Source: Streptomyces antarcticus (GTDB lineage: Bacteria > Actinomycetota > Actinomycetes > Streptomycetales > Streptomycetaceae). From it: a stretch of 64,000 nt of DNA. The position numbers were made by a program, and so were the translations under genes. The stretch's first letter is position 1; each line of letters begins with the position of its first letter. This document shows, in pieces, positions 1 to 64,000 of the stretch. The notes beneath the pieces are model-generated. The model did not search any database. It was not told the origin of the DNA and saw only the letters and a program-made list of their open reading frames with translations. The DNA lies in assembly GCF_026627255.1 (NCBI RefSeq), contig NZ_JAPNLM010000003.1:1-64000 (forward strand), given 5' to 3'.

Positions 1-116
1 CGTCAGACGCTTTCGGCTGCCGCCCGACCTTGAATGCAGGCATACGGAGCGCGGGCGGGGTGCCGAACGGCCCCAGGGGACTTACGGGAGCACACCGAGG
101 GCCTCGCCCTATCTAC

Positions 117-326
117 TCAGCCGGAGCCGGCCCGTGAGCCGAGCATGACCAGGCCCGTGATGAGCGAGGCAAGGCCGATGACCAGCACCGGAAATCCGGG
201 GCCCGGCAGGACGTACAGCAAGGCGCCGGCCAGCGTTACAGGGGCACCGACGATCACGAGGGCGACCGCGATACGGGGTTCCGTGGAGTTGCGCCACACC
301 CGTCCAAGGAGTCTGCCTTCAAGCAT
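117..326 (-). CDS. Small PGPGW-type membrane protein
   Basis: A 69-residue protein with two predicted membrane helices (about residues 19-40 and 43-63) joined by a PGPGFP turn. That turn matches the short actinobacterial 'PGPGW' transmembrane protein family, whose function is unknown. The ATG at 326 is chosen because a GAAGGG ribosome-binding site lies just upstream and the hydrophobic reading begins there; a longer start in the same frame adds only arginine-rich low-complexity sequence. It lies a few bases downstream of the gene at 332-652 and is probably co-transcribed with it. Confidence 0.6.
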   Translation of the reverse strand: MLEGRLLGRVWRNSTEPRIAVALVIVGAPVTLAGALLYVLPGPGFPVLVIGLASLITGLVMLGSRAGSG

Positions 327-331
327 CGCGA

Positions 332-652
332 TCAACCCTTCGCTCGCGAGTTCGCGCAGCGGGAGGCCCGTTCGGCGCGCAGGAAGCACCCTGCGGCCAC
401 CACCACGGATCCGAAGCCCAAACCCGTGCAGGCCATCACGACGCCCAAAGGTGCGTCGATCATGCGGGGGACGGCGTTCAGTGGCATCACGGCATAGAGG
501 CAGAGGAAGGCCCATGCGTAGGGGCGGACGGCCAGCCGCCGCCCCCGAAGCCCGCGCGGCGTCCAGCCGTTGAGCACCACCAACGCCAGGGGGAGCACCA
601 GCAGTGTGCCTACCGCCAGCGCGATGCCGTGGTACAGCGAATTTCCGTTCAT
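332..652 (-). CDS. Small integral membrane protein, unknown function
   Basis: Encodes about 106 residues with three hydrophobic stretches (roughly residues 8-29, 48-62 and 68-92), so it is probably a three-helix inner-membrane protein with a basic C-terminus. I do not recognise a family. The start at 652 (MNGNSLYHG) is preferred over an upstream GTG because a GAGGTG ribosome-binding site sits immediately before it. The stop is only six bases before the start of the PGPGW-type gene, suggesting a two-gene transcript. Confidence 0.55.
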   Translation of the reverse strand: MNGNSLYHGIALAVGTLLVLPLALVVLNGWTPRGLRGRRLAVRPYAWAFLCLYAVMPLNAVPRMIDAPLGVVMACTGLGFGSVVVAAGCFLRAERASRCANSRAKG

Positions 653-855
653 GGACACCTCTCTGATGCGTACGCCCACGATAGACGGCCGATAAGTGAC
701 ACGTTCATGCCGGAGTCCGGCAATGTGCGAGCGTCCGGACTGCCGTCAGAGGCCCGTCAAGGCGGCGTAAGGGATACGTAAAGTAGCCGGTGGCGTGCCG
801 GGCAGCCTGGTCGGCGAATACGGAACCATCACTTCTCGAATCGGGGGCTCCCGTC
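653..855. promoter_or_regulatory. Divergent intergenic region
   Basis: About 200 bases separate the leftward membrane-protein pair from the rightward antiporter gene and should hold both promoters. No clear operator or coding potential is visible. Confidence 0.3.
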
Positions 856-2106
856 ATGGTGCTCGTCGCTGTCTTCGGTGTGGCGCTGTTGATCGCCGTG
901 CTGTTCTCCGGGCTCGCCGCCCGAACCGTGCTCTCGACCTCCTTGCTGTTCCTGGTGGGCGGGGCGCTGGTCAGCGATGGGTTCCTCGGATTGATCCACA
1001 TCACCGCCGACAGCCCGATCGTGGCGGTCACCGCCGACCTGGCCCTGTTCGCGGTGCTGTTCACCGACGGCATGCACGTCTCCTTCCCGAAGCTGCGGGA
1101 GAACTGGAAGAACCCCGCCCGCGCGCTGGGGCTCGGAATGCCGCTGGCCATGGCCGGCATGGCACTGATCACCCACTACCTCGTCGGGCTGGACTGGACT
1201 ACGTCCTTCCTGGTCGGCGCGGTGCTGGCGCCGACGGACCCGGTGTTCGCCTCGGCCATCGTGGGGCGCAAGGAAGTGCCGGCGAAGCTGCGCCAGCTGC
1301 TGAACGTGGAGAGCGGCATCAACGACGGTCTGGCCCTTCCGGTGGTCCTGATCCTCATCGCCGTCGCCGGACCGACCTCCGGCCAGATACAGGCGTCCAT
1401 TCCCATGATCGGGATGGAGCTCGGCCTCGGCCTCGTCTTCGGAATTGTGCTTCCCCTGGTCGTCGCCGGTCTGGTGCGGCTGCGGCTGCTGGGGGCGGAG
1501 CCCAAGCTCCAGCCGCTGTTGCCGCTGGCAACGGGGATCATCCTGTACGGGCTGTGCCACCTCACGCACGCCAACCCCTACCTGGCCGCGTTCTCCGCCG
1601 GCGCCGTCCTGGCCGCCGTATCCCCGGAGGCCAAGACCGTCTTCGAGCCGCTCGGCGAGGCGCTGGCGGAACTGGCGAAGTTCGCAGCCCTACTCGTTTT
1701 CGGCGCACTGCTCACACCGCAGTTGTTCGGCGACCTGTCGTGTGGCGGCTACGTGGCCGTGGTTCTGGCGATCGTGCTGATCCGCCCGGTCTCGTTGCTG
1801 CTGTCGCTGCTGGGGACCCGGCTGGACCGGCGGGAGAAGTTGGTCGCCGCCTGGTTCGGACCCAAGGGCTTTGCGTCCGTCGTCTACGGCCTGCTGGTCC
1901 TCCAGGCCGGCATCCCCCAGGGCCAAGAGGCGTACACCCTCATCGCGATCTGCATCGCCTTCTCGATCATCGCCCACAGCAGCACCGACGTCCCCATCGC
2001 CCGCCTCTTCCACGTCGACGACCTCGCCGGCATCCCCGCCGGGTCGCCCAAGCCCTCCCACCCGCCGGTCACCACGGCCCGGGAGACGAGCCGTGCCCGC
2101 CCGTAG
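856..2106 (+). CDS. CPA1-family cation/proton antiporter
   Basis: A 416-residue polytopic membrane protein of the monovalent cation:proton antiporter-1 family, expected to exchange Na+ or K+ for H+ across the cytoplasmic membrane. The family core motifs are visible: LAPTDPVFASAIVG and, downstream, NVESGINDGLALP, which carry the aspartates of the transport site. About 11-12 hydrophobic helices can be counted, and the protein lacks the long cytosolic tail of some NhaP proteins. The ATG at 856 is preferred because the first helix (VLVAVFGVALLIAV) begins there and a GGGGG ribosome-binding site precedes it; longer starts add non-membrane sequence. The stop overlaps the GTG of the next gene, indicating translational coupling. 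Confidence 0.85.
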   Translation: MVLVAVFGVALLIAVLFSGLAARTVLSTSLLFLVGGALVSDGFLGLIHITADSPIVAVTADLALFAVLFTDGMHVSFPKLRENWKNPARALGLGMPLAMAGMALITHYLVGLDWTTSFLVGAVLAPTDPVFASAIVGRKEVPAKLRQLLNVESGINDGLALPVVLILIAVAGPTSGQIQASIPMIGMELGLGLVFGIVLPLVVAGLVRLRLLGAEPKLQPLLPLATGIILYGLCHLTHANPYLAAFSAGAVLAAVSPEAKTVFEPLGEALAELAKFAALLVFGALLTPQLFGDLSCGGYVAVVLAIVLIRPVSLLLSLLGTRLDRREKLVAAWFGPKGFASVVYGLLVLQAGIPQGQEAYTLIAICIAFSIIAHSSTDVPIARLFHVDDLAGIPAGSPKPSHPPVTTARETSRARP

Positions 2107-2851
2107 GACGAGTCGCAGCGAGCGGACACGTGCCCGGCGCCGGCGGCGCCCGCACGCCAAGGGCGTGCTGGCGCTCCTCGGTGGCCTGAGCAGCGTCGCG
2201 CTGGCCGCCGTCCTGTTCGCTCTGCTGCCCGGAACCGTCGAGGACGAGCGCGCCTACGCATCGGCCCTCCTCTGCACCACGCCCTGGGCGCTCCCTGAAG
2301 AGGAATGCGTACGGACCGAGCCGTACACCGTGATGAAGATCTACATCCAAGGCGGGCGCGGGGCCAGCTATTGGGCCAAGGTCGAGGACCAGGCCCATGG
2401 CAGAAGGCACGTGGACTTCGACGGCGACGAGCCGCTCCTGCGGCGTCTACGCGTCGGCGACCAGGTCAACGCGCACGTCTGGCGCGGTGACATCACGGCC
2501 GTTTCCCGCCGGGAACTGATCCAGGCGACCGGCGGCGATCCCCAAGGGGCGCCGCTGTACGACATCGCCGCCGCCCTGGCGTGCACTGTTCTGGGCGGGC
2601 TGGGGCTGACCGCGGCCTGGTGGTGGCTGCGCTGTACGGAGGCCTGTCTGGCAGGCCACCCCCGGGGCCTGCGGATGGCCGGATGGATTGCTATGGGCCT
2701 GGTCGCGGACGCGTGCGGCCACCCTGTGGATGCTGCTCTGGCTCGACGGGCCCTACTGGCTGCACCCGATCGTCTGGGCCTCAGCTGCCCTTCCCGTGCT
2801 CGCTGCTGCCCTTGCCGTCCAGCGTCCCAGTAGGAAGGAAGGGGAGCGGTG
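2093..2851 (+). pseudogene. Frameshifted two-to-three-helix membrane protein
   Basis: A GTG at 2093 with a GGGAG ribosome-binding site overlaps the end of the antiporter gene. The reading begins with a basic N-terminus, a membrane helix (about residues 23-45), a soluble middle domain and a second helix. Near 2690-2705 the good reading jumps to the +1 frame. There it continues as a clearly hydrophobic segment (LWMLLWLDGPYWLHP and onward) and stops at 2849-2851, overlapping the GTG of the next gene. In the uncorrected frame the tail is cysteine- and arginine-rich and implausible. One base gained or lost explains the pattern; a sequencing error cannot be excluded. No family recognised. Confidence 0.6.
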
Positions 2852-3070
2852 AACCGGCATGACACGCGCATCCAAGTCATCTCACTGGCGGCTTGGTGGG
2901 CGGTGGTCACAGCGCTCATCTGGGCTATCAGTTCGATAGCGGACCAACCCGCTTCCCTTGCGGCATGCGCGGGCAGCGCCGCTCTGCTGACCGCTCTCGG
3001 TGAGATCGGCGACTGGCTGCGGAGGCGCTGGTCCGCAGCCAGGTCGGCAAGGGGACGCCGCGAACCATGA
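2849..3070 (+). CDS. Small membrane protein, unknown function
   Basis: A 73-residue protein with hydrophobic segments at about residues 8-30 and 36-50 and an arginine-rich C-terminus, giving a likely two-helix membrane protein. The GTG start at 2849 overlaps the stop of the preceding frameshifted gene when that gene is read in the shifted frame, which supports both starts. GGAAGGGGAG upstream is a good ribosome-binding site. It is the last gene of the antiporter transcription unit; its role is unknown. Confidence 0.55.
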   Translation: MNRHDTRIQVISLAAWWAVVTALIWAISSIADQPASLAACAGSAALLTALGEIGDWLRRRWSAARSARGRREP

Positions 3071-3361
3071 CGGTCGGGCCGAGGCACCGGGCCAGGGGCG
3101 TCGTGGCTACTTGCCGGTGCGCGGGGGAGCTGCCGGGTGCGCCCACCGAGCGCTTGTTCGGGCAAGGCCCGTTTTGCCGCTACCTGCCGGAGGAGTAGGC
3201 CCGACAGCGGTCGCGTCGGCGAGGCCGCCGACCTGTTGGAGCCGTTGTGCTCGCGCATCTCCCGTGAATGAAGCCGGCGCTGGCACATCTCGTGCTGGCC
3301 GCGTCGTGATCGACGTGTAGTGGAGTGGCAGGTCGGGCGGCAGTGCCGCCTCGTCACCGCG

Positions 3362-4402
3362 TCATCCGGCCTCACACCGTGGTGCGAGCGCGCTGGCAGG
3401 CCCGTTGTCGGCCTCCGCCGCGTCGGCGAGGGCTTCGGCCGCGGCCTCCGCCGCTTTCGCCGCGTCGTTCGCGGCCTGGACTGCCAGGTCGTCGGAGGAC
3501 GCCTCGCGGGTGGCGGCGGACTGGGGGAGTGATTCGGTGAAGGCGCGGGTGACGTTCTGTAGGGCGGAGGTGACCTCTCCGGGTATCACCCAGAAGGTGT
3601 TGCCCGGGCCTTGCGCGAGCTGGGGGAGCATCTGGAGGTACTGGTAGGCGAGCAGTTTGGGGTCGGGGTCGTTGCGGTGGACGGCCTGGAACACTTCGTC
3701 GATGGCCCGGGACTGGCCCTCTGCTTTGAGGATCTCGGCGGTCCGGTTGCCCTCGGCGCGCAGAACTGCGGACTGCTTGTCGCCTTCCGCGGTGAGGATC
3801 TGGGACTGGCGCTGGCCCTCGGCGCCGAGGATGGCGGCGCGCTTGTCGCGCTCGGCGCGCATCTGCTTCTCCATGGCGTCCTTGATGGACTGCGGCGGGT
3901 CGATGGCCTTGATCTCCACCCGGTTGACTCGCAGGCCCCACTTGCCAGTGGCTTCGTCGAGGACACCGCGCAGCTGGTTGTTGATGGTGTCCCTGGAGGT
4001 CAGGGTCTTCTCCAGGTCCATGGATCCGACGACGTTGCGCAGCGTGGTGACGGTCAGCTGTTCCACCGCCTGAAGGAAGTTCGCGATCTCGTAGGCTGCG
4101 GCGCGCGGATCGGTGACCTGGAAGTACAGAACCGTGTCGATCTCGACGACCAGGTTGTCTTCCGTGATGACCGGCTGAGGTTTGAAGGAAACCACCTGCT
4201 CGCGCAGGTCGATCACGGGATAGACGCGGTCGATGTAGGGGATGACGACGTTGAGTCCGGGCTTCAGGGTGCGGTGGTAGCGGCCGAGGCGTTCGACGTT
4301 GCGTGCGCGGGCCTGGGGGACGATGCGTACCGCCCGCACCACGGTGAACACCGCCAGCACCGCGACGAGCAGGCCGACTAGGAGAAACGCGGAAACTTCC
4401 AT
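3362..4402 (-). CDS. SPFH/Band 7 (stomatin-like) membrane protein
   Basis: A 346-residue protein with one N-terminal membrane helix (residues 2-25) followed by an SPFH/Band 7 domain. The hallmark QVVSFKPQPVITEDNLVV and the LTSRDTINNQLRG region resemble QmcA, stomatin and paraslipin. After the SPFH core comes a long charged coiled coil with repeated AEG motifs (ILGAEGQRQSQILTAEG and similar), then an alanine-rich tail. Such proteins form membrane microdomain scaffolds and usually pair with NfeD. Here the NfeD gene is immediately upstream (stop at 4405, this start at 4402), confirming the standard operon. A decayed copy of the 3' end lies at about 7890-8050. Confidence 0.9.
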   Translation of the reverse strand: MEVSAFLLVGLLVAVLAVFTVVRAVRIVPQARARNVERLGRYHRTLKPGLNVVIPYIDRVYPVIDLREQVVSFKPQPVITEDNLVVEIDTVLYFQVTDPRAAAYEIANFLQAVEQLTVTTLRNVVGSMDLEKTLTSRDTINNQLRGVLDEATGKWGLRVNRVEIKAIDPPQSIKDAMEKQMRAERDKRAAILGAEGQRQSQILTAEGDKQSAVLRAEGNRTAEILKAEGQSRAIDEVFQAVHRNDPDPKLLAYQYLQMLPQLAQGPGNTFWVIPGEVTSALQNVTRAFTESLPQSAATREASSDDLAVQAANDAAKAAEAAAEALADAAEADNGPASALAPRCEAG

Positions 4403-4404
4403 GG

Positions 4405-4836
4405 TCACTCCCGGGGGTAGACGAGCGCGGTGGTGCCTTTGATCTCGATGACGTCGACGGTCGTGCCGGGAGGGATCACCAGCGTCTCGTCGTAGGCGCG
4501 CGCCGTCCATTCCTCACCGCCGATACGGACTCTGCCGGCCAGCTTCGATACCTCTGCAGTGACGTAGGCGGCCCCGCCGACGAGGGCGTCAACACCGAAG
4601 CGCTCTTCCGTCCGCGGGGACAGGCGACCGAGGGCGACAGGGCGTACGAACACCAGACCGACCGTCGCCACGACCGCGAACACCAAGAACTGCCAGGGGA
4701 GGGGCAGGCCGACGGCTGCGAATGCGGCGGTGACCAGTGCTGCGCCGCCGAGCAACCCGAGTGCGGCGGTGAGAGTGACGATCTCTGCCGCGCCAAGGAC
4801 CAGTGCGGTGATCAACCAAACCAGCCAAGGGTCCAT
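4405..4836 (-). CDS. NfeD-like membrane protein
   Basis: A 143-residue short-form NfeD protein. It has an N-terminal block of membrane helices (about residues 5-70) and a C-terminal OB-fold (about residues 85-143) with the family signature of small beta strands ending in DVIEIKGTTALVYP. NfeD proteins act with SPFH proteins at the membrane and help organise microdomains. GGAGGCGTAAGCG before the ATG is a strong ribosome-binding site, and an A+T-rich stretch at about 4862-4905 is the probable promoter of the pair. The proteolytic domain of long-form NfeD is absent, as is usual in actinobacteria. Confidence 0.88.
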   Translation of the reverse strand: MDPWLVWLITALVLGAAEIVTLTAALGLLGGAALVTAAFAAVGLPLPWQFLVFAVVATVGLVFVRPVALGRLSPRTEERFGVDALVGGAAYVTAEVSKLAGRVRIGGEEWTARAYDETLVIPPGTTVDVIEIKGTTALVYPRE

Positions 4837-4854
4837 CGCTTACGCCTCCTGATG

Positions 4855-4910
4855 AGCGAAGAGCGAATATATTTGACCGTTTGTGACTTTTACCCCATTA
4901 TGCAGTGTCG
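4855..4910. promoter_or_regulatory. A+T-rich promoter region upstream of nfeD/SPFH
   Basis: This stretch is markedly A+T-rich for the window and lies directly upstream of the leftward NfeD gene, so it should carry its promoter. On the + strand it also reads TTGACC, an 18-base spacer and ATTATG, a housekeeping-like promoter pointing right towards no recognisable gene. Confidence 0.35.
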
Positions 4911-5016
4911 TTCCCCGCCGCTGTACCGATGTCCAAGCCTGATTCGCTGCTCGAGGCTGCGCCGCTGCTCGGCAGCGTGGAGAGGCGCAGCGGCGAGGTC
5001 CACACCCGACGTGCGG

Positions 5017-6645
5017 TCAGGTGCGAAGGTCCCGCCGCCGGTAGCCGACGACGCCAGCGGCTGCGGCGAGCGTGGCGACTAGCGTCATCAGGAAGGCCGC
5101 GGGCCAGTTGACGGGGACGTCTGGTACGGCGGCCAGATGGGCGAACGGGGACAGTTGGCCGACCCATACCGGCCATCCGGATGTGTCGGCGATGACCTTC
5201 AGCAGGAATCCGCCAGCTGCTGGGAGCGATCCGAGGGTGGTGACCGCGCGCGGGGCCCAGCCCAGCGCGAGTACACCGGCGCCGAGGCAAAGGAGCGCGA
5301 TCGGTAGCACATTCCACGCCCCGGACAGCGCGTCGGGAAGATCGAGGTCGGCACCGACGGCCTTGGTTCCGGTCCATGTGGCGAGGCCGGCGACGGTGGT
5401 GATGAGGATGACGCCGCCGAGTGCGGCGGCGATCTCGCCGATGAGCAGCCTCGCCCGGGTGAGGGGCTGGGCGAACAGAAGGGTCAGCCGCCCGCCGGAT
5501 TCGTCGGCGGCGAGCGTGGCCAGGCGGACCGCGACGAAAGCTCCTGCCGGGACGGCCAGCAGCGCGAACAGTGTGGCGGCGTATCCTTGAACGGTGCCGA
5601 GTCCGGCGAAGCCGGCCTGCGCGGCAAGATCAGCGAACCGCGGATTGTCGGCGAGGAAGTCCGTCATGGACACGGCCAGCACCCCGATGAGCAGGTAGTA
5701 GGCGCCTACGCCAGCCGACCAGGCGGCCAGTGGCCGCACCAGCCGGCGCACCGCGAACGCCTGGACGGAACCGAGCAGTCTCATCCGCGGTCCCCGGCCG
5801 GAGGGATAGCGCAGGTAACCACCGCGGATGTCACGCCGCCCGGCCGCGGCCGCGGCGCCGGCGGAAAGCGCCAGGCAGACGACCACCAGGATCACCAGTG
5901 GCCACAGTCGGTTCCCGTCGTACGGGCGTGCCAGCGCCGTCAGGCCGAACGGCGACAGCCAACGCAGCCACCCCAAAGCGGCGACACCGTCCCCGACCAT
6001 TTTCAGCAGCATGCTGACGCCGAGGACGGCCACCGCTGCGCCGCTGGCCGAGGATCGCGTCGCGAACACCTGGGCGGTCATCGCGCCCGCCGCAGCGAAG
6101 AACACGCCGCACAAGGCCAGGCCGGCACTATGCACCGCGGCGCCGCCCGCGGTCGCACCCGCCGCGACCAGGCCGGCGAACGCGCCTGCACCCGCAAGGA
6201 GTGACACCGATACCAGGACGACGATGTGGCGCGCCACCATGGTCGTGACCGGAACCCGCCCCGCGAGCAGGACATCCCACCGCCCGGCATCCTCCTCACC
6301 CCGGGTGATCCGCGTTGCGGCGAGCAGCGCCCACACCCCTAGCACGACCGCCAAGGCCGTCCCTGTACGCCACACGGCGAACCCGCCGGCGTCATCCAGC
6401 GCCACCGGTTCGCCGAACAGGGTACGGATCGCCGGGTTCCCCGCCAGTGCCTCCAGTGCTGCGGCATCCGCCGGATCCTTGACGGTGCTTCGGTGGGCGG
6501 CCACCGCCACCGCCGACATCCCAGCCGCAACAGCGGTCACGATGAGCGCTCCGCGCCTGATCTGGCGCAGAGCCAGAGCCGTCACCGCCAAGCGCGCCCC
6601 GCGACCGAAGTCGGTGCGCTCGGCCGCCGGCTTGGGGGCCCTCAC
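5017..6645 (-). CDS. ABC-2 type exporter permease, two-module
   Basis: A 542-residue integral membrane protein with about 12 hydrophobic helices in two similar halves, as in the 'exporter of polyketide antibiotics' permease family. Such proteins usually confer drug or metabolite export. The GTG start overlaps the TGA of the ATPase gene upstream, and the protein begins MRAPKPAAERTDFG; a longer reading overlaps the ATPase and is rejected. Conserved landmarks include the soluble loops that begin GEEDAGRWDVLLAGRVP in the first half and ADESGGRLTLLFAQPLTR in the second. With the adjacent ATPase it makes a complete transporter. The substrate cannot be deduced. Confidence 0.85.
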   Translation of the reverse strand: MRAPKPAAERTDFGRGARLAVTALALRQIRRGALIVTAVAAGMSAVAVAAHRSTVKDPADAAALEALAGNPAIRTLFGEPVALDDAGGFAVWRTGTALAVVLGVWALLAATRITRGEEDAGRWDVLLAGRVPVTTMVARHIVVLVSVSLLAGAGAFAGLVAAGATAGGAAVHSAGLALCGVFFAAAGAMTAQVFATRSSASGAAVAVLGVSMLLKMVGDGVAALGWLRWLSPFGLTALARPYDGNRLWPLVILVVVCLALSAGAAAAAGRRDIRGGYLRYPSGRGPRMRLLGSVQAFAVRRLVRPLAAWSAGVGAYYLLIGVLAVSMTDFLADNPRFADLAAQAGFAGLGTVQGYAATLFALLAVPAGAFVAVRLATLAADESGGRLTLLFAQPLTRARLLIGEIAAALGGVILITTVAGLATWTGTKAVGADLDLPDALSGAWNVLPIALLCLGAGVLALGWAPRAVTTLGSLPAAGGFLLKVIADTSGWPVWVGQLSPFAHLAAVPDVPVNWPAAFLMTLVATLAAAAGVVGYRRRDLRT

Positions 6646-7532
6646 CGCTGCGTCCCGCCGTAGTAGCCGAGGAAGATTTCCTCCAGGGAGGATTCCCGCA
6701 CCGCGAGGCTGACCACGTCCGCCGCCGCCAGTTCCTGGAGCGCAGGCCCTGGGGGGCCTGTGAGGGTGAATCGTAGGGAGGTCGCGCCGGTCATCTCGAC
6801 TGCCTGCACGCCGGGCACGTGGGCCAGGTCCGGTGGCGTGCCGGTGAAACACACCGTCACCTCGGTGCGGTGCAGCCGTCGCAGGTCCGTCACGGCGGCC
6901 ACGTCGACGAGTCGCCCGGCACGCAGGATCGCCACCTTGTCGCAGACGGCCTCGACCTCGGCGAGCTGGTGGGAGCTGAGGAAGACGCTCTGGCCGTTGT
7001 CCCGGGCCTCGCGGACCGCACGACGGAACTCGAGTTCCATCAGCGGATCGAGGCCGCTGGTCGGCTCGTCCAGCACGAGCAGAGGGGCCCGGGTGGCGAA
7101 CGCGGCGACCAGCGCCACCTTCTGCCGGTTTCCCGTCGAGTACGTCCGGCCCGGTTTGGACAGGTCGAGGTCGAACCGCTCGACCAGGTCGTCCCGGTAG
7201 GACCGGTCGGTGCCGGGGCCCGTGCGCGCCAGCAGCTCAAGGATCTCGGCGCCGGTCAGCTGGGGCCACAACGCCACATCGGCCGGCACGTACGCCAGGC
7301 GCCGGTGCGTCACAGCGACGTCAGCCGCGTCGGTGCCGAAGATCGACGCCCGGCCGGCGGTGGGGCGGGCCAGTCCCAGCAACAGCCGGATGGTGGTGGA
7401 CTTGCCGGCGCCGTTGGGGCCGAGGAAGCCGAACACCTCGCCGGCCGGGACGCTCAGATCCAGGCCGTCCAGAGCAAGGACTCGGCCATAGCGTTTGGTC
7501 AGGGATTCGGTACGGAAAGCGGGCGAGACCAT
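6642..7532 (-). CDS. ABC exporter ATP-binding protein
   Basis: A 296-residue cytoplasmic ATPase of the DrrA/CcmA-like ABC class. Walker A reads GPNGAGKST, the signature region is YSTGNRQKV (a common variant of LSGGQ in this subfamily) and Walker B reads LLVLDEPTSGLDP, followed by the H-loop SSHQLAEVE. The C-terminal 80 residues form the extra regulatory domain usual in antibiotic-export ATPases. The start at 7532 (MVSPAFRTESL) is chosen because homologues begin a few residues before the first beta strand. It is the first gene of a coupled pair; the stop overlaps the permease start. Confidence 0.88.
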   Translation of the reverse strand: MVSPAFRTESLTKRYGRVLALDGLDLSVPAGEVFGFLGPNGAGKSTTIRLLLGLARPTAGRASIFGTDAADVAVTHRRLAYVPADVALWPQLTGAEILELLARTGPGTDRSYRDDLVERFDLDLSKPGRTYSTGNRQKVALVAAFATRAPLLVLDEPTSGLDPLMELEFRRAVREARDNGQSVFLSSHQLAEVEAVCDKVAILRAGRLVDVAAVTDLRRLHRTEVTVCFTGTPPDLAHVPGVQAVEMTGATSLRFTLTGPPGPALQELAAADVVSLAVRESSLEEIFLGYYGGTQR

Positions 7533-7889
7533 GCGGGCCTCCAGAGTCGGCACGGCGGGCACACGGCCCCTAACCGCCGACCAGGCTTCCCGGCACACCG
7601 CTGGTCAACATACTCGCGGCGTATCACGCTGGACAAGCAGCAGGCACACATATGGTTCGGTGCTCTCGCCTTGGGCGCGGAGATGTCCGGCGACCCGCGT
7701 AGCCCGGTGGGGCGGCTATGTCTCTACTCGGCTGGCCCCACGTGGCCGGCACCGGCCTTGTGTGTTCTGCGCGGACTCGTCGTGATGCGGGATCAGGGTC
7801 GTTAGTTTGGTGATCGGGTGCCGGTCCTGCCCCACGGAGCGATCCTGCGGCCGGAGCGTGTTGCGAGCGCGATGACCAACTCGGAGGAA
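7533..7889. other. Intergenic stretch with no identified gene
   Basis: This 357-base stretch upstream of the ABC exporter should hold its promoter. Open frames here lack codon bias and known motifs, and I see no repeat or RNA structure. Confidence 0.3.
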
Positions 7890-8050
7890 CCGGCGAAGGC
7901 TTCGGCGGTTTCTTCATCGGATTTCACCGGGTCGTTCGCGGCTTGAACGGCCAGGTCGTCGGAGGAAGCCTCGCGAATGGCGGCGGACCGGGGAAGGACT
8001 TCGGTGAAGGCGCGCGTGACGTTCTGTTGGTCGGAGGTGACCTGGATTAC
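7890..8050 (-). pseudogene. Decayed copy of the SPFH gene 3' end
   Basis: About 150 bases here are a diverged copy of the 3' end of the SPFH gene at about 3440-3580. Shared blocks include GCCAGGTCGTCGGAGGA, the run beginning GAAGGCGCG and TGACGTTCTGT, in the same order and strand. The copy has substitutions and no intact frame or upstream SPFH domain, so it is a remnant. It may reflect a segmental duplication or replacement of an ancestral gene, and it marks the left edge of a decayed accessory stretch. Confidence 0.65.
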
Positions 8051-8342
8051 AGACCGGGGGCGGCGCAGACAACCCGGCCTCCGGTGCCGCGGGACCGTGC
8101 TCGTCCCGCACGAAGCCGGTGGCTCCTGCTGCGGCTTTCCAGGTCGGATATGAGCAGCAAACCAGCGTCACGTTCGCGCACACGGCGCCCGAGACGCACA
8201 TCACTTAAGGTCGCGAAGCCAGGTTGCAAAGTCCTGACCTGCGGTTATCTTCCACCTCTTTCCGTTGGATCTATTTCTGGCGACCCACCACGTGGCGATC
8301 CTGGAGCGGGCGACGAAGGACGCCTGACCTGCTGTTTTGCCA
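8051..8342. other. Non-coding or decayed DNA
   Basis: No convincing gene. A leftward reading ending near 8201 contains a plausible but orphan peptide (ITAGQDFATWLRDLK), and a rightward reading contains HHVAILERATKDA before a stop at 8325; both look like fragments. Confidence 0.25.
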
Positions 8343-8501
8343 GTGGACACGGCGGCGGCGATGCTGGCGGAGCTCGGCGGGGTGCTGGAGGTCCGGATGA
8401 CGCTGCTGAGGCAGGCGTACCGCGACGAGATCATTGACGCTCGTTCTGACGGGATCTCAGGCGACCTGTTGAGCAGGCCAGGCCCTGTCGGGGTGGCGTA
8501 G
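8343..8501 (+). CDS. Possible 52-residue helical protein
   Basis: A GTG-started reading of 52 residues with an amphipathic, probably helical composition (MLAELGGVLEVRMTLLRQA followed by YRDEIIDARSDG). It has normal codon bias but no strong ribosome-binding site. It may be a small free-standing protein or the last piece of a decayed regulator gene. No family recognised. Confidence 0.3.
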   Translation: MDTAAAMLAELGGVLEVRMTLLRQAYRDEIIDARSDGISGDLLSRPGPVGVA

Positions 8502-8884
8502 ATCAATGGAGTGCCGGTGGTGGGCGCCTCTGCGCGGAGCTGCTGGTCTCTGATGGCCAGTTGTCCCGGAAGGGGCCAGCGAGCGCAGTGACCTGCCGTG
8601 ATGGGGCGTGGTGGTGGCCTCTGAGCAGCGCGAACGGACTGCTCCACGCTCGTGTCGGTTGATGGCGTCGGAAGTCTCAGAGGAGTCTCACGGCTGGCGG
8701 GTGCCCTTTCGGAACTGCTCGATTGAGGTAGGGCAGCGCGGCATGGGCGCAGCCTGTGTGCTGGGGGTCACCTGGATCGAACGGCGGCACGGCGTCCCGG
8801 GCACCCTGTTGTCGACGAGGGCGCTCGAACCTGATGTCAAGTGGCTGGCGTTCGGCCGACGCGATGCGGGATCGTTGGCTCCTG
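8502..8884. other. Stretch with no identified gene
   Basis: Frames here are open but show arbitrary composition. The promoter for the gene at 8885 should lie in this region. Nothing else was recognised. Confidence 0.25.
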
Positions 8885-10021
8885 ATGATCGACGACGAAT
8901 CTACGGTCGCCGATGGCGGTGAGCCAACGGAGCCTGCCAAAACTCGGTCGCCCTATAGCGAGCGGCCCATCGCGCGCGCCCAGCAGGTTAAGGCGCAGGA
9001 ACTGATCGAGCGGCTCGTCGCGGAGGGGCGCGTCCGGATTGCTGATCTCGATGATGACGAGGTCGCTGAGTGGCGGCGCGTCGTCAATTACGCGAAGCGC
9101 CACGGCCTGGAGCCGGCGGGCAAGCGCATCGAGAAGGTCCCTTATGGCGGGCCGGGGTTGGAGCAGTTCCTTGCGGAGGGCCCGCATCCTAACGCGCGGA
9201 GCCAGGGGCCGCAGGTGGGCGGGGGGCCCGTTCCTGTCCCCGCTCGGCTGGGTCACCTGCATCCAGTAGTGGCTGCGCTCAAAGACGACGAGCGTCGGTT
9301 AATGATGCCGCCTGCGCTGCGCCGTAGGTCGCTTCTGCTGTTGCAGGGCCTGGCGGCTGAGGCGGTACGGCGAGGGTATGAGGTGCGGCGGGCAAGGTCA
9401 TCCTCCTCCCGGCGCGAGGGCGGAGTGGACGTCACTGTCGATGGCTTTGCGTACACCGTCTCCGCCAGGCAGGAGTTCCCGGAGTCCACGAATCCGGAGC
9501 GCTCCGCTCGTCTCGTAGTGGAGCTTGCCCATGGTCTGACCGGTCGGCCTGGTCGCTGGCGGGATCGGAAGACCCGGACACTTGAAGAAGCCCTGGGCCT
9601 GATTCTTGAAGAGATCGAGGCGCGAGCTGTCGAGGACACTCGCCGCCGGCAGGATGAGCGGCAGGCCAGGGCAGAACGCGAGGTCCGTTGGCAGGCGGCC
9701 ATGGACGCGGCGAAGGAACAAGCCCTTCGTGAACAACTTGCCCAGGTGCTGCGTGAAGAGGCCGGGGGGTGGCGAGAAGCGGCTGCTCTCAGTGCGTACT
9801 GCATGGCTCTGGAACGTCGTATCGGAGAGTCGGACGGCGCCGGGGACGAGGCGGCACTGGACTCGGCCCGACGCTGGTTGGAGTGGGCAAGGGAGTATGT
9901 AAAGTCGATAGACCCCTTGAGCGGGCTTCCAGGCATGCCCCACACACGTGAACCCACGCCGGAGGAGCTTAAGCCTCACCTCAGGGAGTGGAACCCCCAC
10001 GAACCCGAACCGCGTCGCTGA
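8885..10021 (+). CDS. Hypothetical coiled-coil accessory protein
   Basis: A 378-residue soluble protein that I cannot place in a functional family. The N-terminal third has a charged helix-rich module (AQELIERLVAEGRVRIADLD and then RVVNYAKRHGLEPAGKRIEK) of the kind seen in proteins carried on actinomycete accessory elements. A middle alpha/beta part surrounds VDVTVDGFAYTVSA. The C-terminal half is strongly charged and probably coiled coil (EDTRRRQDERQARAEREVRW). Codon use is less GC-biased than in neighbouring housekeeping genes, consistent with transfer. The start could be 8864 or 8885; the latter gives MIDDEST. No membrane segment or signal peptide. Confidence 0.6.
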   Translation: MIDDESTVADGGEPTEPAKTRSPYSERPIARAQQVKAQELIERLVAEGRVRIADLDDDEVAEWRRVVNYAKRHGLEPAGKRIEKVPYGGPGLEQFLAEGPHPNARSQGPQVGGGPVPVPARLGHLHPVVAALKDDERRLMMPPALRRRSLLLLQGLAAEAVRRGYEVRRARSSSSRREGGVDVTVDGFAYTVSARQEFPESTNPERSARLVVELAHGLTGRPGRWRDRKTRTLEEALGLILEEIEARAVEDTRRRQDERQARAEREVRWQAAMDAAKEQALREQLAQVLREEAGGWREAAALSAYCMALERRIGESDGAGDEAALDSARRWLEWAREYVKSIDPLSGLPGMPHTREPTPEELKPHLREWNPHEPEPRR

Positions 10022-10057
10022 GGGTGGCGGCGCAGTGGGCCCGGGCCAGGCAGGGTC

Positions 10058-10231
10058 CTACTTCAGGGCCAGCGTGATGCTGACCGTCCCCTCGTAGGCC
10101 CCGGACGCGATGGCCTCCGGAGCGGACGGGCAGATTTCCAGCGGCATGGAGATGGACGCACCGGGCAGGGCTCCGTCGAACAGGTCATCCACGGCGAAGA
10201 CGGTCTCCTTCTCGGACAGGCAGGACCACGG
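10058..10231 (-). pseudogene. C-terminal fragment of an unknown protein
   Basis: Reading leftward, about 57 residues make sense as a folded C-terminus (ETVFAVDDLFDGALPGASIS and then EICPSAPEAIASGAYEGTVS), ending at 10058. There is an in-frame stop immediately upstream and no start codon or ribosome-binding site, so the rest of the gene has been lost. The alternating hydrophobic pattern suggests a beta-rich domain. The family is unknown. Confidence 0.4.
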
Positions 10232-10431
10232 CTTCGCTCAGCATCAGTCGCGGCGCACCCTGACACCGTTCCACTGCGCAGGACTGCGGAAGCGTGTACG
10301 ACGCGGGCGTGCTGCTGCGGCAAGGATCGCCGGCGTGAAAAATTGTCCTCCAATTTTTTCGGGGTGATCTTAGGTGAGCGGCGGATCAGGGGGCGCCATG
10401 CGTTAGCGTGGCAAGCGTTGATGGCGAGCCC

Positions 10432-10688
10432 CCGTGCTGGTTCGTGCTGACTTTTGAGGCGCAGTAGGGGTAAACGTGCAGGTCAGGGCGATTTCATGAG
10501 ATTCCTGCACACCTTTTTGACGCATTCCTTATCATGAATGCTCATTCGAGCGCAAACATGCAGGTCAAGCGCTTGGGCCTCGCCTCTCGGTGGGGCCCTC
10601 CTGCATCCCCGTGCTGATCTGGTGCTGACCTCTCATCACCCGTCATCACCCCTGGGAACCTCAACCGTGCTGGGTCGGTGCTGACTTA
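10432..10688 (+). repeat. Three spaced direct repeats in non-coding DNA
   Basis: The pattern CCGTGCTG-N5/6-GTGCTGAC-YT occurs at 10432-10453, 10609-10631 and 10665-10688. A second element, AAC(G/A)TGCAGGTCA, occurs at 10473-10490 and 10555-10571. None of the intervening DNA is coding, and it is A+T-richer than its surroundings. Spaced direct repeats of this sort are typical of recombinase arm sites or an element's control region, but no integrase gene remains nearby. Confidence 0.5.
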
Positions 10689-11107
10689 GACAAGCCCGGC
10701 CTCGATGCCTTCGGTGGTTACCGGCAAGCTGAGCGACCAAGATCCGACCGGCGAACTCGCGAGATCGGTCTGAGTGGTGACAGTGCATGGACGGTAGATG
10801 TAAGTCAGCCACCGCAGACCGATGCGGTTCGATCCCTGCGGGAGCGGAATACCTGGGTGGCACGATTCCGCCCGGCTTCAGGTCGCACATCTTCCGGACT
10901 GGAATTGTGTAGTCGGTGAACATGCCCGGGGTGCCGAGGAGCCCGTGTGCGATTGAATCTCGGGCGGCGTAGGGGAGAATTGGTCGTCCCACGCCTTCGG
11001 CTCTTCGCATGCCAGTGAGCGGATCTCACGGGGCCTTGCGGCGGGTCAGGTGCAGGTTCGCCGATGCAGTTGGCTGTTGTGGGCGGGCCCTGTCTTGCAA
11101 AGCGTAA
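10689..11107. other. Non-coding stretch of decayed accessory DNA
   Basis: No credible gene. At about 10829 a GGTTCGATCCCTGCGGG motif resembles the T-arm and 3' end of a tRNA, but no complete cloverleaf can be folded around it; it may be a tRNA-derived attachment-site scar. Confidence 0.25.
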
Positions 11108-12439
<1,332 letters not shown>

Positions 12440-12450
<11 letters not shown>

Positions 12451-13237
12451 CGTCCTCGTGGGCAAGTGGTTCGATCGGGTCCGGCTCGGTCATGGGCGGG
12501 ACATCCCGCTTTTCCTCCACGTCCGGCCGCGCGAACAGGATCGGCACGGGCTGGTCGCCCGCGTCGAAGCTGACGTGCTCCGGCGCCGCGACCTGCTGTG
12601 GAACAGCGCTGAGCCTACGCCGGGTCGGCGTGGCAGGCAGGAGCAGGGGTTCGGGTGCGACGACCCAGTCGAGGCTGCCCTGATCGTCGAGGAGGGAGGC
12701 CACGCCCCAGTACGGCTTGAGCAGGCCATGGGGGTTACAGGCGTACGGGACCAGCACCAGACGGGTGCCTTCGGGGAGGGCCGCCAGTTTGGGTCGCACC
12801 TCGACAGGGCCGTGGCCGAGATCCGCGTCGTCGAAGAGCGCGGCCTGGCGGGGCTCGGGGGCGAAGGTGAACAGCTCGCGGACGAACGGGCCAACGGAGG
12901 GCAGTTTCGCCTGGTGGACGCTGATGTCCTCGGTCGCGAAGCGGAACGGGTAGAGCAGCCCGCGCTCGAGGTGGACGAGGTTGAAGGGGAAGCCGTTCGG
13001 CTTGAAGACTGTCGCCCCTTCGACGTCCTCGAACTGACGGGCCACCTGGCGGTACGAACCGGGCCAACGGGTCCAGCCGTAGGGGTGGTTGCTCTCGACA
13101 TCGCCCTCGTGTTGAGCGGCGCGAGCGTTCTCCTGCATGTCGACGAGCGCTTGGCCGAGACGGTCGCGTACGAGGTCGACCCGGTCCTTGCCGAACAGGT
13201 CTACAGCCCAAGGAGGTTGTGCGTGGTTCACGTTCAC
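12440..13237 (-). CDS. Unknown partner protein of the XRE-ImmA/IrrE gene
   Basis: A 265-residue soluble protein without a signal peptide or membrane segment, and no family that I recognise. Notable conserved-looking patches are HPYGWTRWPGSYRQVA, FKPNGFPFNLVHLERG and LVLVPYACNPHGLLKPYWG; the C-terminus is very acidic (EPDPIEPLAHEDDED). The GTG at 13237 is preferred over an upstream start because it follows AAGGACC and the body starts at VNVNHAQPPW. It is the first gene of a two-gene unit with the XRE-ImmA/IrrE protein, which suggests a regulated pair, perhaps a toxin-antitoxin or defence module, but this is inference from position only. Confidence 0.6.
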
Positions 13238-13264
13238 CGGTCCTTCCCGATGAGGCACTTCCGA

Positions 13265-13335
13265 ATGAAGCGCAAGAACACGCTCGCTACTTTAGTTTGT
13301 CTCCACTATTTTGCACAACAACTTCATTCGGGGCT
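13265..13335 (-). promoter_or_regulatory. A+T-rich promoter of the XRE-ImmA/IrrE unit
   Basis: The DNA directly upstream of the two-gene unit is strikingly A+T-rich for this genome (for example ACTTTAGTTTGTCTCCACT at about 13289). It is a likely promoter and possible binding site for the XRE-domain protein itself. Confidence 0.4.
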
Positions 13336-13400
13336 CGCCGTGCTATCGGGCCGGCGGCCGAGCCCGCGTCTGGTGCGGCCTGTCTGAGTGAGTGGTGCCG

Positions 13401-13670
13401 GATGGCTGGGGCCGCTGCTGCTCGCCCCGGACCTTGTCGCGGACTTTGGGACCTCGCTGGGCATACCTTCGGCCTGGCTGCTCTGACCGGCATCGCACTG
13501 TCCGAGGAACCCTGGAATCCGGGGTCGGAGGCGGCCGACGGAATCGAGTTGATCTGGGACCTGCGGCGCCTGTCCGTCGATCAGGTGCGGCACGTCACCG
13601 ATGCGGCAGCAGCCATGCAGCCGAGGCCGAACAGGCCCTGGGCCTGGGGGCTCCACAACGTGATCCGCCC
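13401..13670 (+). pseudogene. Possible gene remnant
   Basis: A rightward reading contains about 70 residues with sensible composition (GHTFGLAALTGIALSEEPW and GIELIWDLRRLSVDQVRHV), but the sequence before and after it in the same frame is arginine- and proline-rich junk. There is no convincing start. I interpret it as a fragment of a lost gene of unknown family. Confidence 0.25.
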
Positions 13671-14065
13671 CTGCGGTGTCCAGGACCACCGCGGCCACGC
13701 TCAGAACTCAGCAGACCGCGTTGCTCGGAGGGAACCACTCTCACTGGGCCGGGCTGGGCCCGGAACGCCTCGGACGCGACCATGACCGGACCTCCTTCAC
13801 CCACTGAGGCGGGACTCCGACCCGGCGCTCCAGCCCCTCACTCGCCCGTGTCGGCGCTCCTCCCATCCTTCTCTCGCCCCGCCCGGGCGGTACCTCCGAC
13901 AGCGGCTGCCTGGCGGGAAGGCCCCCAGGGCTGCGGCGTGTGGGCCGCCGCCCGGCGGAGGCGGCACGTCGAGAGCGGCTGGGTTCACGGCGCGGGCTGA
14001 TCTCGTGGTGCGAACAGGACCGTCCGTGTAGCGTCAGCGCTAGCTGTCATGGTTCCGAAGTACCG

Positions 14066-14095
14066 GTCGCCCGTGAGCGCACGTTCACGGGCGAC
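14066..14095 (+). promoter_or_regulatory. Hairpin in the cspA leader
   Basis: GTCGCCCGTGA at 14066-14076 and TCACGGGCGAC at 14085-14095 form a perfect 11-bp stem with an 8-base loop, followed by TTT. It lies about 90 bases upstream of the cold-shock gene. It may be a terminator/attenuator or a thermosensitive leader element of cspA. Confidence 0.5.
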
Positions 14096-14183
14096 TTTGC
14101 TGTTCACAGTCTCTGAGGACCAGGGCGATCACCTCCGGCTCCCGCACGGTGCGGGACCGATTTCGAGTCCCCTCGGAGGACAC

Positions 14184-14387
14184 ATGGCCACCGGAACCGT
14201 GAAGTGGTTCAACTCGGAAAAGGGCTTCGGCTTCATCGAGCAGGACGGCGGCGGCCCGGACGCCTTCGCCCACTACTCAAACATCGCCAGCTCCGGCTTC
14301 CGCGAACTTCAGGAAGGCCAGAAGGTGAACTTCGACGTCACCCAGGGCCAGAAGGGCCCGCAGGCGGAGAACATCACCCCCGCCTGA
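14184..14387 (+). CDS. cspA: Cold-shock protein CspA family
   Basis: A 67-residue single cold-shock domain protein. Both RNA-binding motifs are intact: KGFGFI at residues about 16-21 and a second motif DAFAHYS in place of VFVHFS. It binds single-stranded RNA/DNA and acts as an RNA chaperone after temperature downshift or growth arrest. The GGAGGACAC ribosome-binding site precedes the ATG at 14184. A long leader with an 11-bp hairpin lies upstream and a strong intrinsic terminator follows. The Ala in DAFAHYS instead of the usual Val is a variant found in actinobacterial Csp proteins. Confidence 0.95.
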
Positions 14388-14439
14388 GCCTTCGCCTCCT
14401 TCACGGAGGCCGCTGTATTTGCGGCGTTCGCCGTGTGAA

Positions 14440-14471
14440 AGCCCGGCCGGGTCGTAACTGCCGGCCGGGCT
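14440..14471 (+). terminator. Intrinsic terminator after cspA
   Basis: AGCCCGGCCGG and CCGGCCGGGCT form an 11-bp G+C-rich stem around a short loop, followed by CTCTT. It lies about 50 bases past the cspA stop. Confidence 0.8.
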
Positions 14472-14604
14472 CTCTTAAAGACCCCCGGTGCGGCCCCTTC
14501 CAGCCGCCCGGAGGAGCCCTCGGGTCAGCGGCGCCCGCGCCCGGGCTGCCGGAGCGGCATCCCGTGGTTGGTTCCGCGCCGTACGGGCAGCCGCGAAAGG
14601 CCGG

Positions 14605-14766
14605 TCAGTCCTCCCGGCCCTCCAGGAGCCGCTTGCGCAGGTACAACAGCGCCGCGGTGTCCGCGACCTCGGCCAGCTCCGTCAGCAGGGCCCGGATCCG
14701 GCGGTCATCACCCGCTTCGACCGCTTCAACGATCCGTTCGACCGTCTGCCTGGCCTGCGGGGGCAC
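14605..14766 (-). CDS. Small helical protein, unknown function
   Basis: Fifty-three residues from a GTG at 14766, almost entirely helical with heptad-like charge pattern (VERIVEAVEAGDDRRIRALL then TELAEVADTAALLYLRKRLL). It has good codon bias, unlike the overlapping frames. A GGAG lies about 14 bases upstream of the start. No domain is recognised; it could be a small regulatory or structural protein of the surrounding stress island. Confidence 0.5.
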   Translation of the reverse strand: MPPQARQTVERIVEAVEAGDDRRIRALLTELAEVADTAALLYLRKRLLEGRED

Positions 14767-14919
14767 CGCCCGCCGGATCGCTCCACTCGTGCGTCATCTG
14801 CTCCCCCTTTACCCCCGCCACAGGTCACCGCCCCGAGCAGAACACAACCCAGCATCCCGGGCCGAAACCGGTGCCTGCCGACGTCAGCCGCCCCAAGGGC
14901 CGTCGGGTAGATACAACAG

Positions 14920-14953
14920 GGCCCCCTGACGCCGGGTGCGGAATCAGGGGGCC
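14920..14953. terminator. Hairpin, probable terminator
   Basis: GGCCCCCTGA at 14920-14929 pairs perfectly with TCAGGGGGCC at 14944-14953. The hairpin lies between two leftward genes. No T-run follows on either strand, so the terminator call is tentative. Confidence 0.4.
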
Positions 14954-15045
14954 GTCCGCGCCGCCTGCCCGGGGGGTGTGGGCCGTCGGCGCGTGTTGTC
15001 GGGTTCAACGACACAGGCGGCGGCCGGTCACGCCGGTCGGGCTGA

Positions 15046-15237
15046 TCAAGTGTGCTGGCGGCTGTTGGGGCCTTCCTGGTCACCGGCGCTCTCGTCGTTG
15101 AACCAGTAGTCACCGGCGGCCAGATACCGGAAGGAGTGCGTGCTCTTGCTCGCCAGCGCGACCGTGACGGCCCGTTTTCCGTCCTTGCGCGTGCGCAGGG
15201 TGTGGACGCCGGGCTGCCAGTGGTTGAAGTCGCCCAC
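15046..15237 (-). CDS. Truncated CBM48/AMPK-beta-like mini-protein
   Basis: Sixty-three residues beginning VGDFNHWQPGVHTLRTRKDG and containing HSFRYLAAGDYWFNDESA. These are the core of an early-set (CBM48-like, isoamylase N-terminal/AMPK-beta) domain, which usually binds glycogen or starch chains. The paralogue at 16551-16892 is longer at the N-terminus (ends PPGPVSVVGDF). Here the sequence PAERPPGPVSV is present in frame upstream of the GTG, but no start codon precedes it before a stop. The N-terminal strand appears lost, or the gene has become shorter. Confidence 0.55.
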   Translation of the reverse strand: MGDFNHWQPGVHTLRTRKDGKRAVTVALASKSTHSFRYLAAGDYWFNDESAGDQEGPNSRQHT

Positions 15238-15324
15238 GACGCTGACCGGGCCGGGCGGGCGCTCAGCGGGGAGTCTTCGGCCGCCTGCAGCCGCTGTGAC
15301 CGACGAGCTTCTCCAACGAGAGAG

Positions 15325-15498
15325 TCAGCGCAGCGTGCGGTGATGCCGGCCGGAGCGCCGGATGTGCAGGACCGGGTACACCAGGGCGGCGACGAACACC
15401 ACGATGCCGATGACCAGGAGATAGACCAGCCCTTCGGCGACAGCGCCGATGATGCCCAGCACCATTGCCACGATGATCAGGATCAGGAAGAGCGCCAT
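15325..15498 (-). CDS. Small hydrophobic two-helix membrane protein
   Basis: A 57-residue protein, almost wholly hydrophobic (ALFLILIIVAMVLGIIGAVA then LVYLLVIGIVVFVAALVYPV), with a basic C-terminal tail (HIRRSGRHHRTLR). It has the features of the small 'hydrophobic protein' found near stress genes in many streptomycetes. GGAGGTGCCTTGAGCC precedes the ATG and contains a strong ribosome-binding site. Function unknown; membrane location is clear. Confidence 0.7.
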   Translation of the reverse strand: MALFLILIIVAMVLGIIGAVAEGLVYLLVIGIVVFVAALVYPVLHIRRSGRHHRTLR

Positions 15499-15526
15499 GG
15501 CTCAAGGCACCTCCTTGACGGTCTGG

Positions 15527-15877
15527 TCAGCGGCGGGCGAGCTGCCGCTCACCGTTCGCGCCGGGTTGGTAGGACAGGCCGTAGTGCGAGAAGACCGCGG
15601 CCTCGTCCTCGGCGGGCAGGACGTCGTCCGTGCCGATCGGCGGGGAGTTCTTCACCAGCGACCGGTCGTAGTCGACCTTGAGGTAGCCGGGCCCGACGAT
15701 CGCAGCGTTCAGCGGGACGAAGACCAGGTGACGCCGGGTGGGCAGCCCAACCTGGACGGTGGCCATGGCCGGCTCATCGGTGCTGGTATCCACGTAGACG
15801 GCTTCCCGGTTCCCTTCGCACTGCGGTGTGACCGAGCCGGTGCACTTCTCAGCCTGCCCCGCAATGCCCGCCCACAC
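15527..15877 (-). pseudogene. PRC-barrel domain protein, N-terminally damaged
   Basis: The C-terminal 80 residues are convincing for an actinobacterial PRC-barrel protein (EPAMATVQVGLPTRRHLVFV and then NAAIVGPGYLKVDYD, ending YGLSYQPGANGERQLARR). Complete members have a longer N-terminus carrying the first strands of the barrel. Here the sequence before VYVDTSTDEP (MWAGIAGQAEKCTGSVTPQC) does not fit. The first half is therefore either deleted or out of frame. A start at 15766 (MATVQVG) would give a 79-residue half-domain. PRC-barrel proteins are often stress-linked in streptomycetes. Confidence 0.55.
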
Positions 15878-16083
15878 CAGCCTGGACGCCCCTCCCGCGC
15901 CACTTTCGGGCGGTCGGTCCTGAGGGTTCTCCCCGGGTGGGTGACGCGCGACCGGCCGGCACCCTTCTCCAGAGCGAGCTTGATCTCATCATCCGGTAGC
16001 AGTTACAGGGCGTGACAATCGAAGACAATGGCCGTTGACAAGCAGGCGGGCCTGCCTGCCGGTCAACGGCGGGCGGGACGTGA

Positions 16084-16123
16084 CAGAGCCCGGCCCGGGT
16101 GACTGTGAACCGGCCGGGCTCTG
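16084..16123. terminator. Bidirectional-type hairpin terminator
   Basis: CAGAGCCCGGCC at 16084-16095 pairs with GGCCGGGCTCTG at 16112-16123, a perfect 12-bp stem. It lies 24 bases beyond the stop of the leftward gene at 16147-16347. Confidence 0.75.
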
Positions 16124-16146
16124 CGTGCGTGGGGTACTGCTCTGCT

Positions 16147-16347
16147 TTACAGCTCTTCGTCGCGCAGGTCTCGCTCTTCGTGGAGCGAGTATTCCTCGTG
16201 GCGCCGCTTGGTCTCCTCGGGGCTCTTGCCGCGGGACGGCTGGCCCGGCTGCTGGGGGTGGACCGGGTCCTGGCCGGGCCGCTGCGGGCGCTCCTGCTCC
16301 TCGCGGCCCTTGCCCGGCTCCTGGCGCTTGTCCTGCGTACCGCCCAT
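16147..16347 (-). CDS. Small charged disordered protein
   Basis: A 66-residue, extremely polar protein rich in Gln, Pro, Glu, Lys and Arg (GREEQERPQRPGQDPVHPQQ; SPEETKRRHEEYSLHEERD), predicted to be intrinsically disordered. The start at 16347 (MGGTQDKRQEPGK) is preceded by AGGAGTCGCC, a good ribosome-binding site; the longer frame has none. Similar small proteins are found beside stress genes in Streptomyces, but no function is established. A strong hairpin terminator follows. Confidence 0.6.
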   Translation of the reverse strand: MGGTQDKRQEPGKGREEQERPQRPGQDPVHPQQPGQPSRGKSPEETKRRHEEYSLHEERDLRDEEL

Positions 16348-16550
16348 GACGGCGACTCCTCTGATGCGGGGGTAAAGCCTCATTTCTCACGCTCACACGG
16401 ACAGTTACCCTTCGCACCATTTCAGCTATGGATCGTGGCGCAGGGGTGATGTCGCGAGACCGGGGCGGCTGCGTCGGAATGCGGACCGTGTCTCCGGTGC
16501 CGAGGATGAGCGGGATCCCCCGCCCGCCCTGCTGTCAGGAGTGCACCGCC

Positions 16551-16892
16551 ATGCTGGAGCGCAAACCGCGCAAGGACCGCACCGAGGTCACCTTCGTCCT
16601 GCCCGCCGACACCCCGCCCGGCCCGGTCAGCGTGGTGGGCGACTTCAACGACTGGCAGCCCGGCACCCACACGCTCACCCCGCGCAGCAACGGCACCCGG
16701 GCGGTCACCATCGCCCTGCCCGGCAAGAGCGAGCACTCCTTCCGCTACCTCGCGGCCGGCGATTACTGGTTCGACGAGGAGAGCGCCGACAGCCACGACG
16801 GCCTCAACAGCCGCCTGCCACCTGAAATGGCCCAACCGGCAGGGGCCGTCGTCGTTCCCGGGCCTGCCGCTCTCACGGCATCGGTTCAATGA
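16551..16892 (+). CDS. CBM48/AMPK-beta-like single-domain protein
   Basis: A 113-residue protein consisting of one early-set domain, seen as RTEVTFVLPADTPPGPVSVV, GDFNDWQPGTHTL and HSFRYLAAGDYWFDEESA. It is the type of carbohydrate-binding module found in glycogen branching and debranching enzymes and in AMPK beta, but stands alone with no catalytic domain. It begins MLERKPRKDRTEV after GTGCACCGCC. The closely similar, shorter copy at 15046-15237 lies on the opposite strand. Possible roles are glycogen binding or a stress-linked scaffold. Its 3' end meets the disrupted STAS gene tail-to-tail. Confidence 0.7.
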   Translation: MLERKPRKDRTEVTFVLPADTPPGPVSVVGDFNDWQPGTHTLTPRSNGTRAVTIALPGKSEHSFRYLAAGDYWFDEESADSHDGLNSRLPPEMAQPAGAVVVPGPAALTASVQ

Positions 16893-17210
16893 CGGAACGG
16901 TCACGCGCCGCCACATCGGCGGTCCCAGTTCGTTGGACCTGGGCATGGAGCAGAAAACCGTTTCGCCTCCGGTGCGAGCCGGCAGCAGGCCGGTGGAATC
17001 CATGAACGCGACACCGTGAAGGTCGATCATGAGGACCCGTTCGTGCACGGTGATCTGGTCCAGTGCCCGGGCAAGGATCGCCGCGGCGCCCGCGTCGAGA
17101 TCCCCGCTGACGCCGATCAAGAGCGTGCTTCCACAGCTCTCGACCTCCGTGGTGATCAACGGGCCTCCCCTTCCTCCGCCCCCCGGACACCGGGTCCGAG
17201 AGGCCCTCAT
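16873..17210 (-). pseudogene. STAS-domain (anti-sigma factor antagonist-like) gene, disrupted
   Basis: From GTG/ATG near 17210 the first 80 residues look like a STAS domain (LITTEVESCGSTLLIGVSGD and RALDQITVHERVLMIDLHG, then FMDSTGLL with the conserved D-S-x-G phosphorylation loop). After the loop the same frame loses sense and runs through the convergent neighbour; the last part of a STAS fold is missing. Another frame ends at 16873 and gives a better length. I infer a frameshift just after the DSTG loop. If expressed, the domain would lack its last helix and strand. Confidence 0.5.
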
Positions 17211-17250
17211 ACTGACCCCTGTCTCCCGGTAGCTGGTATGAGGCGCGCCA

Positions 17251-17700
17251 GGCGAAAACGCGGTTCCCCAAGACCACGGTCAGGCTCGCGCCCGAGCCTC
17301 GTTCTCCGGCGCGTCGCACAGGTATGTCAGCTCCCACACCTGCTTCTGGTGCACCTCGGAAATCTTCGCCAGCCGAGGCCAGCGAGGTGCCTGGCGCACA
17401 GGCAGCGGACGAGGCCGCCACAATGCCGTGACGGCCCAGGCATGCCCGTTCCCCCGTCTGGTGTACGGCGTGTACGAGGCTCGCTTCGTTGTGCGTGGCA
17501 TGACGGCGGATGGTGAGCAGCGGGTTCGTGATCGTGGTGGCCCTGGGGCCGTGCCGGTCCAGAGTGTGGGCTGGCCGTACGGGGTCGACAAGGTGCGTTG
17601 CGCGCTGAGGGCCCAGGCTGAAGAGGCCATCGGCCGGCGGCTGGGGGTGCCGTCTGCTGGTTCCTGACCGCGTGCGACGCCTCGGCAGCGGCCGGCCCTG
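17251..17700. other. Decayed DNA between STAS and carbonic anhydrase genes
   Basis: A leftward reading holds a short segment (QKQVWELTYLCDAPENEARA) similar to a helix of the XRE-ImmA/IrrE protein (EQVWELTYALEKRV). A rightward open frame at 17428-17667 (79 codons, containing YGVDKVRCALRAQAEEAIG) has no recognised family. Both look like remnants, and I call no gene. Confidence 0.3.
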
Positions 17701-17739
17701 GCAGCGCCGCGCCCGGAGCAGGGTCGTATTCTGCTCGCC

Positions 17740-18384
17740 ATGGCCAACACCCAGACCCTGACGCCCCGTGAAGCCTTCGAGATGTTGATGGCTGGCAACC
17801 AGCGGTTCGTCGCCGGCGCGCCGGAGCACCCGAACCAGGACGCCGCCCGCCGTACCGAGGTCGTCCCGGCCCAGAACCCGTTCGCCGTGGTCTTCGGCTG
17901 CTCCGACTCCCGCTTGGCCGCCGAGATCATCTTCGATCGAGGGCTGGGCGATCTGTTCGTGGTCCGCACGGCCGGTCACGTCGCGGGCCCGGAGGTGCTG
18001 GGCAGCATCGAATACGGCGTGAGCATGCTCGCCTCCCCGCTGGTCGTGGTGCTCGGCCACGACGCGTGCGGCGCCGTCGCGGCCGCCCGCGCGACCGTCG
18101 AGGACGGCACGGCGGCAGGCGGCTACGTGCGGGACGTGATCGAGCGGGTCACCCCCAGCGTGCTGGCTGCCCGCGTCGCCGGTCTTACCGACGACGCGGA
18201 CTTCATCGCCGGGCACATACGGCACACCGTCGACCTGCTGCTGGATCGCTCCCGCGTCCTCGGGGATGCGGTCGACGCCGGGCGGGTGGCGGTGGTGGGG
18301 CTGTCGTACCGGCTGGCGGACGGCACCGCCCGCCTGGTCACCGTCCGCGGCCTTGAGGACGTGCTGGTCGGCTCGGCGCCCTGA
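17740..18384 (+). CDS. Beta-class carbonic anhydrase
   Basis: A 214-residue cytoplasmic zinc enzyme interconverting CO2 and bicarbonate. The zinc ligands and catalytic dyad are visible: CSDSR (Cys54, Asp56, Arg58) and GHDACGAV (His107, Cys110). The fold includes the conserved RTAGHVAGPEVLGSIEYGV stretch. The ATG at 17740 gives an N-terminal helix (TPREAFEMLMAGNQRFVAG) typical of the family; the upstream ribosome-binding site is weak. It is convergent with the TsaC/Sua5-like gene, nine bases apart. Confidence 0.92.
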   Translation: MANTQTLTPREAFEMLMAGNQRFVAGAPEHPNQDAARRTEVVPAQNPFAVVFGCSDSRLAAEIIFDRGLGDLFVVRTAGHVAGPEVLGSIEYGVSMLASPLVVVLGHDACGAVAAARATVEDGTAAGGYVRDVIERVTPSVLAARVAGLTDDADFIAGHIRHTVDLLLDRSRVLGDAVDAGRVAVVGLSYRLADGTARLVTVRGLEDVLVGSAP

Positions 18385-18393
18385 CGCCGGGTC

Positions 18394-19038
18394 TCAGCGT
18401 TGCTGAAGTCCGGGCGCGACCTTGCGGAGTTCGTCGGCGCTGATCGCCCTGGCGCGCAGTAGGACGGGGGAGGTGGCGGTGATGTCCACGATCGAGGACG
18501 GCACGTCGGCGGGTGTCGGGCCGCCGTCCAGGTACACGGCCGCCGTATCACCGAGCATCCTGTGGGCGGCGTCGCAGTCCTGCGGGGAGGGCTGGCCGGT
18601 CAGGTTGGCGCTGGAGACGGCGAGCGGCCCGGTCTGGTTGAGCAGGTCCAGGGCGACCGGGTGCGCGGGCATGCGCAGGGCTACCGTGCCGCCGGTTTCG
18701 CCCAGGTCCCACTCGAGCGACGGCTTGTGGTGGGCGACCAGCGTCAGCCCGCCAGGCCAGAGCGCGTCCACAAGCCGGTGTGCCTGCTCGGGCAGATTCT
18801 CGACCAGGCCGTCCAAGTCGTCGGGGCCACCGACCAGTACGGGCGAGGGCATGTTCCGCCCCCGGCCCTTGGCGTCCAGCAGCCGGCAGACCGCCGCGGG
18901 GCTGAAGGCGTCCGCGCCCACCCCGTACACGGTGTCGGTGGGCAGCACGACCAGCTCACCACGCCGCAGCGCCGCGGCAGCCTCACCCAGCCCAACGGCA
19001 CGCTCGGAAGCGAAGCAGCAGTCGTAACGCTGAGACAC
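18394..19038 (-). CDS. TsaC/Sua5/YrdC-family protein
   Basis: A 214-residue protein of the threonylcarbamoyl-AMP synthase family, which makes the activated precursor for t6A in ANN-decoding tRNAs. Characteristic segments are GELVVLPTDTVYGVGADAFS, DAKGRGRNMPSPVLVG and FGPLAVSSANLTGQ-like residues at about 137-149 (TGPLAVSSANLTGQ). The GTG at 19038 with GGAGGACGACC ahead of it is a better start than longer readings. It is probably a second, accessory copy, because the housekeeping gene normally sits beside prfA and prmC. The presence of a tsaD fragment 7 kb away is curious but may be chance. Confidence 0.8.
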   Translation of the reverse strand: MSQRYDCCFASERAVGLGEAAAALRRGELVVLPTDTVYGVGADAFSPAAVCRLLDAKGRGRNMPSPVLVGGPDDLDGLVENLPEQAHRLVDALWPGGLTLVAHHKPSLEWDLGETGGTVALRMPAHPVALDLLNQTGPLAVSSANLTGQPSPQDCDAAHRMLGDTAAVYLDGGPTPADVPSSIVDITATSPVLLRARAISADELRKVAPGLQQR

Positions 19039-19431
19039 GGTCGTCCTCCATCCGATGGCGCTGTTGTCCCGCCAGACAAAAGCGCCTCTCCCTGTGCCCA
19101 ACGACTCGGACGTCCCCGAGGTTCTCCCCAGCCAGACCCACCGGGCGGGGCCCGGCCGTTCAAGATCATCGCATCGCCCCGGCGGCCTGCCGGCCGCCGA
19201 CGGCATCCTGCGCCCCCGTCCGGCCCGCACCGCCATCTCCGGCGCCGGGTAACCGCCCCTGCGAGGCCGCGGCGGAGCCACCCGCGTCCGCCTGCCGCAC
19301 TGACTCACCGTGGCGAACCGGCCGCACGCCGCATCCCGGCCCCGGCCGAGGGCGGACAGGGCCCTGGCAGGGAGTCTGCTTGAAGCACGGCCCACCCACG
19401 GACGCGGCATCGCAGTCGAAAGGGGGCGCCG
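19039..19431. other. Intergenic stretch, no gene recognised
   Basis: Upstream region shared by the leftward TsaC-like gene and the rightward STAS gene. Open frames lack codon bias. It probably contains both promoters. Confidence 0.25.
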
Positions 19432-19781
19432 GTGCACGACACGATCCACGTGAGCGTCCAGGCCACCGGTCCCGGCAGCTGCCGGGACCGGTGGCCGGAG
19501 AACTCGACGGGTGCAGCGCCCGCGCCGTCCGGGACACCCTCTGCGATGCCCTGAGCCGTCATGAGCGTGTCGATGTGGACTGCTCCCGCCTGTCGTTCTG
19601 CGACTGCACCAGGCTCGGCGCGTTGCTGGACGCCGCCCGCGCGGCCAAGACCGCCGGCCCTGAGTTGCGGTTGTGTGCGGTCCCGCACGCGCTGGCCCGG
19701 CTGCTGCGGCTCTTCTACCACACCGACGGCGCCTTCACCATCGAGCCCGAACTGGCGGACCGGACACCCCACCGTCGCTAG
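19432..19781 (+). pseudogene. STAS-domain gene interrupted by a palindrome and frameshift
   Basis: A GTG at 19432 after AAAGGGGGCGCC starts VHDTIHVSVQATGPGSC, a normal first STAS strand. After the perfect palindrome at 19461-19496 the sensible reading continues in another frame as VAGELDGCSARAVRDTL, then VDVDCSRLSFCDCTRLGALL and ends at 19781. The domain has an unusual CDCTRLG loop in place of DSSGLG, so a phosphorylatable Ser/Thr would be Thr. The two halves together make one complete 115-residue anti-sigma-factor-antagonist-like protein. A downstream-only start would miss the first strand. Confidence 0.6.
19461..19496. repeat. Perfect 36-bp palindrome
   Basis: GGCCACCGGTCCCGGCAG at 19461-19478 is followed with no spacer by its exact reverse complement to 19496. 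It sits inside the STAS coding region at the position where the reading frame changes. Confidence 0.95.
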
Positions 19782-20309
19782 TCGCGCAGGTTCGCCGTGG
19801 AATCGGCTTTGATCTGCTTCGAGGTCCGCGCGGCGCCGAGCACCGCGGCGGGGAGCTCGTCCGGCCACTCCTCGGGCTCGACCATGGTCTGGCGGCCGAC
19901 GGTGAGCACGGACATCAGCAGCCCCTTGGCGACCTGCTGCTGGAGCGCCGCACGTATCCCGCCCTCGCGCGCGTTGATGCCGGCTGCCTCCCGTACGGCC
20001 CGCTCGCAGTCCCTGGCCAGGTACGGGTGGGCGGGAGCGGACAGCGCCGTCATCAGGTTCATCGCCTCGTGTGCGAGCCCGTCGCAGATCCGGTTCCACG
20101 TCTGGCGGTCGTAGCCGCCCTCCTTTTAGTAGTCGATCGCGAGGGTGCCCCCCCATCAGCTCCTTCACTTCGGGGCGACCTCGCCCGGGGAACGTCAGGT
20201 TGGGCCATGGCACGCGCGGGCGGGTGCCATGGGTTGTGGCAGCAGCGATGATCGACAGCGCCGAGAGCAGTGCGAACAGGGCGGGGTAGCTGCCGATCGG
20301 CTCGGCCAT
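19778..20309 (-). pseudogene. Broken hypothetical gene (two lesions)
   Basis: The ATG at 20309 starts MAEPIGSYPALFALLSALSI, a membrane-anchor-like N-terminus, and reads sensibly to EVKELMGG. A run of seven G (complement of C at about 20148-20154) then shifts the frame; with six G the reading continues TLAIDY. An in-frame TAA follows, then KEGGYDRQTWNRICDGLAHE and on to AREGGIRAALQQQVAKGLLM, ending at 19778. The restored protein would be about 176 residues. Two independent lesions argue for a real pseudogene rather than an assembly error. No family recognised. Confidence 0.65.
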
Positions 20310-20353
20310 GTGAGTGCGGTTGTGCCGGTCGGTTGTCCGGCACCGGCTGATGG

Positions 20354-21778
20354 TCAGGCGGTGCTCACGACGCAGTTGTAGGTCGAGGTGCCCGAGCCGT
20401 TGTAGGCCTCGACGTCGAGGTAGTAGGTGCCGCTGGCGGTTGTGATGAAGGTGAGGGCTTCGTCGGTGCCGGCGCCGTCGTGGACCGACCGTACGAGGGT
20501 GCTGCCGGTGGAGCCGAGCAGGTAGAGGTCGGCGTCGTAAGCGTCGGGGACCGCGCATTGGACGCTGAGCTTCTGGTTCGAGGCGAGAGAGATCCGGAAG
20601 TAGTCCCGGTCGGTGGTGGACTGCATGCTGCCGGTGAGGGTGGCGGGGGGAGTGAGAGCGGTGGCGTCATTGGCGGTGGTGCGGGTGTCGTTCGCTTCGG
20701 TTTCGGCGAAGGTGGTGCCGCTGGGCGGTGTGCCGCAGTCGGTTTGCGCCGTTCCGTTGTAGAGGTTGGTGTCGGCGACGCCGTTGGTGACGCTGCGGAG
20801 GTAGTAGCCGCAGGTGGGGCGGTTCTTGAAGTCGTATGTCTGGCCGGTGTTCAGGTGCCAGATCTTGTAGTTCGAGAAGGTCAGCGGCTTGCCCGGCGTG
20901 GCTTGTTCGGGCTGGTGGTCGCCGAGGACGATGTAGGCGGCCTTGCCGTAGAGCGTGGCCAGTCCGGAGCTGTCGAGGTACAGGGAGCTGCCTTCGTCCA
21001 CTCCTACGCCCCAGGCCTTGCCGGCGGTGGTCCGGCCGTCCTTGATGGCCCGGGCGACGAACGCCATGGTGCGGCCCATTCGGTCGCGGGTGACGAAGTG
21101 CGAGTCGTTGATGACGTTGCCGTAGTCGGCCCATTCGAACATGCCGGTGGTGAACGAGATATGGCTGTCGTAGGGGTCGGCGAGCGCTTCCGGGGTGGTG
21201 ACGCTGCCGTTGCAGGCGTCGTAGACGACCGGGCTGTTGATGTGGTGACCGGCGCTGCCTCCGCCTGAGCCGCCACCCTTGGCGACGACCGATTCCACCG
21301 ACGCCTCCAGTGCGGTGCCCTTCCACGCGGCGTAGCGGCACTGGTCGCCGCCGGCGAAGAAGACAAACTCCGCGTTGCGGATGTCGGTGTTGACCTGGCT
21401 GCTGTCGCCGTCTCTTGCGGCAGTGAGGGTCCAGGTCGTACAGGAGTTGACACCCGTCAGGGGCATCACGGTGTCGCACTCGGGGGTCTTGCTCCCTGAG
21501 GTGGGCGCCGAGCCGCTGAGGACGACGACGTCCAGGCTGCCGGTGCCCCCGCGGATGGCATCGATGGCGCGTGCCATCGGGGCGGCGAGGATCTTGCCGT
21601 CACCGTTCATGGTGAAGGCGGGGCCCTGCCAGGAGGTGCGGCTCACGTCAGAGGCGCTGCCCAGGCGGATGCGCGTGGCGGCTGCCTCGGCGGGGCCGGC
21701 CGTGGCGAGGGTGGCGGTGAGGGTGAGCAGCGCGAGGGCGGCGGGGGCCAGGCTTGGGCGCAGACTTCTGGTTCTCAT
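20354..21778 (-). CDS. Secreted cyanophycinase-like S51 peptidase with PPC domain
   Basis: A 474-residue exported protein. Residues 1-33 are a Sec-type signal peptide (LAPAALALLTLTATLATAGP). Residues about 35-380 form a peptidase S51 (cyanophycinase-like) fold. FVFFAGGDQCRYA (residues 138-150) matches the conserved GGDQ turn, and GGGSAGHH (about 172-179) occupies the nucleophilic-serine elbow, with Ser175 the likely nucleophile. Residues about 385-474 form a pre-peptidase C-terminal (PPC) domain (DRDYFRISLASNQKLSVQC). It probably acts outside the cell on cyanophycin or another isopeptide polymer. It is divergent from the ABC-importer operon and shares the intergenic region. Confidence 0.75.
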   Translation of the reverse strand: MRTRSLRPSLAPAALALLTLTATLATAGPAEAAATRIRLGSASDVSRTSWQGPAFTMNGDGKILAAPMARAIDAIRGGTGSLDVVVLSGSAPTSGSKTPECDTVMPLTGVNSCTTWTLTAARDGDSSQVNTDIRNAEFVFFAGGDQCRYAAWKGTALEASVESVVAKGGGSGGGSAGHHINSPVVYDACNGSVTTPEALADPYDSHISFTTGMFEWADYGNVINDSHFVTRDRMGRTMAFVARAIKDGRTTAGKAWGVGVDEGSSLYLDSSGLATLYGKAAYIVLGDHQPEQATPGKPLTFSNYKIWHLNTGQTYDFKNRPTCGYYLRSVTNGVADTNLYNGTAQTDCGTPPSGTTFAETEANDTRTTANDATALTPPATLTGSMQSTTDRDYFRISLASNQKLSVQCAVPDAYDADLYLLGSTGSTLVRSVHDGAGTDEALTFITTASGTYYLDVEAYNGSGTSTYNCVVSTA

Positions 21779-22133
21779 GGGAGGTCTCCGGGGTTCGGGG
21801 ATAGGTCCCGCTGGCAGGCAGGACCCGACAGCGCCGCGTGAGAAGCGGGCCATGGGCGGCGGGCTTCTAGGCCGGACGGCGATGTGGTACCGGAACTTAC
21901 AAGCCAAGCAATCTGAGCGATAGATGTATGACGGGAATCGCTAAATCAAGCCGCCCCCTCCTGGACAACCTGGTCTTAGGGCAGCTGCTAGCCGTTGGCC
22001 ACATGACTTGTTCCGCTCGTTACATGAACGTAATGAGCGATACATCTAGCCAAGATTTCGAAGCATCTGTAACTTCCCTGTCTGTAGTCGACGGCGAGCA
22101 CTCCCGTCGGCCCGACTGGAGAGGTTCGACCTG
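21779..22133. promoter_or_regulatory. Divergent regulatory region with inverted ATACATCTA sites
   Basis: This 355-base intergenic region is A+T-rich. ATACATCTA is present on the + strand at 22040-22048 and on the - strand at 21921-21929, each next to GAGCGAT on its + strand side. The two copies are candidate operators for the RpiR-type regulator at 27470, which lies at the end of the importer operon. Confidence 0.45.
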
Positions 22134-23081
22134 ATGAACGCTCATTTCGCTCGCCCCCTAGCGGTGGTCCTCGGTACGGCGACGGCGCTGGCCGCACTGA
22201 CCGCCTGTTCGGACTCGAACCCCGGCTCAGCTGTCGGCGGAAGCGACACGAAGGTCGCCGGCGTGGCGATCACCAAGGACCAGGCGCTCCACGACGCGCT
22301 TCCAGCCGCGATCAAGGAGTCGGGAACGGTGCGGGTGGCGACCGATGTGCCGTACGCGCCCTTCGAGATGTTCGTCAAGGAAGGCGAGAGCGCGCTCACC
22401 GGCGTTGACTACGATCTCGGCCAAGCACTGGGGGTCAAGCTGGGGGTGAAGTTCGCCTTCACCCCGCAGAAGTTCGACGGCATTGTGCCCGCCATCCAGG
22501 CCGGCAAGTTCGATGTGGCGATGTCCGCCATCACCGACAACGCGGAGCGGCAGAAGGTCGTCGATTTCGTCGACTACTCGCAGTCCGGTTCCGGCATCAT
22601 GGTCGCCGAAGGCAACCCCGCGAAGATCGCCACACTGGACGACCTGTGCGGCAAGCCGGTGGGTGTCCAGGCCGCCACCAACCAGCTCGACCTCCTCAAG
22701 GCGCACCAGAGCCGGTGCAAGGCCATCGACAAGGGCGAGATCGGCATCCAGACCTTCCCCAAGGACTCCGACGCCCAGCTCGCCCTGCGCGCCGGGAAGG
22801 TCGTCGCGGACGTCCTGACCAAGCCCGCAGCCGGATGGACGGCCAAGACCGCCGAGGACGGCAAGGCGTTCGACCTGGTGGATGACCCGGCGGCTCTCGG
22901 TGGTTACAACGCCTCCCCGAACGGCATCGCCGTTTCCAAGAAGTTGCCGGAGCTGACCGACGCCATCCAGAAGGCACTGCAGCAGCTCATCGACGACGGA
23001 ACCCTCAACAGGATCTGCGACAAGTACGGCGTCGCTTCCATCGCGGTGACGGAAGCCACCAGGAATGCGTCGGTGAACTGA
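22134..23081 (+). CDS. Polar amino-acid ABC transporter, substrate-binding lipoprotein
   Basis: A 315-residue secreted lipoprotein with lipobox [10 protein letters not shown] (Cys about residue 25) and a solute-binding protein family 3 fold. The fold shows as [51 protein letters not shown] and [13 protein letters not shown]. It captures a polar or basic amino acid or a small dipeptide and delivers it to the membrane complex encoded by the next two genes. It is the first gene of a tight operon reaching at least to the S51 gene at 26063. GAGAGG lies upstream of the ATG. Confidence 0.92.
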
Positions 23082-23084
23082 TCC

Positions 23085-24047
23085 ATGGCGACCCTCTCCC
23101 ACGCGGACATGAAACCGGACCTGCACGGCTCGGACGAGAACCTCAACGTCGTACCGCTACGCCACTACGGCCGCTGGATCGCCGCAGCGGCCGCGATCGC
23201 AGCCCTGGTCGGGCTGGTCGGATCCCTGGCCAAGAACGACAACCTGCACTGGAACGTGGTCGGGGACTATCTCTTCGCCGGTCTCATCTTCGACGGCCTG
23301 GCAACCACCCTGTGGCTGACCGCCGCAGCCATGGCCCTGGGCCTGGGGCTGGGCACCGTCATCGCCGTCATGCGACTCTCCAGCAGCCCCATCCTCTACG
23401 GGATGTCCTCCCTGTTCGTCTGGGCCTTCCGCGGAACCCCGCTCCTGGTCCAGATCATCTTCTGGGGCTACGCCGCCGCCCTCTACTCACAGATCAAGAT
23501 CGGTGTGCCGTTCACCGGCATCACCTTTATCTCGTGGGACACCAACAGCGTCCTGACCCCCGCTGTAGCCGCCCTCCTCGCCCTCGGCCTCAACGAAGCC
23601 GCCTACACGTCGGAAATCGTCCGCGCCGGCATCCAGTCCGTCGACCCGGGCCAGGCAGAGGCAGCCCACTCGCTCGGAATGCGTCCGGCCCTGACCGCAA
23701 GGCGGATCGTCCTTCCCCAGGCCATGCGCGTCATCATCCCGCCCATGGGCAACGAGACCATCAACATGCTCAAGATGACCGCCCTGGTCTCCGTCATCGG
23801 CGCCCACGACCTCATGTCCAACATCCAAGAGGTCTACGCCCAGAACTACCAGGTCATCCCCATGCTCGTCGTCGCCAGCCTCTGGTACCTGGCCCTCGTC
23901 TCCCTGCTCAGCATCCCGCAGGCATGGCTCGAGCGCCGCTACGGCCGCGGCTCCGCACGCAGCCAGAACATCCCCGTCATACAGCGCATGCTCGGCACCA
24001 CGAGCACCACGCTGGCACGCCGCACCAAGAAGGAGGCCGGCCGATGA
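23085..24047 (+). CDS. Polar amino-acid ABC transporter permease
   Basis: A 320-residue HisM/GlnP-type inner-membrane permease with about five helices after a 25-residue soluble N-terminus. The EAA loop, which docks to the ATPase, is [20 protein letters not shown] with [11 protein letters not shown]. Only one permease gene is present, so the complex is probably a homodimer. ATGA overlap with the ATPase gene and a three-base gap from the binding protein show one operon. The C-terminus is extended and basic. Confidence 0.92.
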
Positions 24048-24808
24048 CCACACCCATGGTGCAGGCCAAGGGCGTCACCAAGAACTACGGCAAGCTCGAA
24101 GTACTCAAAGGTATCGACCTCACCGTCGAGCGCGGACAGGTCTGCTGCCTGCTGGGCCCCTCCGGCTCGGGCAAATCCACCTTTCTGCGCTGCATCAACC
24201 ACCTAGAAGGCATCGACGGGGGAACACTGACCGTTGACGGCGACCTCGTCGGCTACCGCCGACACGGCCAAAAGCTCCACGAGCTGCGCGAGCCCGAGAT
24301 CGCCCAGCGGCGCCGCGACATCGGCATGGTTTTCCAGCGCTTCAACCTCTTCCCCCACATGACCGCGTTGCAGAACGTCATCGAAGCCCCCGTCAACGTC
24401 GCCGGCATCCCACGGGTGCAAGCCACGCAGGAAGCACACCGCCTCCTCGAGCAGGTCGGTCTCGCCGATCGCGCCGACCACTATCCCGCGCAGCTCTCCG
24501 GCGGACAGCAGCAGCGCGTCGCCATCGCCCGCGCCCTGGCCATGAAACCCAAACTGATGCTGTTCGACGAGCCCACCTCCGCGCTCGACCCCGAACTGGT
24601 CGGCGACGTCCTCGACGTCATGCGCAACCTGGCAGCCGAGGGCATGACGATGGTCGTCGTCACCCACGAAATCGGGTTCGCCCGCGAAGTCGCCGACACC
24701 GCCGTCTTCATGGACGAAGGCGTTGTCGTCGAAGCCGGCGACCCCCGCCACGTCCTCGTCGAGCCCGAGCAGGACCGTACCCGCGCCTTCCTCTCCGCGG
24801 TCCTGTGA
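24044..24808 (+). CDS. Polar amino-acid ABC transporter ATP-binding protein
   Basis: A 254-residue ATPase of the GlnQ/HisP class. Walker A is GPSGSGKST, the Q-loop is [10 protein letters not shown], the signature is [16 protein letters not shown] and Walker B is [14 protein letters not shown], followed by the H-loop VTHEIGFA. The start at 24044 overlaps the permease stop, and its own stop overlaps the GTG of the M20 peptidase, so four genes are translationally linked. It powers uptake of the substrate bound by the upstream lipoprotein. Confidence 0.95.
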
Positions 24809-26046
24809 CCGCCACCCTCGGCCGGCAGCTTCACGCGCGGGCCTTGCAGAGCAGGGCCGACGCCCGCCACAGCGAGTACCTGGCAGACCTCAGCGCCCTC
24901 GTCGCCATCGACTCCGGGTCCTACAGCCCCGACGGCGTCAACCGTGTCGCCGCATGGTTCGACGCTCGCCTGCAGCGCATCGGATTCACCACCGAGCGCA
25001 CTGAAGTGCCCCGACACCGTGGCCGTTCCCTGGGCGACGTACTCGTCGCCCGCAAACAGGGAAGCCTGTCCGCCTCCGCTGATGGGCGACGTATCCTCCT
25101 CGCCGGCCACATGGACACCGTCTTCGACGACGGCACCGCCGCAGCCCGGCCCTTCATCCTGGCCGGATCCCTGGCCCACGGACCAGGCGTCAGCGACGAC
25201 AAGGGCGGCCTCCTCGCCGGCCTCACCGCCCTGGAAATCCTCCAAGAAGCCGGTTTTCACCAGTACGCGGAACTGGTATTCCTCGCCACCCCCGACGAGG
25301 AAATCGGCTCCCCCGGCAGCAGCGAAGTCACCCGGCAGACCGCCCGCGACATGCACTACGCCCTCGCCCTGGAATGTGCCCGGGAGAACGGCGACATCGT
25401 CATCGCCCGCAAAGGCGTCGCCGACTTCCTCATCACCGTCACCGGACGCGCCGCGCACGCCGGCATCGAACCCGAACGGGGTGCCCACGCGGCCCTGGCC
25501 GCAGCCCACCTCACCCTTGGCCTCCAAGCACTCAACGGGCAGTGGGACGACGCCACCGTCAACGTCGGCATCGTCCGCGCCGGCACCCGGGCCAACATCG
25601 TGCCCTCGCAGGCCGAACTCCACGTCGAGGTCCGCGGCGCCACCGCCGCCACACTCCAGCGCATCCGCTCGTCCATCCACGAGCTGGCGAGCCGTACCGA
25701 AGTGTCCGGCACCACAGCCCATGTCCAGCAACTCGACCTGTGCCCACCCATGGAAGACACCCCCGCGAGCCACCGCATGTTCGAACTCGCCCGCGCCGAA
25801 GGTCGCAAGCTCGGCCTGGAATTCGGGGCCGCAGCCACCGGCGGCGTCGGCGACGCCAACACCATCGCCGGCACGGGCGTACCCGTGCTCGACGGGCTCG
25901 GCCCCGTCGGGGGAGCCGACCACACCCCCGAGGAATGGCTGGACACCGACTCCATCGCCCCGCGCATCGCACTGCTCGCCTCGCTGATCGTCGTCCTCGC
26001 CGACAACCGCAACGACCGCAACCCCGTCCCCACCTCCCAGCCCTGA
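24805..26046 (+). CDS. M20-family metallopeptidase (ArgE/DapE/CPG2-like)
   Basis: A 413-residue cytoplasmic di-zinc hydrolase of the M20 family. The metal-binding elements are visible: [32 protein letters not shown] and the C-terminal [10 protein letters not shown]. The dimerisation domain occupies roughly residues 210-320. The family removes acyl groups from, or splits dipeptides of, amino acids such as arginine, aspartate and glutamate. In this operon the likely substrate is the dipeptide or modified amino acid brought in by the importer, for instance beta-Asp-Arg. That is inference from context. The GTG start overlaps the ATPase stop. Confidence 0.85.
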
Positions 26047-26062
26047 CACGCAGGAGGACCTC

Positions 26063-27358
26063 ATGCGCAATCCCTCCACCCCACACCGACGCGCCCTTCT
26101 CACGGCCGGCGCCGCCGGCCTCGTCCTGGCCCTGACCACGACCCCCGTCACCTACGCCGCCCCCCACCCCAAACCCCCCACCAGCGGCTCTCTGGTACTG
26201 ATCGGCGGCGGGCTCAAGGCGGACAACACCGCCGTGTACGGCGAGATCATCAAGCGCGCGGGAGGCGCCGGCGCACGCATCGGCATCATCACGGCCGCCT
26301 CCGTCCCGGCCAGCCAGGACGCCCACGCAGACGATCCCCAGCGGTGCGGCAACTCCGCCTGCAACGGCGCCTACTACGCCGACCTTTTCAAGCGGCACGG
26401 CGCCGCCGACGCCCAATGGGTCCCCGTCGACTTGGACCACATCGACGCCGCCGACTCCGAGGAGGTCGTGGCCCAGATCAACGCCATGACGGGCTTCTTC
26501 TTCGGCGGCGGCGACCAGTACCGCTACGTCACCACCCTCCTGCACGGCGAGGAGCACACCGACTCCAAGGTCCTCGCAGCGATACGCGCCAAGCTCGCCT
26601 CCGGCGCCGTCGTCGCCGGCTCCTCCGCCGGGGCCCAGATCGCCGCCGGCCGAGACATGGTCACCGGAGGGGACTCCTACCAAGGACTCCGCGACGGAAG
26701 CGCACCCGGCTATTTCGACGACCCCACCCGCCTGGGCTACCTGCCCGCCGGCGGCTTCGGTTTCCTGACCTCCGGGCTCATCGACACCCACACCGGAGCC
26801 TACGGACGCGAAGGTCGGGCCCTGCGCCTCGCCGCGGACACCGGACACGACCGCGTGTACGGCCTGGAGGAGAACACGGCCCTCATCGTCGACCGCCCCG
26901 GCACCGCAACCGAACACATCACGGTCCGCGGCACCAACGGCGTCACCATCCTCGACCTGCGCCGAGCCGAAACCAAAAGAACGCCCCAGGGCTGGTCATT
27001 GCACGGCGCCCGCTACAACCACCTCACCGACGGCGACCGCTACACCGCCCACACCTGGACCACCCACCCCGCCGCCACCAAGCGCCGCCTTCACGCACTC
27101 AGTCAAACCCCCGTACCCATGAACACGGACGTCTTCTACGCAACCGACAACCCCGACGGCCACCCCTACTCCCTGCTCGGCACCGCCCGCGCCCTCGCAG
27201 CAACCCGCGCCCAGCGCACCGCGACCGCCACCACCTACGAGACCGCACCGCGCTTCACCGTCACCCTCACCAAGAGCGGCCGGTACGCGACCTGGACCTC
27301 GGACGGCTCCACCCCGGCCACCATGACCGGACTCGATCTCTCCATCACCGCGCGGTAA
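26063..27358 (+). CDS. Exported cyanophycinase-like peptidase S51
   Basis: A 431-residue protein with a twin-arginine-like signal (HRRALLTAGAAGLVLAL, mature from about residue 33) and a peptidase S51 fold. The S51 landmarks are FFFGGGDQYRYV (residues 145-156) and the nucleophile elbow AGSSAGAQIAAG with Ser188. The following YGLEENTALIVD stretch is typical of cyanophycinases, which cut the polymer of multi-L-arginyl-poly-L-aspartate into beta-Asp-Arg. A further C-terminal region of about 100 residues has no recognised domain. The gene follows the M20 gene by 16 bases with AGGAGG as ribosome-binding site, so it belongs to the importer operon. Confidence 0.82.
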   Translation: MRNPSTPHRRALLTAGAAGLVLALTTTPVTYAAPHPKPPTSGSLVLIGGGLKADNTAVYGEIIKRAGGAGARIGIITAASVPASQDAHADDPQRCGNSACNGAYYADLFKRHGAADAQWVPVDLDHIDAADSEEVVAQINAMTGFFFGGGDQYRYVTTLLHGEEHTDSKVLAAIRAKLASGAVVAGSSAGAQIAAGRDMVTGGDSYQGLRDGSAPGYFDDPTRLGYLPAGGFGFLTSGLIDTHTGAYGREGRALRLAADTGHDRVYGLEENTALIVDRPGTATEHITVRGTNGVTILDLRRAETKRTPQGWSLHGARYNHLTDGDRYTAHTWTTHPAATKRRLHALSQTPVPMNTDVFYATDNPDGHPYSLLGTARALAATRAQRTATATTYETAPRFTVTLTKSGRYATWTSDGSTPATMTGLDLSITAR

Positions 27359-27469
27359 CACCCCCTCACGGCTCCCGGTCGGCGGTGACCCGCCGGGACA
27401 CCGCATCCGCCGGGCCGGGCACTAAGCTCGGCGGATGCGGCCCGCACCCCCAGAGAGGACTCCCATCCG

Positions 27470-28342
27470 ATGAGCAGCACCCTCGCCGACGACATCCGCA
27501 ACAAACTCGGCGCCCTCAGCCCCGCCGAGCGCAAGGTCGCCCGCGTGCTCCTCGCCGGATACCCCTCCGCCGTATTCGAGACCATCGCCACCATCGCCGA
27601 ACGCGCCGCCGTCTCCGCCCCCACCGTCCTGCGTTTCGCCGCCCGCCTCGGCTACCGGGGCTTCCCCGAACTGCAAGCCGCCCTGCGGACCGAACTCGAC
27701 GCCCGCAACGCCTCACCCCTCACCCTGTACGAGACCACCGACTTCGCCCGCGACGACGACTCGCCCAGCGGGACCCAGCCCCGCGTCCTGGCACGAGCAA
27801 GTGCGGTACTTCCCCCCGCCCTCGTCCAGACCTGCGCCGAGATACCGCCCCACGACTTCGAGCGTGCCGTGACACTCCTCTCGGACCGCAAGCGGCACAT
27901 CACCCTCGCCGGCGGCCGCTTCACCCACCTCTTGGCGCAATACCTGGGCCTACACCTGATGCAGCTGCGCCAGGACGTTCGCCTCCTGCCCGACCGTCCG
28001 GTCGAACGCACCGCCGCCCTGGCGCAACTCACCAAGCGCGATGTGGTGGTCCTCTTCGACTACCGCCGCTACGAGGACGACAAGACGGCCATCGCCCAAC
28101 TCGTCCGCGAGACCGCCGGCAAAGTGATCGTCTTCACCGACCCCTGGCTCTCACCCGCCGCGACCCACGCCGACGTCGTCCTGCCCAGCCAAGTCGGCAC
28201 CCTCTCGCCCTACGACAGCCTCGTCCCCACCCTCGCCGTCGTCGAAGCACTGGTAGCCGGCGTGATCAACGCTCTGGGATCGGGAGCCCACCAGCGGATG
28301 AAGAGCTACGAGGAGGTCGCCCGCCGGTCGGGACTCGTCTGA
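27470..28342 (+). CDS. RpiR/MurR-family transcriptional regulator
   Basis: A 290-residue repressor-type protein. The N-terminal RpiR helix-turn-helix is seen in KVARVLLAGYPSAVFETIAT and AAVSAPTVLRFAARLGYRGF. A SIS domain occupies about residues 125-270 (AGGRFTHLLAQYLGLHLMQL; VLFDYRRYEDDKTAIAQLV), which normally binds a phosphosugar but is used for other ligands in this family. It closes the locus of importer, M20 and S51 genes and is the obvious candidate to control it, perhaps through the ATACATCTA sites at 21921 and 22040. Confidence 0.85.
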   Translation: MSSTLADDIRNKLGALSPAERKVARVLLAGYPSAVFETIATIAERAAVSAPTVLRFAARLGYRGFPELQAALRTELDARNASPLTLYETTDFARDDDSPSGTQPRVLARASAVLPPALVQTCAEIPPHDFERAVTLLSDRKRHITLAGGRFTHLLAQYLGLHLMQLRQDVRLLPDRPVERTAALAQLTKRDVVVLFDYRRYEDDKTAIAQLVRETAGKVIVFTDPWLSPAATHADVVLPSQVGTLSPYDSLVPTLAVVEALVAGVINALGSGAHQRMKSYEEVARRSGLV

Positions 28343-28488
28343 CCACTCCCCGGCACGCTATGCCGGGCAGGTCAGACAGTCACTCACAGCTTCCACGCGC
28401 GTCGACAAACCGCACTGGGACCTGAATGTGGCTGTGATCATTTTCCATGGCGTGCCCGCTCTCGAACGGTGCCCCCGCGGTGGCTCCC

Positions 28489-29232
28489 TCAGTATTCCCT
28501 GAGTAGGCGGCCGACGCCTGTGATGCGGTCGTCGAGGCCGTGCTCGCGCAGGGCGTGCCACAGCGTGGCCGTGTTGATGGCGACGACCGGTTTGCCGAGT
28601 TCGGATTCGAGGGCGTCGGCTTGGGAGACGAAGGAGAGGTTCGTTCCGACCTGGACGATCGCCTCGACGGAAGGGTCGTCGAGTTCGAGGACCATCTCCC
28701 GGATGCGGGGCGGCCCGACGCGGGCAATGTCCAGGGCGCTCGGGCAGCGCAGCCCGGAGACGGCCGATACGTCGAATCCGGCTTCGGCGAAGAATCGCTT
28801 CACTTCGCGGTCGGCGACGGGCTGGTAGGGAGAGAAGACGGCGATGCGTCGGCATCCGAGCGCATGCAGTGCTGCGCGGCAGGAGCTAGCACCGGTGGTG
28901 ACCGGCAGCCCCGTCCGTTCGCGGAGTCGCTGTTCGAAGGCGGCGTTTCCTGCGACACCGCCCCAGAAGGTCTCCGCTGACATCCCCATCACCATTCGGT
29001 CCGGCTCGGCTGTCAGGACATCACGGACCGCCGTGTCGAGCGAGGTTCTGATCTGGGCCAGCAGGGCTTGGAAGTCGTGGTCGCTGTCCATCGAGGGGTG
29101 CGCGATGTGCATCGACCCGGCGCGATAGGTGACACCGGGGATTCGCGCTGCCCAATAGTCATGCTCGACGACGGTGTTGGTGCTCGGCACGATGACACCG
29201 AAGACGGCTCGGGGACCGACGGCATTGGTCAT
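28489..29232 (-). CDS. Maleate isomerase/Asp-Glu racemase superfamily protein A
   Basis: A 247-residue protein of the Asp/Glu racemase, maleate isomerase and arylmalonate decarboxylase superfamily. It starts with the family N-terminus (FGVIVPSTNTVVEHDY) and has VMGMSAETFWGG and VQVGTNLSFVSQAD where the two active-site loops should be. Neither loop has a cysteine (Ser85 and Val195 occupy the usual region), while the paralogue at 40629 keeps one (VQCGTNLS). A two-cysteine isomerase mechanism is thus excluded. The ATG at 29232 is the only start near the fold's first strand; the frame remains open far upstream by chance. Confidence 0.8.
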   Translation of the reverse strand: MTNAVGPRAVFGVIVPSTNTVVEHDYWAARIPGVTYRAGSMHIAHPSMDSDHDFQALLAQIRTSLDTAVRDVLTAEPDRMVMGMSAETFWGGVAGNAAFEQRLRERTGLPVTTGASSCRAALHALGCRRIAVFSPYQPVADREVKRFFAEAGFDVSAVSGLRCPSALDIARVGPPRIREMVLELDDPSVEAIVQVGTNLSFVSQADALESELGKPVVAINTATLWHALREHGLDDRITGVGRLLREY

Positions 29233-29636
29233 TTCGGGCTCTCCAGTCCGGGGCGGGGGGATGTGGTCAAGGCGTCCGGTGCTGTCGGTGCCGATCGTGG
29301 CGCCCGACCCCGATGGACTGCCCGCGCTGCGGCGGGCGGGTCGTTGCCGACGGTGAGGCCGCCCGCCGGGTATCCCCGGCAGGGCCGTCGCCGAACTGCT
29401 GCTCGGTGCGACGGGCGCGTAGCTGGGGAAACCCGCCCCCTTCGGCCTGGGTGGCGCCGCCGACGCGGTGTTGTGCCGGGAGGAATATGAGGCAGCATGT
29501 CCGCGCTTGCTGGGCAGCCGCAGGTCCGAGGAGCGGAACGACAGGGTGGCACTCCTGACGTGGCGGCAATCGGGTTCACGCATGTTTCGGTCTGTGAAAC
29601 TATGTTTCGCAAACCTAGAAGAAGGTCGTCGGGCCG
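29233..29636. promoter_or_regulatory. Intergenic region with a cluster operator
   Basis: About 400 bases with no credible gene lie upstream of racemase-like gene A. At 29596-29608 the 13-mer GAAAC-TA-TGTTTC is a near-perfect match to the palindrome repeated across the downstream catabolic cluster, and a further GTTTC half-site lies at 29584-29588. Confidence 0.6.
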
Positions 29637-30983
29637 TCAACTGACACCCGGCGTCGGCGCCATCAGGGGCCGGGAGACGGCCGTGCGGACCCGCTCGCGC
29701 CGAAGCTCTTTGAGGTAGCTCAGGGCGTCGACCTGGATGGTGTGGCGGGTAGAGGCGACGTAGCGCCGTGCCGTCTGCCTGCGGTACGTGGCGATCTCGC
29801 GGTGCATGGCGCCCTGCGGGGGCAGGGCGCAGCGTCCTTGGAGGAGGTCGGCGACCCAGTGGGACTGTGCCTCCGCCAGCGGCATGATCGCGCCGAGCGG
29901 CTGGACCAGGCCGATGAAGTACAGGCCCTGGTGATCGGGTGCGGCGACGCGGCGGTAGAGGCTCACCGCGTTGCCGGCGGGGTCGATCAGGTCCTTCGGG
30001 AGGAAGGGGAAGGCGATGTCGTACCCCGTGCAGTAGATCACCGCGTCGATCTCCTCCCTGTGGCCGTCCTCGAAGAGGGCGCTTCCCCCGTCGAGTGCGC
30101 TGATCATCGGCGTCACGGTGATGTCGCCGTGCCCGAGGCGTGAGAGCAGGTCGTCGGAGATGGTGGGGTGGGCTCCGAGCACGCCGTGGCGCGGTTCGGG
30201 CAGGCCGTAGGCGGAGAGTCTGCCGCGGCTGAGCCGCAGGAGGGCGGCCAGGCCGCGGGCCTGCACGGGCAGGGGTGCCCGGGCGAGCCAGGAACCGGTG
30301 AGGTGGTCGGTGGGGGAGCCGAACAGGTACTTGGGCAGGATGTGCGCGCCACGGCGCATAGTGAGAAGGGTGCGGGCGGAGACGCGAGAGGTTTCCACGG
30401 CGATGTCGCACGCCGAGTTGCCGATGCCGAGGACGAGAACGCGCGCTCCCGTGAAGGGCTCTGGAGTGCGGTAGTGGTGGGAGTGCGTCTGGATGCCCGT
30501 GAAGGAGTCCGCTCCGGGCAGCGCCGGGCACGGCATCCGTGGTTTCCAGTGGTGTCCGTTGGCGACGAGGACCGCGTCGTAGATCCCGGTGGTCACGGCT
30601 CCGTCGTCCCGCCGGCGGGCGGTGACCTCCCAGCTGCCGCCGGAGGACTTTGCCACACCGGTCACATCGGTGCGGAAGGCGATCGAGGGGCGCAGGTCGA
30701 AGTGGTCGACGAAAGCGTCGAAGTAGCGGGCGATGTCGAAATGGCTCGGGTAGACCGGGTAAGTCTTCGACATGGGGAAGCACGCGTACTCCATCACCTG
30801 GCGGGAGGTGTTGATGTGGAGCGAGCGGTAGGCGGAGGACATGCCGTTGTCGTTCAGGTAGCGCCAGTTGCCGCCGACCTGCGACCCGCTCTCGTAGCAG
30901 TCGTAGGCGATGCCGCGTTCGGCGAGCACCTGGCAGGCGGCGATGCCGGAGGAGCCGGCTCCGATGACGCAGACACGTTCCAT
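29637..30983 (-). CDS. Flavin-containing monooxygenase (FMO family)
   Basis: A 448-residue class B flavoprotein. The FAD motif is VIGAGSSGIAACQVLAERG, the FMO fingerprint F-x-G-x3-H-x3-Y is met by FTGIQTHSHHY, and the NADPH motif is VLGIGNSACDIAVE. Such enzymes hydroxylate heteroatoms or carry out Baeyer-Villiger oxidation of ketones. The start at 30983 (MERVCVIGAGSS) is set by AGGGAGGTCCGC upstream and by the family's usual N-terminus. A 36-bp operator-like palindrome lies just upstream at 30995. It is divergent from the GMC oxidoreductase gene. Confidence 0.9.
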   Translation of the reverse strand: MERVCVIGAGSSGIAACQVLAERGIAYDCYESGSQVGGNWRYLNDNGMSSAYRSLHINTSRQVMEYACFPMSKTYPVYPSHFDIARYFDAFVDHFDLRPSIAFRTDVTGVAKSSGGSWEVTARRRDDGAVTTGIYDAVLVANGHHWKPRMPCPALPGADSFTGIQTHSHHYRTPEPFTGARVLVLGIGNSACDIAVETSRVSARTLLTMRRGAHILPKYLFGSPTDHLTGSWLARAPLPVQARGLAALLRLSRGRLSAYGLPEPRHGVLGAHPTISDDLLSRLGHGDITVTPMISALDGGSALFEDGHREEIDAVIYCTGYDIAFPFLPKDLIDPAGNAVSLYRRVAAPDHQGLYFIGLVQPLGAIMPLAEAQSHWVADLLQGRCALPPQGAMHREIATYRRQTARRYVASTRHTIQVDALSYLKELRRERVRTAVSRPLMAPTPGVS

Positions 30984-30994
30984 GCGGACCTCCC

Positions 30995-31030
30995 TTGTGA
31001 CCACCCGGTCACGTGACCGGGTGGTCACAA
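30995..31030. promoter_or_regulatory. Perfect 36-bp palindromic operator
   Basis: TTGTGACCACCCGGTCAC at 30995-31012 is followed immediately by its exact reverse complement to 31030. It lies 12 bases upstream of the FMO start, over its likely ribosome-binding site or promoter. The inner core TGACC-N4-GGTCA is shared with the palindrome at 31142. Confidence 0.85.
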
Positions 31031-31141
31031 GGTTCGTCCGGTGGTGAGGCGTTGTCAACGAGTCTGACTGTGCACCGAGTTGGCGCCAGCTGCCCCGCTG
31101 CACGGGCGCCGTCGGACTCATTGACAGGGATTCTCCGGTCG

Positions 31142-31185
31142 CACACTATGACCGGGCGGTCACGTGACCGCCCGGTCATAGTGTG
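31142..31185. promoter_or_regulatory. Perfect 44-bp palindromic operator
   Basis: The 22 bases from 31142 (CACACTATGACC, then GGGCGGTCAC) are followed by their exact reverse complement to 31185. It has the same GGTCAC-GTGACC centre as the palindrome at 30995. It lies about 60 bases before the GMC oxidoreductase start, so the two palindromes bracket the divergent promoter region. They look like sites for one dimeric or tetrameric repressor, most often TetR-type. Confidence 0.85.
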
Positions 31186-31243
31186 GACGCGCGCCCTCGG
31201 CCGCAATGTGACCGCCCCGGGTCGGTCGTATGCGGGAGCCGTG

Positions 31244-33049
31244 ATGCCCACCTCTTCACCACCGAAAGCCGCTTCACCCAGGAATGGCCCGCCGCCCGCC
31301 GCCCCGCCCGACGACGTCGACGTGCTCGTCATCGGCTCCGGATTCGGCGGGAGCGTCACAGCCCTGCGCCTGGCCGAGAAGGGCTACCGCGTCGCCGTCC
31401 TGGAGGCCGGCCGCCGCTTCGCGGACGACGACTTCCCTCGTACCTCGTGGCGCGTGCGCGACTACCTCTTCGCCCCACGCCTCGGCTGTCGAGGCATCCT
31501 CCGTATGACCTTGCTGGGCAGGGTCCTGGTGCTCACCGGAGCGGGTGTCGGAGGCGGCTCCCTCGGCTACGCCAACACCCTCTACGACCCGCCGCCGCCG
31601 TTCTACGAGGGAACCCGCTGGGCGTCCATCACCGACTGGCGCACCGAACTCGCCCCGTACTACGACCAGGCCCGCCGCATGCTCGGTGTCACCCCGAACC
31701 CCCGCGTCACCCCCTCCGACCGCGTACTGAAGGACGCTGCGCGGGCTATGGGACGCGAAGACACCTTTCGCCCCACCCCCGTGGGCGTTCACTTCGGGCC
31801 GCCCGGCGCCGCACCCGGAACGACCGTCCCCGACCCGTACTTCGGCGGCGCCGGGCCTGACCGCAGTGCCTGCCTGCACTGCGGGGCCTGCATGACGGGC
31901 TGCCGCCACAACGCCAAGAACACCCTGCCCAAGAACTACCTCGGCCTTGCCGAAGCCGCCGGCGCGACCGTCATCCCCGAACGCACCGTCACCGACTGCC
32001 GCCCGAACGGCGCCGGAACCGGCGCGCACCCCGGCTGGACAGTCACCTCCGTACGCACCGGACGCGCCCTGCGCCGCGACCCCCGCACCACCACCGCACA
32101 ACACGTCGTCTTCGCCGCCGGAGCCCTCGGCACCCAGCGCCTGCTGCACCGGCTACGCGCCGACGGCGTGCTGCCCCGCCTCTCCCCGCGCCTGGGCCAC
32201 CTGACCCGGACGAACTCCGAGGCCATCTTGGCCGTGCGCTCCAAGGACCCTGACGCAGATTTCACCCACGGCGTGGCCATCACCTCCTCCGTGCAGCTGG
32301 ACGACGACACCCACGTGGAGCCCGTCCGCTACGGCCCCGGCAGCAACCTCCTCGCTCTGCTGGGCGCGACGCTGACCGACCCGGTCCCGGGCCGCCCCCG
32401 GCTCATGGCCGGTCTCGCCGCGATGGCCGCGAACGCCCGCAGTCTGCCCGCCCTGCACCGCCCCCGCCGCTGGGCCACCCAGTCGGTGGTCCTGCTGGTC
32501 ATGCAATCCGTGGACAACTCCCTCACCACCCATCTCCGCCGCGGCCTGCTCGGACCCCGCCTGACCAGCCGGCCCGGCGAAGGCGCGCCCAACCCCACCT
32601 GGATCCCGGCCGGCCACCGCCTGGCCCGTACCGCCGCCCGGCAGAACGACGCACTGGCCTGCGGCACCTGGGGCGACCTGCTCGACATACCCGCCACCGG
32701 CCACCTCATCGGCGGCTGCACCATCGCCGCCGACGCCGAGCACGGGGTCGTCGACCCTTACCACCGCGTCCACGGACACCCCGGGCTGCACATCATCGAC
32801 GGCTCCACCATCTCGGCCAACCTCGGTGTGAACCCCTCCCTCACCATCACCGCCCTCGCCGAACGGGCCACAGCCCTGTGGCCCAACCACGGCGCCACCG
32901 ACCCCCGCCCCCGGCCCGGCGCACCCTACTGCCGGGTGGACCCCGTCCCGCCGCGCCACCCCGCCGTCCCCGCGCACGCTCCCGCCGCACTGCGCCTGGG
33001 TCCCCGACCACCCGAAGGGCAGGACACCGATGCCGACGTACCCGCCTGA
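31244..33049 (+). CDS. GMC-family FAD oxidoreductase
   Basis: A 601-residue flavoprotein of the glucose-methanol-choline/cholesterol oxidase type. The FAD site is DVLVIGSGFGGSVTALRLAE and the C-terminal flavin-capping motif is GLHIIDGSTISANLGVNPSL. A cysteine cluster (SACLHCGACMTGCRHNAKN) resembles that of GMC proteins that need an extra metal or structural centre. Such enzymes oxidise alcohols or sterols. The start at 31244 (MPTSSPPKAAS) follows the operator palindrome. Its 3' end overlaps the next gene by 20 bases. Role in the cluster is probably oxidation of an alcohol. Confidence 0.88.
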   Translation: MPTSSPPKAASPRNGPPPAAPPDDVDVLVIGSGFGGSVTALRLAEKGYRVAVLEAGRRFADDDFPRTSWRVRDYLFAPRLGCRGILRMTLLGRVLVLTGAGVGGGSLGYANTLYDPPPPFYEGTRWASITDWRTELAPYYDQARRMLGVTPNPRVTPSDRVLKDAARAMGREDTFRPTPVGVHFGPPGAAPGTTVPDPYFGGAGPDRSACLHCGACMTGCRHNAKNTLPKNYLGLAEAAGATVIPERTVTDCRPNGAGTGAHPGWTVTSVRTGRALRRDPRTTTAQHVVFAAGALGTQRLLHRLRADGVLPRLSPRLGHLTRTNSEAILAVRSKDPDADFTHGVAITSSVQLDDDTHVEPVRYGPGSNLLALLGATLTDPVPGRPRLMAGLAAMAANARSLPALHRPRRWATQSVVLLVMQSVDNSLTTHLRRGLLGPRLTSRPGEGAPNPTWIPAGHRLARTAARQNDALACGTWGDLLDIPATGHLIGGCTIAADAEHGVVDPYHRVHGHPGLHIIDGSTISANLGVNPSLTITALAERATALWPNHGATDPRPRPGAPYCRVDPVPPRHPAVPAHAPAALRLGPRPPEGQDTDADVPA

Positions 33050-33671
33050 ACCCTGGCACCTCGCCGGGCAGATGTACCTCTCCCTATGGCCCGTACCGCG
33101 CCGCGCCCTGCCGCCCCTGCCGCCGGGAGTGCGGCCCCTCACCCTCGCCGGCCGGGCCCTGATGGGCGCCGCCTGGGTCCTCTACGAGAACGACAGCGTC
33201 CTGCGCTACAACGAGGTCCTCTCGGCGGTCCTGGTCCGCGACGGCCTGCGGCCGCGGGTCACCATCACCGACATCTGGGTGGACAGCCCCCCGTCGATGG
33301 CCGGAGGACGCGAACTGTGGGGGATCCCGAAAGAGCTGGCCGCATTCGACGTCAGCCGGGACAAGGGCTTTGACGCCTCTGCCCGCACCGGATCCACGGC
33401 GCTGTGCACCGCGTCCTTCCGCCCCCTGACCAGCCTCCCGGGGCGGTGGCCGGTGGCCTACCGCGTCACTCAGCTCCTGGACGGACACCTCAAGACCAGC
33501 CCCGTGCGCAGCCGCAGCACCGTGGGCCTGGCCCGCGCGACCTGGCAGATCCCGCCAGGCAGCCCCCTGCGGCTCCCGGCAGACCGCCCACCGCTGCTCA
33601 GCCTCACCCTGCACGACTTCACCCTCAGCTTCGGCAGCCCTGCCCCGACCCCGTCCGCCCGCACCGTCTGA
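33030..33671 (+). CDS. Acetoacetate decarboxylase-like protein
   Basis: A 213-residue member of the acetoacetate decarboxylase superfamily. The recognisable region is DIWVDSPPSMAGGRELWGIP followed by KELAAF, whose Lys is in the position of the Schiff-base lysine of the family (ELWGIPK). Members include decarboxylases, aldolases and dehydratases, so the reaction is uncertain. The ATG at 33030 overlaps the GMC gene end, indicating co-translation. It is followed by the acyl-CoA synthetase gene after 63 bases. Confidence 0.8.
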   Translation: MPTYPPEPWHLAGQMYLSLWPVPRRALPPLPPGVRPLTLAGRALMGAAWVLYENDSVLRYNEVLSAVLVRDGLRPRVTITDIWVDSPPSMAGGRELWGIPKELAAFDVSRDKGFDASARTGSTALCTASFRPLTSLPGRWPVAYRVTQLLDGHLKTSPVRSRSTVGLARATWQIPPGSPLRLPADRPPLLSLTLHDFTLSFGSPAPTPSARTV

Positions 33672-33734
33672 GCCGCCTCCCCGCCGGGCCGCCGCAGCCG
33701 CGCGGCGGCCCGGCGCCCTTCCCGAGGAGCCTGT

Positions 33735-35528
33735 ATGACACCCACGCCCGATCCGCCAGCCACCCTCTGCGAGGCCTTCCAGCGGACCGTTGCCGCCCGG
33801 CCACAGGAACCCGCCCTCCTCACCCTCGCGGGCACCGCGCTGACCTGGGCCCAGTACGCAGAACGCGTGGCCTCCGTCGCCGCAGCGCTGCGCCACCTCG
33901 GTGTCCGCCGGGGCGAGCCGGTTGCCCTGATGCTCACCAACCGGCCCGAGTTCCACGTCGCCGACTGCGCCGCCCTGCACCTGGGTGCTGTCCCGTTCTC
34001 CCTCTACAACAGCCTGCCCGCCGATCAGATACACGACCTGCTCGCCAACACCGCGGCCCGGCTGGTCGTCACCGAACGCCGCTTCCTGCCGGTACTCCAT
34101 GCCGCCGCAGCCGGAACCTCAGTCCGGTACCTCGTGACCGTGGACCACGCTGATCAAACACCGGAGGAGGGCGTCCTCACCCTTGAGGAAGCCGAGGCGA
34201 GGGCCCCCCGCCCCTTCGAACTCGCTGCCGCCTTGGACTGCGTGGGGCCCGACGATCTCGTGACCCTGATCCACACCTCGGGCACCACAGGCCGCCCCAA
34301 GGCCGTCGAGATCACCCACCGCGCCATGCTGAGCCAACTCTCGGGCAGCCAGCAGGTGCTGAAGGTCACCGACCAGGACAGCCACATCTCCTTCCTGCCC
34401 GCGGCCCACATCGCCGACCGGTGGGGCTCCCATTACACCAACCTCCTCTGCGGAACCCGACTGACCTGCCTGGACGACATCACCCGGCTGCCCGAGGCGC
34501 TCGCCCTCGTGCGGCCGACGCTCTTCGGAGCCGTCCCCTCCGTCTGGCAGCGCATGCGCACCACGCTGGAAGGGGCCCTCGCCGAAGCCGACCCCGGGCT
34601 CCGCGCCCTCGCCGAGGAGGCCCTTGCCACCGGACGGCGCCACGCCCCCCGCCGGTGGAACGGCGTCCTCACCCAGGCCGAGCGCAAGGAACTCGACGGG
34701 GCCGACGCCGTCCTCGCCGAACTGCGTCGCCGCGTCGGTCTTGACCGAGCCCGGGTCTGTATCACGGGGGCCGCGCCCGCACCTCAAGGTCTCCAGGAGT
34801 TCTTTCACGCCCTCGGGCTGCCGCTCACCGACGCCTGGGGAATGTCCGAGCTCAGCGGTATCGCCCTGATCGCCCCGCCCGGAATGCCGCGGCCCGGCAC
34901 TGTGGGCCGGCCGGTCCCCGGCGCGGAGATCAGGATCGCCGACGACGGCGAACTCCTCGTACGGGCGCCCTTCCTGATGCGCGGCTACCGCGGTGAGCCG
35001 GAGCTCACCGCGCGGACCATCGACGCGGCAGGCTGGCTGCACACCGGTGACCTCGCCGCCGTCGACGCCCAAGGAGACGTCCGGATCATCGACCGGAAGA
35101 AGGACCTCATCATCAATACCGGAGGCCAGAACATGGCCCCCGCCCGCATCGAAGGGGTCCTGAGGGAATCCACGCCCCTGATCGCCCACGCCGTCGTCAT
35201 CGGCGACGGCCGACCCTACAACGTCGCCCTCCTGGTCCCTGACCGGGAGGCAGTCACCGCTTGGGCCAGGCGAACGGGCATCGCAACGGCGGCGCCCTGG
35301 GACACCCACGGCGCCGAACTCGCCGCCGCGTTCGCCGGGGCTGTCGCCGACGCCAACACCCGCCTTTCGCGAGCCGAGCGGATCCGCGTCCACGAGGTGA
35401 TCACCGACGAGTGGGCGCCCGGTGGACCGGAGCTCACCGTGACGCTGAAGGTCCGGCGGGCCGCCGTCACCGGCCGGTACGCCGACCTGGTCGAGACCTT
35501 GTACCGGCGCGGGGCGCCGGACCGGTGA
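33735..35528 (+). CDS. Long-chain fatty acyl-CoA synthetase (AMP-binding)
   Basis: A 597-residue FadD-type enzyme activating a carboxylic acid to its CoA ester with ATP. The AMP-binding motif is LIHTSGTTGRPKAVEITHRA, the A5 motif is DAWGMSELSG, and the C-terminal A8/A10-type motif IDRKKDLIINTGGQNMAPAR is intact. The substrate is likely a long or branched fatty acid. In a chlorophyll-catabolic setting phytenic acid from phytol would fit. The stop overlaps the next gene's GTG start. AGGAGCCTGT provides the ribosome-binding site. Confidence 0.92.
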   Translation: MTPTPDPPATLCEAFQRTVAARPQEPALLTLAGTALTWAQYAERVASVAAALRHLGVRRGEPVALMLTNRPEFHVADCAALHLGAVPFSLYNSLPADQIHDLLANTAARLVVTERRFLPVLHAAAAGTSVRYLVTVDHADQTPEEGVLTLEEAEARAPRPFELAAALDCVGPDDLVTLIHTSGTTGRPKAVEITHRAMLSQLSGSQQVLKVTDQDSHISFLPAAHIADRWGSHYTNLLCGTRLTCLDDITRLPEALALVRPTLFGAVPSVWQRMRTTLEGALAEADPGLRALAEEALATGRRHAPRRWNGVLTQAERKELDGADAVLAELRRRVGLDRARVCITGAAPAPQGLQEFFHALGLPLTDAWGMSELSGIALIAPPGMPRPGTVGRPVPGAEIRIADDGELLVRAPFLMRGYRGEPELTARTIDAAGWLHTGDLAAVDAQGDVRIIDRKKDLIINTGGQNMAPARIEGVLRESTPLIAHAVVIGDGRPYNVALLVPDREAVTAWARRTGIATAAPWDTHGAELAAAFAGAVADANTRLSRAERIRVHEVITDEWAPGGPELTVTLKVRRAAVTGRYADLVETLYRRGAPDR

Positions 35529-36163
35529 TCTCGGCCGGTCTCGCGCTGCTCGCAGCGTTCCAGATATGCCTCGCCGCGGCTGCCTGGCGCACTGGTGCGG
35601 CCGGCCGGCTCACCGGTGTCCTCGGCTACGCCTTGGCCTACGATTCCGCCGTCGTGGCCGCCGGCGCCCTGCTGGGCGAGGGTCGGCTGCTGGAGAGTTT
35701 GAGTGCCGGCCGCTTCATCATCCACGTGTTGGGCACACCCCTCGTGCTGCCCTGCGCCGCCCTCGCCCTGCGGTCCGGACGCGCCGCCCTCGGCGTGGCT
35801 TGGGCCACCGCCGGCGCTCTGGCCGTGCTCGGCGCGGTCACTACCCTGCCGGGCCTGGATCTGCGGCCCCGCAGCTTTGCCGACACCCTGCGCTATGCGG
35901 ACGCCGGTCCCGACGGATTCCCTGTTGCGGCCGTCCTCGCCATCGTGTTGCTCCTGCTGATCGGCATCGCCGCGTGGGTGAGCCGGGGAACACCTTGGAT
36001 AGCGCTTGGCGCTCTCGCCGTGTTCGCTGCCTCGGCCGCCGCCTTCGCGGCGCCGCCGCTGGGAAACCTTGGCGAAGCGCTCATGCTGGCCGGACTGCTC
36101 GTGGGTCTGAGGCGGCCGATGGCGCAGCCCGGCGACAGCTGGCGAGTTGTTCCGCCAGAGTGA
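35525..36163 (+). CDS. Membrane protein, six-helix, unknown function
   Basis: A 212-residue integral membrane protein starting at a GTG that overlaps the acyl-CoA synthetase stop. It has about six hydrophobic helices (for example SAGLALLAAFQICLAAAAW, GVAWATAGALAVLGAV and FPVAAVLAIVLLLLIGIAAW). It shows size and helix order similar to the membrane protein at 41376-42074 of the same cluster, which suggests paralogues, although identity by eye is low. No transporter family is recognised. It may be an accessory of a membrane-bound enzyme or uptake system. Confidence 0.7.
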   Translation: MISAGLALLAAFQICLAAAAWRTGAAGRLTGVLGYALAYDSAVVAAGALLGEGRLLESLSAGRFIIHVLGTPLVLPCAALALRSGRAALGVAWATAGALAVLGAVTTLPGLDLRPRSFADTLRYADAGPDGFPVAAVLAIVLLLLIGIAAWVSRGTPWIALGALAVFAASAAAFAAPPLGNLGEALMLAGLLVGLRRPMAQPGDSWRVVPPE

Positions 36164-36166
36164 ACG

Positions 36167-36187
36167 ACGTTTCACTGAAAGAAACGT
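36167..36187. promoter_or_regulatory. GAAACGT inverted repeat operator
   Basis: ACGTTTC at 36167-36173 and GAAACGT at 36181-36187 form a perfect inverted repeat with seven bases between. It lies upstream of the secreted hydrolase at 36272. The half-site GAAAC is the same as in the other cluster operators, though the arrangement differs. Confidence 0.6.
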
Positions 36188-36271
36188 CTCGGCTATTGGC
36201 GTGTACGTGTCAGCATGCTGAACTGTCGTACAGCGTTTCCCTCTCCGATACCCCCATAGGAGGGCACTTCC

Positions 36272-37201
36272 GTGTTGCGCAGTCTCATGCGCGCCGTCCC
36301 AGCCATCATGCTGGCCGTCGCCGCCACCCTGATCGCCCCCACCGCCCTGGCGGCCCCCGCCGCCCCCGCCATCGCGGCCGACCCCGCCGCGCCGGGGGCT
36401 TACCCCGTCGCCTACGCCGACCTCACCGTCTCCGCCTCCGGCCGTTCCTACAGCGCCCGCGTCTGGTATCCGGGCACGACCGCCGGCGCCAACGCCCCCG
36501 TCGCCCAAGGCCTCCACCCCGGCCTCGCCTTCGGACACGGCTTCTTCCAGGACATCTCCAAGTACGAGAGCACCCTGCGCCACTACGCCTCGTGGGGCCT
36601 CATCACGGTCACCCCCAAGTCCCAGGGCGGCATCTCACCCAGCCACAGCGGATTTGCCGACGACCTCAACGCCGGCCTGACCTGGCTGACCACCCAGAAC
36701 TCCACCACCGGATCCCGCTTCGCGGGCGCCGTCGACACCAGCCGCTACGCCCTGTCCGGCCACTCCATGGGCGGCGGCGCGGCCCTGCTCGCCGCATCCC
36801 GCAACCCGGCCGTCAAATCCGTCAGCACGCTCGCCGCCGCCGAGACCAACCCCTCCGCGGTCACGGCCTCCGCCACCCTCACCATCCCGGCCCAGTACGT
36901 CGGCGGCAGCAAGGACACCGTCGCAGGAGTCGACGGCCACCAGCGCAAGATGTACAACGCGAAGCCCGCCCCGACGCAGTTGCGCGTCATCACCGGCGGA
37001 TTCCACTGCGGCTTCACAGACAGCGGCGGCTTCGGCTGCGACAGCGGCTCGGTCACCCGCGCCGAACAGCAACGCCTCACCCGCGCGGTGACCACCACGT
37101 ACCTGCTCTACACGCTCGGCCTCGACACCTCCCTCCGGGACCAGGTGTGGGGCGCCGCCGCGCAGAACCTGCCCGGAGTCGTGTACACCGCAAGGCCCTG
37201 A
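36272..37201 (+). CDS. Secreted alpha/beta hydrolase (cutinase/PETase-like family)
   Basis: A 309-residue exported esterase. Residues 1-28 are a signal peptide (AIMLAVAATLIAPTALAAP). The nucleophile elbow is ALSGHSMGGGAALLAA, the acid is in QYVGGSKDTVAG and the histidine in VITGGFHCGF. The length and the order of motifs match the actinobacterial dienelactone hydrolase/triacylglycerol lipase/cutinase-2 group, which act on polyesters and lipid esters. Natural substrates here could be chlorophyll-associated lipids or phytyl esters, by context only. GTG start at 36272 with AGGAGGGCACTT upstream. Confidence 0.85.
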   Translation: MLRSLMRAVPAIMLAVAATLIAPTALAAPAAPAIAADPAAPGAYPVAYADLTVSASGRSYSARVWYPGTTAGANAPVAQGLHPGLAFGHGFFQDISKYESTLRHYASWGLITVTPKSQGGISPSHSGFADDLNAGLTWLTTQNSTTGSRFAGAVDTSRYALSGHSMGGGAALLAASRNPAVKSVSTLAAAETNPSAVTASATLTIPAQYVGGSKDTVAGVDGHQRKMYNAKPAPTQLRVITGGFHCGFTDSGGFGCDSGSVTRAEQQRLTRAVTTTYLLYTLGLDTSLRDQVWGAAAQNLPGVVYTARP

Positions 37202-37234
37202 CCCCCCGCTGATCCGCCCGCCCGGAGGAGCATC

Positions 37235-37989
37235 GTGAGCGAAACCGCCCCTCATCTCGACCCTGATCACCGGCGACCGTCTCACCCTGTGGTACCAGCG
37301 GGATGGCGGGGCCCCGGCCCCTCCGGCCGGTACGGACCGCCGTGCCGGCCCCCGCCGCCGCCACCCCTGCGCACCCAGCTGCGGATCCGCACCCTGCGCA
37401 CGGTCGTCACCGGCCTGAGCATCCTCTTCTTCGGCCTGGGTGGTCTTTTCTACTGGATGCCCTCCTACTACAACCGCTTCTTCGGCCTGGGTGAGGCCGA
37501 GGCCGCCGCAGTGGCGGGCGGCAGCGGGCTGTTCGGCATCGTCGCGGGGATTGTGACGGGCAGCTGGCTCGGCGACCGCGAACGGGGCCCGCGCAAAGGC
37601 CGCCGCATCGCCATCGGCGGCGCCGGTCTGCTGTTCGGCACCTTCGCCCTGGCCGGAGCCGTCACACTGCCGGTCCTCGTGCCGCAGGCCCTGTGCTTCA
37701 CCCTCGCCAACTTCGGTTTCGCCGCCGCGCTGGCCAACCTCACCGCCGCGAACGCCGACGTCGTCGCGGCCGAGCGCCGGGGCCTCGGCTTCGCAGTCCT
37801 GCAACTCCTCGTCACCCTCGGCGGATCGCTCGGTCCCTGGCTCATAGGCCTGGCCTCCGACGCCACGGATCGCTGCGCACGGCCTTCCTGGCGGTGCTGC
37901 TGCCCCTGCTCGTCGGATCCGTGGTCGTCCTGCGCGGCCGGGGCTCCTACGACGCGGACGCGGCTGAGGCGGCCCGCCGCTCGGCCTGA
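37235..37989 (+). pseudogene. Decayed MFS transporter (C-terminal half), frameshifted
   Basis: A GGAGGAG ribosome-binding site and GTG at 37235 start a reading of about 50 non-conserved residues, followed by six membrane helices that look like the second half of an MFS transporter (WMPSYYNRFFGLGEAEAAAV and so on). Helices 1-6 are missing. Near 37866 one base is lost, and the last helix continues in the +1 frame (SLRTAFLAVLLPLLVGSVVV), ending at 37989. In a different frame near the start, TLITGDRLTLWYQR resembles the N-terminal propeptide of secreted S8 serine peptidases, so at least two genes have been joined and eroded here. Confidence 0.65.
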
Positions 37990-38034
37990 ACCGGAACCAC
38001 CTTCACGTGCGGAGGTCTCGCTCAGCTATTTACA

Positions 38035-38061
38035 GGAAACAATGTTCCGTCTAGAGAAACA
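38035..38061. promoter_or_regulatory. Cluster operator with CTAG core
   Basis: GGAAACA-A-TGTTCC at 38035-38048 is followed by GTCTAGAGAAACA, giving three alternating half-sites. It matches the consensus of the cluster-wide palindrome and is centred about 25 bases before the secreted hydrolase start at 38074. Confidence 0.75.
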
Positions 38062-38073
38062 AAACTCACGCCA

Positions 38074-39060
38074 ATGACAGCGAAGAAGATCGGATCACTG
38101 ATGGCACACACCCCGCACCGCGCGCCGCGCAGCGTCAGCCACGCCATCGCGGCAGGCCTGCTCGGATTCGCCCTGCTGACCGCCTCGGGCACCGCGGCCG
38201 CCGCCGAGACCCCCGAGAACCCCACCCCCGTCCCCACGCTCGCCTACACGGCCTCGGTCGGAGCGGACGTGGCCGACGTCTACTACCCCGAGACCGGCAG
38301 CCTGCTTCCGGTCGTGCTGCTCCAGCAGGGCGCCAACGTCGACAAGAGTCACTACGAGGGATACGCCCGCACCGTCGCGGCGTTCGGCTTCGTCGTGGTG
38401 GTGCCCAATCACCTCCGGTCCGTGTTCGGCGTCCCCGGCCTGTGGGCCTCAGCCGACCAGGGCCTGACCACCGTCGCCTGGTCGAAGGCCGAGAACGCCC
38501 GGGCCGGCAGCCCCCTCGCCGGCCGAATGGAGCCGACGGCCTTCGCACTCCTCGGCCACTCCTTCGGCGGCGCCGCGGGTGTCGCCACCGTCCAGGGCCA
38601 GTGCGCGCCGCCGTTCTGCTTCGGCCTCCCGCCGGGCGCGGTCAAGCCCGCCGAACTCAAGGCGGCCGCCTTCTTCGGCACCAACAACGCCCCGCCCGGC
38701 GGCGGTCCGGTCGCCCCGGTCAACAACACCGTACCGGTGGCGCTGATCCAGGGCTCCGCCGACGGCGTGGCCGCCCCCGCGGCCGCGCAGGCCACGTACG
38801 AGGCCCTCCTGGGCAAGCCGAAGGCGCTCGTCACCGTGGCCGGCGTCAACCACTACGGCATCACCAACGTGCAGAACCCGCCCGGCGCCGCCCCCGATCC
38901 CTCGGCCCAGTCCATCGACCAGATCGACGGTATCCGTACGTCGGCCCGCTGGGCGGCGCTGTTCCTGAAGGCCTCGCTGGGCGACGCCTTCGCCCGCTCC
39001 TACGTCCGCTACTGGGGGGACGCCGCGGACCTCGCGGTCACCGTCCAGCAGGCCTACTGA
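38074..39060 (+). CDS. Secreted chlorophyllase-like alpha/beta hydrolase
   Basis: A 328-residue exported serine hydrolase. The N-terminus is a signal peptide (HAIAAGLLGFALLTASGTAA). The core resembles plant chlorophyllase and related PF07224/PF12740 proteins (LLPVVLLQQGANVDKSHYEG; GFVVVVPNHL). The triad is GHSFGG (Ser), IQGSADGVA (Asp) and VAGVNHYGI (His). Chlorophyllases split the phytyl ester of chlorophyll. The start may be 38074 or the ATG at 38101. It is preceded by a cluster operator and followed by a strong terminator, so it forms its own unit of the regulon. The assignment as chlorophyllase is a family-level judgement; generic esterase function is possible. Confidence 0.72.
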   Translation: MTAKKIGSLMAHTPHRAPRSVSHAIAAGLLGFALLTASGTAAAAETPENPTPVPTLAYTASVGADVADVYYPETGSLLPVVLLQQGANVDKSHYEGYARTVAAFGFVVVVPNHLRSVFGVPGLWASADQGLTTVAWSKAENARAGSPLAGRMEPTAFALLGHSFGGAAGVATVQGQCAPPFCFGLPPGAVKPAELKAAAFFGTNNAPPGGGPVAPVNNTVPVALIQGSADGVAAPAAAQATYEALLGKPKALVTVAGVNHYGITNVQNPPGAAPDPSAQSIDQIDGIRTSARWAALFLKASLGDAFARSYVRYWGDAADLAVTVQQAY

Positions 39061-39072
39061 GCCCCACCGCAC

Positions 39073-39124
39073 GCCAAGAGGCGGCGTCCGCCCGGCCCAC
39101 GGCCGGCGGGCGCCGCCTCTTGGC
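39073..39124. terminator. Strong bidirectional terminator hairpin
   Basis: GCCAAGAGGCGGCG at 39073-39086 and CGCCGCCTCTTGGC at 39111-39124 form a perfect 14-bp stem, with further GC pairing inside. It separates the rightward hydrolase gene from the leftward aldehyde dehydrogenase, ending both transcripts. Confidence 0.9.
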
Positions 39125-39142
39125 GCGGGGCTGCGGCGCGGC

Positions 39143-40537
39143 TCAGCCGTGCCGCAGCCGGATCAGCGCGCGCAGGACGGGGCGCTTCCACCACGGCGAG
39201 CGCAGCCGGGTCAGGCCGGACCCGGTCAGGTGCGCGCGGCGTACGGTCACGGCCTGGGCCGAGGTGAACTCCATCAGCCCCTCCCGCCCGTGCACCCGGC
39301 CGAAGCCGCTCGCGCCGTTGCCGCCGAACGGCAGGCCGGGAATGCCGCCGAAGGTCAGGACGCCGTTCACCGACACCATGCCCGCCCGCAGGCGCGCGGC
39401 GACCGACTCGTCCGCCGAGCGGGAGAAGACGGCGGCGCCCAGCGCCTGCGGGACGGCGTTGGCGAGCGTGAGGCCCTCGTCCAGATCCCGTACCAGCCGT
39501 ACCACCGCCACCGGCCCGAAGGTCTCCTCCTGTACCGCGGGCCGGCCCTCGGGGACATCGGTCAGCACCACGGGATCGACAACCCCGGACGTGCGGAACG
39601 ACTCGGGGCCGCCGAAGAGGAAACGGCCGCCGTGGGCCGTCGCGTCCTCGACGTGGACGCGCACCACCTTCTCCTGCTCTCCGGTCGTCAGACGGCCGTA
39701 GTGGAGTCCGGCGCGCACCGGCGCCAGTTCCGCCGTCAGCGCCGCGATGAACTCCTCGCCGACCGCCCGGGCCACGTAGATCCGCTCCACCCCGGCGCAG
39801 GTCTGCCCGGCGTTGGAAAAGGCGCCCCACACGGCGGCCCGGGCCGCCGCCCGTACGTCCGCGTCCTCGCCCACGATCAGCGCGTCGTTGCCGCCGCACT
39901 CCAGCACCACCGGCGTGAGGGAGTCGGCGCAGGCGGCCATCACGGCCCGGCCGGTTCGCGTCGAACCGATGAAGGCGACCTTGTCCACGCCCGCCCGGCA
40001 CAGTGCCTCCCCGGCCCGCGCCCCTCCGGTCAGCAGCCGCAGGGTGCCCGCCGACCCCGGGTTGGCCCGTTCGAAGGCGTCGACCAGCGCCCGCCCGGTC
40101 TCCGTCGTGTGCTCGCTCGGTTTGAACACCGCGGCGTTCCCCGCCGCCAGTACGCCGGCCAGCACGCCCAGCGGTGTCAGGGCCGGGTAGTTCCACGGGC
40201 CGATCACGCCGACGACCCCCAGCGGCCGGCGCTCCACCCGCGCCCGGTGCTCCGCGGCAAGCAGCCCCGGCGACACCCTGCGCGGGCGCAGGGTCCGGCG
40301 CGCGCGGCGGGCGGTCCAGGCCAGGTGTTCCAGGCCGACCAGCAGTTCGAGTTCCGCGTCGGCCGCCGGTTTGCCGGTCTCCTCCCGGATGGTGGCGACG
40401 AGAGCGGCCCGCGAGCGCGCCAGCTCGGCGGCCCACCGCCGCAGCCGGCGCTCCCGCTCGCCGAAGGTGACCGCGCTCCAGTCGGCCGCGGCCTCGCGGG
40501 ACCGCGCCGTCATCCGGGCGACCTGTGGTGCGTTCAT
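39143..40537 (-). CDS. Aldehyde dehydrogenase (coniferyl-aldehyde/ALDH3-like)
   Basis: A 464-residue NAD(P)-dependent aldehyde dehydrogenase. The cofactor region shows GVVGVIGPWNYPALTPLGVL, the general base and nucleophile regions are LECGGNDALI and SNAGQTCAGVER, and the C-terminus holds EETFGPVAVV and LPFGGNGASGFGRVHG. The short C-terminal extension is basic (PWWKRPVLRALIRLRHG) and could associate with the membrane, as in fatty aldehyde dehydrogenases. It is the last gene of the leftward operon from 45873; in the cluster hypothesis it would oxidise phytenal or another long-chain aldehyde. Confidence 0.9.
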   Translation of the reverse strand: MNAPQVARMTARSREAAADWSAVTFGERERRLRRWAAELARSRAALVATIREETGKPAADAELELLVGLEHLAWTARRARRTLRPRRVSPGLLAAEHRARVERRPLGVVGVIGPWNYPALTPLGVLAGVLAAGNAAVFKPSEHTTETGRALVDAFERANPGSAGTLRLLTGGARAGEALCRAGVDKVAFIGSTRTGRAVMAACADSLTPVVLECGGNDALIVGEDADVRAAARAAVWGAFSNAGQTCAGVERIYVARAVGEEFIAALTAELAPVRAGLHYGRLTTGEQEKVVRVHVEDATAHGGRFLFGGPESFRTSGVVDPVVLTDVPEGRPAVQEETFGPVAVVRLVRDLDEGLTLANAVPQALGAAVFSRSADESVAARLRAGMVSVNGVLTFGGIPGLPFGGNGASGFGRVHGREGLMEFTSAQAVTVRRAHLTGSGLTRLRSPWWKRPVLRALIRLRHG

Positions 40538-40628
40538 GGTGATTTCAGCTCCCTGGCCGGGCGGCGGGCATGGGTGACCCCCGGGCGCCGCGCCGCGGCC
40601 GGCCCCCGGGGGCTGTGCGGACGCGCCG

Positions 40629-41375
40629 TCAGTGCTCGCGCAGCAGCGTGCCGAAACCGTGCAGCGTGTCACGGCAGCCGTTGTCCCGCAGCGCCATCCA
40701 CCACGTGGCGGCGTTGATGGCGATCACGGGCAGGCCGAGCCAGCGCTCCGCCTCGTCCGCGAGTGAGACCATCGACAGGTTCGTCCCGCACTGCACGATC
40801 GCCTCGACGCCCGGCAGTGCCGCCAACTGCACGAGGGCGGTGCGTAGTTCTGCCTCCGGTACATGGGCGATGGACACGGCCGTCGGGCAGCGCAGGCCCT
40901 TGATGCCCGCCACCTCGAAGCCCAGCTCGGTGAAGAACCGGTCGACGTTGGCGTCGCCGACCGGCTGGTACGGGGTCACCACGGCGATGCGCCGTGCCCC
41001 GAAGAGGCGCAGGGCCCGCTCGCAGGCCTCGGCGCCGGTGGCCACCTGGAGGCCGGTGATGTCGTGGATCTGCTGGACGAAGGCCCGGTTGCCCTCGACG
41101 CCGCCCCAGAAGGTCTCCGCGCTCATGCCCATGACCATGTACTCCGGCTCGCAGGTCAGCACCCGCTCGCAGGCTGCGCCGATTTCGTCGCGGATCTGCT
41201 CCAGCAGCCGTTCCATGCCGGAGTCCTCGGCCATGTTCTGATCGCGGATGTGGATGCGCGAGAAGTGCGCCGTTACACCCGGTACGGACATGCGGGAGAA
41301 GTCGGGTTCGACGATGGTGTTGGTGCTGGGGGCGATCACGCCGAACTTGCGCCGCCAGCCGAGACTGTCCGTCAT
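40629..41375 (-). CDS. Maleate isomerase/Asp-Glu racemase superfamily protein B
   Basis: A 248-residue paralogue of the protein at 28489, with the same N-terminus (FGVIAPSTNTIVEPDF) and the loop MVMGMSAETFWGG. It retains Cys196 in the second active-site loop (AIVQCGTNLSMVS) but has Ser85 where a two-cysteine enzyme would have the first. That pattern, one cysteine only, resembles arylmalonate decarboxylase and not maleate isomerase proper. Possible reactions are cis-trans isomerisation or decarboxylation of a substituted maleate or malonate. It follows the membrane-protein gene with no intergenic base. Confidence 0.85.
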   Translation of the reverse strand: MTDSLGWRRKFGVIAPSTNTIVEPDFSRMSVPGVTAHFSRIHIRDQNMAEDSGMERLLEQIRDEIGAACERVLTCEPEYMVMGMSAETFWGGVEGNRAFVQQIHDITGLQVATGAEACERALRLFGARRIAVVTPYQPVGDANVDRFFTELGFEVAGIKGLRCPTAVSIAHVPEAELRTALVQLAALPGVEAIVQCGTNLSMVSLADEAERWLGLPVIAINAATWWMALRDNGCRDTLHGFGTLLREH

Positions 41376-42074
41376 TCACGCCGCCGATCGGGTCGGGGTG
41401 GTGGGGGATGGGGGGAGAGCGCGGCGGTGGCGTTTCGCCAGCCGCCACGCGAGCAGGGCGAAGGCCCCCTGGGTAAGGGTGTTCGCCGACTGCTCCACCC
41501 ACTGCAGCGCCACGCTCTGGTCGGGACGGGCCGCCAGCGGCCCCAGTACGTACATGCCGGTGAGCCAGAGTCCGCCCGCCGTCGCCGCCGCGGTATCCCC
41601 GTGGGAGCGGGCGAGCAGGATGAGCCGGACGCCGCAGACGGTGACGGCCACGATGGTCAGCACCATCAGCGGCGCCGTCGACCCGAGGAGCAGCCCCGCC
41701 GCGCCGGCGGCCAGCCAGACCGCGGCGAACCCCCACAGCGGCGGAGGCGTCCGGCCGGCCGCCGGCTCGCGTCCGTTCGCGGGCAGCGTGAGCAGCGCGT
41801 GGGCGAGCAGCAGGAACCCGGCCGACAGGCACGGGAACAGCGCCTTGTTCATGACCTGGACGTTGGGACCGTCCAAGGCCACCACGAGCTTCCAGGTGGC
41901 CTTCGAGAGTCCGCCGAGGAGGACCAGCGCCGTCCCCGCCGCGGCGATCCGGCCGGTGCGCACGGCGTGGCCGCGCAGCGGCCTGACCAGCAGGGCGGCC
42001 CCGACACCCGTCAGGAGGACCGGGACGAAGTCCTCCACCGCGAGCGACAGTGGATAGTCCAGGGCCGCGTTCAC
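41376..42074 (-). CDS. Membrane protein, six to seven helices, unknown
   Basis: A 232-residue integral membrane protein starting from a GTG at 42074 that overlaps the SDR stop. Helices include EDFVPVLLTGVGAALLV, RIAAAGTALVLLGGLSKAT and LWGFAAVWLAAGAAGLLLGS. No recognised family or catalytic motif. A long upstream extension of the frame is arginine-rich and is rejected. It is coupled to both neighbours in the leftward operon; its general resemblance to the product of 35525 suggests a shared accessory role such as uptake or anchoring. Confidence 0.65.
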   Translation of the reverse strand: MNAALDYPLSLAVEDFVPVLLTGVGAALLVRPLRGHAVRTGRIAAAGTALVLLGGLSKATWKLVVALDGPNVQVMNKALFPCLSAGFLLLAHALLTLPANGREPAAGRTPPPLWGFAAVWLAAGAAGLLLGSTAPLMVLTIVAVTVCGVRLILLARSHGDTAAATAGGLWLTGMYVLGPLAARPDQSVALQWVEQSANTLTQGAFALLAWRLAKRHRRALPPSPTTPTRSAA

Positions 42075-42919
42075 GAAGTCCCCTCCTGCTCCTGCGCGGC
42101 CGACGATGCCTCGGGCAGCGCCTCCGGCAGGACCGACCGCTTGCGCAGCGCGGCCGCGGCGAAGCGCCCGGCCGCCTTGCGGCGCGTCAGCCACGCCACC
42201 CGGCCGCCGTTGGCCGTACGGTCGGCCAGCACCCGCTCCGCCAGCCACGGGGTGACCGTCTCCACCCGGTCTGCCAGGATGTTGAGCACGGCCCGCGCCT
42301 TCGCGTACTCGTCCGGGGTGTAGTCGTGCAGCAGCAGGTCGGTGACCACGATCCCGGGCGACAGCAGCAGCGCCCGGACGTCGTGGGGGCGGGCGTCAGC
42401 CTCCTTGCGGAGGTCGGCCGCCAGGGCGCCGGTGAGGTAGCTGACGGCGCGCTTGCTCGCCCCGTACACGCTGAGCCCGGGCATGATCCGCCCGTCGGAA
42501 CCGAAGCCCTCCATGTTCCATACGCGGCCGCTGCCCTGGCGCAGGAAGCGCTCCGCCGCTACGGCGCTGCCGTTGACTACGCCGCGCAGATTGACCGCCG
42601 TCACGCCGTCGGCCTCGTGCGGGCCGAGGCTCCACAGCGGTCTGCGCGCCGTGGTCGCCCCGGCGTTGTTGATCCACACGTCGACCCGGCCGAAGGCCTC
42701 CTCGGCCGCCGTCCACAGGCCGGCCACCTGATCCCGGTCGGTCACGTCCGCCACATGGCCGACTGCGTGCGCCCCGCCCCCGAGGCTCTTGAGTGCGGCC
42801 TCCACGCCCGCCGCGTCCCGCCCGCAGACGGCGACCCGGCAGCCGCGGTCGAGGAACGCCCGGGCCAGCCCGTGCCCGATGCCGCGGGTACCGCCGGTGA
42901 TCACCACGGTCGAGGTCAT
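42071..42919 (-). CDS. Short-chain dehydrogenase/reductase
   Basis: A 282-residue classical SDR. The cofactor site is VVITGGTRGIGHGLARA, followed by CGRDAAGVE that favours NADP(H), then NNAGATTA and the catalytic Y-x3-K in VYGASKRAVSY. The usual catalytic Ser is replaced near NMEGFGSDG, with Ser one or two positions away. It probably oxidises or reduces an alcohol/ketone in the pathway. Plant NYC1/NOL chlorophyll b reductases are also SDRs, so a tetrapyrrole side-chain role can be considered, but the sequence alone does not show it. Overlaps both neighbours by 4 bases. Confidence 0.85.
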   Translation of the reverse strand: MTSTVVITGGTRGIGHGLARAFLDRGCRVAVCGRDAAGVEAALKSLGGGAHAVGHVADVTDRDQVAGLWTAAEEAFGRVDVWINNAGATTARRPLWSLGPHEADGVTAVNLRGVVNGSAVAAERFLRQGSGRVWNMEGFGSDGRIMPGLSVYGASKRAVSYLTGALAADLRKEADARPHDVRALLLSPGIVVTDLLLHDYTPDEYAKARAVLNILADRVETVTPWLAERVLADRTANGGRVAWLTRRKAAGRFAAAALRKRSVLPEALPEASSAAQEQEGTS

Positions 42920-43890
42920 GACGCGGGCTCCCAGTCCAGTACCCCGTGGAGGACCGCGGACAGCGCGTTCCCGCCGAACAGCTCGTACGTCACGGCCATC
43001 CGCCCGCCCGCCGCCATCGCGGGGCGCGCGTCGAGAACGAACTCTCGCCCGCGCACGCGGTGCACGTCCCCGCCGGTGAAGTGCCACAGCGGGAAGTTGG
43101 CCCGGCCGAAGGCCTGCGCGTTGCCCCAGGCGTCCGGGCCCTCCCAGAACTCGCGGGTGCCGTCGCGGCGGCGCTCCACCGTGAAGGACCGGTCCAGGCC
43201 GGCCCCGCGCCAGGTGACGTGGTGCCGCGCGCGCAGCAGGTCCACGGGCCGTACGGCGATCTCCACCTCCACGTCCCCCAGGTGCTTCTGCTCCGCGCTC
43301 CACAGCTCGCACGAGCCCGTGAAGCTGCCGGGCCGCTTCGTGGGCAGGATCCACGGCACCGGCCCCGCGCCCGTCTCGGCCGCCACGTGTCGCGCGACGT
43401 GTGCGCGGGTGGCCTCGTTGTCCGCGTGGTCGGTGGTGCGGACGTACACGCCGTTGAAGCAGCCGATCACGGTCCAGCCCTGGTGCAGCACCGAGGAGTA
43501 GACCTGGGTCAGCCCGTCCGGCAGGACGTGGTTCCAGGTGTTGAGGGCCACCTGCCAGCCGGGCCCGTAGTAGTGGGCGTCGACGAAGGAGCCGTAGGGC
43601 TGCCCGCTGCCGTGGAAGTCGGGCCCGGTGTAGAGGCGGTTGTCGTCGGCGTCGCTCACCGCGAAGGCGAACGGCGCGGCGAGCTGGAACCGGCCGGCGA
43701 GCGGGCCGCCCTGCAGGAGGCCGCCGTCCATCCGGTAGATGGTCTCCCCGTCGGTGAACTCGGAGGAACGGCGGATGTCCTCGTACCCGCACCAGGTGCC
43801 CTGTGCGTCGAACAGCGAGGGCCGGCCGTGCCATTCCCCCGCGATGCGCTGCTGCCACTCGCTCGGCACGCGCCCGGAGCCGCCGCTCAT
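42916..43890 (-). CDS. Predicted lipocalin-like (calycin) protein, unknown
   Basis: A 324-residue soluble protein with no signal peptide. Two similar halves alternate strands and turns, each starting with a calycin-like GxW motif (IAGEWHGRPSLFDAQGTWCG; PGSFTGSCELWSAEQKHLGD). Strand-like patches such as FELFGGNAL-type endings (YELFGGNALSAVLHGVLDWE) and many Trp, Tyr and Arg residues fit a ligand-binding barrel. It might be related to DUF3598-type or bilin-lyase-like lipocalins, but I cannot confirm this. The gene overlaps the SDR and the RCCR-like B gene by 4 bases each, so it is locked into the oxygenase operon and may bind a tetrapyrrole. Confidence 0.5.
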   Translation of the reverse strand: MSGGSGRVPSEWQQRIAGEWHGRPSLFDAQGTWCGYEDIRRSSEFTDGETIYRMDGGLLQGGPLAGRFQLAAPFAFAVSDADDNRLYTGPDFHGSGQPYGSFVDAHYYGPGWQVALNTWNHVLPDGLTQVYSSVLHQGWTVIGCFNGVYVRTTDHADNEATRAHVARHVAAETGAGPVPWILPTKRPGSFTGSCELWSAEQKHLGDVEVEIAVRPVDLLRARHHVTWRGAGLDRSFTVERRRDGTREFWEGPDAWGNAQAFGRANFPLWHFTGGDVHRVRGREFVLDARPAMAAGGRMAVTYELFGGNALSAVLHGVLDWEPAS

Positions 43891-44678
43891 GCCCCGGCCT
43901 CCTCGGCCGGCAGTCTGCCGGTGGTCAGCAGCCCGCGCAGGCCGTCGGTGGCGGCCGTCCCCAGCAGCCGGTCCACCTGGGCCCAGACGGGGTCGATCTC
44001 CCGGCTGAACAGGGCCTGGCGCAGCCGCCGGTCGCGTACCGCCGCGTCGCCCTCCTTGGCCTCGCCGGCGGCGCCGGCCGGGAAGGCGCGGGTGAGTTCC
44101 AGCCAGTGCCGCAGGTACGCCTCGGCGACAGGGGTGATGGCCCGCAGCGCGGCCTCGTCGGCGCGGTGGACGAGCATCCACGGCGACATCAGGGAGCGCT
44201 GGCGGGGGCTGATCGCCGCCGGGGCGAGTCCCGGTATCTCCGAGGCCCGGGCGAACGGCGCCGTGAGCGGCCCGTACACGAGGTCCGCGTACGCGGGGCT
44301 CATGGCGAGGTCGACGCGCTGGACCAGGTCCAGGTGGAAGGCGTACCCGCCGCCCGCCTGGACGGAGTCGAGGGTGAAGTGCGGCAGCGGGGAGTCCGCG
44401 GCGCCGAAGGCGAACACCATGTGGCTGTCGAGGCCGAAGGCGGGCACGACCAGGGAGACGGTGACGACCGCGTCGACCCCGCCCTGGCCCCCGCCGCGGA
44501 AGTACCGTACGGAGCCCACCGGATCGGGGGTCGCCGGGTTGGTCAGCGCGGCCCAGGGCGTGGGCCGCTCTTCGAGCGCCGTCCCGGCCAACAGCGCGTC
44601 CAGGACGGTTCGGGACAGCCGGGCGGCGGGGGTCGCGCCGTCCGGGGCGGCGTCGGGTGCGGGTGCTGAGGACGTCAT
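43887..44678 (-). CDS. Red chlorophyll catabolite reductase-like protein B
   Basis: A 263-residue protein that resembles plant red chlorophyll catabolite reductase (RCCR, ferredoxin-dependent bilin reductase superfamily). Segments that line up with the plant enzyme, as I remember it, are PHFTLDSVQ (99-107) with PNFVVELIQ, HLDLVQRVDLAMSPAY (115-130) with LDLPHRKDLVLNPDY, SPWMLVHR (165-172), and EIDPVWAQVDRLLG (227-240) with the EDD...FPRMFG region. The acidic residue in the first segment is Asp104. The start at 44678 (MTSSAPAPDA) is preferred. It lies directly after the Rieske oxygenase, the same functional pair as PAO and RCCR in plants. Confidence 0.7.
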   Translation of the reverse strand: MTSSAPAPDAAPDGATPAARLSRTVLDALLAGTALEERPTPWAALTNPATPDPVGSVRYFRGGGQGGVDAVVTVSLVVPAFGLDSHMVFAFGAADSPLPHFTLDSVQAGGGYAFHLDLVQRVDLAMSPAYADLVYGPLTAPFARASEIPGLAPAAISPRQRSLMSPWMLVHRADEAALRAITPVAEAYLRHWLELTRAFPAGAAGEAKEGDAAVRDRRLRQALFSREIDPVWAQVDRLLGTAATDGLRGLLTTGRLPAEEAGA

Positions 44679-44682
44679 GCGA

Positions 44683-45873
44683 CTACTCCTTCTCACTGGC
44701 CGGTGCCGGGGACTGGGCCCCTTCGACCGTCGGGTGGAATCCCTGGGCCTTCTGCTCCCAGGCGCGGGCCAGCTCGGGGACCGCGCGCCGGCCGGGGGAG
44801 GCGATCACGGTGGCGCTGCGCGCCGGGACGTCGCCGATGATGCGGTCGGCGTCGCTCACCGCCCAGCCCTTGGCGGCGAGCTCCTGGCGACGCCTGCGGT
44901 AGGCGACGGAGATCATGTCTGAGCGCAGGTGCAGCTCGGCTCCGAGGTCGGCGGGCAGCAGCTCGGGGCGGGTCCCGTCCACGACCGGGGCGTCCTGGTC
45001 GAAGATCCCCAGGACCCGCTTGCGGGCGTTGTTGTCCGCCCAGCCACCGGTGAAGAAGTCCCGCAGCGCCACCCACTTCACCAGGGTGGTGGTCTCGTCC
45101 ACGGGGATGTTGGTGTCGTAGATGATCATGTTGCCGAGCGGTAGCCGGACATGCAGTTTGATCATGTTGGGCAGCATCCAGCCCGCCGTGGTCACTACCG
45201 GCGGCCGGTCCTTGCCCCGGGACCTGTGGTCCGTGTACAGCTTGGCCCACAGCCCCTTGGCGGCGGGCGGGTTCAGGGCCACGGTGGCGAAGGCCGACCA
45301 CTCGTCGGGCTGCTCGACCGTGTACTCCTCGACCTCCGGCCGGTCCGGGTTGCCGAAGGCGCCCGCGTGCACGAAGGGGGTGTGCGCGATGTCGCAGCCG
45401 TTCTCCAGGATCCGCTCGTAGTTGGAGTGCCACAGGTATTCGCCGGTCACCGCCTTGAACCGGCCGCCGTCCTGGACCAGGTCGTCGAACTCGGGCCAGT
45501 GCGGGATCGGCGGGCGCTCCTCCTCGGGCAGATCGCCCAGGAACACCCAGACGAATCCGTACCTCTCCTGCACGGGGTACGAGTCGACCCGTGCCTTCTT
45601 CGGGATGCCACGGCCCGGCTGGTTGGCGGGAATCGTGGTGCAGGCGCCGGCGGGGTCGAAACGCCAGCCGTGGTAAGGGCACACCACGCAGTCGTCCTTG
45701 AGAGTGCCCGCCGACAGCGCGGCCCCGCGGTGCGCGCAGAGGTCCGACAGCGCGACCGGGTTCCCGGCCGCGGTGCGGTACAGCACGAGGGACTGGCCGA
45801 GGCAGACGACCTTCAGCGGCTTGCGGACGACACGGTCGCAGAACTCGACCGCGTACCAGAAATTCTTGAGCAT
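44683..45873 (-). CDS. Rieske non-haem iron oxygenase (PAO/VanA-like)
   Basis: A 396-residue oxygenase. The Rieske [2Fe-2S] ligands are C-x-H at 46-48 (DLCAHRG) and C-x2-H at 65-68 (CPYHGW). The mononuclear iron triad is formed by NGCDIAHTPFVH with His164 and His169. The architecture fits monomeric-chain Rieske oxygenases such as VanA, and also the pheophorbide a oxygenase family of plants, which opens the chlorin macrocycle. The PAO C-terminal CxxC is not visible. It must receive electrons from a separate reductase. It is the first gene of an operon running to the ALDH at 39143. Confidence 0.88.
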   Translation of the reverse strand: MLKNFWYAVEFCDRVVRKPLKVVCLGQSLVLYRTAAGNPVALSDLCAHRGAALSAGTLKDDCVVCPYHGWRFDPAGACTTIPANQPGRGIPKKARVDSYPVQERYGFVWVFLGDLPEEERPPIPHWPEFDDLVQDGGRFKAVTGEYLWHSNYERILENGCDIAHTPFVHAGAFGNPDRPEVEEYTVEQPDEWSAFATVALNPPAAKGLWAKLYTDHRSRGKDRPPVVTTAGWMLPNMIKLHVRLPLGNMIIYDTNIPVDETTTLVKWVALRDFFTGGWADNNARKRVLGIFDQDAPVVDGTRPELLPADLGAELHLRSDMISVAYRRRRQELAAKGWAVSDADRIIGDVPARSATVIASPGRRAVPELARAWEQKAQGFHPTVEGAQSPAPASEKE

Positions 45874-45927
45874 CGGATGGGCACCTCGCGCTCCGCTAGC
45901 GTTTCGACAAGGAAAGAGGAGTGGACA
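45874..45927 (-). promoter_or_regulatory. Promoter gap with a half operator
   Basis: This is the only gap in an otherwise overlapping leftward run of genes. CTAGCGTTTCG at 45896-45906 shares the CTAG-C/T-G/A core and GTTTC half-site of the cluster operators, with TTTC-gacaag-GAAA forming a short inverted repeat. It may be an internal promoter for the Rieske operon. Confidence 0.4.
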
Positions 45928-46911
45928 TCAGCGGCGCAGCACGGAGACCAGTCCCGGATGCGGCGGCGCCAGCAGCGCGCCGTAGGCCCTGGTGTCCGCG
46001 GGGGACGGCCGCTCAGGGAGGGATGCCGCGCAGAACGCGGCCGCGAGGCGGCCGAGGAGGGCGCGCGCCTGGTCCCCGCCCGCCTGCGGCGCCTCCAGGA
46101 AGCTCCGGGCGCTGGTCGCGTCCACGGGATCGCAGATCGTGAAGTGGCCCGCCCCGGCGATCTTGACCCAGGCGTGCGCGCCGCCGGCGTCGGTCAGGGC
46201 GTCGTGGAAGGTGCGGGCGACGGGGTCGGCGATGGCGGCCGGGGCCGCTCCGTAACGGTCAGTGCTCGCGGCGACCACCCCGTCGTGCTCGCCGGACATC
46301 AGCAGGACCGGAACGTCCGCGCCCACCGGCAGGACCGTCCCCGGCGGATGGCCGAGGGCCGCCGCCACCAGCGTGTGGGCGCCGTACGTGAACACCCCGC
46401 GCAGCCCCGGTACGTGGGCGGCAGACTGCAGCGCCACTGTGCCGCCGGCCGAGTGGCCGCCCACCACCACCCGCTCCGCGTCCAGCAGACCCGCCAGCGG
46501 GGAGGCGGGGGCCCGTTCGGCCAGGGCGGCGAGCACCGCGCCGATCAACGGCGTCGTCGCCCGGCTGCCGTACGCGCCGGGGCCGCAGGCCTCCAGGTCG
46601 ATGCCCGGCGTCACTCCGTGGCTCCCGCCGAACAACTCCCCGACCAGCTCGGGCGTCACCACGACGAAGCCCCGGCCGGCCAGCAGTACGGCGAGCCACC
46701 GGTAGGAGTCGGCGGGCACGTTGATGCCGGGCAGCAGCACGACGACCGGGAACGGGCCGCTCCCGGCGTCGGCCGCGACCACCCCGGTCAGCCGCTCGGC
46801 GTCGGACCCGGTGGCGCGGGCGGGGTAGAAGACCCGCAGGTGCGCGGTGTCGAAAGGCTCCTTGAGACCGGGCACCCGGCAGGCCCACCAGAGGGAACGG
46901 ACCTCGTTCAC
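45928..46911 (-). CDS. Chlorophyllase-like alpha/beta hydrolase, cytosolic
   Basis: A 327-residue serine hydrolase without a signal peptide, of the chlorophyllase/PF12740 group. The oxyanion region is FPVVVLLPGINVPADSYRWL, the nucleophile elbow is VVGGHSAGGTVALQSA (Ser154), the acid is in VLLMSGEHDGVV and the His in VKIAGAGHFTICD. Chlorophyllase splits chlorophyllide from phytol; pheophytinase does the same for pheophytin. The GTG at 46911 overlaps the stop of the RCCR-like A gene. Its position between two RCCR-like genes and a Rieske gene favours a tetrapyrrole ester substrate, but ordinary esters are possible. Confidence 0.75.
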   Translation of the reverse strand: MNEVRSLWWACRVPGLKEPFDTAHLRVFYPARATGSDAERLTGVVAADAGSGPFPVVVLLPGINVPADSYRWLAVLLAGRGFVVVTPELVGELFGGSHGVTPGIDLEACGPGAYGSRATTPLIGAVLAALAERAPASPLAGLLDAERVVVGGHSAGGTVALQSAAHVPGLRGVFTYGAHTLVAAALGHPPGTVLPVGADVPVLLMSGEHDGVVAASTDRYGAAPAAIADPVARTFHDALTDAGGAHAWVKIAGAGHFTICDPVDATSARSFLEAPQAGGDQARALLGRLAAAFCAASLPERPSPADTRAYGALLAPPHPGLVSVLRR

Positions 46912-47711
46912 GAGGGCCTCGGCAGGCCGCGGTCGCCGCCCCACAGGGCCCGTACCAGCCGGTCGGTCATCCGCTCGCCGAAGTACCGCACGGCCATCAC
47001 GTTCGCCGGGTCACGCTCCACGATGTTGCGGCGGACCGCCAGGTCGGCGCCGGCCAGCTCCTCGCGCTCCCCGGCCGGCACCGCCTCCGCCTCCTCCACC
47101 CAGGCGAGCCAGCGGTCGACGTGCTCGTGCAGCAGGCGGCGGACCAGCTCGATGTGCCGCGCGTCGCGGGGCATGGAGTAGCAGTAGGCGGTAGGGGAGA
47201 GGCTGCCGCGGATGAACCCGGAGCGGCTGGTGAACCACGACAGGTCCTTGTACTCCTCGCGTACCGCGAGCCACTCCTCCTCGGCGGGGGCGTAGTAGCG
47301 GTCGTAGTAGTCGCCGTCGGCCACCAGGCTGGCACGCGGCACAGAGTCGAGGTAGAACCAGCCACCGGGCCAGCACAGCAGGGCGATCCCCAGGTGCGGG
47401 ACACGGACCTGCGGGCCCAGCCAGACGGTGAGGTGGAGGTTGACGAAACCGTGCTCGGGGTCGCCGACCCAGGAGTGGATCATCCAGTCCACCTCCGGGC
47501 CGCTGAAGCCGGCCAGCGAGCCCCGCGGGCCGCCGGTCTCACCGAAGGACTCCAGTTCCTCGGTGGAGGGGTCCCGGTGCAGTTCGAAACGGGCCGCGAT
47601 CTTCTTCTTGAGCTCGCCCAGCAGCTCCTGCCACTGCACGAAGGTCTCGGTCACATCGGTGGCCGGGGCCTCGTCCGTCATGTCCTGTACAGCCTTGAGT
47701 GTCTCTGACAC
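46908..47711 (-). CDS. Red chlorophyll catabolite reductase-like protein A
   Basis: A 267-residue protein that resembles plant RCCR more clearly than its neighbour B. PHLGIALLCWPGGWFYLD (105-122) is followed by DYYDRYY (134-140), like LDLPHRKDLVLNPDYLKEYY in plants. GFIRGSLSPTA (165-175) corresponds to FVRSAFSPTA, and ERDPANVMAVRYFGERM (232-248) to EDDLDLQFPRMFGEEV. The acidic residue of the first segment (Glu in plants) is Ala110 here, whereas Asp234 in the last segment is kept. RCCR reduces the C15/C16 double bond of red chlorophyll catabolite with ferredoxin. GTG start with GAAGGAG upstream; the stop overlaps the chlorophyllase-like gene. Confidence 0.75.
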   Translation of the reverse strand: MSETLKAVQDMTDEAPATDVTETFVQWQELLGELKKKIAARFELHRDPSTEELESFGETGGPRGSLAGFSGPEVDWMIHSWVGDPEHGFVNLHLTVWLGPQVRVPHLGIALLCWPGGWFYLDSVPRASLVADGDYYDRYYAPAEEEWLAVREEYKDLSWFTSRSGFIRGSLSPTAYCYSMPRDARHIELVRRLLHEHVDRWLAWVEEAEAVPAGEREELAGADLAVRRNIVERDPANVMAVRYFGERMTDRLVRALWGGDRGLPRPS

Positions 47712-47720
47712 GTCGCTCCT

Positions 47721-49490
47721 TCACTGACCGGGTAGGGGGTGGGGAACGGGGCTCGGGGCCGGAGCGGGAGGCCGCGGAGACACCAGGGCCTCCGCCAGCT
47801 TCCAGGGGCGACCGTCGACCAGGTCCGTACCGCGCGACACCAGCCGCCTCTCGGCCTGGCGGGGGCGGACCGGGGCGAGGGTGAGGCCGGGGCCGGCCGC
47901 CGTGGTGGCGGGCGTGCTGATGGTGCCGTCGAAGGGGCTCTCCCGGGAGCGCCACAGGCCGAACTCCACGGGCAGGGCGTGAACGGCGCCGGCGCCGTGG
48001 CCTGCGGTGACGAGGTTGATCCGGTTCTCTGCCGCCCGCTCGGGCAGACCGAGGGCAGTCTCCCAGGGCTCGGCCGTGCCGAGGCAGACCGCCGCGGTGT
48101 CCACTCCCATAAGCGCTGCGAGGCGGAGCGTCTCCGGCTGGGCGGCGTCATCGCCCAGGACGACCGCGACCCGGCCCCAGGGCGTGTCGTGGGTGAGCAG
48201 CGCCTCCGCTTCACCCGCGCGGGCCCAGCCGTCGTGCCGCCTGCTCTCGTGCAGCTGGCGCTGGGTCAGCACCGGCCCATCGCGGTCGAGCAGCACGGCG
48301 CCATGACCGTCTGGCAGCGGGATCGTACAGGCGAGGTACGCCGGACTGCCCTCCAGCGCGGCGCGCAGGGCCAGCAGGACGGCCTGGCCCTCCTCGGTAT
48401 CCGGCCGCCGCGGGCTGGTGCGAACGCCGCTGGGGTGCCAGAACAGTTCGGGCAGCACGATCAGCGCCGCGCCGCGTCCCGCGGCCTGGCGGGCCAGTCG
48501 CGCGGCGTCCGCGACGGCTGCGGGGCCGTGGCCGGACGGCCGCACGACCGCGGCTCCGATCTGCTCGGCACGGGTCCCGGTGAAGGTGGGGGCGGTGGCG
48601 GGCGGGGAGGCGATCGGCAGGTAGAGGTCGGGCCGCCGCACCGCGAACACGTCCGTGCCGTCCGTCCGGCGCTTGTCGGCGGCCGCGGCCGGCCGGATGT
48701 CGGCGACCACAACAGCCTCCCCGCGCCGGGGACCCTTGGCGACGACCGTGCCGTCGGGAGCGACGATCTGGCTCTCGCCTGCCCCGTCCAGGGCCTCGGG
48801 CGGCACCCCCATAGCGGCGCTTATCGCGCCGATCCGGTCGGTCGGGAGCAGCGGTCCGACCTTGTTGGCCGCGATCACCCACACCCGGTTCTCCGCGGCG
48901 CGTACCGGGATGTGCAGCGCCGCCTCGTCCAGGGCAAAGGAGTTGAGGCTGTTGAGCAGCAGGTGCGCCCCGCGCAGGGCGAGCCCCCGGCACACCTCGT
49001 GGATCACTCCTTCCATGCACGAGTACAGCCCGACGGGCCCCAGGGTGGTGGCGATGACCGGTCCGGCCTCGATGGCGGGGTCCAGATGGTCGTTCTCGCT
49101 GCCCATCAGGACCTGTTTCTCCGCCGTTCCGGTCAGAGCGCCGTCCGGCCCGTAGAGCATGCTGGCCGCCGTGATGCGCTCCGCGCCAGGGCTCCCGGAG
49201 GTCAGCGTGACGTGGATCTTGACGTAGACGCCGCGGCGGGCGGCGCGTTCGGCCACCGGCGCCAGGAAGTCGTCCCCCGGCCGGCAGGCCGCGGCCAAGG
49301 CCTGCTGCCGGTCGTCGTACCAGGACAGGTGATTGCAGAACTCCGGCAGGACCACGAGAATCGCGCCTTGCTCCGCCGCGGCGTCGATCATCCTGAGACA
49401 GGCGGCCAGATTGGCCCTCCGGTCCCGGCCCACGGCGAACTGGGCGGCCGCGACGCGGAACGTGCGCGCTTCGTCCATGGTGAACTCCAT
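47721..49490 (-). CDS. Tandem carbon-nitrogen hydrolase (nitrilase/amidase), second domain degenerate
   Basis: A 589-residue protein with two nitrilase-superfamily domains. The first (about 5-285) keeps the catalytic Glu in LVVLPEFCNHLSWY, Lys in GTAEKQVLMGSEND and Cys in LYSCMEGVIHE. The second (about 310-560) keeps the Glu (LIVLPELFWHP) but the Lys region reads LTQRQLHESRR and the Cys region VVLGDDAAQ, so it is probably inactive. It hydrolyses an amide, imide-derived amide or nitrile. In the tetrapyrrole hypothesis it could act on a lactam or maleamate. ATG at 49490 with AGAGGAACCA upstream, or 49478 (MDEARTF). First gene of its operon, under operator 49494. Confidence 0.82.
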   Translation of the reverse strand: MEFTMDEARTFRVAAAQFAVGRDRRANLAACLRMIDAAAEQGAILVVLPEFCNHLSWYDDRQQALAAACRPGDDFLAPVAERAARRGVYVKIHVTLTSGSPGAERITAASMLYGPDGALTGTAEKQVLMGSENDHLDPAIEAGPVIATTLGPVGLYSCMEGVIHEVCRGLALRGAHLLLNSLNSFALDEAALHIPVRAAENRVWVIAANKVGPLLPTDRIGAISAAMGVPPEALDGAGESQIVAPDGTVVAKGPRRGEAVVVADIRPAAAADKRRTDGTDVFAVRRPDLYLPIASPPATAPTFTGTRAEQIGAAVVRPSGHGPAAVADAARLARQAAGRGAALIVLPELFWHPSGVRTSPRRPDTEEGQAVLLALRAALEGSPAYLACTIPLPDGHGAVLLDRDGPVLTQRQLHESRRHDGWARAGEAEALLTHDTPWGRVAVVLGDDAAQPETLRLAALMGVDTAAVCLGTAEPWETALGLPERAAENRINLVTAGHGAGAVHALPVEFGLWRSRESPFDGTISTPATTAAGPGLTLAPVRPRQAERRLVSRGTDLVDGRPWKLAEALVSPRPPAPAPSPVPHPLPGQ

Positions 49491-49493
49491 TGG

Positions 49494-49530
49494 TTCCTCT
49501 AGCGGAACAGCGTTTCCCGAACATACACTC
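49494..49530. promoter_or_regulatory. Cluster operator in divergent promoter
   Basis: TTCCTCTAGCGGAACAG at 49494-49510 and GGAACAG-CGTTTCC at 49504-49517 match the cluster palindrome, followed by CGAACATACACTCG. The same arrangement occurs at 59329. TACACT at 49524-49529 is a likely -10 element for the rightward gene at 49583. Confidence 0.8.
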
Positions 49531-49582
49531 GGTGGCCCCATCGCGACAGGGGAAGCGACATCGAGCAGAAGGAGCAAGTGCC

Positions 49583-49900
49583 TTGCTGGTGCACGTCGTT
49601 CTGATGCGATTCACTGATCCCGCCCACGCCCCGGAGGCCGCTGAAAGGCTGCGTAGCCTCGACGGCGCCGTACCCCAGATCCGGTCCCTGAGCGTCGGCC
49701 TCGACGTCACCGGCTCCGACGTCTCCTACGACCTCGTCCTCACCACCCGCCACGCGGACGCCGGCCAGCTCGCCGCCTACCAGCGGCACCCCGAACACCA
49801 GGCGCTGGCAGCATGGCTGACCCCGCTGCTCGCCCACCGTGCCGTCGTCGACCACCTGGAACCGACACGTCGTCAAGTTCCGGGACCGCCGACCGGATAG
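49583..49900 (+). CDS. Dabb (stress-responsive A/B barrel) domain protein
   Basis: A 105-residue ferredoxin-like barrel protein of the Dabb family (LLVHVVLMRFTDPAHAPEAA; SYDLVLTTRHADAGQLAAYQ; HPEHQALAAW). Members form dimers and include tautomerase/cyclase-like and unknown proteins in aromatic or polyketide catabolism. The TTG at 49583 has AGGAG nine bases upstream and is the best start. The gene is divergent from the C-N hydrolase and shares its operator. Its 3' end overlaps the convergent ALDH gene by 28 bases, so transcripts would be antisense there. Confidence 0.75.
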   Translation: MLVHVVLMRFTDPAHAPEAAERLRSLDGAVPQIRSLSVGLDVTGSDVSYDLVLTTRHADAGQLAAYQRHPEHQALAAWLTPLLAHRAVVDHLEPTRRQVPGPPTG

Positions 49901-51369
49901 GCCCCCGGCGCCATGCCCCCGCCCCCTGTCCGGAAGGCGGCCGGTGCGTGCGTGAGCACCGGCTGTACGTACTCCATCAGCCCCTCGGCACCGTACTCGC
50001 GGCCGTGTCCGCTGCCCTTGACCCCGCCGAAGGCGGCGCGCAGCGCCATCCCCGTCCGGTTGTGGGTGTTCACGAAGCGGAAGCCCGCGTCGAGCCGGGC
50101 CGCCAGTGCGAAGGCCCGTGGCTCGTCGGCGCTCCACACGGATGCCGCCAGGCCGTACGGTCCGGCGTTGACCCGGTCGACGAGCTCGTCCTCGTCCTCG
50201 TAGGCCAGAACGGGGAGAGCCGGGCCGAACTGCTCCTCGTACACCAGCGGCGCGTCCTCCCTGAGCCCCAGCAGCAGCGTGGGACGCACGAAGTGTCCGC
50301 CGGAGAGGTCCGTACCCGGCTGTACGGTCCCCAGCTCGACGGCGCTGCCGCCGCGCGCCCGGGCGTCGGCGATCAGCCCGCGGACCCGGTCCGCGGACGC
50401 CGCGGAGATCACCGGCCCCACGGTGGTGCGGGCGGCCAGCGGGTCCCCCAGCCGCAGTACGCGTCCGGCCGCCGCCACGTACCGCTCCACGAAGGAGTCC
50501 AGCCCTGCTCGCGGCGCGTAGATCCGCTTGGCGGCCATGCACACCTGACCGGCCGTCGCGAAACTCGCCAGCACCAGCCGGTCCATGTCCGTGTCCGTCA
50601 GCGTGGCGTCGTCCAGCAGCACAGCGGCGTCGTTTCCGCCGAGCTCCATCGTGGCCGGTGTCAGCGCCCGCGCGGCGGCCGCGCCGACCGCCCGGCCGGC
50701 CACCGCCCCGCCGGTGAAGGACAGCTTGCCCACATCCGGATGGCCGGCGAGCCGCAGCGCGGCCTCCGCGTGTCCGTGGCATACCCGCACCGCGTCCGGC
50801 GGAAGTTCGCGGGCGGCGCCCTCCAGGAACGCCGAGACGGCCAGCGGGGCCAGCGGCGACGGCTTGACGACCACCGTGTTGCCCGCGGCGAGCGCGGGGG
50901 CGAGCTTGACGGCGGTCAGGATCACCGGGGCGTTCCACGGGGTGAGCGCGGCGACCACCCCGTACGGCCGGAAGTCGCGCTCCAGCCGGCCCTGGGCGTC
51001 GTCGACCGTGCGCCGCGCCAGCAGCGGCGGGGCGTGCTCGGCATACCAGCGCAGCACGGCGCAGGCATAGCCCACCTCGCCCCGGCAGTCGGCGAGCGGC
51101 TTGCCGGACTCCCGCGCCAGCAAAGCCGCGAGGTCCCCGGTGGAGGCCTCCAGTCCGGCGGCTATCCGGGTCAGCGCCGCCGCCCGGTCCGAGCCGGCCG
51201 TACGGGCCCAGCCGGGCGCCGCGGCGGCCGCGGCCTCAACGGCGGCGTCCACCTCCGCTCCGGTGTGGAGCCGCACGCTCCCCACGGGGCGCGCCGTGCA
51301 CGCCGGATTCTCCACCGTGATGGCCGCCCCGATCCCGCCCGCCTCCCCCGGCAGTGTCACCGCGACCAC
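49873..51369 (-). CDS. Aldehyde dehydrogenase
   Basis: A 498-residue NAD(P)-dependent aldehyde dehydrogenase. Cofactor and active-site elements are VVAALTPWNAPVILTAVKLA, LSFTGGAVAGRAVG, MELGGNDAAVLL and FATAGQVCMAAKRIY with the catalytic Cys; EEQFGPALPVL and the C-terminal RAAFGGVKGSGHGREYG complete the fold. It is the last gene of the leftward operon from 56680 and overlaps the FAD hydroxylase gene by 13 bases. The substrate is unknown; semialdehydes or formyl groups from ring breakdown fit the context. Confidence 0.9.
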   Translation of the reverse strand: MVAVTLPGEAGGIGAAITVENPACTARPVGSVRLHTGAEVDAAVEAAAAAAPGWARTAGSDRAAALTRIAAGLEASTGDLAALLARESGKPLADCRGEVGYACAVLRWYAEHAPPLLARRTVDDAQGRLERDFRPYGVVAALTPWNAPVILTAVKLAPALAAGNTVVVKPSPLAPLAVSAFLEGAARELPPDAVRVCHGHAEAALRLAGHPDVGKLSFTGGAVAGRAVGAAAARALTPATMELGGNDAAVLLDDATLTDTDMDRLVLASFATAGQVCMAAKRIYAPRAGLDSFVERYVAAAGRVLRLGDPLAARTTVGPVISAASADRVRGLIADARARGGSAVELGTVQPGTDLSGGHFVRPTLLLGLREDAPLVYEEQFGPALPVLAYEDEDELVDRVNAGPYGLAASVWSADEPRAFALAARLDAGFRFVNTHNRTGMALRAAFGGVKGSGHGREYGAEGLMEYVQPVLTHAPAAFRTGGGGMAPGAYPVGGPGT

Positions 51370-52559
51370 CGCACGCCGCGCAGCGAGTCGATCATCGAAC
51401 TGCGCAGCAGCGACCGCCGTGCCGCCACCGGGTCCGCGGCCGTCGCCCGCAACTCAGCCGCGAGCGCCGCCCGTTCTCCCGGATCCCGGATGCGCAGCCG
51501 CTCCCAGTTCCCGTGCGTCTCGGCCCCGACGTAGCGCAGCGCGCAGGCGCGGCGTTCCTCGGCGCAGTCCGACAGCTCCTCGTCGGACCCCGCGCCCGTC
51601 ACGAGGTCCGCAAGCGCGCGGCCCATCAGTACGGCGTCGTGGATCCCGCTGTTCATGCCCATGCCGCCCAGCGGGTTGTTCACGTGCGCGGCGTCCCCGC
51701 ACAGCAGCACCCGGCCGCTGCGAAAGGTCCCGGCCACCCGCTGGTGGACGCGGTAGAGACTGGCGTGGGCGAGGGCGGGGCCGCCCGGATGCGCGGTGAT
51801 GTCCAGCAGTCGGCCGGGCAGGCACGCCAACTCGCTCCGGTCGGACGTGCCGGCCGGCGTGGGCAGCAGGACCCGCCAGTGGTCGGGGGTCCGCAACAGC
51901 ACCATCCACTCGTCGGGATCCAGCACGTAGGCGATGGGTGCCAGGTCGGGCAGGACGGCGCCGGGATCCTCGTCCAGCGAGGCGACAAGGAACCGCTCCG
52001 GGTAGGTGATGCCGTGGAACTCGGCCCCCACCGAGCGGCGTACGGCGGAGTGCGCCCCGTCCGCGCCCACCAGCCAGCTGCCGAGCACCCTGCTCCCGTC
52101 GGAGAGGACCGCGCAGACGCCCCGCGAGGTCCGCTCCACTTCGGCCACCCGCGCCCCGAAGCGCACCTCGCTGTCGGGAAAGCGGCCCAGCGCGTCCACG
52201 AGCAGCGGCGTCAGCTTGTTCTGCTCGCACTGGAGCCGAAAGGGGTACGGGGTGTCCTCGGACAGCAGCGACAGGTCGAGGGTCGCGACGGGCCCGGTCC
52301 GCCGGTCGCGGAACTGGAAGGAGCCGGCGATCAGCCCGCGCGCCAGGAGCGCGTCCACGACGCCCAGTTCGGCCAGCATCTCCAGCGTGGGCGGATGGAA
52401 GGTGGAGGCCCGGGACTCCGTCGCCAGCTCTGCCCCCGCCTCCAGCACGGTCACGGGCACGCCCCGGCGGGCCAGGACCAGCGCGGCCGTCAGGCCCACC
52501 GGGCCGGCTCCCGCCACGAGGACCCGGTCGGCGGCGGGCGTCTGCCGGGTGGCGGTCAC
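51357..52559 (-). CDS. FAD-dependent aromatic hydroxylase (UbiH/PHBH type)
   Basis: A 400-residue class A flavoprotein monooxygenase. The FAD motif is RVLVAGAGPVGLTAALVLAR, the DG motif is WLVGADGAHSAVRRSVG and the GD motif is RVLLCGDAAHVNNPLGGMGM with NSGIHD. These hydroxylate aromatic or heteroaromatic rings using NAD(P)H and oxygen. GTG start at 52559 overlaps the upstream ALDH stop by 4 bases. In the cluster it could hydroxylate a pyrrole-type or bilin ring. Length is typical. Confidence 0.9.
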   Translation of the reverse strand: MTATRQTPAADRVLVAGAGPVGLTAALVLARRGVPVTVLEAGAELATESRASTFHPPTLEMLAELGVVDALLARGLIAGSFQFRDRRTGPVATLDLSLLSEDTPYPFRLQCEQNKLTPLLVDALGRFPDSEVRFGARVAEVERTSRGVCAVLSDGSRVLGSWLVGADGAHSAVRRSVGAEFHGITYPERFLVASLDEDPGAVLPDLAPIAYVLDPDEWMVLLRTPDHWRVLLPTPAGTSDRSELACLPGRLLDITAHPGGPALAHASLYRVHQRVAGTFRSGRVLLCGDAAHVNNPLGGMGMNSGIHDAVLMGRALADLVTGAGSDEELSDCAEERRACALRYVGAETHGNWERLRIRDPGERAALAAELRATAADPVAARRSLLRSSMIDSLRGVRWSR

Positions 52560-54085
52560 CGGTTCTCTTCCCGCCCGTGCGCCGTGCGCGGGGTGAAGTC
52601 CGCTTCCACGCCCGTCACCCGGGTGCCGGTGAAATGCAGCAGGGTCTCAGCGCTGCCCTCGTCGACCAGGCCGGACGCCCCCCAGGCAGGGCGGGGCGTG
52701 TCCAGGTGGAGGCTCATCACCGAGGACCCGTTCACCTTTACCTCCCCGGCGGTGATGCGGGCAGCCACGCGCAGCCCGTCGTCGGGGTCCGCGGCGCACA
52801 CGTACCCCTCCAGGCCGTAACCGGTGGAGTTGGCGAGGTGTAGGGCCTCCTCCTCCCGCTCGTAGGTGTGCACGGCGGCCACCGGGCCGAACAGTTCCCG
52901 GCGGGTCGCCTCCTCGGGCGCTCCGGTGATCAGCAGCGGGGCGAAGTGGCTGCCGCGTTCCGGCACCTCGGTCCACGTGTGGGCCTTGGCGCCGGCGGCG
53001 GTCAGGGCGTGCACGCCTGCCGTCATGGTGGCGTGGTGGCGGGAGTGGGCGAGCGGTCCGTAGCCGGTGCCCAGGGCCAGGGGGCCGCCCGCCCGCAGTG
53101 CGGCGAGCTCGCGGCCGGTGGCGTCCAGCACCTGCGGTGCCAGGTCGGCGGGCAGGATCAGCCGGCCCAGCGCCCGGCACCACTGGCCGTTGAGTGCCGT
53201 CAGCAGTTCGGCGGCCATCCGGCCTGCTACCGCCGGGTCGGATCCCGGCAGGACGAGCAGCGGGTTGTTGCCGCCCAGTTCGAGCTGCACGGGCTTGAGG
53301 GACTGACCGCAGACGGCGCCGATCTTCCGGCCCGCCTCGGTCCCCCCGGTGAAGGAGACGACGCGGATCCGCTCGTCGGCCACCAGCCGGGATCCGGTCG
53401 CGGCGTCCCCGTGCAGCAGTTGCAGGACGGCCGTCGGCGCCCCGGCCGCCGCCAGCCCCAGGGCGGCGGCCTCCACCAGCAACTGGGTTCCGTACGGGCT
53501 GATTTCCGGAGCCTTGATGACCACCGGGCAGCCCGCGGCGAGCGCACTGGCCGCCTTGTGGGCTGCCATCGGCGCGGGGGCGTTGTAGGGGAGCACGCAC
53601 AGGGCGGGACCGAGCGCGGCGCGCCGCACCAGCACCGGGTGGCCGCCGTGACCCGTGACCGTGCGCCGCAGCAGTCCGGCGCGCAGCTGGGCCGCCGCGA
53701 TGTGGAAGGCCCCCGAGAGGATGACCCCCAGGCGGGTCGTCTGGGCGAGCGGTACACCGGTGGCGAAGGCCTCCGCCGCCACGATGCGCTCCACCGATCC
53801 TTCGACCGCGGCGGCCGCGCTTTCCAGCGCCCGGGCGCGGTCCTCGTCCGGCAGACCGCACCAGGCCCCGGAGCGGTGGAGCGCGGCGGCCGCCGCCAGT
53901 GCGGTTTCGACCCGCTCGGCGGAGCTGGCGAAGGCCGGCCGGATCCGGTCGCCGGTGTCCGGGTCCTCCAAGTCGAAGTCGAGGCGCAGCTCGCAGGGCT
54001 GCCATGTCCCCTCAACGAAGTCGCTCGTGGCAGGCAGGGTGACGGGCGCGCCGGCGGAATCGGGGAGACGGGGTACGAGGGTCAC
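52556..54085 (-). CDS. Aldehyde dehydrogenase (large, acyl-reductase-like)
   Basis: A 509-residue aldehyde dehydrogenase superfamily member. It has the GPALCVLPYNAPAPMAAHKA stretch, VVSFTGGTEAGRKIGAVCG, LELGGNNPLLVL and GQWCRALGRLILPAD with the catalytic Cys, then RRELFGPVAAVHTY. It belongs to the branch of ALDH proteins with a longer N-terminus (VTLVPRLPDSAGAPVTL). The GTG at 54085 overlaps the acyl-CoA dehydrogenase-like stop (TGA at 54082). Together with the genes on either side it forms a coupled four-gene oxidation module. Confidence 0.85.
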   Translation of the reverse strand: MTLVPRLPDSAGAPVTLPATSDFVEGTWQPCELRLDFDLEDPDTGDRIRPAFASSAERVETALAAAAALHRSGAWCGLPDEDRARALESAAAAVEGSVERIVAAEAFATGVPLAQTTRLGVILSGAFHIAAAQLRAGLLRRTVTGHGGHPVLVRRAALGPALCVLPYNAPAPMAAHKAASALAAGCPVVIKAPEISPYGTQLLVEAAALGLAAAGAPTAVLQLLHGDAATGSRLVADERIRVVSFTGGTEAGRKIGAVCGQSLKPVQLELGGNNPLLVLPGSDPAVAGRMAAELLTALNGQWCRALGRLILPADLAPQVLDATGRELAALRAGGPLALGTGYGPLAHSRHHATMTAGVHALTAAGAKAHTWTEVPERGSHFAPLLITGAPEEATRRELFGPVAAVHTYEREEEALHLANSTGYGLEGYVCAADPDDGLRVAARITAGEVKVNGSSVMSLHLDTPRPAWGASGLVDEGSAETLLHFTGTRVTGVEADFTPRTAHGREENR

Positions 54086-55365
54086 TGGCTCTCTCCGAGC
54101 GTAGCGAACAGCGCGTTCTCCTGCGCATCGGTGGCGATCTTCGCCGCCTCCAGGCGGCCACGCTCGGCGGGGAAGGTCATCACGAGGCCCATGGCCAGGT
54201 CGCGCAGGGTGCGGCCGATGACGCCGTCCAACCGTGCCTCTGAGGTGCCAGACGCCTTCAGGGCGCCCAGGGCGACGCCGAAGCAGGCCTCGGTGACCGC
54301 GCCCTTGCCCAGCCGCCACTGGCTGAACACCTCTGACTTGGGCCTGATCGGGGGCTCGGAGGTCTCCAGTTCGAGCTGGCGCCGCAGCCACTGGTAGGCG
54401 GTCTCCAGGTTTTGGGTCATGTCCCCGATGAGGACCTGGTGCATGGGGGAAGAGGCGATGGGCCGGCCGGTGTCGGCGAAGGTCTTCCTGGTCAGCAGGT
54501 CCAGCGTGTAGTCGTAGACGGCCTGTGCGGCGCCGGTGTAGACGGCTGCGATGGCGAGCTGATTGCCCACGAAGCTGCCGCGGCTTACCTGGAGCATGCG
54601 CGTGAAGGCCCCCGGCACGGTCAGGGCGTCGCGGTCGGCGACGAAGACCTCGTCGAGCCGGATGCCGTGGTTGGCGCTGCCGCGCATGCCGAGGCCGTTC
54701 CAGTGCGGGCGGGAGGACACCCCGGCGGCGTCGCGCGGCACGAGGAACATGGCCAGGCCGTCCGCGGTCTGCGTCTTCTCCAGCCGGGCGGTGACCAGGT
54801 AGATGTCGGCGACTCCGGTCGCGCAGCCGAAGGACTTCTCACCGGTGAGGACCCAGCCGCCCTCGGTACGGGCGGCTGTGGTCGCAATGGATATGTTCGC
54901 GGCGGCGCTCTTGGCTGACTCGCTGGCGAAGTTGGCGAGCCAGGAGCCTGCCGCCATCGTGGTCAGGACCCGCTCGGCGAAGGCGGTGACGGCGGGCGTC
55001 TCCTCCTGGGTGAACAGGCCCGCGCGGATGGCCTCCAGGGGCAGCAGACCGCGCGAGGCACTGGTGTTGTGGAAGAAGAAGGCGAGCGCCGTGGAGGGGC
55101 AGGCAGTGCCCATGGCGTAGGTGGCTGCCGCGAGGTCGCGCAGACCGCCCCCGATCCCGCCGTACTTCTCGGGCACGACGAGCCCGAGCAGGCCGGCCTC
55201 TCGCAGCAGCCCGGTGTGACCCGCCGGGAAGGCGGCCTGCGCATCGGCGTCGGCGGCCGCCGCCCGCAGGGCAGGCAGTACGGATTCGACGCGCTCGGCG
55301 CGGGCCCGCTCGGCCGGCGTCATGCGGTCGACGAGGTGCGCGCCCGTGAGTTGCTGCGTGGTCAT
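54082..55365 (-). CDS. Acyl-CoA dehydrogenase-fold flavoprotein, probably a monooxygenase
   Basis: A 427-residue protein with the acyl-CoA dehydrogenase fold (LLGLVVPEKYGGIGGGLRDL; GWVLTGEKSFGCATGVADIY). The catalytic Glu region of true acyl-CoA dehydrogenases is not evident; the C-terminal part reads WRLGKGAVTEACFGVALGAL. The same fold is used by group D flavin monooxygenases (DszC/HpaB type), which receive reduced flavin from a separate reductase, and the next gene upstream encodes a flavin reductase domain. I therefore favour a two-component monooxygenase. ATG at 55365 (MTTQQLTGAHL) after AAGGAGTCCACGCCG. Coupled to the ALDH downstream. Confidence 0.78.
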   Translation of the reverse strand: MTTQQLTGAHLVDRMTPAERARAERVESVLPALRAAAADADAQAAFPAGHTGLLREAGLLGLVVPEKYGGIGGGLRDLAAATYAMGTACPSTALAFFFHNTSASRGLLPLEAIRAGLFTQEETPAVTAFAERVLTTMAAGSWLANFASESAKSAAANISIATTAARTEGGWVLTGEKSFGCATGVADIYLVTARLEKTQTADGLAMFLVPRDAAGVSSRPHWNGLGMRGSANHGIRLDEVFVADRDALTVPGAFTRMLQVSRGSFVGNQLAIAAVYTGAAQAVYDYTLDLLTRKTFADTGRPIASSPMHQVLIGDMTQNLETAYQWLRRQLELETSEPPIRPKSEVFSQWRLGKGAVTEACFGVALGALKASGTSEARLDGVIGRTLRDLAMGLVMTFPAERGRLEAAKIATDAQENALFATLGESQ

Positions 55366-55378
55366 CGGCGTGGACTCC

Positions 55379-56680
55379 TTACTGGGATTCCGGGCCGCGG
55401 GAGGCGGCTGCCCGGGCGGGGGAGCAGGGGGCGGGCGCGGCGGGCGGTTGCCTTCGCAGCACACCCAGTTCGGCGCGCAGGGCCCGTACCGCGGCGATGT
55501 CCAGGGGGGCCGCGACGCCCATGCGGGAGCAAAGCAGTACGAGCCGCTCGGTGGCCAGCAGGCCGCCGTGGCCGCCGAGGGTGGTGTCGAAGCACCTGAC
55601 CCCGCTTTTCATCCCGGTCAGGGCGTTGACCAGGCCGAGGCCGTGGTCGTCGCGCAGCGCGAGGCGCAGGGGGACGGGCCCGGCCGCGGGGATCGCGTCC
55701 TGGAGCAGTCGGCGCAGTGCCAAAGGTGATGCTCCGTCCGCATCGTCGTGGCCCTCTGCGGGTTCCTCCAGGACGATCTCCCCGCAGCCGGCGGCGGCCA
55801 GCCGCTGCACGGTCAGCAGGCCGGCGCGGGCCGCCCCCGGGCGCAGCGCGTCGCGTATCCGGGCGACCACGAGGGTGTCCGGGTGCCCGGCGCCGTTGAC
55901 CGCCCGGACCGCGTGGACGGCCTCCCCGCCGGTACCGTCCGGTGCGACGGTGAGCTCGACGGCGGGGCAGCCGGCCTCGGCGGCGGCGACGGCGGCCGAG
56001 GCGTTGTCGACGTGGACCGAGGAGCAGCTCATACCGGCGGCCCCGGCGCCGGCCGTTCCTGCGCCGTCGAGCGATGTGAGGCGCACCCGTACGCCCGCCC
56101 GCCGCAGCGCGTGGGTCAGGCGAGCGATGTGCGGCGCTGCCACCGCGTCGGTCAGGCCGGTGTCGGCCAGGTCCACGCGGTCGGGGAGCGGATCCGCGAG
56201 CTGCCCCCAGGAGCGCGAGTGGAACAGCAGCGGGGAGGTGATGCGCGGTACTCCCGCTGCCACCACCTCACCCAGGAAGATGGAGTGGTCCCCGCCGGGG
56301 TAGCGGTGCAGGACGCGGCAGTCGACCCAGGCCGCCGAGTCCGTCAGCACGGGACTGCCGGTGGCGCCGGGCAGCCAGTCGCCCGCCGCGAAGCGATCGG
56401 TGACCCCCGGCTCCATGCCCGCGAACCTGCGTCCCAGTGCGAGGTGGTCCCGGCCCAAAACGTTGACGGCGAACACCCCGTTGCGTATGAGGAGATCGTG
56501 GGAGCGGATCCCCTGGTCCAAGCAGACCAGGACGAGAGGTGGTGCGAGGCTGACGCTGCTGAACGAGCTCGCCGTCATGCCGTGCCAGCCCTCCTCGCCG
56601 GCCGTGGTGACGATCCCCACGCCGCTGGGCCACCGGGACAGCACCTGACGGAAGGTCGATTCGTCGATGACGGTCGTCAT
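55379..56680 (-). CDS. Flavin reductase fused to an HMG-CoA lyase-like TIM barrel
   Basis: A 433-residue fusion. Residues 1-165 are a flavin reductase-like FMN-binding split barrel (PSGVGIVTTAGEEGWHGMTA and SSFSSVSLAPPLVLVCLDQG; GDHSIFLGEVVAAG). Residues about 170-415 resemble the pyruvate carboxyltransferase/HMG-CoA lyase TIM barrel (LRLALRDDHGLGLVNALTGM; GVRCFDTTLGGHGGLLATE) but lack the N-terminal RDGxQ motif. The reductase part can supply reduced flavin to the acyl-CoA dehydrogenase-fold protein encoded next. The lyase-like part may be catalytic or only structural. Start at the ATG 56680; TTG at 56695 is an alternative. First gene of its operon. Confidence 0.75.
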   Translation of the reverse strand: MTTVIDESTFRQVLSRWPSGVGIVTTAGEEGWHGMTASSFSSVSLAPPLVLVCLDQGIRSHDLLIRNGVFAVNVLGRDHLALGRRFAGMEPGVTDRFAAGDWLPGATGSPVLTDSAAWVDCRVLHRYPGGDHSIFLGEVVAAGVPRITSPLLFHSRSWGQLADPLPDRVDLADTGLTDAVAAPHIARLTHALRRAGVRVRLTSLDGAGTAGAGAAGMSCSSVHVDNASAAVAAAEAGCPAVELTVAPDGTGGEAVHAVRAVNGAGHPDTLVVARIRDALRPGAARAGLLTVQRLAAAGCGEIVLEEPAEGHDDADGASPLALRRLLQDAIPAAGPVPLRLALRDDHGLGLVNALTGMKSGVRCFDTTLGGHGGLLATERLVLLCSRMGVAAPLDIAAVRALRAELGVLRRQPPAAPAPCSPARAAASRGPESQ

Positions 56681-56701
56681 CGCACCCCCGCTCAATTATG
56701 T

Positions 56702-56725
56702 TTCCTCTAGTGGAACACTGTATCC
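56702..56725. promoter_or_regulatory. Cluster operator before flavin-reductase operon
   Basis: TTCCTCTAGTGGAACACTG at 56702-56720 and GGAACAC-TGTATCC at 56712-56725 match the CTAG-containing cluster operator, in the divergent region between the flavin reductase fusion and the IclR gene. Confidence 0.75.
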
Positions 56726-56784
56726 ATGAGCGTAACGACGGTCGCGTCGCGGTGTCAACGAATCCACCCGCCTCGGGATCACTG

Positions 56785-56799
56785 TTTCCCCTGGGGAAA
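56785..56799. promoter_or_regulatory. IclR self-operator candidate
   Basis: TTTCCCC-T-GGGGAAA is a perfect 15-bp palindrome with a central T. It lies 64 bases before the IclR start at 56863. Its TTTCC/GGAAA halves are the same as in the other cluster operators, suggesting autoregulation. Confidence 0.65.
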
Positions 56800-56862
56800 T
56801 CGACGTTATGCTTTTGCCAAGTCGGGGGACGGCCTCGAAACCATCGCGCAAAAGGGGCACCT

Positions 56863-57651
56863 GTGACCGAGGAGACGAGCAGCAGCAGGTCCATCGCCGC
56901 AGTCGAGCGCGCCATGGACGTGCTGCTGATGTTCGGCCGCAGCGGCCGCCCCGACCTCGGTGTCACCGAGATCGCCCAAGAACTGGACATCACCAAGGCC
57001 GCCGTGCACCGCGTCCTCACGGCCCTGCGCAACCGCGACCTGATCATCACGGATCCCGTCACCCGCCGCTACGCCCTCGGACCGGCCGCCATCTCCCTCG
57101 GCCGCGCCTACTTGGCGCGCACCGACCTGCGGGTCCTCGCGGCCCCGGAGCTGCGCCGGCTCGCCGCCCAATGCGGGGAGACCGCCACCCTCTCCATCCG
57201 CCGCGGCGACACCAGGCTCTACGTCGACCAGGTCGTCCCCGAGCAGGAGCTGCGTATGGAGGTGGCCCTCGGGATCCCGCTCCCCCTGCACGCGGGCAGC
57301 TCCTCCAAGGCCTTCCTCGCCTTCCTGTCCGACGCCGAGATCGAGACCTACCTCGAACGCCACCCCCTGGACGCGGTCACCGACCGGACCATCACCGACC
57401 CCGAGCGCATGCGCAAGGAGCTGTCCGCCATCAAGCGGCGCGGCTACGCCATGTCGGTGGGGGAGCGGCAGAGCGGTTCAGCCTCGCTCGCCGCGCCCGT
57501 CTTCGGACACGACGGCCATGTCATCGCGGTGGTCAGCCTGGCCGGCCCGCAGTCCCGGTTCAAGCCGCGCCTGGCCGAGTGCGCCCCGCTGCTGATGGCG
57601 AGCGTCGAACGGCTCTCGGCCGAGTTCGGGTACCGGCCAGGGGTCCGGTGA
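56863..57651 (+). CDS. IclR-family transcriptional regulator, likely cluster regulator
   Basis: A 262-residue IclR protein. The winged helix-turn-helix is at about 8-70 (IAAVERAMDVLLMFGRSGRP; LDITKAAVHRVLTALRNRDL). The IclR effector-binding domain follows (RLAAQCGETATLSIRRGDTR; GIPLPLHAGSSSKAFLAFLS; RRGYAMSVGERQSGSASLAA). GTG at 56863 with AAAAGGGGCACCT upstream is the start; the longer reading is not conserved. It lies inside the cluster next to two operator palindromes, so it is the best candidate for binding the repeated GAAACA-N-TGTTTC sites and sensing a pathway intermediate. Confidence 0.88.
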   Translation: MTEETSSSRSIAAVERAMDVLLMFGRSGRPDLGVTEIAQELDITKAAVHRVLTALRNRDLIITDPVTRRYALGPAAISLGRAYLARTDLRVLAAPELRRLAAQCGETATLSIRRGDTRLYVDQVVPEQELRMEVALGIPLPLHAGSSSKAFLAFLSDAEIETYLERHPLDAVTDRTITDPERMRKELSAIKRRGYAMSVGERQSGSASLAAPVFGHDGHVIAVVSLAGPQSRFKPRLAECAPLLMASVERLSAEFGYRPGVR

Positions 57652-57657
57652 CCCGCC

Positions 57658-58353
57658 TCAGAGGTCGGCCCCGGGCTTGAGCACCCCCAGCGCCGCGGCG
57701 GCCAGGACGCACGTCCAGATCCCCGCCACGTACGGGACACAGCCGTTGACCGCCCGACGCAGCGTCCGCTCGACCCCGTCGCCTCCTCCCGAGCCCGCCA
57801 GGTCGCGGAACGCGGCCCCGAACGGGCGCAGCGTCAGCCGGATGCCCAGCCCGCAGGCGATCGCCGTCGCATACAGCAGGACCTTGGCGCCCAGCCAGCG
57901 GGGATCGGTCCGCACCCCGAACGGCTCCGCGGCCAGCAGGGTGTAGAGCCCGACGTCCCACAGTGAGGCCGTCAGTGCGACGCGTATCGCCCAGTCCGCT
58001 CGGCGTATCCAGGGGCGGCGGCCCGGACGGTGGTGCTCGCGCACGGTCAGCCACAGCCAGAGCGCCGCGAAAGCCCAGGTCACCCCGGCGGACCAGCCGT
58101 TGAGCAGGCGCTGCGCCCCGTGCGGCTCCAGCGCCATGAGCGTGATTCCGCTCGGCAGTATCAGCACCAGGCAGATCTTCGGGCCGAGATCCAGCACACT
58201 CATGATCGACAGCGCCGTCGAGCGGGCGGCGACGGGCAGGCCCGGCTGCAGGACGTACCGGCTGGAGACGTAGACGCCGAGGTCGCCGCCCAGCCAGAAG
58301 ACGAATAGCAGGATGTGGAGCAGGATCCACCATCCGTGCGGATGTGCTCCCAT
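57658..58353 (-). CDS. CopD-like/DUF-type membrane protein
   Basis: A 231-residue protein with about five to six helices. The first helix (GWWILLHILLFVFWLGGDLG) and LQPGLPVAARSTALSIMSVL, with regularly placed histidines and arginines, resemble CopD-like proteins, some of which bind haem or copper. No soluble domain. The ATG at 58353 lies two bases after the stop of the HMG-CoA lyase-like gene, so the two are co-transcribed. Function unknown; a role in membrane redox or haem/tetrapyrrole handling is possible. Confidence 0.6.
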   Translation of the reverse strand: MGAHPHGWWILLHILLFVFWLGGDLGVYVSSRYVLQPGLPVAARSTALSIMSVLDLGPKICLVLILPSGITLMALEPHGAQRLLNGWSAGVTWAFAALWLWLTVREHHRPGRRPWIRRADWAIRVALTASLWDVGLYTLLAAEPFGVRTDPRWLGAKVLLYATAIACGLGIRLTLRPFGAAFRDLAGSGGGDGVERTLRRAVNGCVPYVAGIWTCVLAAAALGVLKPGADL

Positions 58354-58355
58354 GT

Positions 58356-59306
58356 CTACTCCTCCCCCCGCTCGCCGCTGCGCTCGGACTCGGGGAAGGG
58401 GCCTGCCCGGCCCAGCAGGGCGGGCACCTGGATGCCGAGCACGGTGCCCAGCCAGGTCCCCGCCGCAGCGGCCGATTCCAGGTCGATGCCCGGTTCCAGG
58501 CCCATCCGCCGCAGCAGGTAGACCAGGTCCTCGGTCGCGATGTTGCCGGTGGCGGCCGGGGCGAAGGGGCAGCCGCCGATGCCGCCGAGGGAGGAGTCGA
58601 GCCACGCCGCACCGGCCGCGGCGGCTGCCACCGCGTTCGCGTAGCCGGTGTTGCGCGTGTTGTGGAAGTGGCAGCGCAGGACCACTCCGGGCGCCTGTTC
58701 CCGTACCGCCGTGAGCAGCCGGGTGACCGCGTCGGGGGCGCCCACGCCGATGGTGTCGGCGAGGACGATCTCCTCGGCGCCCGACTCCGCGGCGATCCGG
58801 GCCAGTTCGGCCACGGCCGACTCCGGGGTCTCCCCCTCGAAGGGGCAGCCGAACGCCGCCGCGATGGTCAGTGAGCGCCCGATCCCCTCCGCGTGGGCGC
58901 GGGAGGCGATCCCCTCCCACGCGGCCAGCGCCTCGCGCGTGCCCATGCCCTGATTGCGGCGCGAGAACGCGTCGCTCGCCACCACCACGTAGTTGACCTC
59001 GTCCACGCCGCTCGCACTTGCCCGTTCCATGCCGCGGGCGTTGAGCACCAGGCCGCTGTAGCGAACACCGTCCGGGCGCTTGAGCAGTCCCATCACCTCC
59101 TCCGCTCCCGCCATCTGCGGCACCCGGCCGGGATGGACGAAGGCCACCGCCTCCACCCGCCGCGCGCCCGCGGCCACCGCCCGCTCGATCAGGGCCACGC
59201 GCTGCGCCGGGGACAGTGCACGCACCTCGTTCTGCAGTCCGTCACGCGGGGCCACTTCCACCACGCCGGGACCAGTGAGCGGCTTGGCCGCCAAGGAGTT
59301 GTCCAT
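58356..59306 (-). CDS. Hydroxymethylglutaryl-CoA lyase-type enzyme
   Basis: A 316-residue TIM-barrel lyase of the HMG-CoA lyase family. The RDGLQNE motif (VVEVAPRDGLQNEVRALSP) near the N-terminus, the metal-binding HFHNTRNTGYANA and the C-terminal loop GGIGGCPFAPAATGN with the catalytic Cys are intact. It cleaves a 3-hydroxy-3-methyl-type acyl-CoA to acetyl-CoA (or propionyl-CoA) and an oxo-acid. Next to a CaiB CoA-transferase, it is the likely exit of the pathway for a branched dicarboxylate. The citramalyl-CoA type reaction is an alternative. ATG at 59306. Confidence 0.9.
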   Translation of the reverse strand: MDNSLAAKPLTGPGVVEVAPRDGLQNEVRALSPAQRVALIERAVAAGARRVEAVAFVHPGRVPQMAGAEEVMGLLKRPDGVRYSGLVLNARGMERASASGVDEVNYVVVASDAFSRRNQGMGTREALAAWEGIASRAHAEGIGRSLTIAAAFGCPFEGETPESAVAELARIAAESGAEEIVLADTIGVGAPDAVTRLLTAVREQAPGVVLRCHFHNTRNTGYANAVAAAAAGAAWLDSSLGGIGGCPFAPAATGNIATEDLVYLLRRMGLEPGIDLESAAAAGTWLGTVLGIQVPALLGRAGPFPESERSGERGEE

Positions 59307-59328
59307 GCGTCATATTCTGTCGCGTCGA

Positions 59329-59366
59329 TTCCTCTAGCGAAACAGTGTTTCCCAAACTTACACTCG
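59329..59366. promoter_or_regulatory. Cluster operator, perfect 13-bp palindrome
   Basis: GAAACA-G-TGTTTC at 59339-59351 is perfect, preceded by TTCCTCTAGC and followed by CAAACTTACACTCG, the same layout as at 49494. TACACT (59359-59364) fits a -10 element placing the transcript start at about the CaiB ATG (59371). Confidence 0.85.
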
Positions 59367-59370
59367 CCGT

Positions 59371-60564
59371 ATGAGTGGACCCCTCTCCGACATCCGTGTC
59401 ATCGAGACCGGCACCCTGCTTGCCGGTCCCTTCTGCGGCCAGCTCCTCGGCGACCACGGCGCCGAGGTCATCAAGCTCGAGGACCCCGGACGCGGCGACC
59501 CCATGCGCCAGTGGGGACGCGAACGGCCCTACGGCAAGTCCCTGTGGTGGCCGGTCGTCGCACGCAACAAGAAGTCCGTCACCTGCAACCTGCGCCGCGA
59601 GGAAGGCCAAGAACTGGTCCGCCGCCTCGTCGCCCGCGCCGACGTCCTCGTGGAGAACTTCCGCCCCGGCACCCTGGAACGCTGGGGCCTCGGCTTCGAG
59701 GAGCTCCGCGCCATCAACCCCGGCCTCGTCATGGTCCGCGTCACCGGCTACGGACAGGACGGCCCGTACGCGCCCCGCGCCGGCTTCGGCTCCATCGGCG
59801 AGGCCATGGGCGGCATCCGCCACATCACCGGCGAACCCGACCGCCCCCCGTCCCGCGCCGGCATCTCGCTCGGCGACGCCCTCGCCGGCACCATGGCCGC
59901 GTACGGCGCCGTCATGGCCCTGCACGCCCGCACCCGCACCGGAACCGGCCAGATCGTCGATTCCGCGCTCTACGAAGCAGTCCTCGCCTACATGGAGTCC
60001 CTCCTCCCCGAATGGGAGGTGGGCGGCTACCAGCGCGAACGCACCGGCCCCGTCCTCCCCAACGTCGCCCCCAGCAACGTCTACCCGACCGCCGACGGAG
60101 CCGCCGTCCTCATCGCCGCCAACCAGGACACCGTCTTCCGCCGCCTCACCGAGGTCATGGACCGCGCCGACCTGGCCGAGGACCCCCGCTATGCCACGCA
60201 CACCGCGCGCGGAGCCCACCAAGGCGAGCTCGATGACGTCATCACCACCTGGACCGCCGGGCACGACGCGGCCACCCTGCTCGGCGCCCTGCACGCCGCC
60301 GGTGTCCCGGCCGGCAAGACCTTCACCGCCGCCGACATGCTCGCCGACCCGCACTTCGCCGCCCGCAACGCCATCGTCCGCCTCCCGCACCCCGACTTCG
60401 GCGAGATCCCCATGCAGAACGTCGTCCCGAAACTCTCCGGCACCCCCGGCGCCGTACGCTGGGTGGGCCCCGAACTCGGAGCCCACAACGACGAGGTGTA
60501 CGGCGACCTCCTGGGCCTCACCGGGGAAGAGCGTGAGAAGCTCACCGCGGACGGAGTGATCTGA
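59371..60564 (+). CDS. CaiB/BaiF family CoA-transferase
   Basis: A 397-residue class III CoA-transferase. Family landmarks are GTLLAGPFCGQLLGDHGAEV, VIKLEDPGRGDPMRQWG, LVENFRPGTLERWGLGFEEL and DALAGTMAAYGAVMALHART with the region of the catalytic Asp. It moves CoA between a dicarboxylate-type acid and a donor CoA ester, for example mesaconate, itaconate or citramalate. It would activate the ring-derived diacid before the lyase step. There is no clear ribosome-binding site; the promoter geometry suggests leaderless translation. The next gene follows within one base. Confidence 0.92.
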   Translation: MSGPLSDIRVIETGTLLAGPFCGQLLGDHGAEVIKLEDPGRGDPMRQWGRERPYGKSLWWPVVARNKKSVTCNLRREEGQELVRRLVARADVLVENFRPGTLERWGLGFEELRAINPGLVMVRVTGYGQDGPYAPRAGFGSIGEAMGGIRHITGEPDRPPSRAGISLGDALAGTMAAYGAVMALHARTRTGTGQIVDSALYEAVLAYMESLLPEWEVGGYQRERTGPVLPNVAPSNVYPTADGAAVLIAANQDTVFRRLTEVMDRADLAEDPRYATHTARGAHQGELDDVITTWTAGHDAATLLGALHAAGVPAGKTFTAADMLADPHFAARNAIVRLPHPDFGEIPMQNVVPKLSGTPGAVRWVGPELGAHNDEVYGDLLGLTGEEREKLTADGVI

Positions 60565-60565
60565 C

Positions 60566-61225
60566 GTGGCCGACACGCCCCTCGCCGATGACTACGAAGC
60601 CGCCGGATTCGGCCGCCGCATCGGCTGGGGCGAACACCCCGCCGTCCTCCTCGTCGACCCCGTCCAGGCCTACGCCGTCCCCGACAGCCGCCTCTACCTC
60701 GACACGGCGGAACCGGCCCTGCACGCCATGGCGCACCTCGTCCGCGCCGCCCGCCGCACCCAGTTTCCCGTCATCTTCACCGCCGTCCACTACGACAACG
60801 AACCGAGCTCCCACGCACCGCACTTCGCCCGCAAGGTGCCCAGCCTCGACGCCTTCCGCGCGGGCAACCCCCTCGCGGCCTTCACCCCGCTCTGCGCCCC
60901 GCAACCGGGTGAGATCGTCATCCACAAGCACTACCCGAGCGCCTTCTTCCAGACCCGGCTGCGCGACGTCCTCACGGTCCTCGGCGTGGACACGCTCGTC
61001 ATAGGAGGGTTCTCCACCAGCGGCTGCGTGCGGGCCACCACCTTGGACGCACTTCAGTACGGGCTGCGCCCCATCGTCGTGCGCGACGCCGTGGCCGACC
61101 GGGACACCGGTCCCCACGAGGGCAATCTCTTCGATCTCGACTCCAAGTACGCCGACGTGGTCGATGTCGGCGTGGCCTGCCGCCGCCTGGGGGACCCCGT
61201 GCACCCCCGCCCCGGGCGGATCTGA
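60566..61225 (+). CDS. Isochorismatase-fold cysteine hydrolase (maleamate amidase-like)
   Basis: A 219-residue amidase of the isochorismatase superfamily. The catalytic triad is visible: Asp31 in AVLLVDPVQAY, Lys120 in IVIHKHYPSAFF and Cys153 in GFSTSGCVRATTLDAL. Closest functional types are N-carbamoylsarcosine amidase and maleamate amidase (NicF), which releases ammonia from maleamate. With the maleate-isomerase-like proteins of the cluster this suggests a maleamate to maleate to fumarate type route for substituted compounds. GTG at 60566, directly after the CaiB stop, so the genes are coupled. Confidence 0.88.
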   Translation: MADTPLADDYEAAGFGRRIGWGEHPAVLLVDPVQAYAVPDSRLYLDTAEPALHAMAHLVRAARRTQFPVIFTAVHYDNEPSSHAPHFARKVPSLDAFRAGNPLAAFTPLCAPQPGEIVIHKHYPSAFFQTRLRDVLTVLGVDTLVIGGFSTSGCVRATTLDALQYGLRPIVVRDAVADRDTGPHEGNLFDLDSKYADVVDVGVACRRLGDPVHPRPGRI

Positions 61226-61376
61226 CGGCCGTCATCCGACACGGTCCCGGCTCTCCGGTCCCAGCCCCGGACCCAGCCCCGCCCGTGCCCAGGGCTGCCC
61301 TCGGGCGGTGAGGGCGGCGCGGTTCGCCGACCGCACGAACCCGTTCGTGCGGATCCGCTTCCCGCGCCGCCACCGC
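61226..61376. other. Convergent intergenic region
   Basis: About 150 bases between converging genes. G+C-rich with no clear hairpin longer than 8 bp. Nothing else recognised. Confidence 0.3.
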
Positions 61377-62042
61377 TCACGCCCGGCTGCCGCGCCGCAG
61401 CAGGACCAGCGTGCAGCCGCCGAGCAGGAACAGCGTGCCGCCCAGCAGGGCGGCCACCGGCAGGCCGTCGGTGGACCCGGTCTGCGGCAGCGACCCCACC
61501 GCGCCCGCGCTGGCCCCCGTCGTGCCCGCGCCGGACGTGGCCGTGCCTCCGCCGGACGCCGTCGGTGCCGGACGGGAGGGCGGCGGACTGCTCGCGCCGG
61601 GGCCGGCCGCCCCCACGGTCAGCGGCACCTCAACCAGTTCCTTCGTCGCGGAGATCGACACCGCGATGACGCAGTTCCCCGCCTTGGCCACGCAGTCCGC
61701 CCCGCCCGCCTTGGCCTTGACCGTGATCTCGGCCGTGATCGCGTCGCTGGCCGCGCTGTGCCACACCCCGGACGCGTCGGTCTTGCCGATGACCGCGGCG
61801 TCGGGTGACGTCTCGCAGTCCGTCGGACCGGCCGGCTTCGGCTTGCACAGACCGATCGGCACGAAACCCTGATTTGGGCTCAGCCCCTTCGCCGACACCG
61901 TGACCTTGTCCCCCACGGCGAGTCCGGTCGACTTGCTGACGGTCAGTGTCCCGGCGGCGGCGGCCGGCCCGGCCGAAACCGCGACCAGGGCCGAGGCCGC
62001 GGCGAGTGCGCTCGCGCAGCGGATTCTTCGTAGCGATGTCAT
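61377..62042 (-). CDS. Neocarzinostatin-like secreted protein with LPxTG anchor
   Basis: A 221-residue exported protein. Residues 1-29 are a signal peptide (ASALAAASALVAVSAGPAAA). Residues about 31-145 resemble the neocarzinostatin/macromomycin apoprotein fold (GTLTVSKSTGLAVGDKVTVS; GFVPIGLCKPKPAGPTDC), with paired cysteines. A Pro/Ser/Thr-rich linker leads to an LPQTG sortase motif, a helix (VAALLGGTLFLLGGCTLVLL) and a basic tail (RRGSRA). It is therefore cell-wall anchored. A true chromoprotein role is unlikely without an enediyne cluster. Its ATG overlaps the stop of the next gene upstream. Confidence 0.82.
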   Translation of the reverse strand: MTSLRRIRCASALAAASALVAVSAGPAAAAGTLTVSKSTGLAVGDKVTVSAKGLSPNQGFVPIGLCKPKPAGPTDCETSPDAAVIGKTDASGVWHSAASDAITAEITVKAKAGGADCVAKAGNCVIAVSISATKELVEVPLTVGAAGPGASSPPPSRPAPTASGGGTATSGAGTTGASAGAVGSLPQTGSTDGLPVAALLGGTLFLLGGCTLVLLRRGSRA

Positions 62043-62743
62043 GAGTTTCCTCCAGATGGGGACAGCGGGGACCTTCCGGGCGCCGCCCTCCGGCGGCCCC
62101 GGACGAGGGAGAGGACGCCGAGCACGAGACAGGCGACGGCCACGCCGAGGGACAGGGACCACATAGGGGTCGACGGCCCGCTCCAGTCGTTGCCGCGGCC
62201 ACCGCTGGGAGCGGCGGCGGATGGCGGGGCCGGTTCGGCTCGGCCGGTGCCGGACACCTCGCCGGGGACCAACCCGCCCTCGAAACCGACCGCGACCTGA
62301 ACGCTGTTGGCGGCGATCAGCGCGGGCGGGGTCCCGGAGGGCAGTGGCGCGACGCCGACCACACATGGCGTGGAGCGGCAGTCGCCACCGGCGAAGCGCG
62401 CGTGCACGGTCAGGGTGACCTGCGGGAGCACCCCGTCGGGGCCGATGGTCACCAGCCGGGCCCCGCCGCCGAGGTCGCAGTCCTTGTTGCCGGTGTAGCC
62501 CTTCTTGCACAGGCCGACGGCGACAGACGTCAGCCCGGCACGGAACCCGGAGCCGTCGACGGTGATCTGCCGGCCCTCGGTCAGCCCGGTTGCAGCGGAC
62601 ACGTGAACCGTGGCGGTCGGCGTATCGGCGGCCCCGGCCGTGCCTGCCGCAATGGCGGCAGCGGCGAACTGGCCGGACAGAGTGAGCGCCGTGGTCGCCG
62701 CGAGGGCCACCCGGCAGCTCCGGCTCTTCGTCGAGATCCTCAC
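62039..62743 (-). CDS. Neocarzinostatin-like membrane-anchored protein
   Basis: A 234-residue exported protein with a signal peptide (CRVALAATTALTLSGQFAAA) and a neocarzinostatin-like beta domain at about residues 42-150 (TATVHVSAATGLTEGRQITV; SVAVGLCKKGYTGNKDCDLG). A C-terminal helix (MWSLSLGVAVACLVLGVLSL) with a basic tail follows, but no LPxTG motif, so it is probably anchored by the helix. The GTG at 62743 overlaps the stop of the ABC-like gene and the stop overlaps the next gene, so three genes are translationally coupled. Function unknown; perhaps a cell-surface binding protein. Confidence 0.78.
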   Translation of the reverse strand: MRISTKSRSCRVALAATTALTLSGQFAAAAIAAGTAGAADTPTATVHVSAATGLTEGRQITVDGSGFRAGLTSVAVGLCKKGYTGNKDCDLGGGARLVTIGPDGVLPQVTLTVHARFAGGDCRSTPCVVGVAPLPSGTPPALIAANSVQVAVGFEGGLVPGEVSGTGRAEPAPPSAAAPSGGRGNDWSGPSTPMWSLSLGVAVACLVLGVLSLVRGRRRAAPGRSPLSPSGGNS

Positions 62744-64000
62744 GGCATGGCCTTTCTGTTCCGTCGCAAGAGGGCTGTCCGGGAGCCGCCGGACGCGGGG
62801 AGCGCGATCGGACGCTGACCGGGGACGGCCTGCGCCGGGGCGGAGGCGACCAGGACCGCCGTCCCCTGGCCTGCTATCTGGCGCAGTACGGACGTGACCG
62901 CCGGATCGGCCGCGAGCGGCCCGCAGCCGGGCCCGGTCAGGTCCAGCAGGAGCAGCGCCGGCTGCGCGATGAGGGTCTGAACCAGCCCGAGGACGCAGCG
63001 TTCGTCGGGGCCGAGCCGCCCGCAGGGGTCGGCGCCCTTCGCCGCGAGGAACGGGAAGGCCGCGCGGGCGGCCACCGTCAGCTCCGCCGCCCGCTCGGGG
63101 TCCAGATGCGCGGCTGCGGCCGCCACCGCGTCCGTCACCGAGACCGCGGGATGACCGGGGTGCAGAGCGCCCGTCCGGGCCGCGTCCGCCGGGTCCACGA
63201 AGGCGGAGAGCCGCAGGTCCCACCGGGCCCGCGCCTCGACGCGGGAGACGTCGTGGCCGCGCAGCCGCCAGGTTCCGCCGTCGGCCTTGCGCAGGCCGGC
63301 GAGGACCGCCAGTACAGCGCCCGCCCGCCGGCCGGGGAGAGCGTCGGTCAGGTACGCGATCTCGCCCGGCGCCAGCGTCAGGTCGAGACGGCGCACGGGC
63401 GGCGCCCCCGCCTGACGGACGCCGAGGCCGCGGACCTTCAGGGGGCCGTCGCAAGCACCGGCGCCGTTGTCGTCGTCCGGCTCGGCGCCCTGCCCGCGCC
63501 CGCGGTGCGCCAAAGCGCCGGCGGCTGCCACGGCGGGCGCCAGACCGATCACGGTCAGGGTGTCCGCGCCGCCCAGCAGCCGGCCGGACAGCGCGACGGC
63601 GGTCATCGCGGCCGCCCCGCCGAACAGCCCGGCGACGGCGTACCCGCCGTGCCCGACAGCCCCCGCATGCACGTTGTCCCGCGCGGGGGACGAGCCGGCG
63701 CGGGCCGCCGAGGTGGCAGCACCGCTGGTGAGGACGGCCGCCAGCGCGAGGACGAACTGCCAGGGCCGGGCGGCGCTCGCACATGCCGCCACCGCCGCCG
63801 TGAGCCCGGCCGCCGTGAACAGCGCCCCACGCAGGCCCGTACCCGTACCCGTACCCGTACCCGTACCGGCGCCGGTGATCGGTCGACGTCGGCCGGCCAC
63901 GGCGAGGCCGCTCGTCAGGGCCGCCGCCAGCAGCGCCGCGTAGGCGAACGGCCGGGCGCCCGCGCCGCCGAGCAGTTCCCAGCGGAAGACAACCAGGCTC
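62740..64000 (-). CDS. Membrane-fused ABC-like pseudo-ATPase (partial)
   Basis: A protein of at least 420 residues that runs off the window. The part nearest the N-terminus contains membrane helices (WQFVLALAAVLTSGAATSAA; TVIGLAPAVAAAGALAH). The last 210 residues follow an ABC ATPase plan (LKVRGLGVRQAGAPPVRRLD; ALLLLDLTGPG at the Walker B position). But the Walker A region is LTDALPGRRAGAVLAVLAG without G-x4-GK(S/T), and no LSGGQ is visible. It is probably catalytically dead and used as a membrane platform for the two surface proteins encoded downstream. The upstream end lies outside the window. Confidence 0.65.
   Translation of the reverse strand, partial: SLVVFRWELLGGAGARPFAYAALLAAALTSGLAVAGRRRPITGAGTGTGTGTGTGLRGALFTAAGLTAAVAACASAARPWQFVLALAAVLTSGAATSAARAGSSPARDNVHAGAVGHGGYAVAGLFGGAAAMTAVALSGRLLGGADTLTVIGLAPAVAAAGALAHRGRGQGAEPDDDNGAGACDGPLKVRGLGVRQAGAPPVRRLDLTLAPGEIAYLTDALPGRRAGAVLAVLAGLRKADGGTWRLRGHDVSRVEARARWDLRLSAFVDPADAARTGALHPGHPAVSVTDAVAAAAAHLDPERAAELTVAARAAFPFLAAKGADPCGRLGPDERCVLGLVQTLIAQPALLLLDLTGPGCGPLAADPAVTSVLRQIAGQGTAVLVASAPAQAVPGQRPIALPASGGSRTALLRRNRKAMP
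63836..63865. repeat. Five tandem CCCGTA hexamers
   Basis: CCCGTA is repeated five times in a row, encoding a Thr-Gly repeat in the leftward ABC-like gene. The hexamer can expand or contract without shifting the frame. Confidence 0.9.

What the first reader, a model, noticed from the sequence alone, without database searches (positions are those of the whole stretch)
28489..61225. Putative bacterial chlorophyll/linear-tetrapyrrole catabolic regulon
Seen: about 30 mostly co-directional, overlapping genes with a shared palindrome and one IclR regulator. Two proteins resemble plant RCCR, one Rieske oxygenase sits beside them, and chlorophyllase-like hydrolases are present in secreted and cytosolic forms. 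Oxidative enzymes and a maleate-type exit route (amidase, isomerase-like, CoA-transferase, HMG-CoA lyase) complete the set. Known: plants use chlorophyllase/pheophytinase, PAO (Rieske) and RCCR in this order. Inference: the bacterium degrades chlorophyll or related bilins from plant or algal litter. Phytol would be handled by the GMC/SDR/ALDH/acyl-CoA synthetase set. I know of no described bacterial system with this gene set.
Basis: partly seen in the sequence, partly recalled or inferred. Interest (0 to 1): 0.95.

Follow-up and report, generated by a model that had tools for sequence, protein, structure and literature searches.

The report
Bacterial pigment (tetrapyrrole) eating gene cluster
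An actinobacterium, probably a Streptomyces, carries a cluster of about 40 genes whose core, including two relatives of the enzyme plants use to break down chlorophyll, is conserved in other actinobacteria, and the cluster is predicted to let the bacterium digest chlorophyll or related pigments completely, a step of the carbon and nitrogen cycle for which we found no described bacterial pathway.

Summary
Protein 46908-47711 (RCCR1) is an RCC-reductase family member (PF06405, 51.1 bits, cut-off 24.9; Arabidopsis RCCR E 2.5e-17). Protein 43887-44678 (RCCR2) is remote: its predicted model (pLDDT 93.7) matches Arabidopsis RCCR best (Foldseek 1.8e-11). Their neighbour 42916-43890 is predicted to be a double calycin. 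RCCR1, Rieske and RCCR2 lie together in 14 of 14 named loci. Both RCCRs hit the same 15 of 394 class genomes (RCCR1 in two only divergently). The cluster continues to about 76.9 kb of the contig with a hydantoinase, MmgE/PrpD, cyclase, second CoA-transferase and CitE-like lyase. An IclR-type palindrome sits at its promoters; a TetR-linked palindrome marks a side module. My reading: aerobic catabolism of chlorophyll-type tetrapyrroles through substituted maleimides. Substrate and intermediates are inferred. Ten searches of a held open-licence library listed no counterpart.

The parts
46908..47711 (-). g17 RCCR1, RCC-reductase family protein
   Evidence: PF06405 1.4e-13, 51.1 bits over the 24.9 cut-off; profile vs Arabidopsis RCCR 3agb 2.5e-17, 6qwq (gtPebB) 9.6e-9; D234 in 62 of 62 rows
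43887..44678 (-). g14 RCCR2, remote RCC-reductase-fold protein
44683..45873 (-). g15 Rieske oxygenase, VanA_C type; candidate ring-opening or demethylating oxygenase (inferred)
   Evidence: PF00355, PF19112; CxH-CxxH and D-X2-H-X4-H motifs present; PDB best SxtDIOX 9.7e-35; conserved between RCCR1 and RCCR2
42916..43890 (-). g13 double-calycin protein, predicted tetrapyrrole binder
45928..46944 (-). g16 PETase/chlorophyllase-type hydrolase without signal-like N-terminus (GHSAG)
   Evidence: PETase 5.6e-8; chlorophyllase 24.5 bits against cut-off 26; motif
36272..37201 (+). g06 PETase/chlorophyllase-type hydrolase with signal-like N-terminus (GHSMG)
   Evidence: PETase 1.3e-15, chlorophyllase 38.5 bits over cut-off 26; sequence and motif
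38074..39060 (+). g08 PETase/chlorophyllase-type hydrolase with signal-like N-terminus (GHSFG)
   Evidence: PETase 8.2e-7; chlorophyllase 24.9 bits, below cut-off; motif
47721..49490 (-). g18 CN_hydrolase (nitrilase superfamily), N-terminal half with Glu/Cys motifs, C-terminal half without the Cys
   Evidence: PF00795 9.8e-37, 2 stretches; motifs
40629..41375 (-). g10 AMDase-like protein with one catalytic-type Cys
   Evidence: PF17645 2.5e-20; AMDase 3dtv 9.2e-12, maleate isomerase 2xed 2e-11
28489..29232 (-). g01 AMDase-like paralogue, that Cys replaced by Val
   Evidence: PF17645 7.9e-23; alignment with g10, 54% identity; start
42071..42922 (-). g12 SDR
   Evidence: PF00106 3.9e-35
41376..42074 (-). 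g11 membrane protein
   Evidence: no family at significance; present in relatives
39143..40537 (-). g09 ALDH1
   Evidence: PF00171 2.5e-107
49873..51369 (-). g19 ALDH2
   Evidence: PF00171 8.6e-124
51357..52559 (-). g20 FAD monooxygenase
   Evidence: PF01494 1.2e-57
52556..54022 (-). g21 ALDH3
   Evidence: PF00171 3.4e-86
54082..55365 (-). g22 acyl-CoA-dehydrogenase-fold flavin monooxygenase (inferred)
   Evidence: PF02770, PF08028; best PDB relatives 4kcf, 3m9v, nitrososynthase 3mxl
55379..56680 (-). g23 flavin reductase with a weak HMGL-like C-terminal match
   Evidence: PF01613 1.2e-41; HMGL-like below cut-off
56863..57651 (+). g24 IclR regulator (start chosen by me)
   Evidence: PF01614, PF09339
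57658..58356 (-). g25 membrane protein, conserved
58356..59306 (-). g26 HMG-CoA-lyase-type enzyme
   Evidence: NCBIfam NF004283 283.1 bits over cut-off 246
59371..60564 (+). g27 CaiB-type CoA-transferase
   Evidence: PF02515 9e-129
60566..61225 (+). g28 isochorismatase-fold amidohydrolase, candidate maleamate amidase (inferred)
   Evidence: PF00857 5e-34; N-carbamoylsarcosine amidohydrolase 1e-36, 3ot4/3uao 2.5e-33
29637..30983 (-). g02 FMO-like flavoprotein, side module (start chosen by me)
   Evidence: PF00743 3.5e-93
31244..33049 (+). g03 GMC oxidoreductase, side module (start chosen by me)
   Evidence: PF05199/PF00732
33030..33671 (+). g04 acetoacetate-decarboxylase-like, side module
   Evidence: PF06314 1.4e-17
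33735..35528 (+). g05 acyl-CoA synthetase, side module
   Evidence: PF00501 1.9e-71
37235..38077 (+). g07 partial MFS protein
   Evidence: PF07690 best stretch covers profile 189-347 of 347 only
61377..62042 (-). e1 secreted-type neocarzinostatin-family protein (start chosen by me)
   Evidence: PF00960 35 bits over cut-off 25 for the longer ORF; hits at some relatives' clusters
62039..62743 (-). e2 second neocarzinostatin-family protein (start chosen by me)
   Evidence: PF00960 45.8 bits over cut-off 25 for the longer ORF
56700..56716 (.). IclR-type palindrome GTTTCCTCTAGTGGAAC
56784..56800 (.). IclR-type palindrome before g24
49492..49508 (.). IclR-type palindrome before g18 (3 mismatches to GTTTCC-N5-GGAAAC); contains one of only two exact TTCCNCTAGNGGAA sites in the genome
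59327..59343 (.). IclR-type palindrome between g26 and g27
36169..36185 (.). IclR-type palindrome before g06
29584..29600 (.). IclR-type palindrome between g02 and g01
30998..31027 (.). tandem TetR-type boxes before g02 (1 mismatch each)
31149..31178 (.). tandem TetR-type boxes TGACCG-N2-CGGTCA before g03, same as before the TetR gene at contig 74938

Best explanation
This is an actinobacterial gene cluster of about 40 ORFs (window 28489 to about contig position 76917), with a conserved core of two RCC-reductase-like proteins and a Rieske oxygenase between them, and it is predicted to degrade chlorophyll-derived (or closely related) tetrapyrroles completely. Inferred route: (1) secreted and cytosolic esterases would remove phytyl or methyl esters, and secreted neocarzinostatin-like proteins would help capture the pigment. 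(2) The Rieske oxygenase, not a PAO orthologue, would open or demethylate the macrocycle. (3) RCCR1 and RCCR2 would reduce two different methine bridges of the open-chain bilin, which the double-calycin protein would hold. (4) The two-component flavin monooxygenase (g22/g23), g20 and the ALDHs would cleave the bridges oxidatively to substituted maleimides. (5) The hydantoinase-type cyclic amidase would open the imide, and the isochorismatase-fold amidohydrolase and/or CN_hydrolase would release ammonia. (6) CoA-transferases, the MmgE/PrpD hydratase and the HMG-CoA-lyase/CitE-type lyases would split the alkyl-maleates to acyl-CoA plus keto acids. An IclR regulator would control the set through the shared palindrome. 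Shown here: homologies, synteny, co-occurrence and palindromes; folds are predicted. Substrate, intermediates and step order are inferred.
For: RCCR1 over the family cut-off and closer to Arabidopsis RCCR than to solved FDBRs. RCCR2 predicted fold RCCR/FDBR and profile match to RCCR1. g13 predicted double calycin whose halves resemble, among others, nitrobindin, CpeS and CpeT. RCCR1 and RCCR2 hit the same 15 of 394 class genomes, RCCR1 in two of them only divergently. Exit enzymes conserved beside many cores. Palindrome near operon starts, also in five relatives. Maleimides and hematinic acid are named as low-molecular-weight oxidation products of chlorophyll (PMC7318184, passages).
Confidence: 0.58

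Rival explanations
1. The cluster degrades exogenous open-chain bilins (phycobilins from cyanobacteria, phyllobilins from leaf litter, or haem bilins), so that no macrocycle opening is needed and the Rieske enzyme does a demethylation or hydroxylation.
For: RCCR and FDBRs act on open-chain bilins; PAO in 0 of 16; no Mg-dechelatase found (uncontrolled); Rieske best solved relatives are SxtDIOX, SxtT and the demethylases NdmA, NdmB, DdmC.
Against: A g16-type hydrolase is hit in 11 of 13 cluster regions (0 of 5 MAG loci there, but one in the longer G877 stretch), which suits esterified chlorophyll-type pigments better than free bilins, though this is weak.
Confidence: 0.22
2. The RCC-reductase fold has been recruited for a non-tetrapyrrole substrate (a pyrrolic or aromatic natural product or a pollutant), and the cluster degrades that.
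For: RCCR1 lacks the acidic residue aligned to AtRCCR E154; non-enzyme chains share the fold; most other enzymes are generic; FMO, GMC and AMDase-like genes suit many substrates.
Against: Two RCCR-fold proteins plus a calycin with bilin-lyase/nitrobindin-like halves in one operon; eight distinct RCCR-family places in one 1.7 Mb genome, G323.
Confidence: 0.15
3. It is a haem-turnover system working on the cell's own biliverdin.
For: RCCR and FDBR are related, and a haem oxygenase is encoded in 10 of 16 cluster genomes.
Against: Haem oxygenase lies on another contig in the window's genome (C21), and none was found in 6 of 6 small f7 genomes, four of them under 90% complete, although these hold several RCCR-family genes.
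Confidence: 0.05

Closest known systems
Plant PAO/phyllobilin pathway (chlorophyllase or PPH, PAO, RCCR)
   Same: RCC-reductase family enzyme, a Rieske oxygenase and alpha/beta-hydrolase-type esterase candidates occur together
   Different: Bacterial; Rieske enzyme of another subfamily; two RCCR-type proteins plus a calycin; continues to predicted ring-opening, deamidation and C-C lyase steps, while in plants the nonfluorescent catabolites are considered end products (PMC7318184, passages)
Ferredoxin-dependent bilin reductases and the pre-PcyA clusters of heterotrophic bacteria (PMC10151467)
   Same: Same fold superfamily; predicted open-chain tetrapyrrole substrate; nonphotosynthetic hosts. 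That paper already places some bacterial sequences (Schekmanbacteria) with the RCCR outgroup (passages), and public records already name some actinobacterial homologues 'red chlorophyll catabolite reductase', so bacterial RCCR-like sequences as such are not new
   Different: RCCR1 scores with RCC_reductase and not over the FDBR cut-off; the described pre-PcyA clusters hold haem oxygenase, V4R, Fe-S and globin genes (passages), which I did not see among the annotated cluster genes; the passages show no RCCR-Rieske catabolic cluster
Bacterial Staygreen (Mg-dechelatase) homologues (PMC8531759)
   Same: A plant chlorophyll-breakdown enzyme with homologues in nonphotosynthetic bacteria whose physiological relevance is called unknown (passages)
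   Different: Different enzyme; the family was not found in 16 cluster genomes, in a search without positive control
Alkylmaleate handling in nicotinate catabolism (Bordetella NicF maleamate amidase; Eubacterium barkeri dimethylmaleate/dimethylmalate branch), recalled
   Same: Maleamate-type amidohydrolase relative (3ot4/3uao; its NicF identity is recalled), hydratase and C-C lyase logic
   Different: Accompanied here by RCCR and cyclic-amide-hydrolase genes and CoA-transferases; no orthology tested beyond g28

Membership tests
RCC reductase family (PF06405) | Sequence profile over the curated cut-off, RCCR1 | tested here: met
   51.1 bits vs 24.9; own-genome search 50.8 bits, 0 of 14 control genomes
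RCC reductase family (PF06405) | Sequence profile over the curated cut-off, RCCR2 | tested here: not met
   17 bits vs 24.9, E 0.0035; so filed as RCCR-fold relative, not as family member
RCC reductase / FDBR fold | Fold of RCCR2 | tested here: met
RCC reductase family (PF06405) | Residues aligned to AtRCCR E154 and D291 (catalytic roles recalled, not from a call) | tested here: inconclusive
   D291: D in 62/62 RCCR1 and 80/80 RCCR2 rows. E154: A in 61/62 RCCR1, D in 80/80 RCCR2 (my mapping from the alignments; counts)
RCC reductase family (PF06405) | Ferredoxin-dependent reduction of RCC | not testable with these tools
   needs purified enzyme and substrate
Pheophorbide a oxygenase (PF08417) | PaO C-terminal domain | tested here: not met
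   Not in g15 at E <= 1; 0 of 16 cluster genomes, controls ring in 2 of 14
Chlorophyllase (PF07224) | Profile cut-off | tested here: inconclusive
   g06 38.5 bits over 26; g08 24.9 and g16 24.5 below; PETase better for all three
Maleate cis-trans isomerase | Two catalytic cysteines (recalled) | tested here: not met
   g10 has only the second, g01 neither, by my reading of the alignments
Maleamate amidohydrolase / N-carbamoylsarcosine amidohydrolase group | Isochorismatase domain and sequence relatives | tested here: met
   PF00857 5e-34; 26st 1e-36, 3ot4/3uao 2.5e-33; which substrate is untested
HMG-CoA lyase subfamily | NCBIfam NF004283 cut-off | tested here: met
   283.1 vs 246 bits
D-hydantoinase / dihydropyrimidinase superfamily (e10, outside the window) | Superfamily profiles; family cut-offs | tested here: inconclusive
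   Allantoinase, dihydropyrimidinase and dihydroorotase profiles at 7e-73 to 1e-60, none of the 25 shown of 51 over its cut-off; D-hydantoinase 1nfg 5.3e-48

The most novel reading that the evidence does not exclude
This is the first dedicated bacterial pathway for the complete aerobic mineralisation of chlorophyll: pigment capture by secreted neocarzinostatin-like proteins, ring opening by a non-PAO Rieske enzyme, two-site bilin reduction by an RCCR pair chaperoned by a CpeS/CpeT-like double calycin, oxidative cutting to alkyl-maleimides, and recovery of all four pyrrole rings as carbon and ammonia. It would be carried by large-genome actinomycetes and, with multiplied RCCR genes, by small-genome actinobacteria.
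Probability: 0.4. Interest if true: 0.95.

Novelty: categorically new. Interest (0 to 1): 0.85.

Why it matters
Chlorophyll is produced and degraded on a 10^12 kg scale each year, and the further fate of its catabolites in decay and herbivory is called largely open (PMC7318184, passages). A conserved cluster in named strains (for example Streptomyces flavidovirens DSM 40150, Dactylosporangium spp.) would make microbial mineralisation of tetrapyrrole carbon and nitrogen directly testable, give a physiological setting for bacterial RCC-reductase homologues, bear on the origin of plant RCCR, and provide gene markers for pigment turnover in soils and lakes. The families involved are known one by one; as a system I saw no described counterpart in the listings. 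These cover only open-licence PubMed Central papers, list only the best rows, and asked narrower questions.

Tried and rejected
PAO orthology of the Rieske enzyme: rejected. Maleate-isomerase function of the AMDase-like pair: rejected on missing cysteines; an isomerising or decarboxylating role stays open. Endogenous haem catabolism: disfavoured. Plasmid-borne spread: RCCR1 has no match in 72,556 plasmid records, with near-own records possibly left out. Sequence relatives of g13 in the PDB: one chance-level hit, E 1.6, so its assignment rests on the predicted fold. Tree of RCCR1/RCCR2 against FDBRs: not made, because full FDBR sequences were not at hand. IclR motif in the four f28 genomes (a contig-length match suggests Nocardioides for G635): 0, 0, 1 and 1 hits in 80 kb each. 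Genome-wide TTCCNCTAGNGGAA with up to 1 mismatch: 8 places, 3 of them in the cluster; the tool's control, the pattern read backwards, gave 49, so the motif is rarer than its control and only the exact matches, 2 of 2 in the cluster, speak for it. Staygreen search rang in no control and shows nothing. Literature: I saw listings and starts of abstracts, and passages only of PMC10151467, PMC7318184 and PMC8531759. The structure of RCCR1 was not predicted, because both folding jobs went to g14 and g13.


Full report
WHAT WAS CHECKED. The window (71% G+C) lies on contig C33 of an 8.5 Mb genome. A genome that the tool places in the same genus (G122) has the 78,823-base contig length of the Streptomyces flavidovirens record, so the host is very probably Streptomyces (inference). 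I number the window genes g01-g28 and the continuation e1-e12; some gene starts are my choice.

CONSERVATION. One genome-contig scan with RCCR1 gave 14 named loci: 5 Streptomyces, 4 Dactylosporangium, 5 Actinomycetota/Acidimicrobiales MAGs. RCCR1, Rieske and RCCR2 lie together in 14 of 14, at 46-49% RCCR1 identity in the MAGs. In unnamed class genomes, the eight larger ones (G345, G379, G513, G529, G574, G581, G619, G635) all have the three together, G345 without a g13 hit. Three small f7 genomes (G296, G323, G371) have RCCR1, Rieske and RCCR2 with duplicated RCCRs, and the RCCR1 contig of a fourth (G356) is only 3.6 kb. G877 and G915 have them too. RCCR1 was found in 15 of 394 class genomes and RCCR2 in 15 of 394, the same 15; in G340 and G383 (86% and 60% complete) the RCCR1 hits are only divergent (28-30% identity), so there the pair is represented by RCCR2-type genes and remote paralogues. 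The order-level sample gave 3 of 293, one of them a weak 1.7e-4 hit, and the phylum sample 3 of 396; the own genome is counted in each. So the cluster is rare and patchy but its core is inherited as a unit. No plasmid record matched RCCR1.

THE CLUSTER IS LONGER. Then follow a CitE/RipC-like lyase (68628-69662), MmgE/PrpD (69695-71164), a PF04199 cyclase (71161-72024), a second CaiB (72043-73272), a hydantoinase-type amidohydrolase e10 (73439-74881), TetR (74986-75672) and a secreted-type hydrolase (75787-76917). MmgE/PrpD, cyclase and CaiB2 recur near the core in G122, G529, G574, G581, G619 and G635 and in four of five MAG loci (L012-L015, within about 9 kb of RCCR1); L011 has PrpD and CitE hits only. 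They were not seen in the fetched stretches of G345, G379, G513 or the f7 genomes. e10 orthologues (46-76% identity, near full length) occur in 11 of the 17 other cluster genomes searched, 12 of 18 with the own one; six of the 11 lie in the fetched cluster stretches. In G877 no such orthologue was found (best 37% over part); there HyuB (PF02538 2e-159) and HyuA (PF01968 5e-89) follow CaiB2, cyclase and PrpD directly. Replacement of one cyclic-amide hydrolase by an unrelated one is the best internal hint that the pathway passes through a cyclic imide or lactam.

REGULATION. The palindrome GTTTCC-N5-GGAAAC (up to 2 mismatches) occurs 10 times in 100 kb against 1.98 expected; 9 of 9 sites inside 28489-76917 are noncoding by my table. 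Comparing positions, it also lies just before the IclR/g23 pair in G122, G345, G513 and G619 and before g18 in G513 and G529, but not convincingly in the four f28 genomes. The exact core TTCCNCTAGNGGAA is found in the whole genome only at 49494 and 56702. A second motif, tandem TGACCG-N2-CGGTCA, marks FMO, GMC and the TetR gene; in G122 that TetR gene lies between FMO and GMC. So the GMC/ADC/acyl-CoA-synthetase module looks like a separately controlled addition, seen here only in two Streptomyces genomes; a phytol role for it is possible and untested.

CHEMISTRY, INFERRED. Oxidation of chlorophyll is described as leading to hematinic acid and methyl-ethyl- or methyl-vinyl-maleimide (PMC7318184, passages; in that study's own leaf samples hematinic acid was found and maleimides were not). 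That dihydropyrimidinase/hydantoinase enzymes hydrolyse cyclic imides is recalled, not from a call. The amidohydrolase g28 is related to N-carbamoylsarcosine amidohydrolase and to 3ot4/3uao (the latter's identity as a maleamate amidase is recalled). HMG-CoA lyase membership of g26 is over cut-off. The ACAD-fold g22 has FAD-dependent oxidoreductases and a nitrososynthase as best PDB relatives and a flavin reductase next door, hence probably a two-component monooxygenase. Steps without a gene that I can name with confidence: Mg removal, ferredoxin supply, and what the AMDase-like pair does.

AGAINST THE CHLOROPHYLL READING. PAO family in 0 of 16 genomes. The esterases are nearer to PETase than to chlorophyllase. 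Free bilins or phyllobilins could be the true substrate. Haem as substrate is disfavoured: haem oxygenase is encoded in 10 of 16 cluster genomes but on another contig in the own genome, and was found in none of the six small f7 genomes, of which two are at least 93% complete.

VERDICT. Observation confirmed; interpretation partly supported. I put 0.58 on catabolism of chlorophyll-derived or closely related tetrapyrroles with a cyclic-imide exit, 0.22 on exogenous bilins without ring opening, 0.15 on a non-tetrapyrrole substrate, and 0.05 on endogenous haem.

Noticed in passing
L092 (G323 C1), L093, L060-L062, L099 (G383 C33); An actinobacterial family of small genomes (f7, 1.0-1.7 Mb) carries many RCCR-family genes (G323: four hits with the RCCR1 protein and five with the RCCR2 profile, one place shared, so eight places), some beside CN_hydrolase, FAD monooxygenase, ALDH and NMT1-like genes. 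Its identity is not known here.
   Followed up: partly
L052, L053, L055, L057: f28 genomes hold a third, divergent RCCR (30-33% identity) about 20 kb from the core; in L052, L055 and L057 it lies next to an NAD(P)-binding epimerase-like protein (family shown for L057 only), and nearby are branched-chain-amino-acid-type fused ABC permeases (family shown for L057 only).
   Followed up: partly
window 61377-62743 and contig 64617-66835: Secreted-type neocarzinostatin-family (PF00960) proteins and neighbours recur next to RCCR clusters in some other genera, suggesting an undescribed ligand-capture role for this fold.
   Followed up: partly
window 28489-29232: AMDase-family protein with the catalytic-type Cys replaced by Val; relatives of it are hit beside several clusters; possibly a different chemistry.
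   Followed up: partly
window 47721-49490: Tandem CN_hydrolase whose second half appears to have lost the nucleophile Cys.
   Followed up: no
window 37235-38077: MFS transporter ORF matching only the C-terminal half of the family profile; possibly fragmentary in this genome.
   Followed up: no
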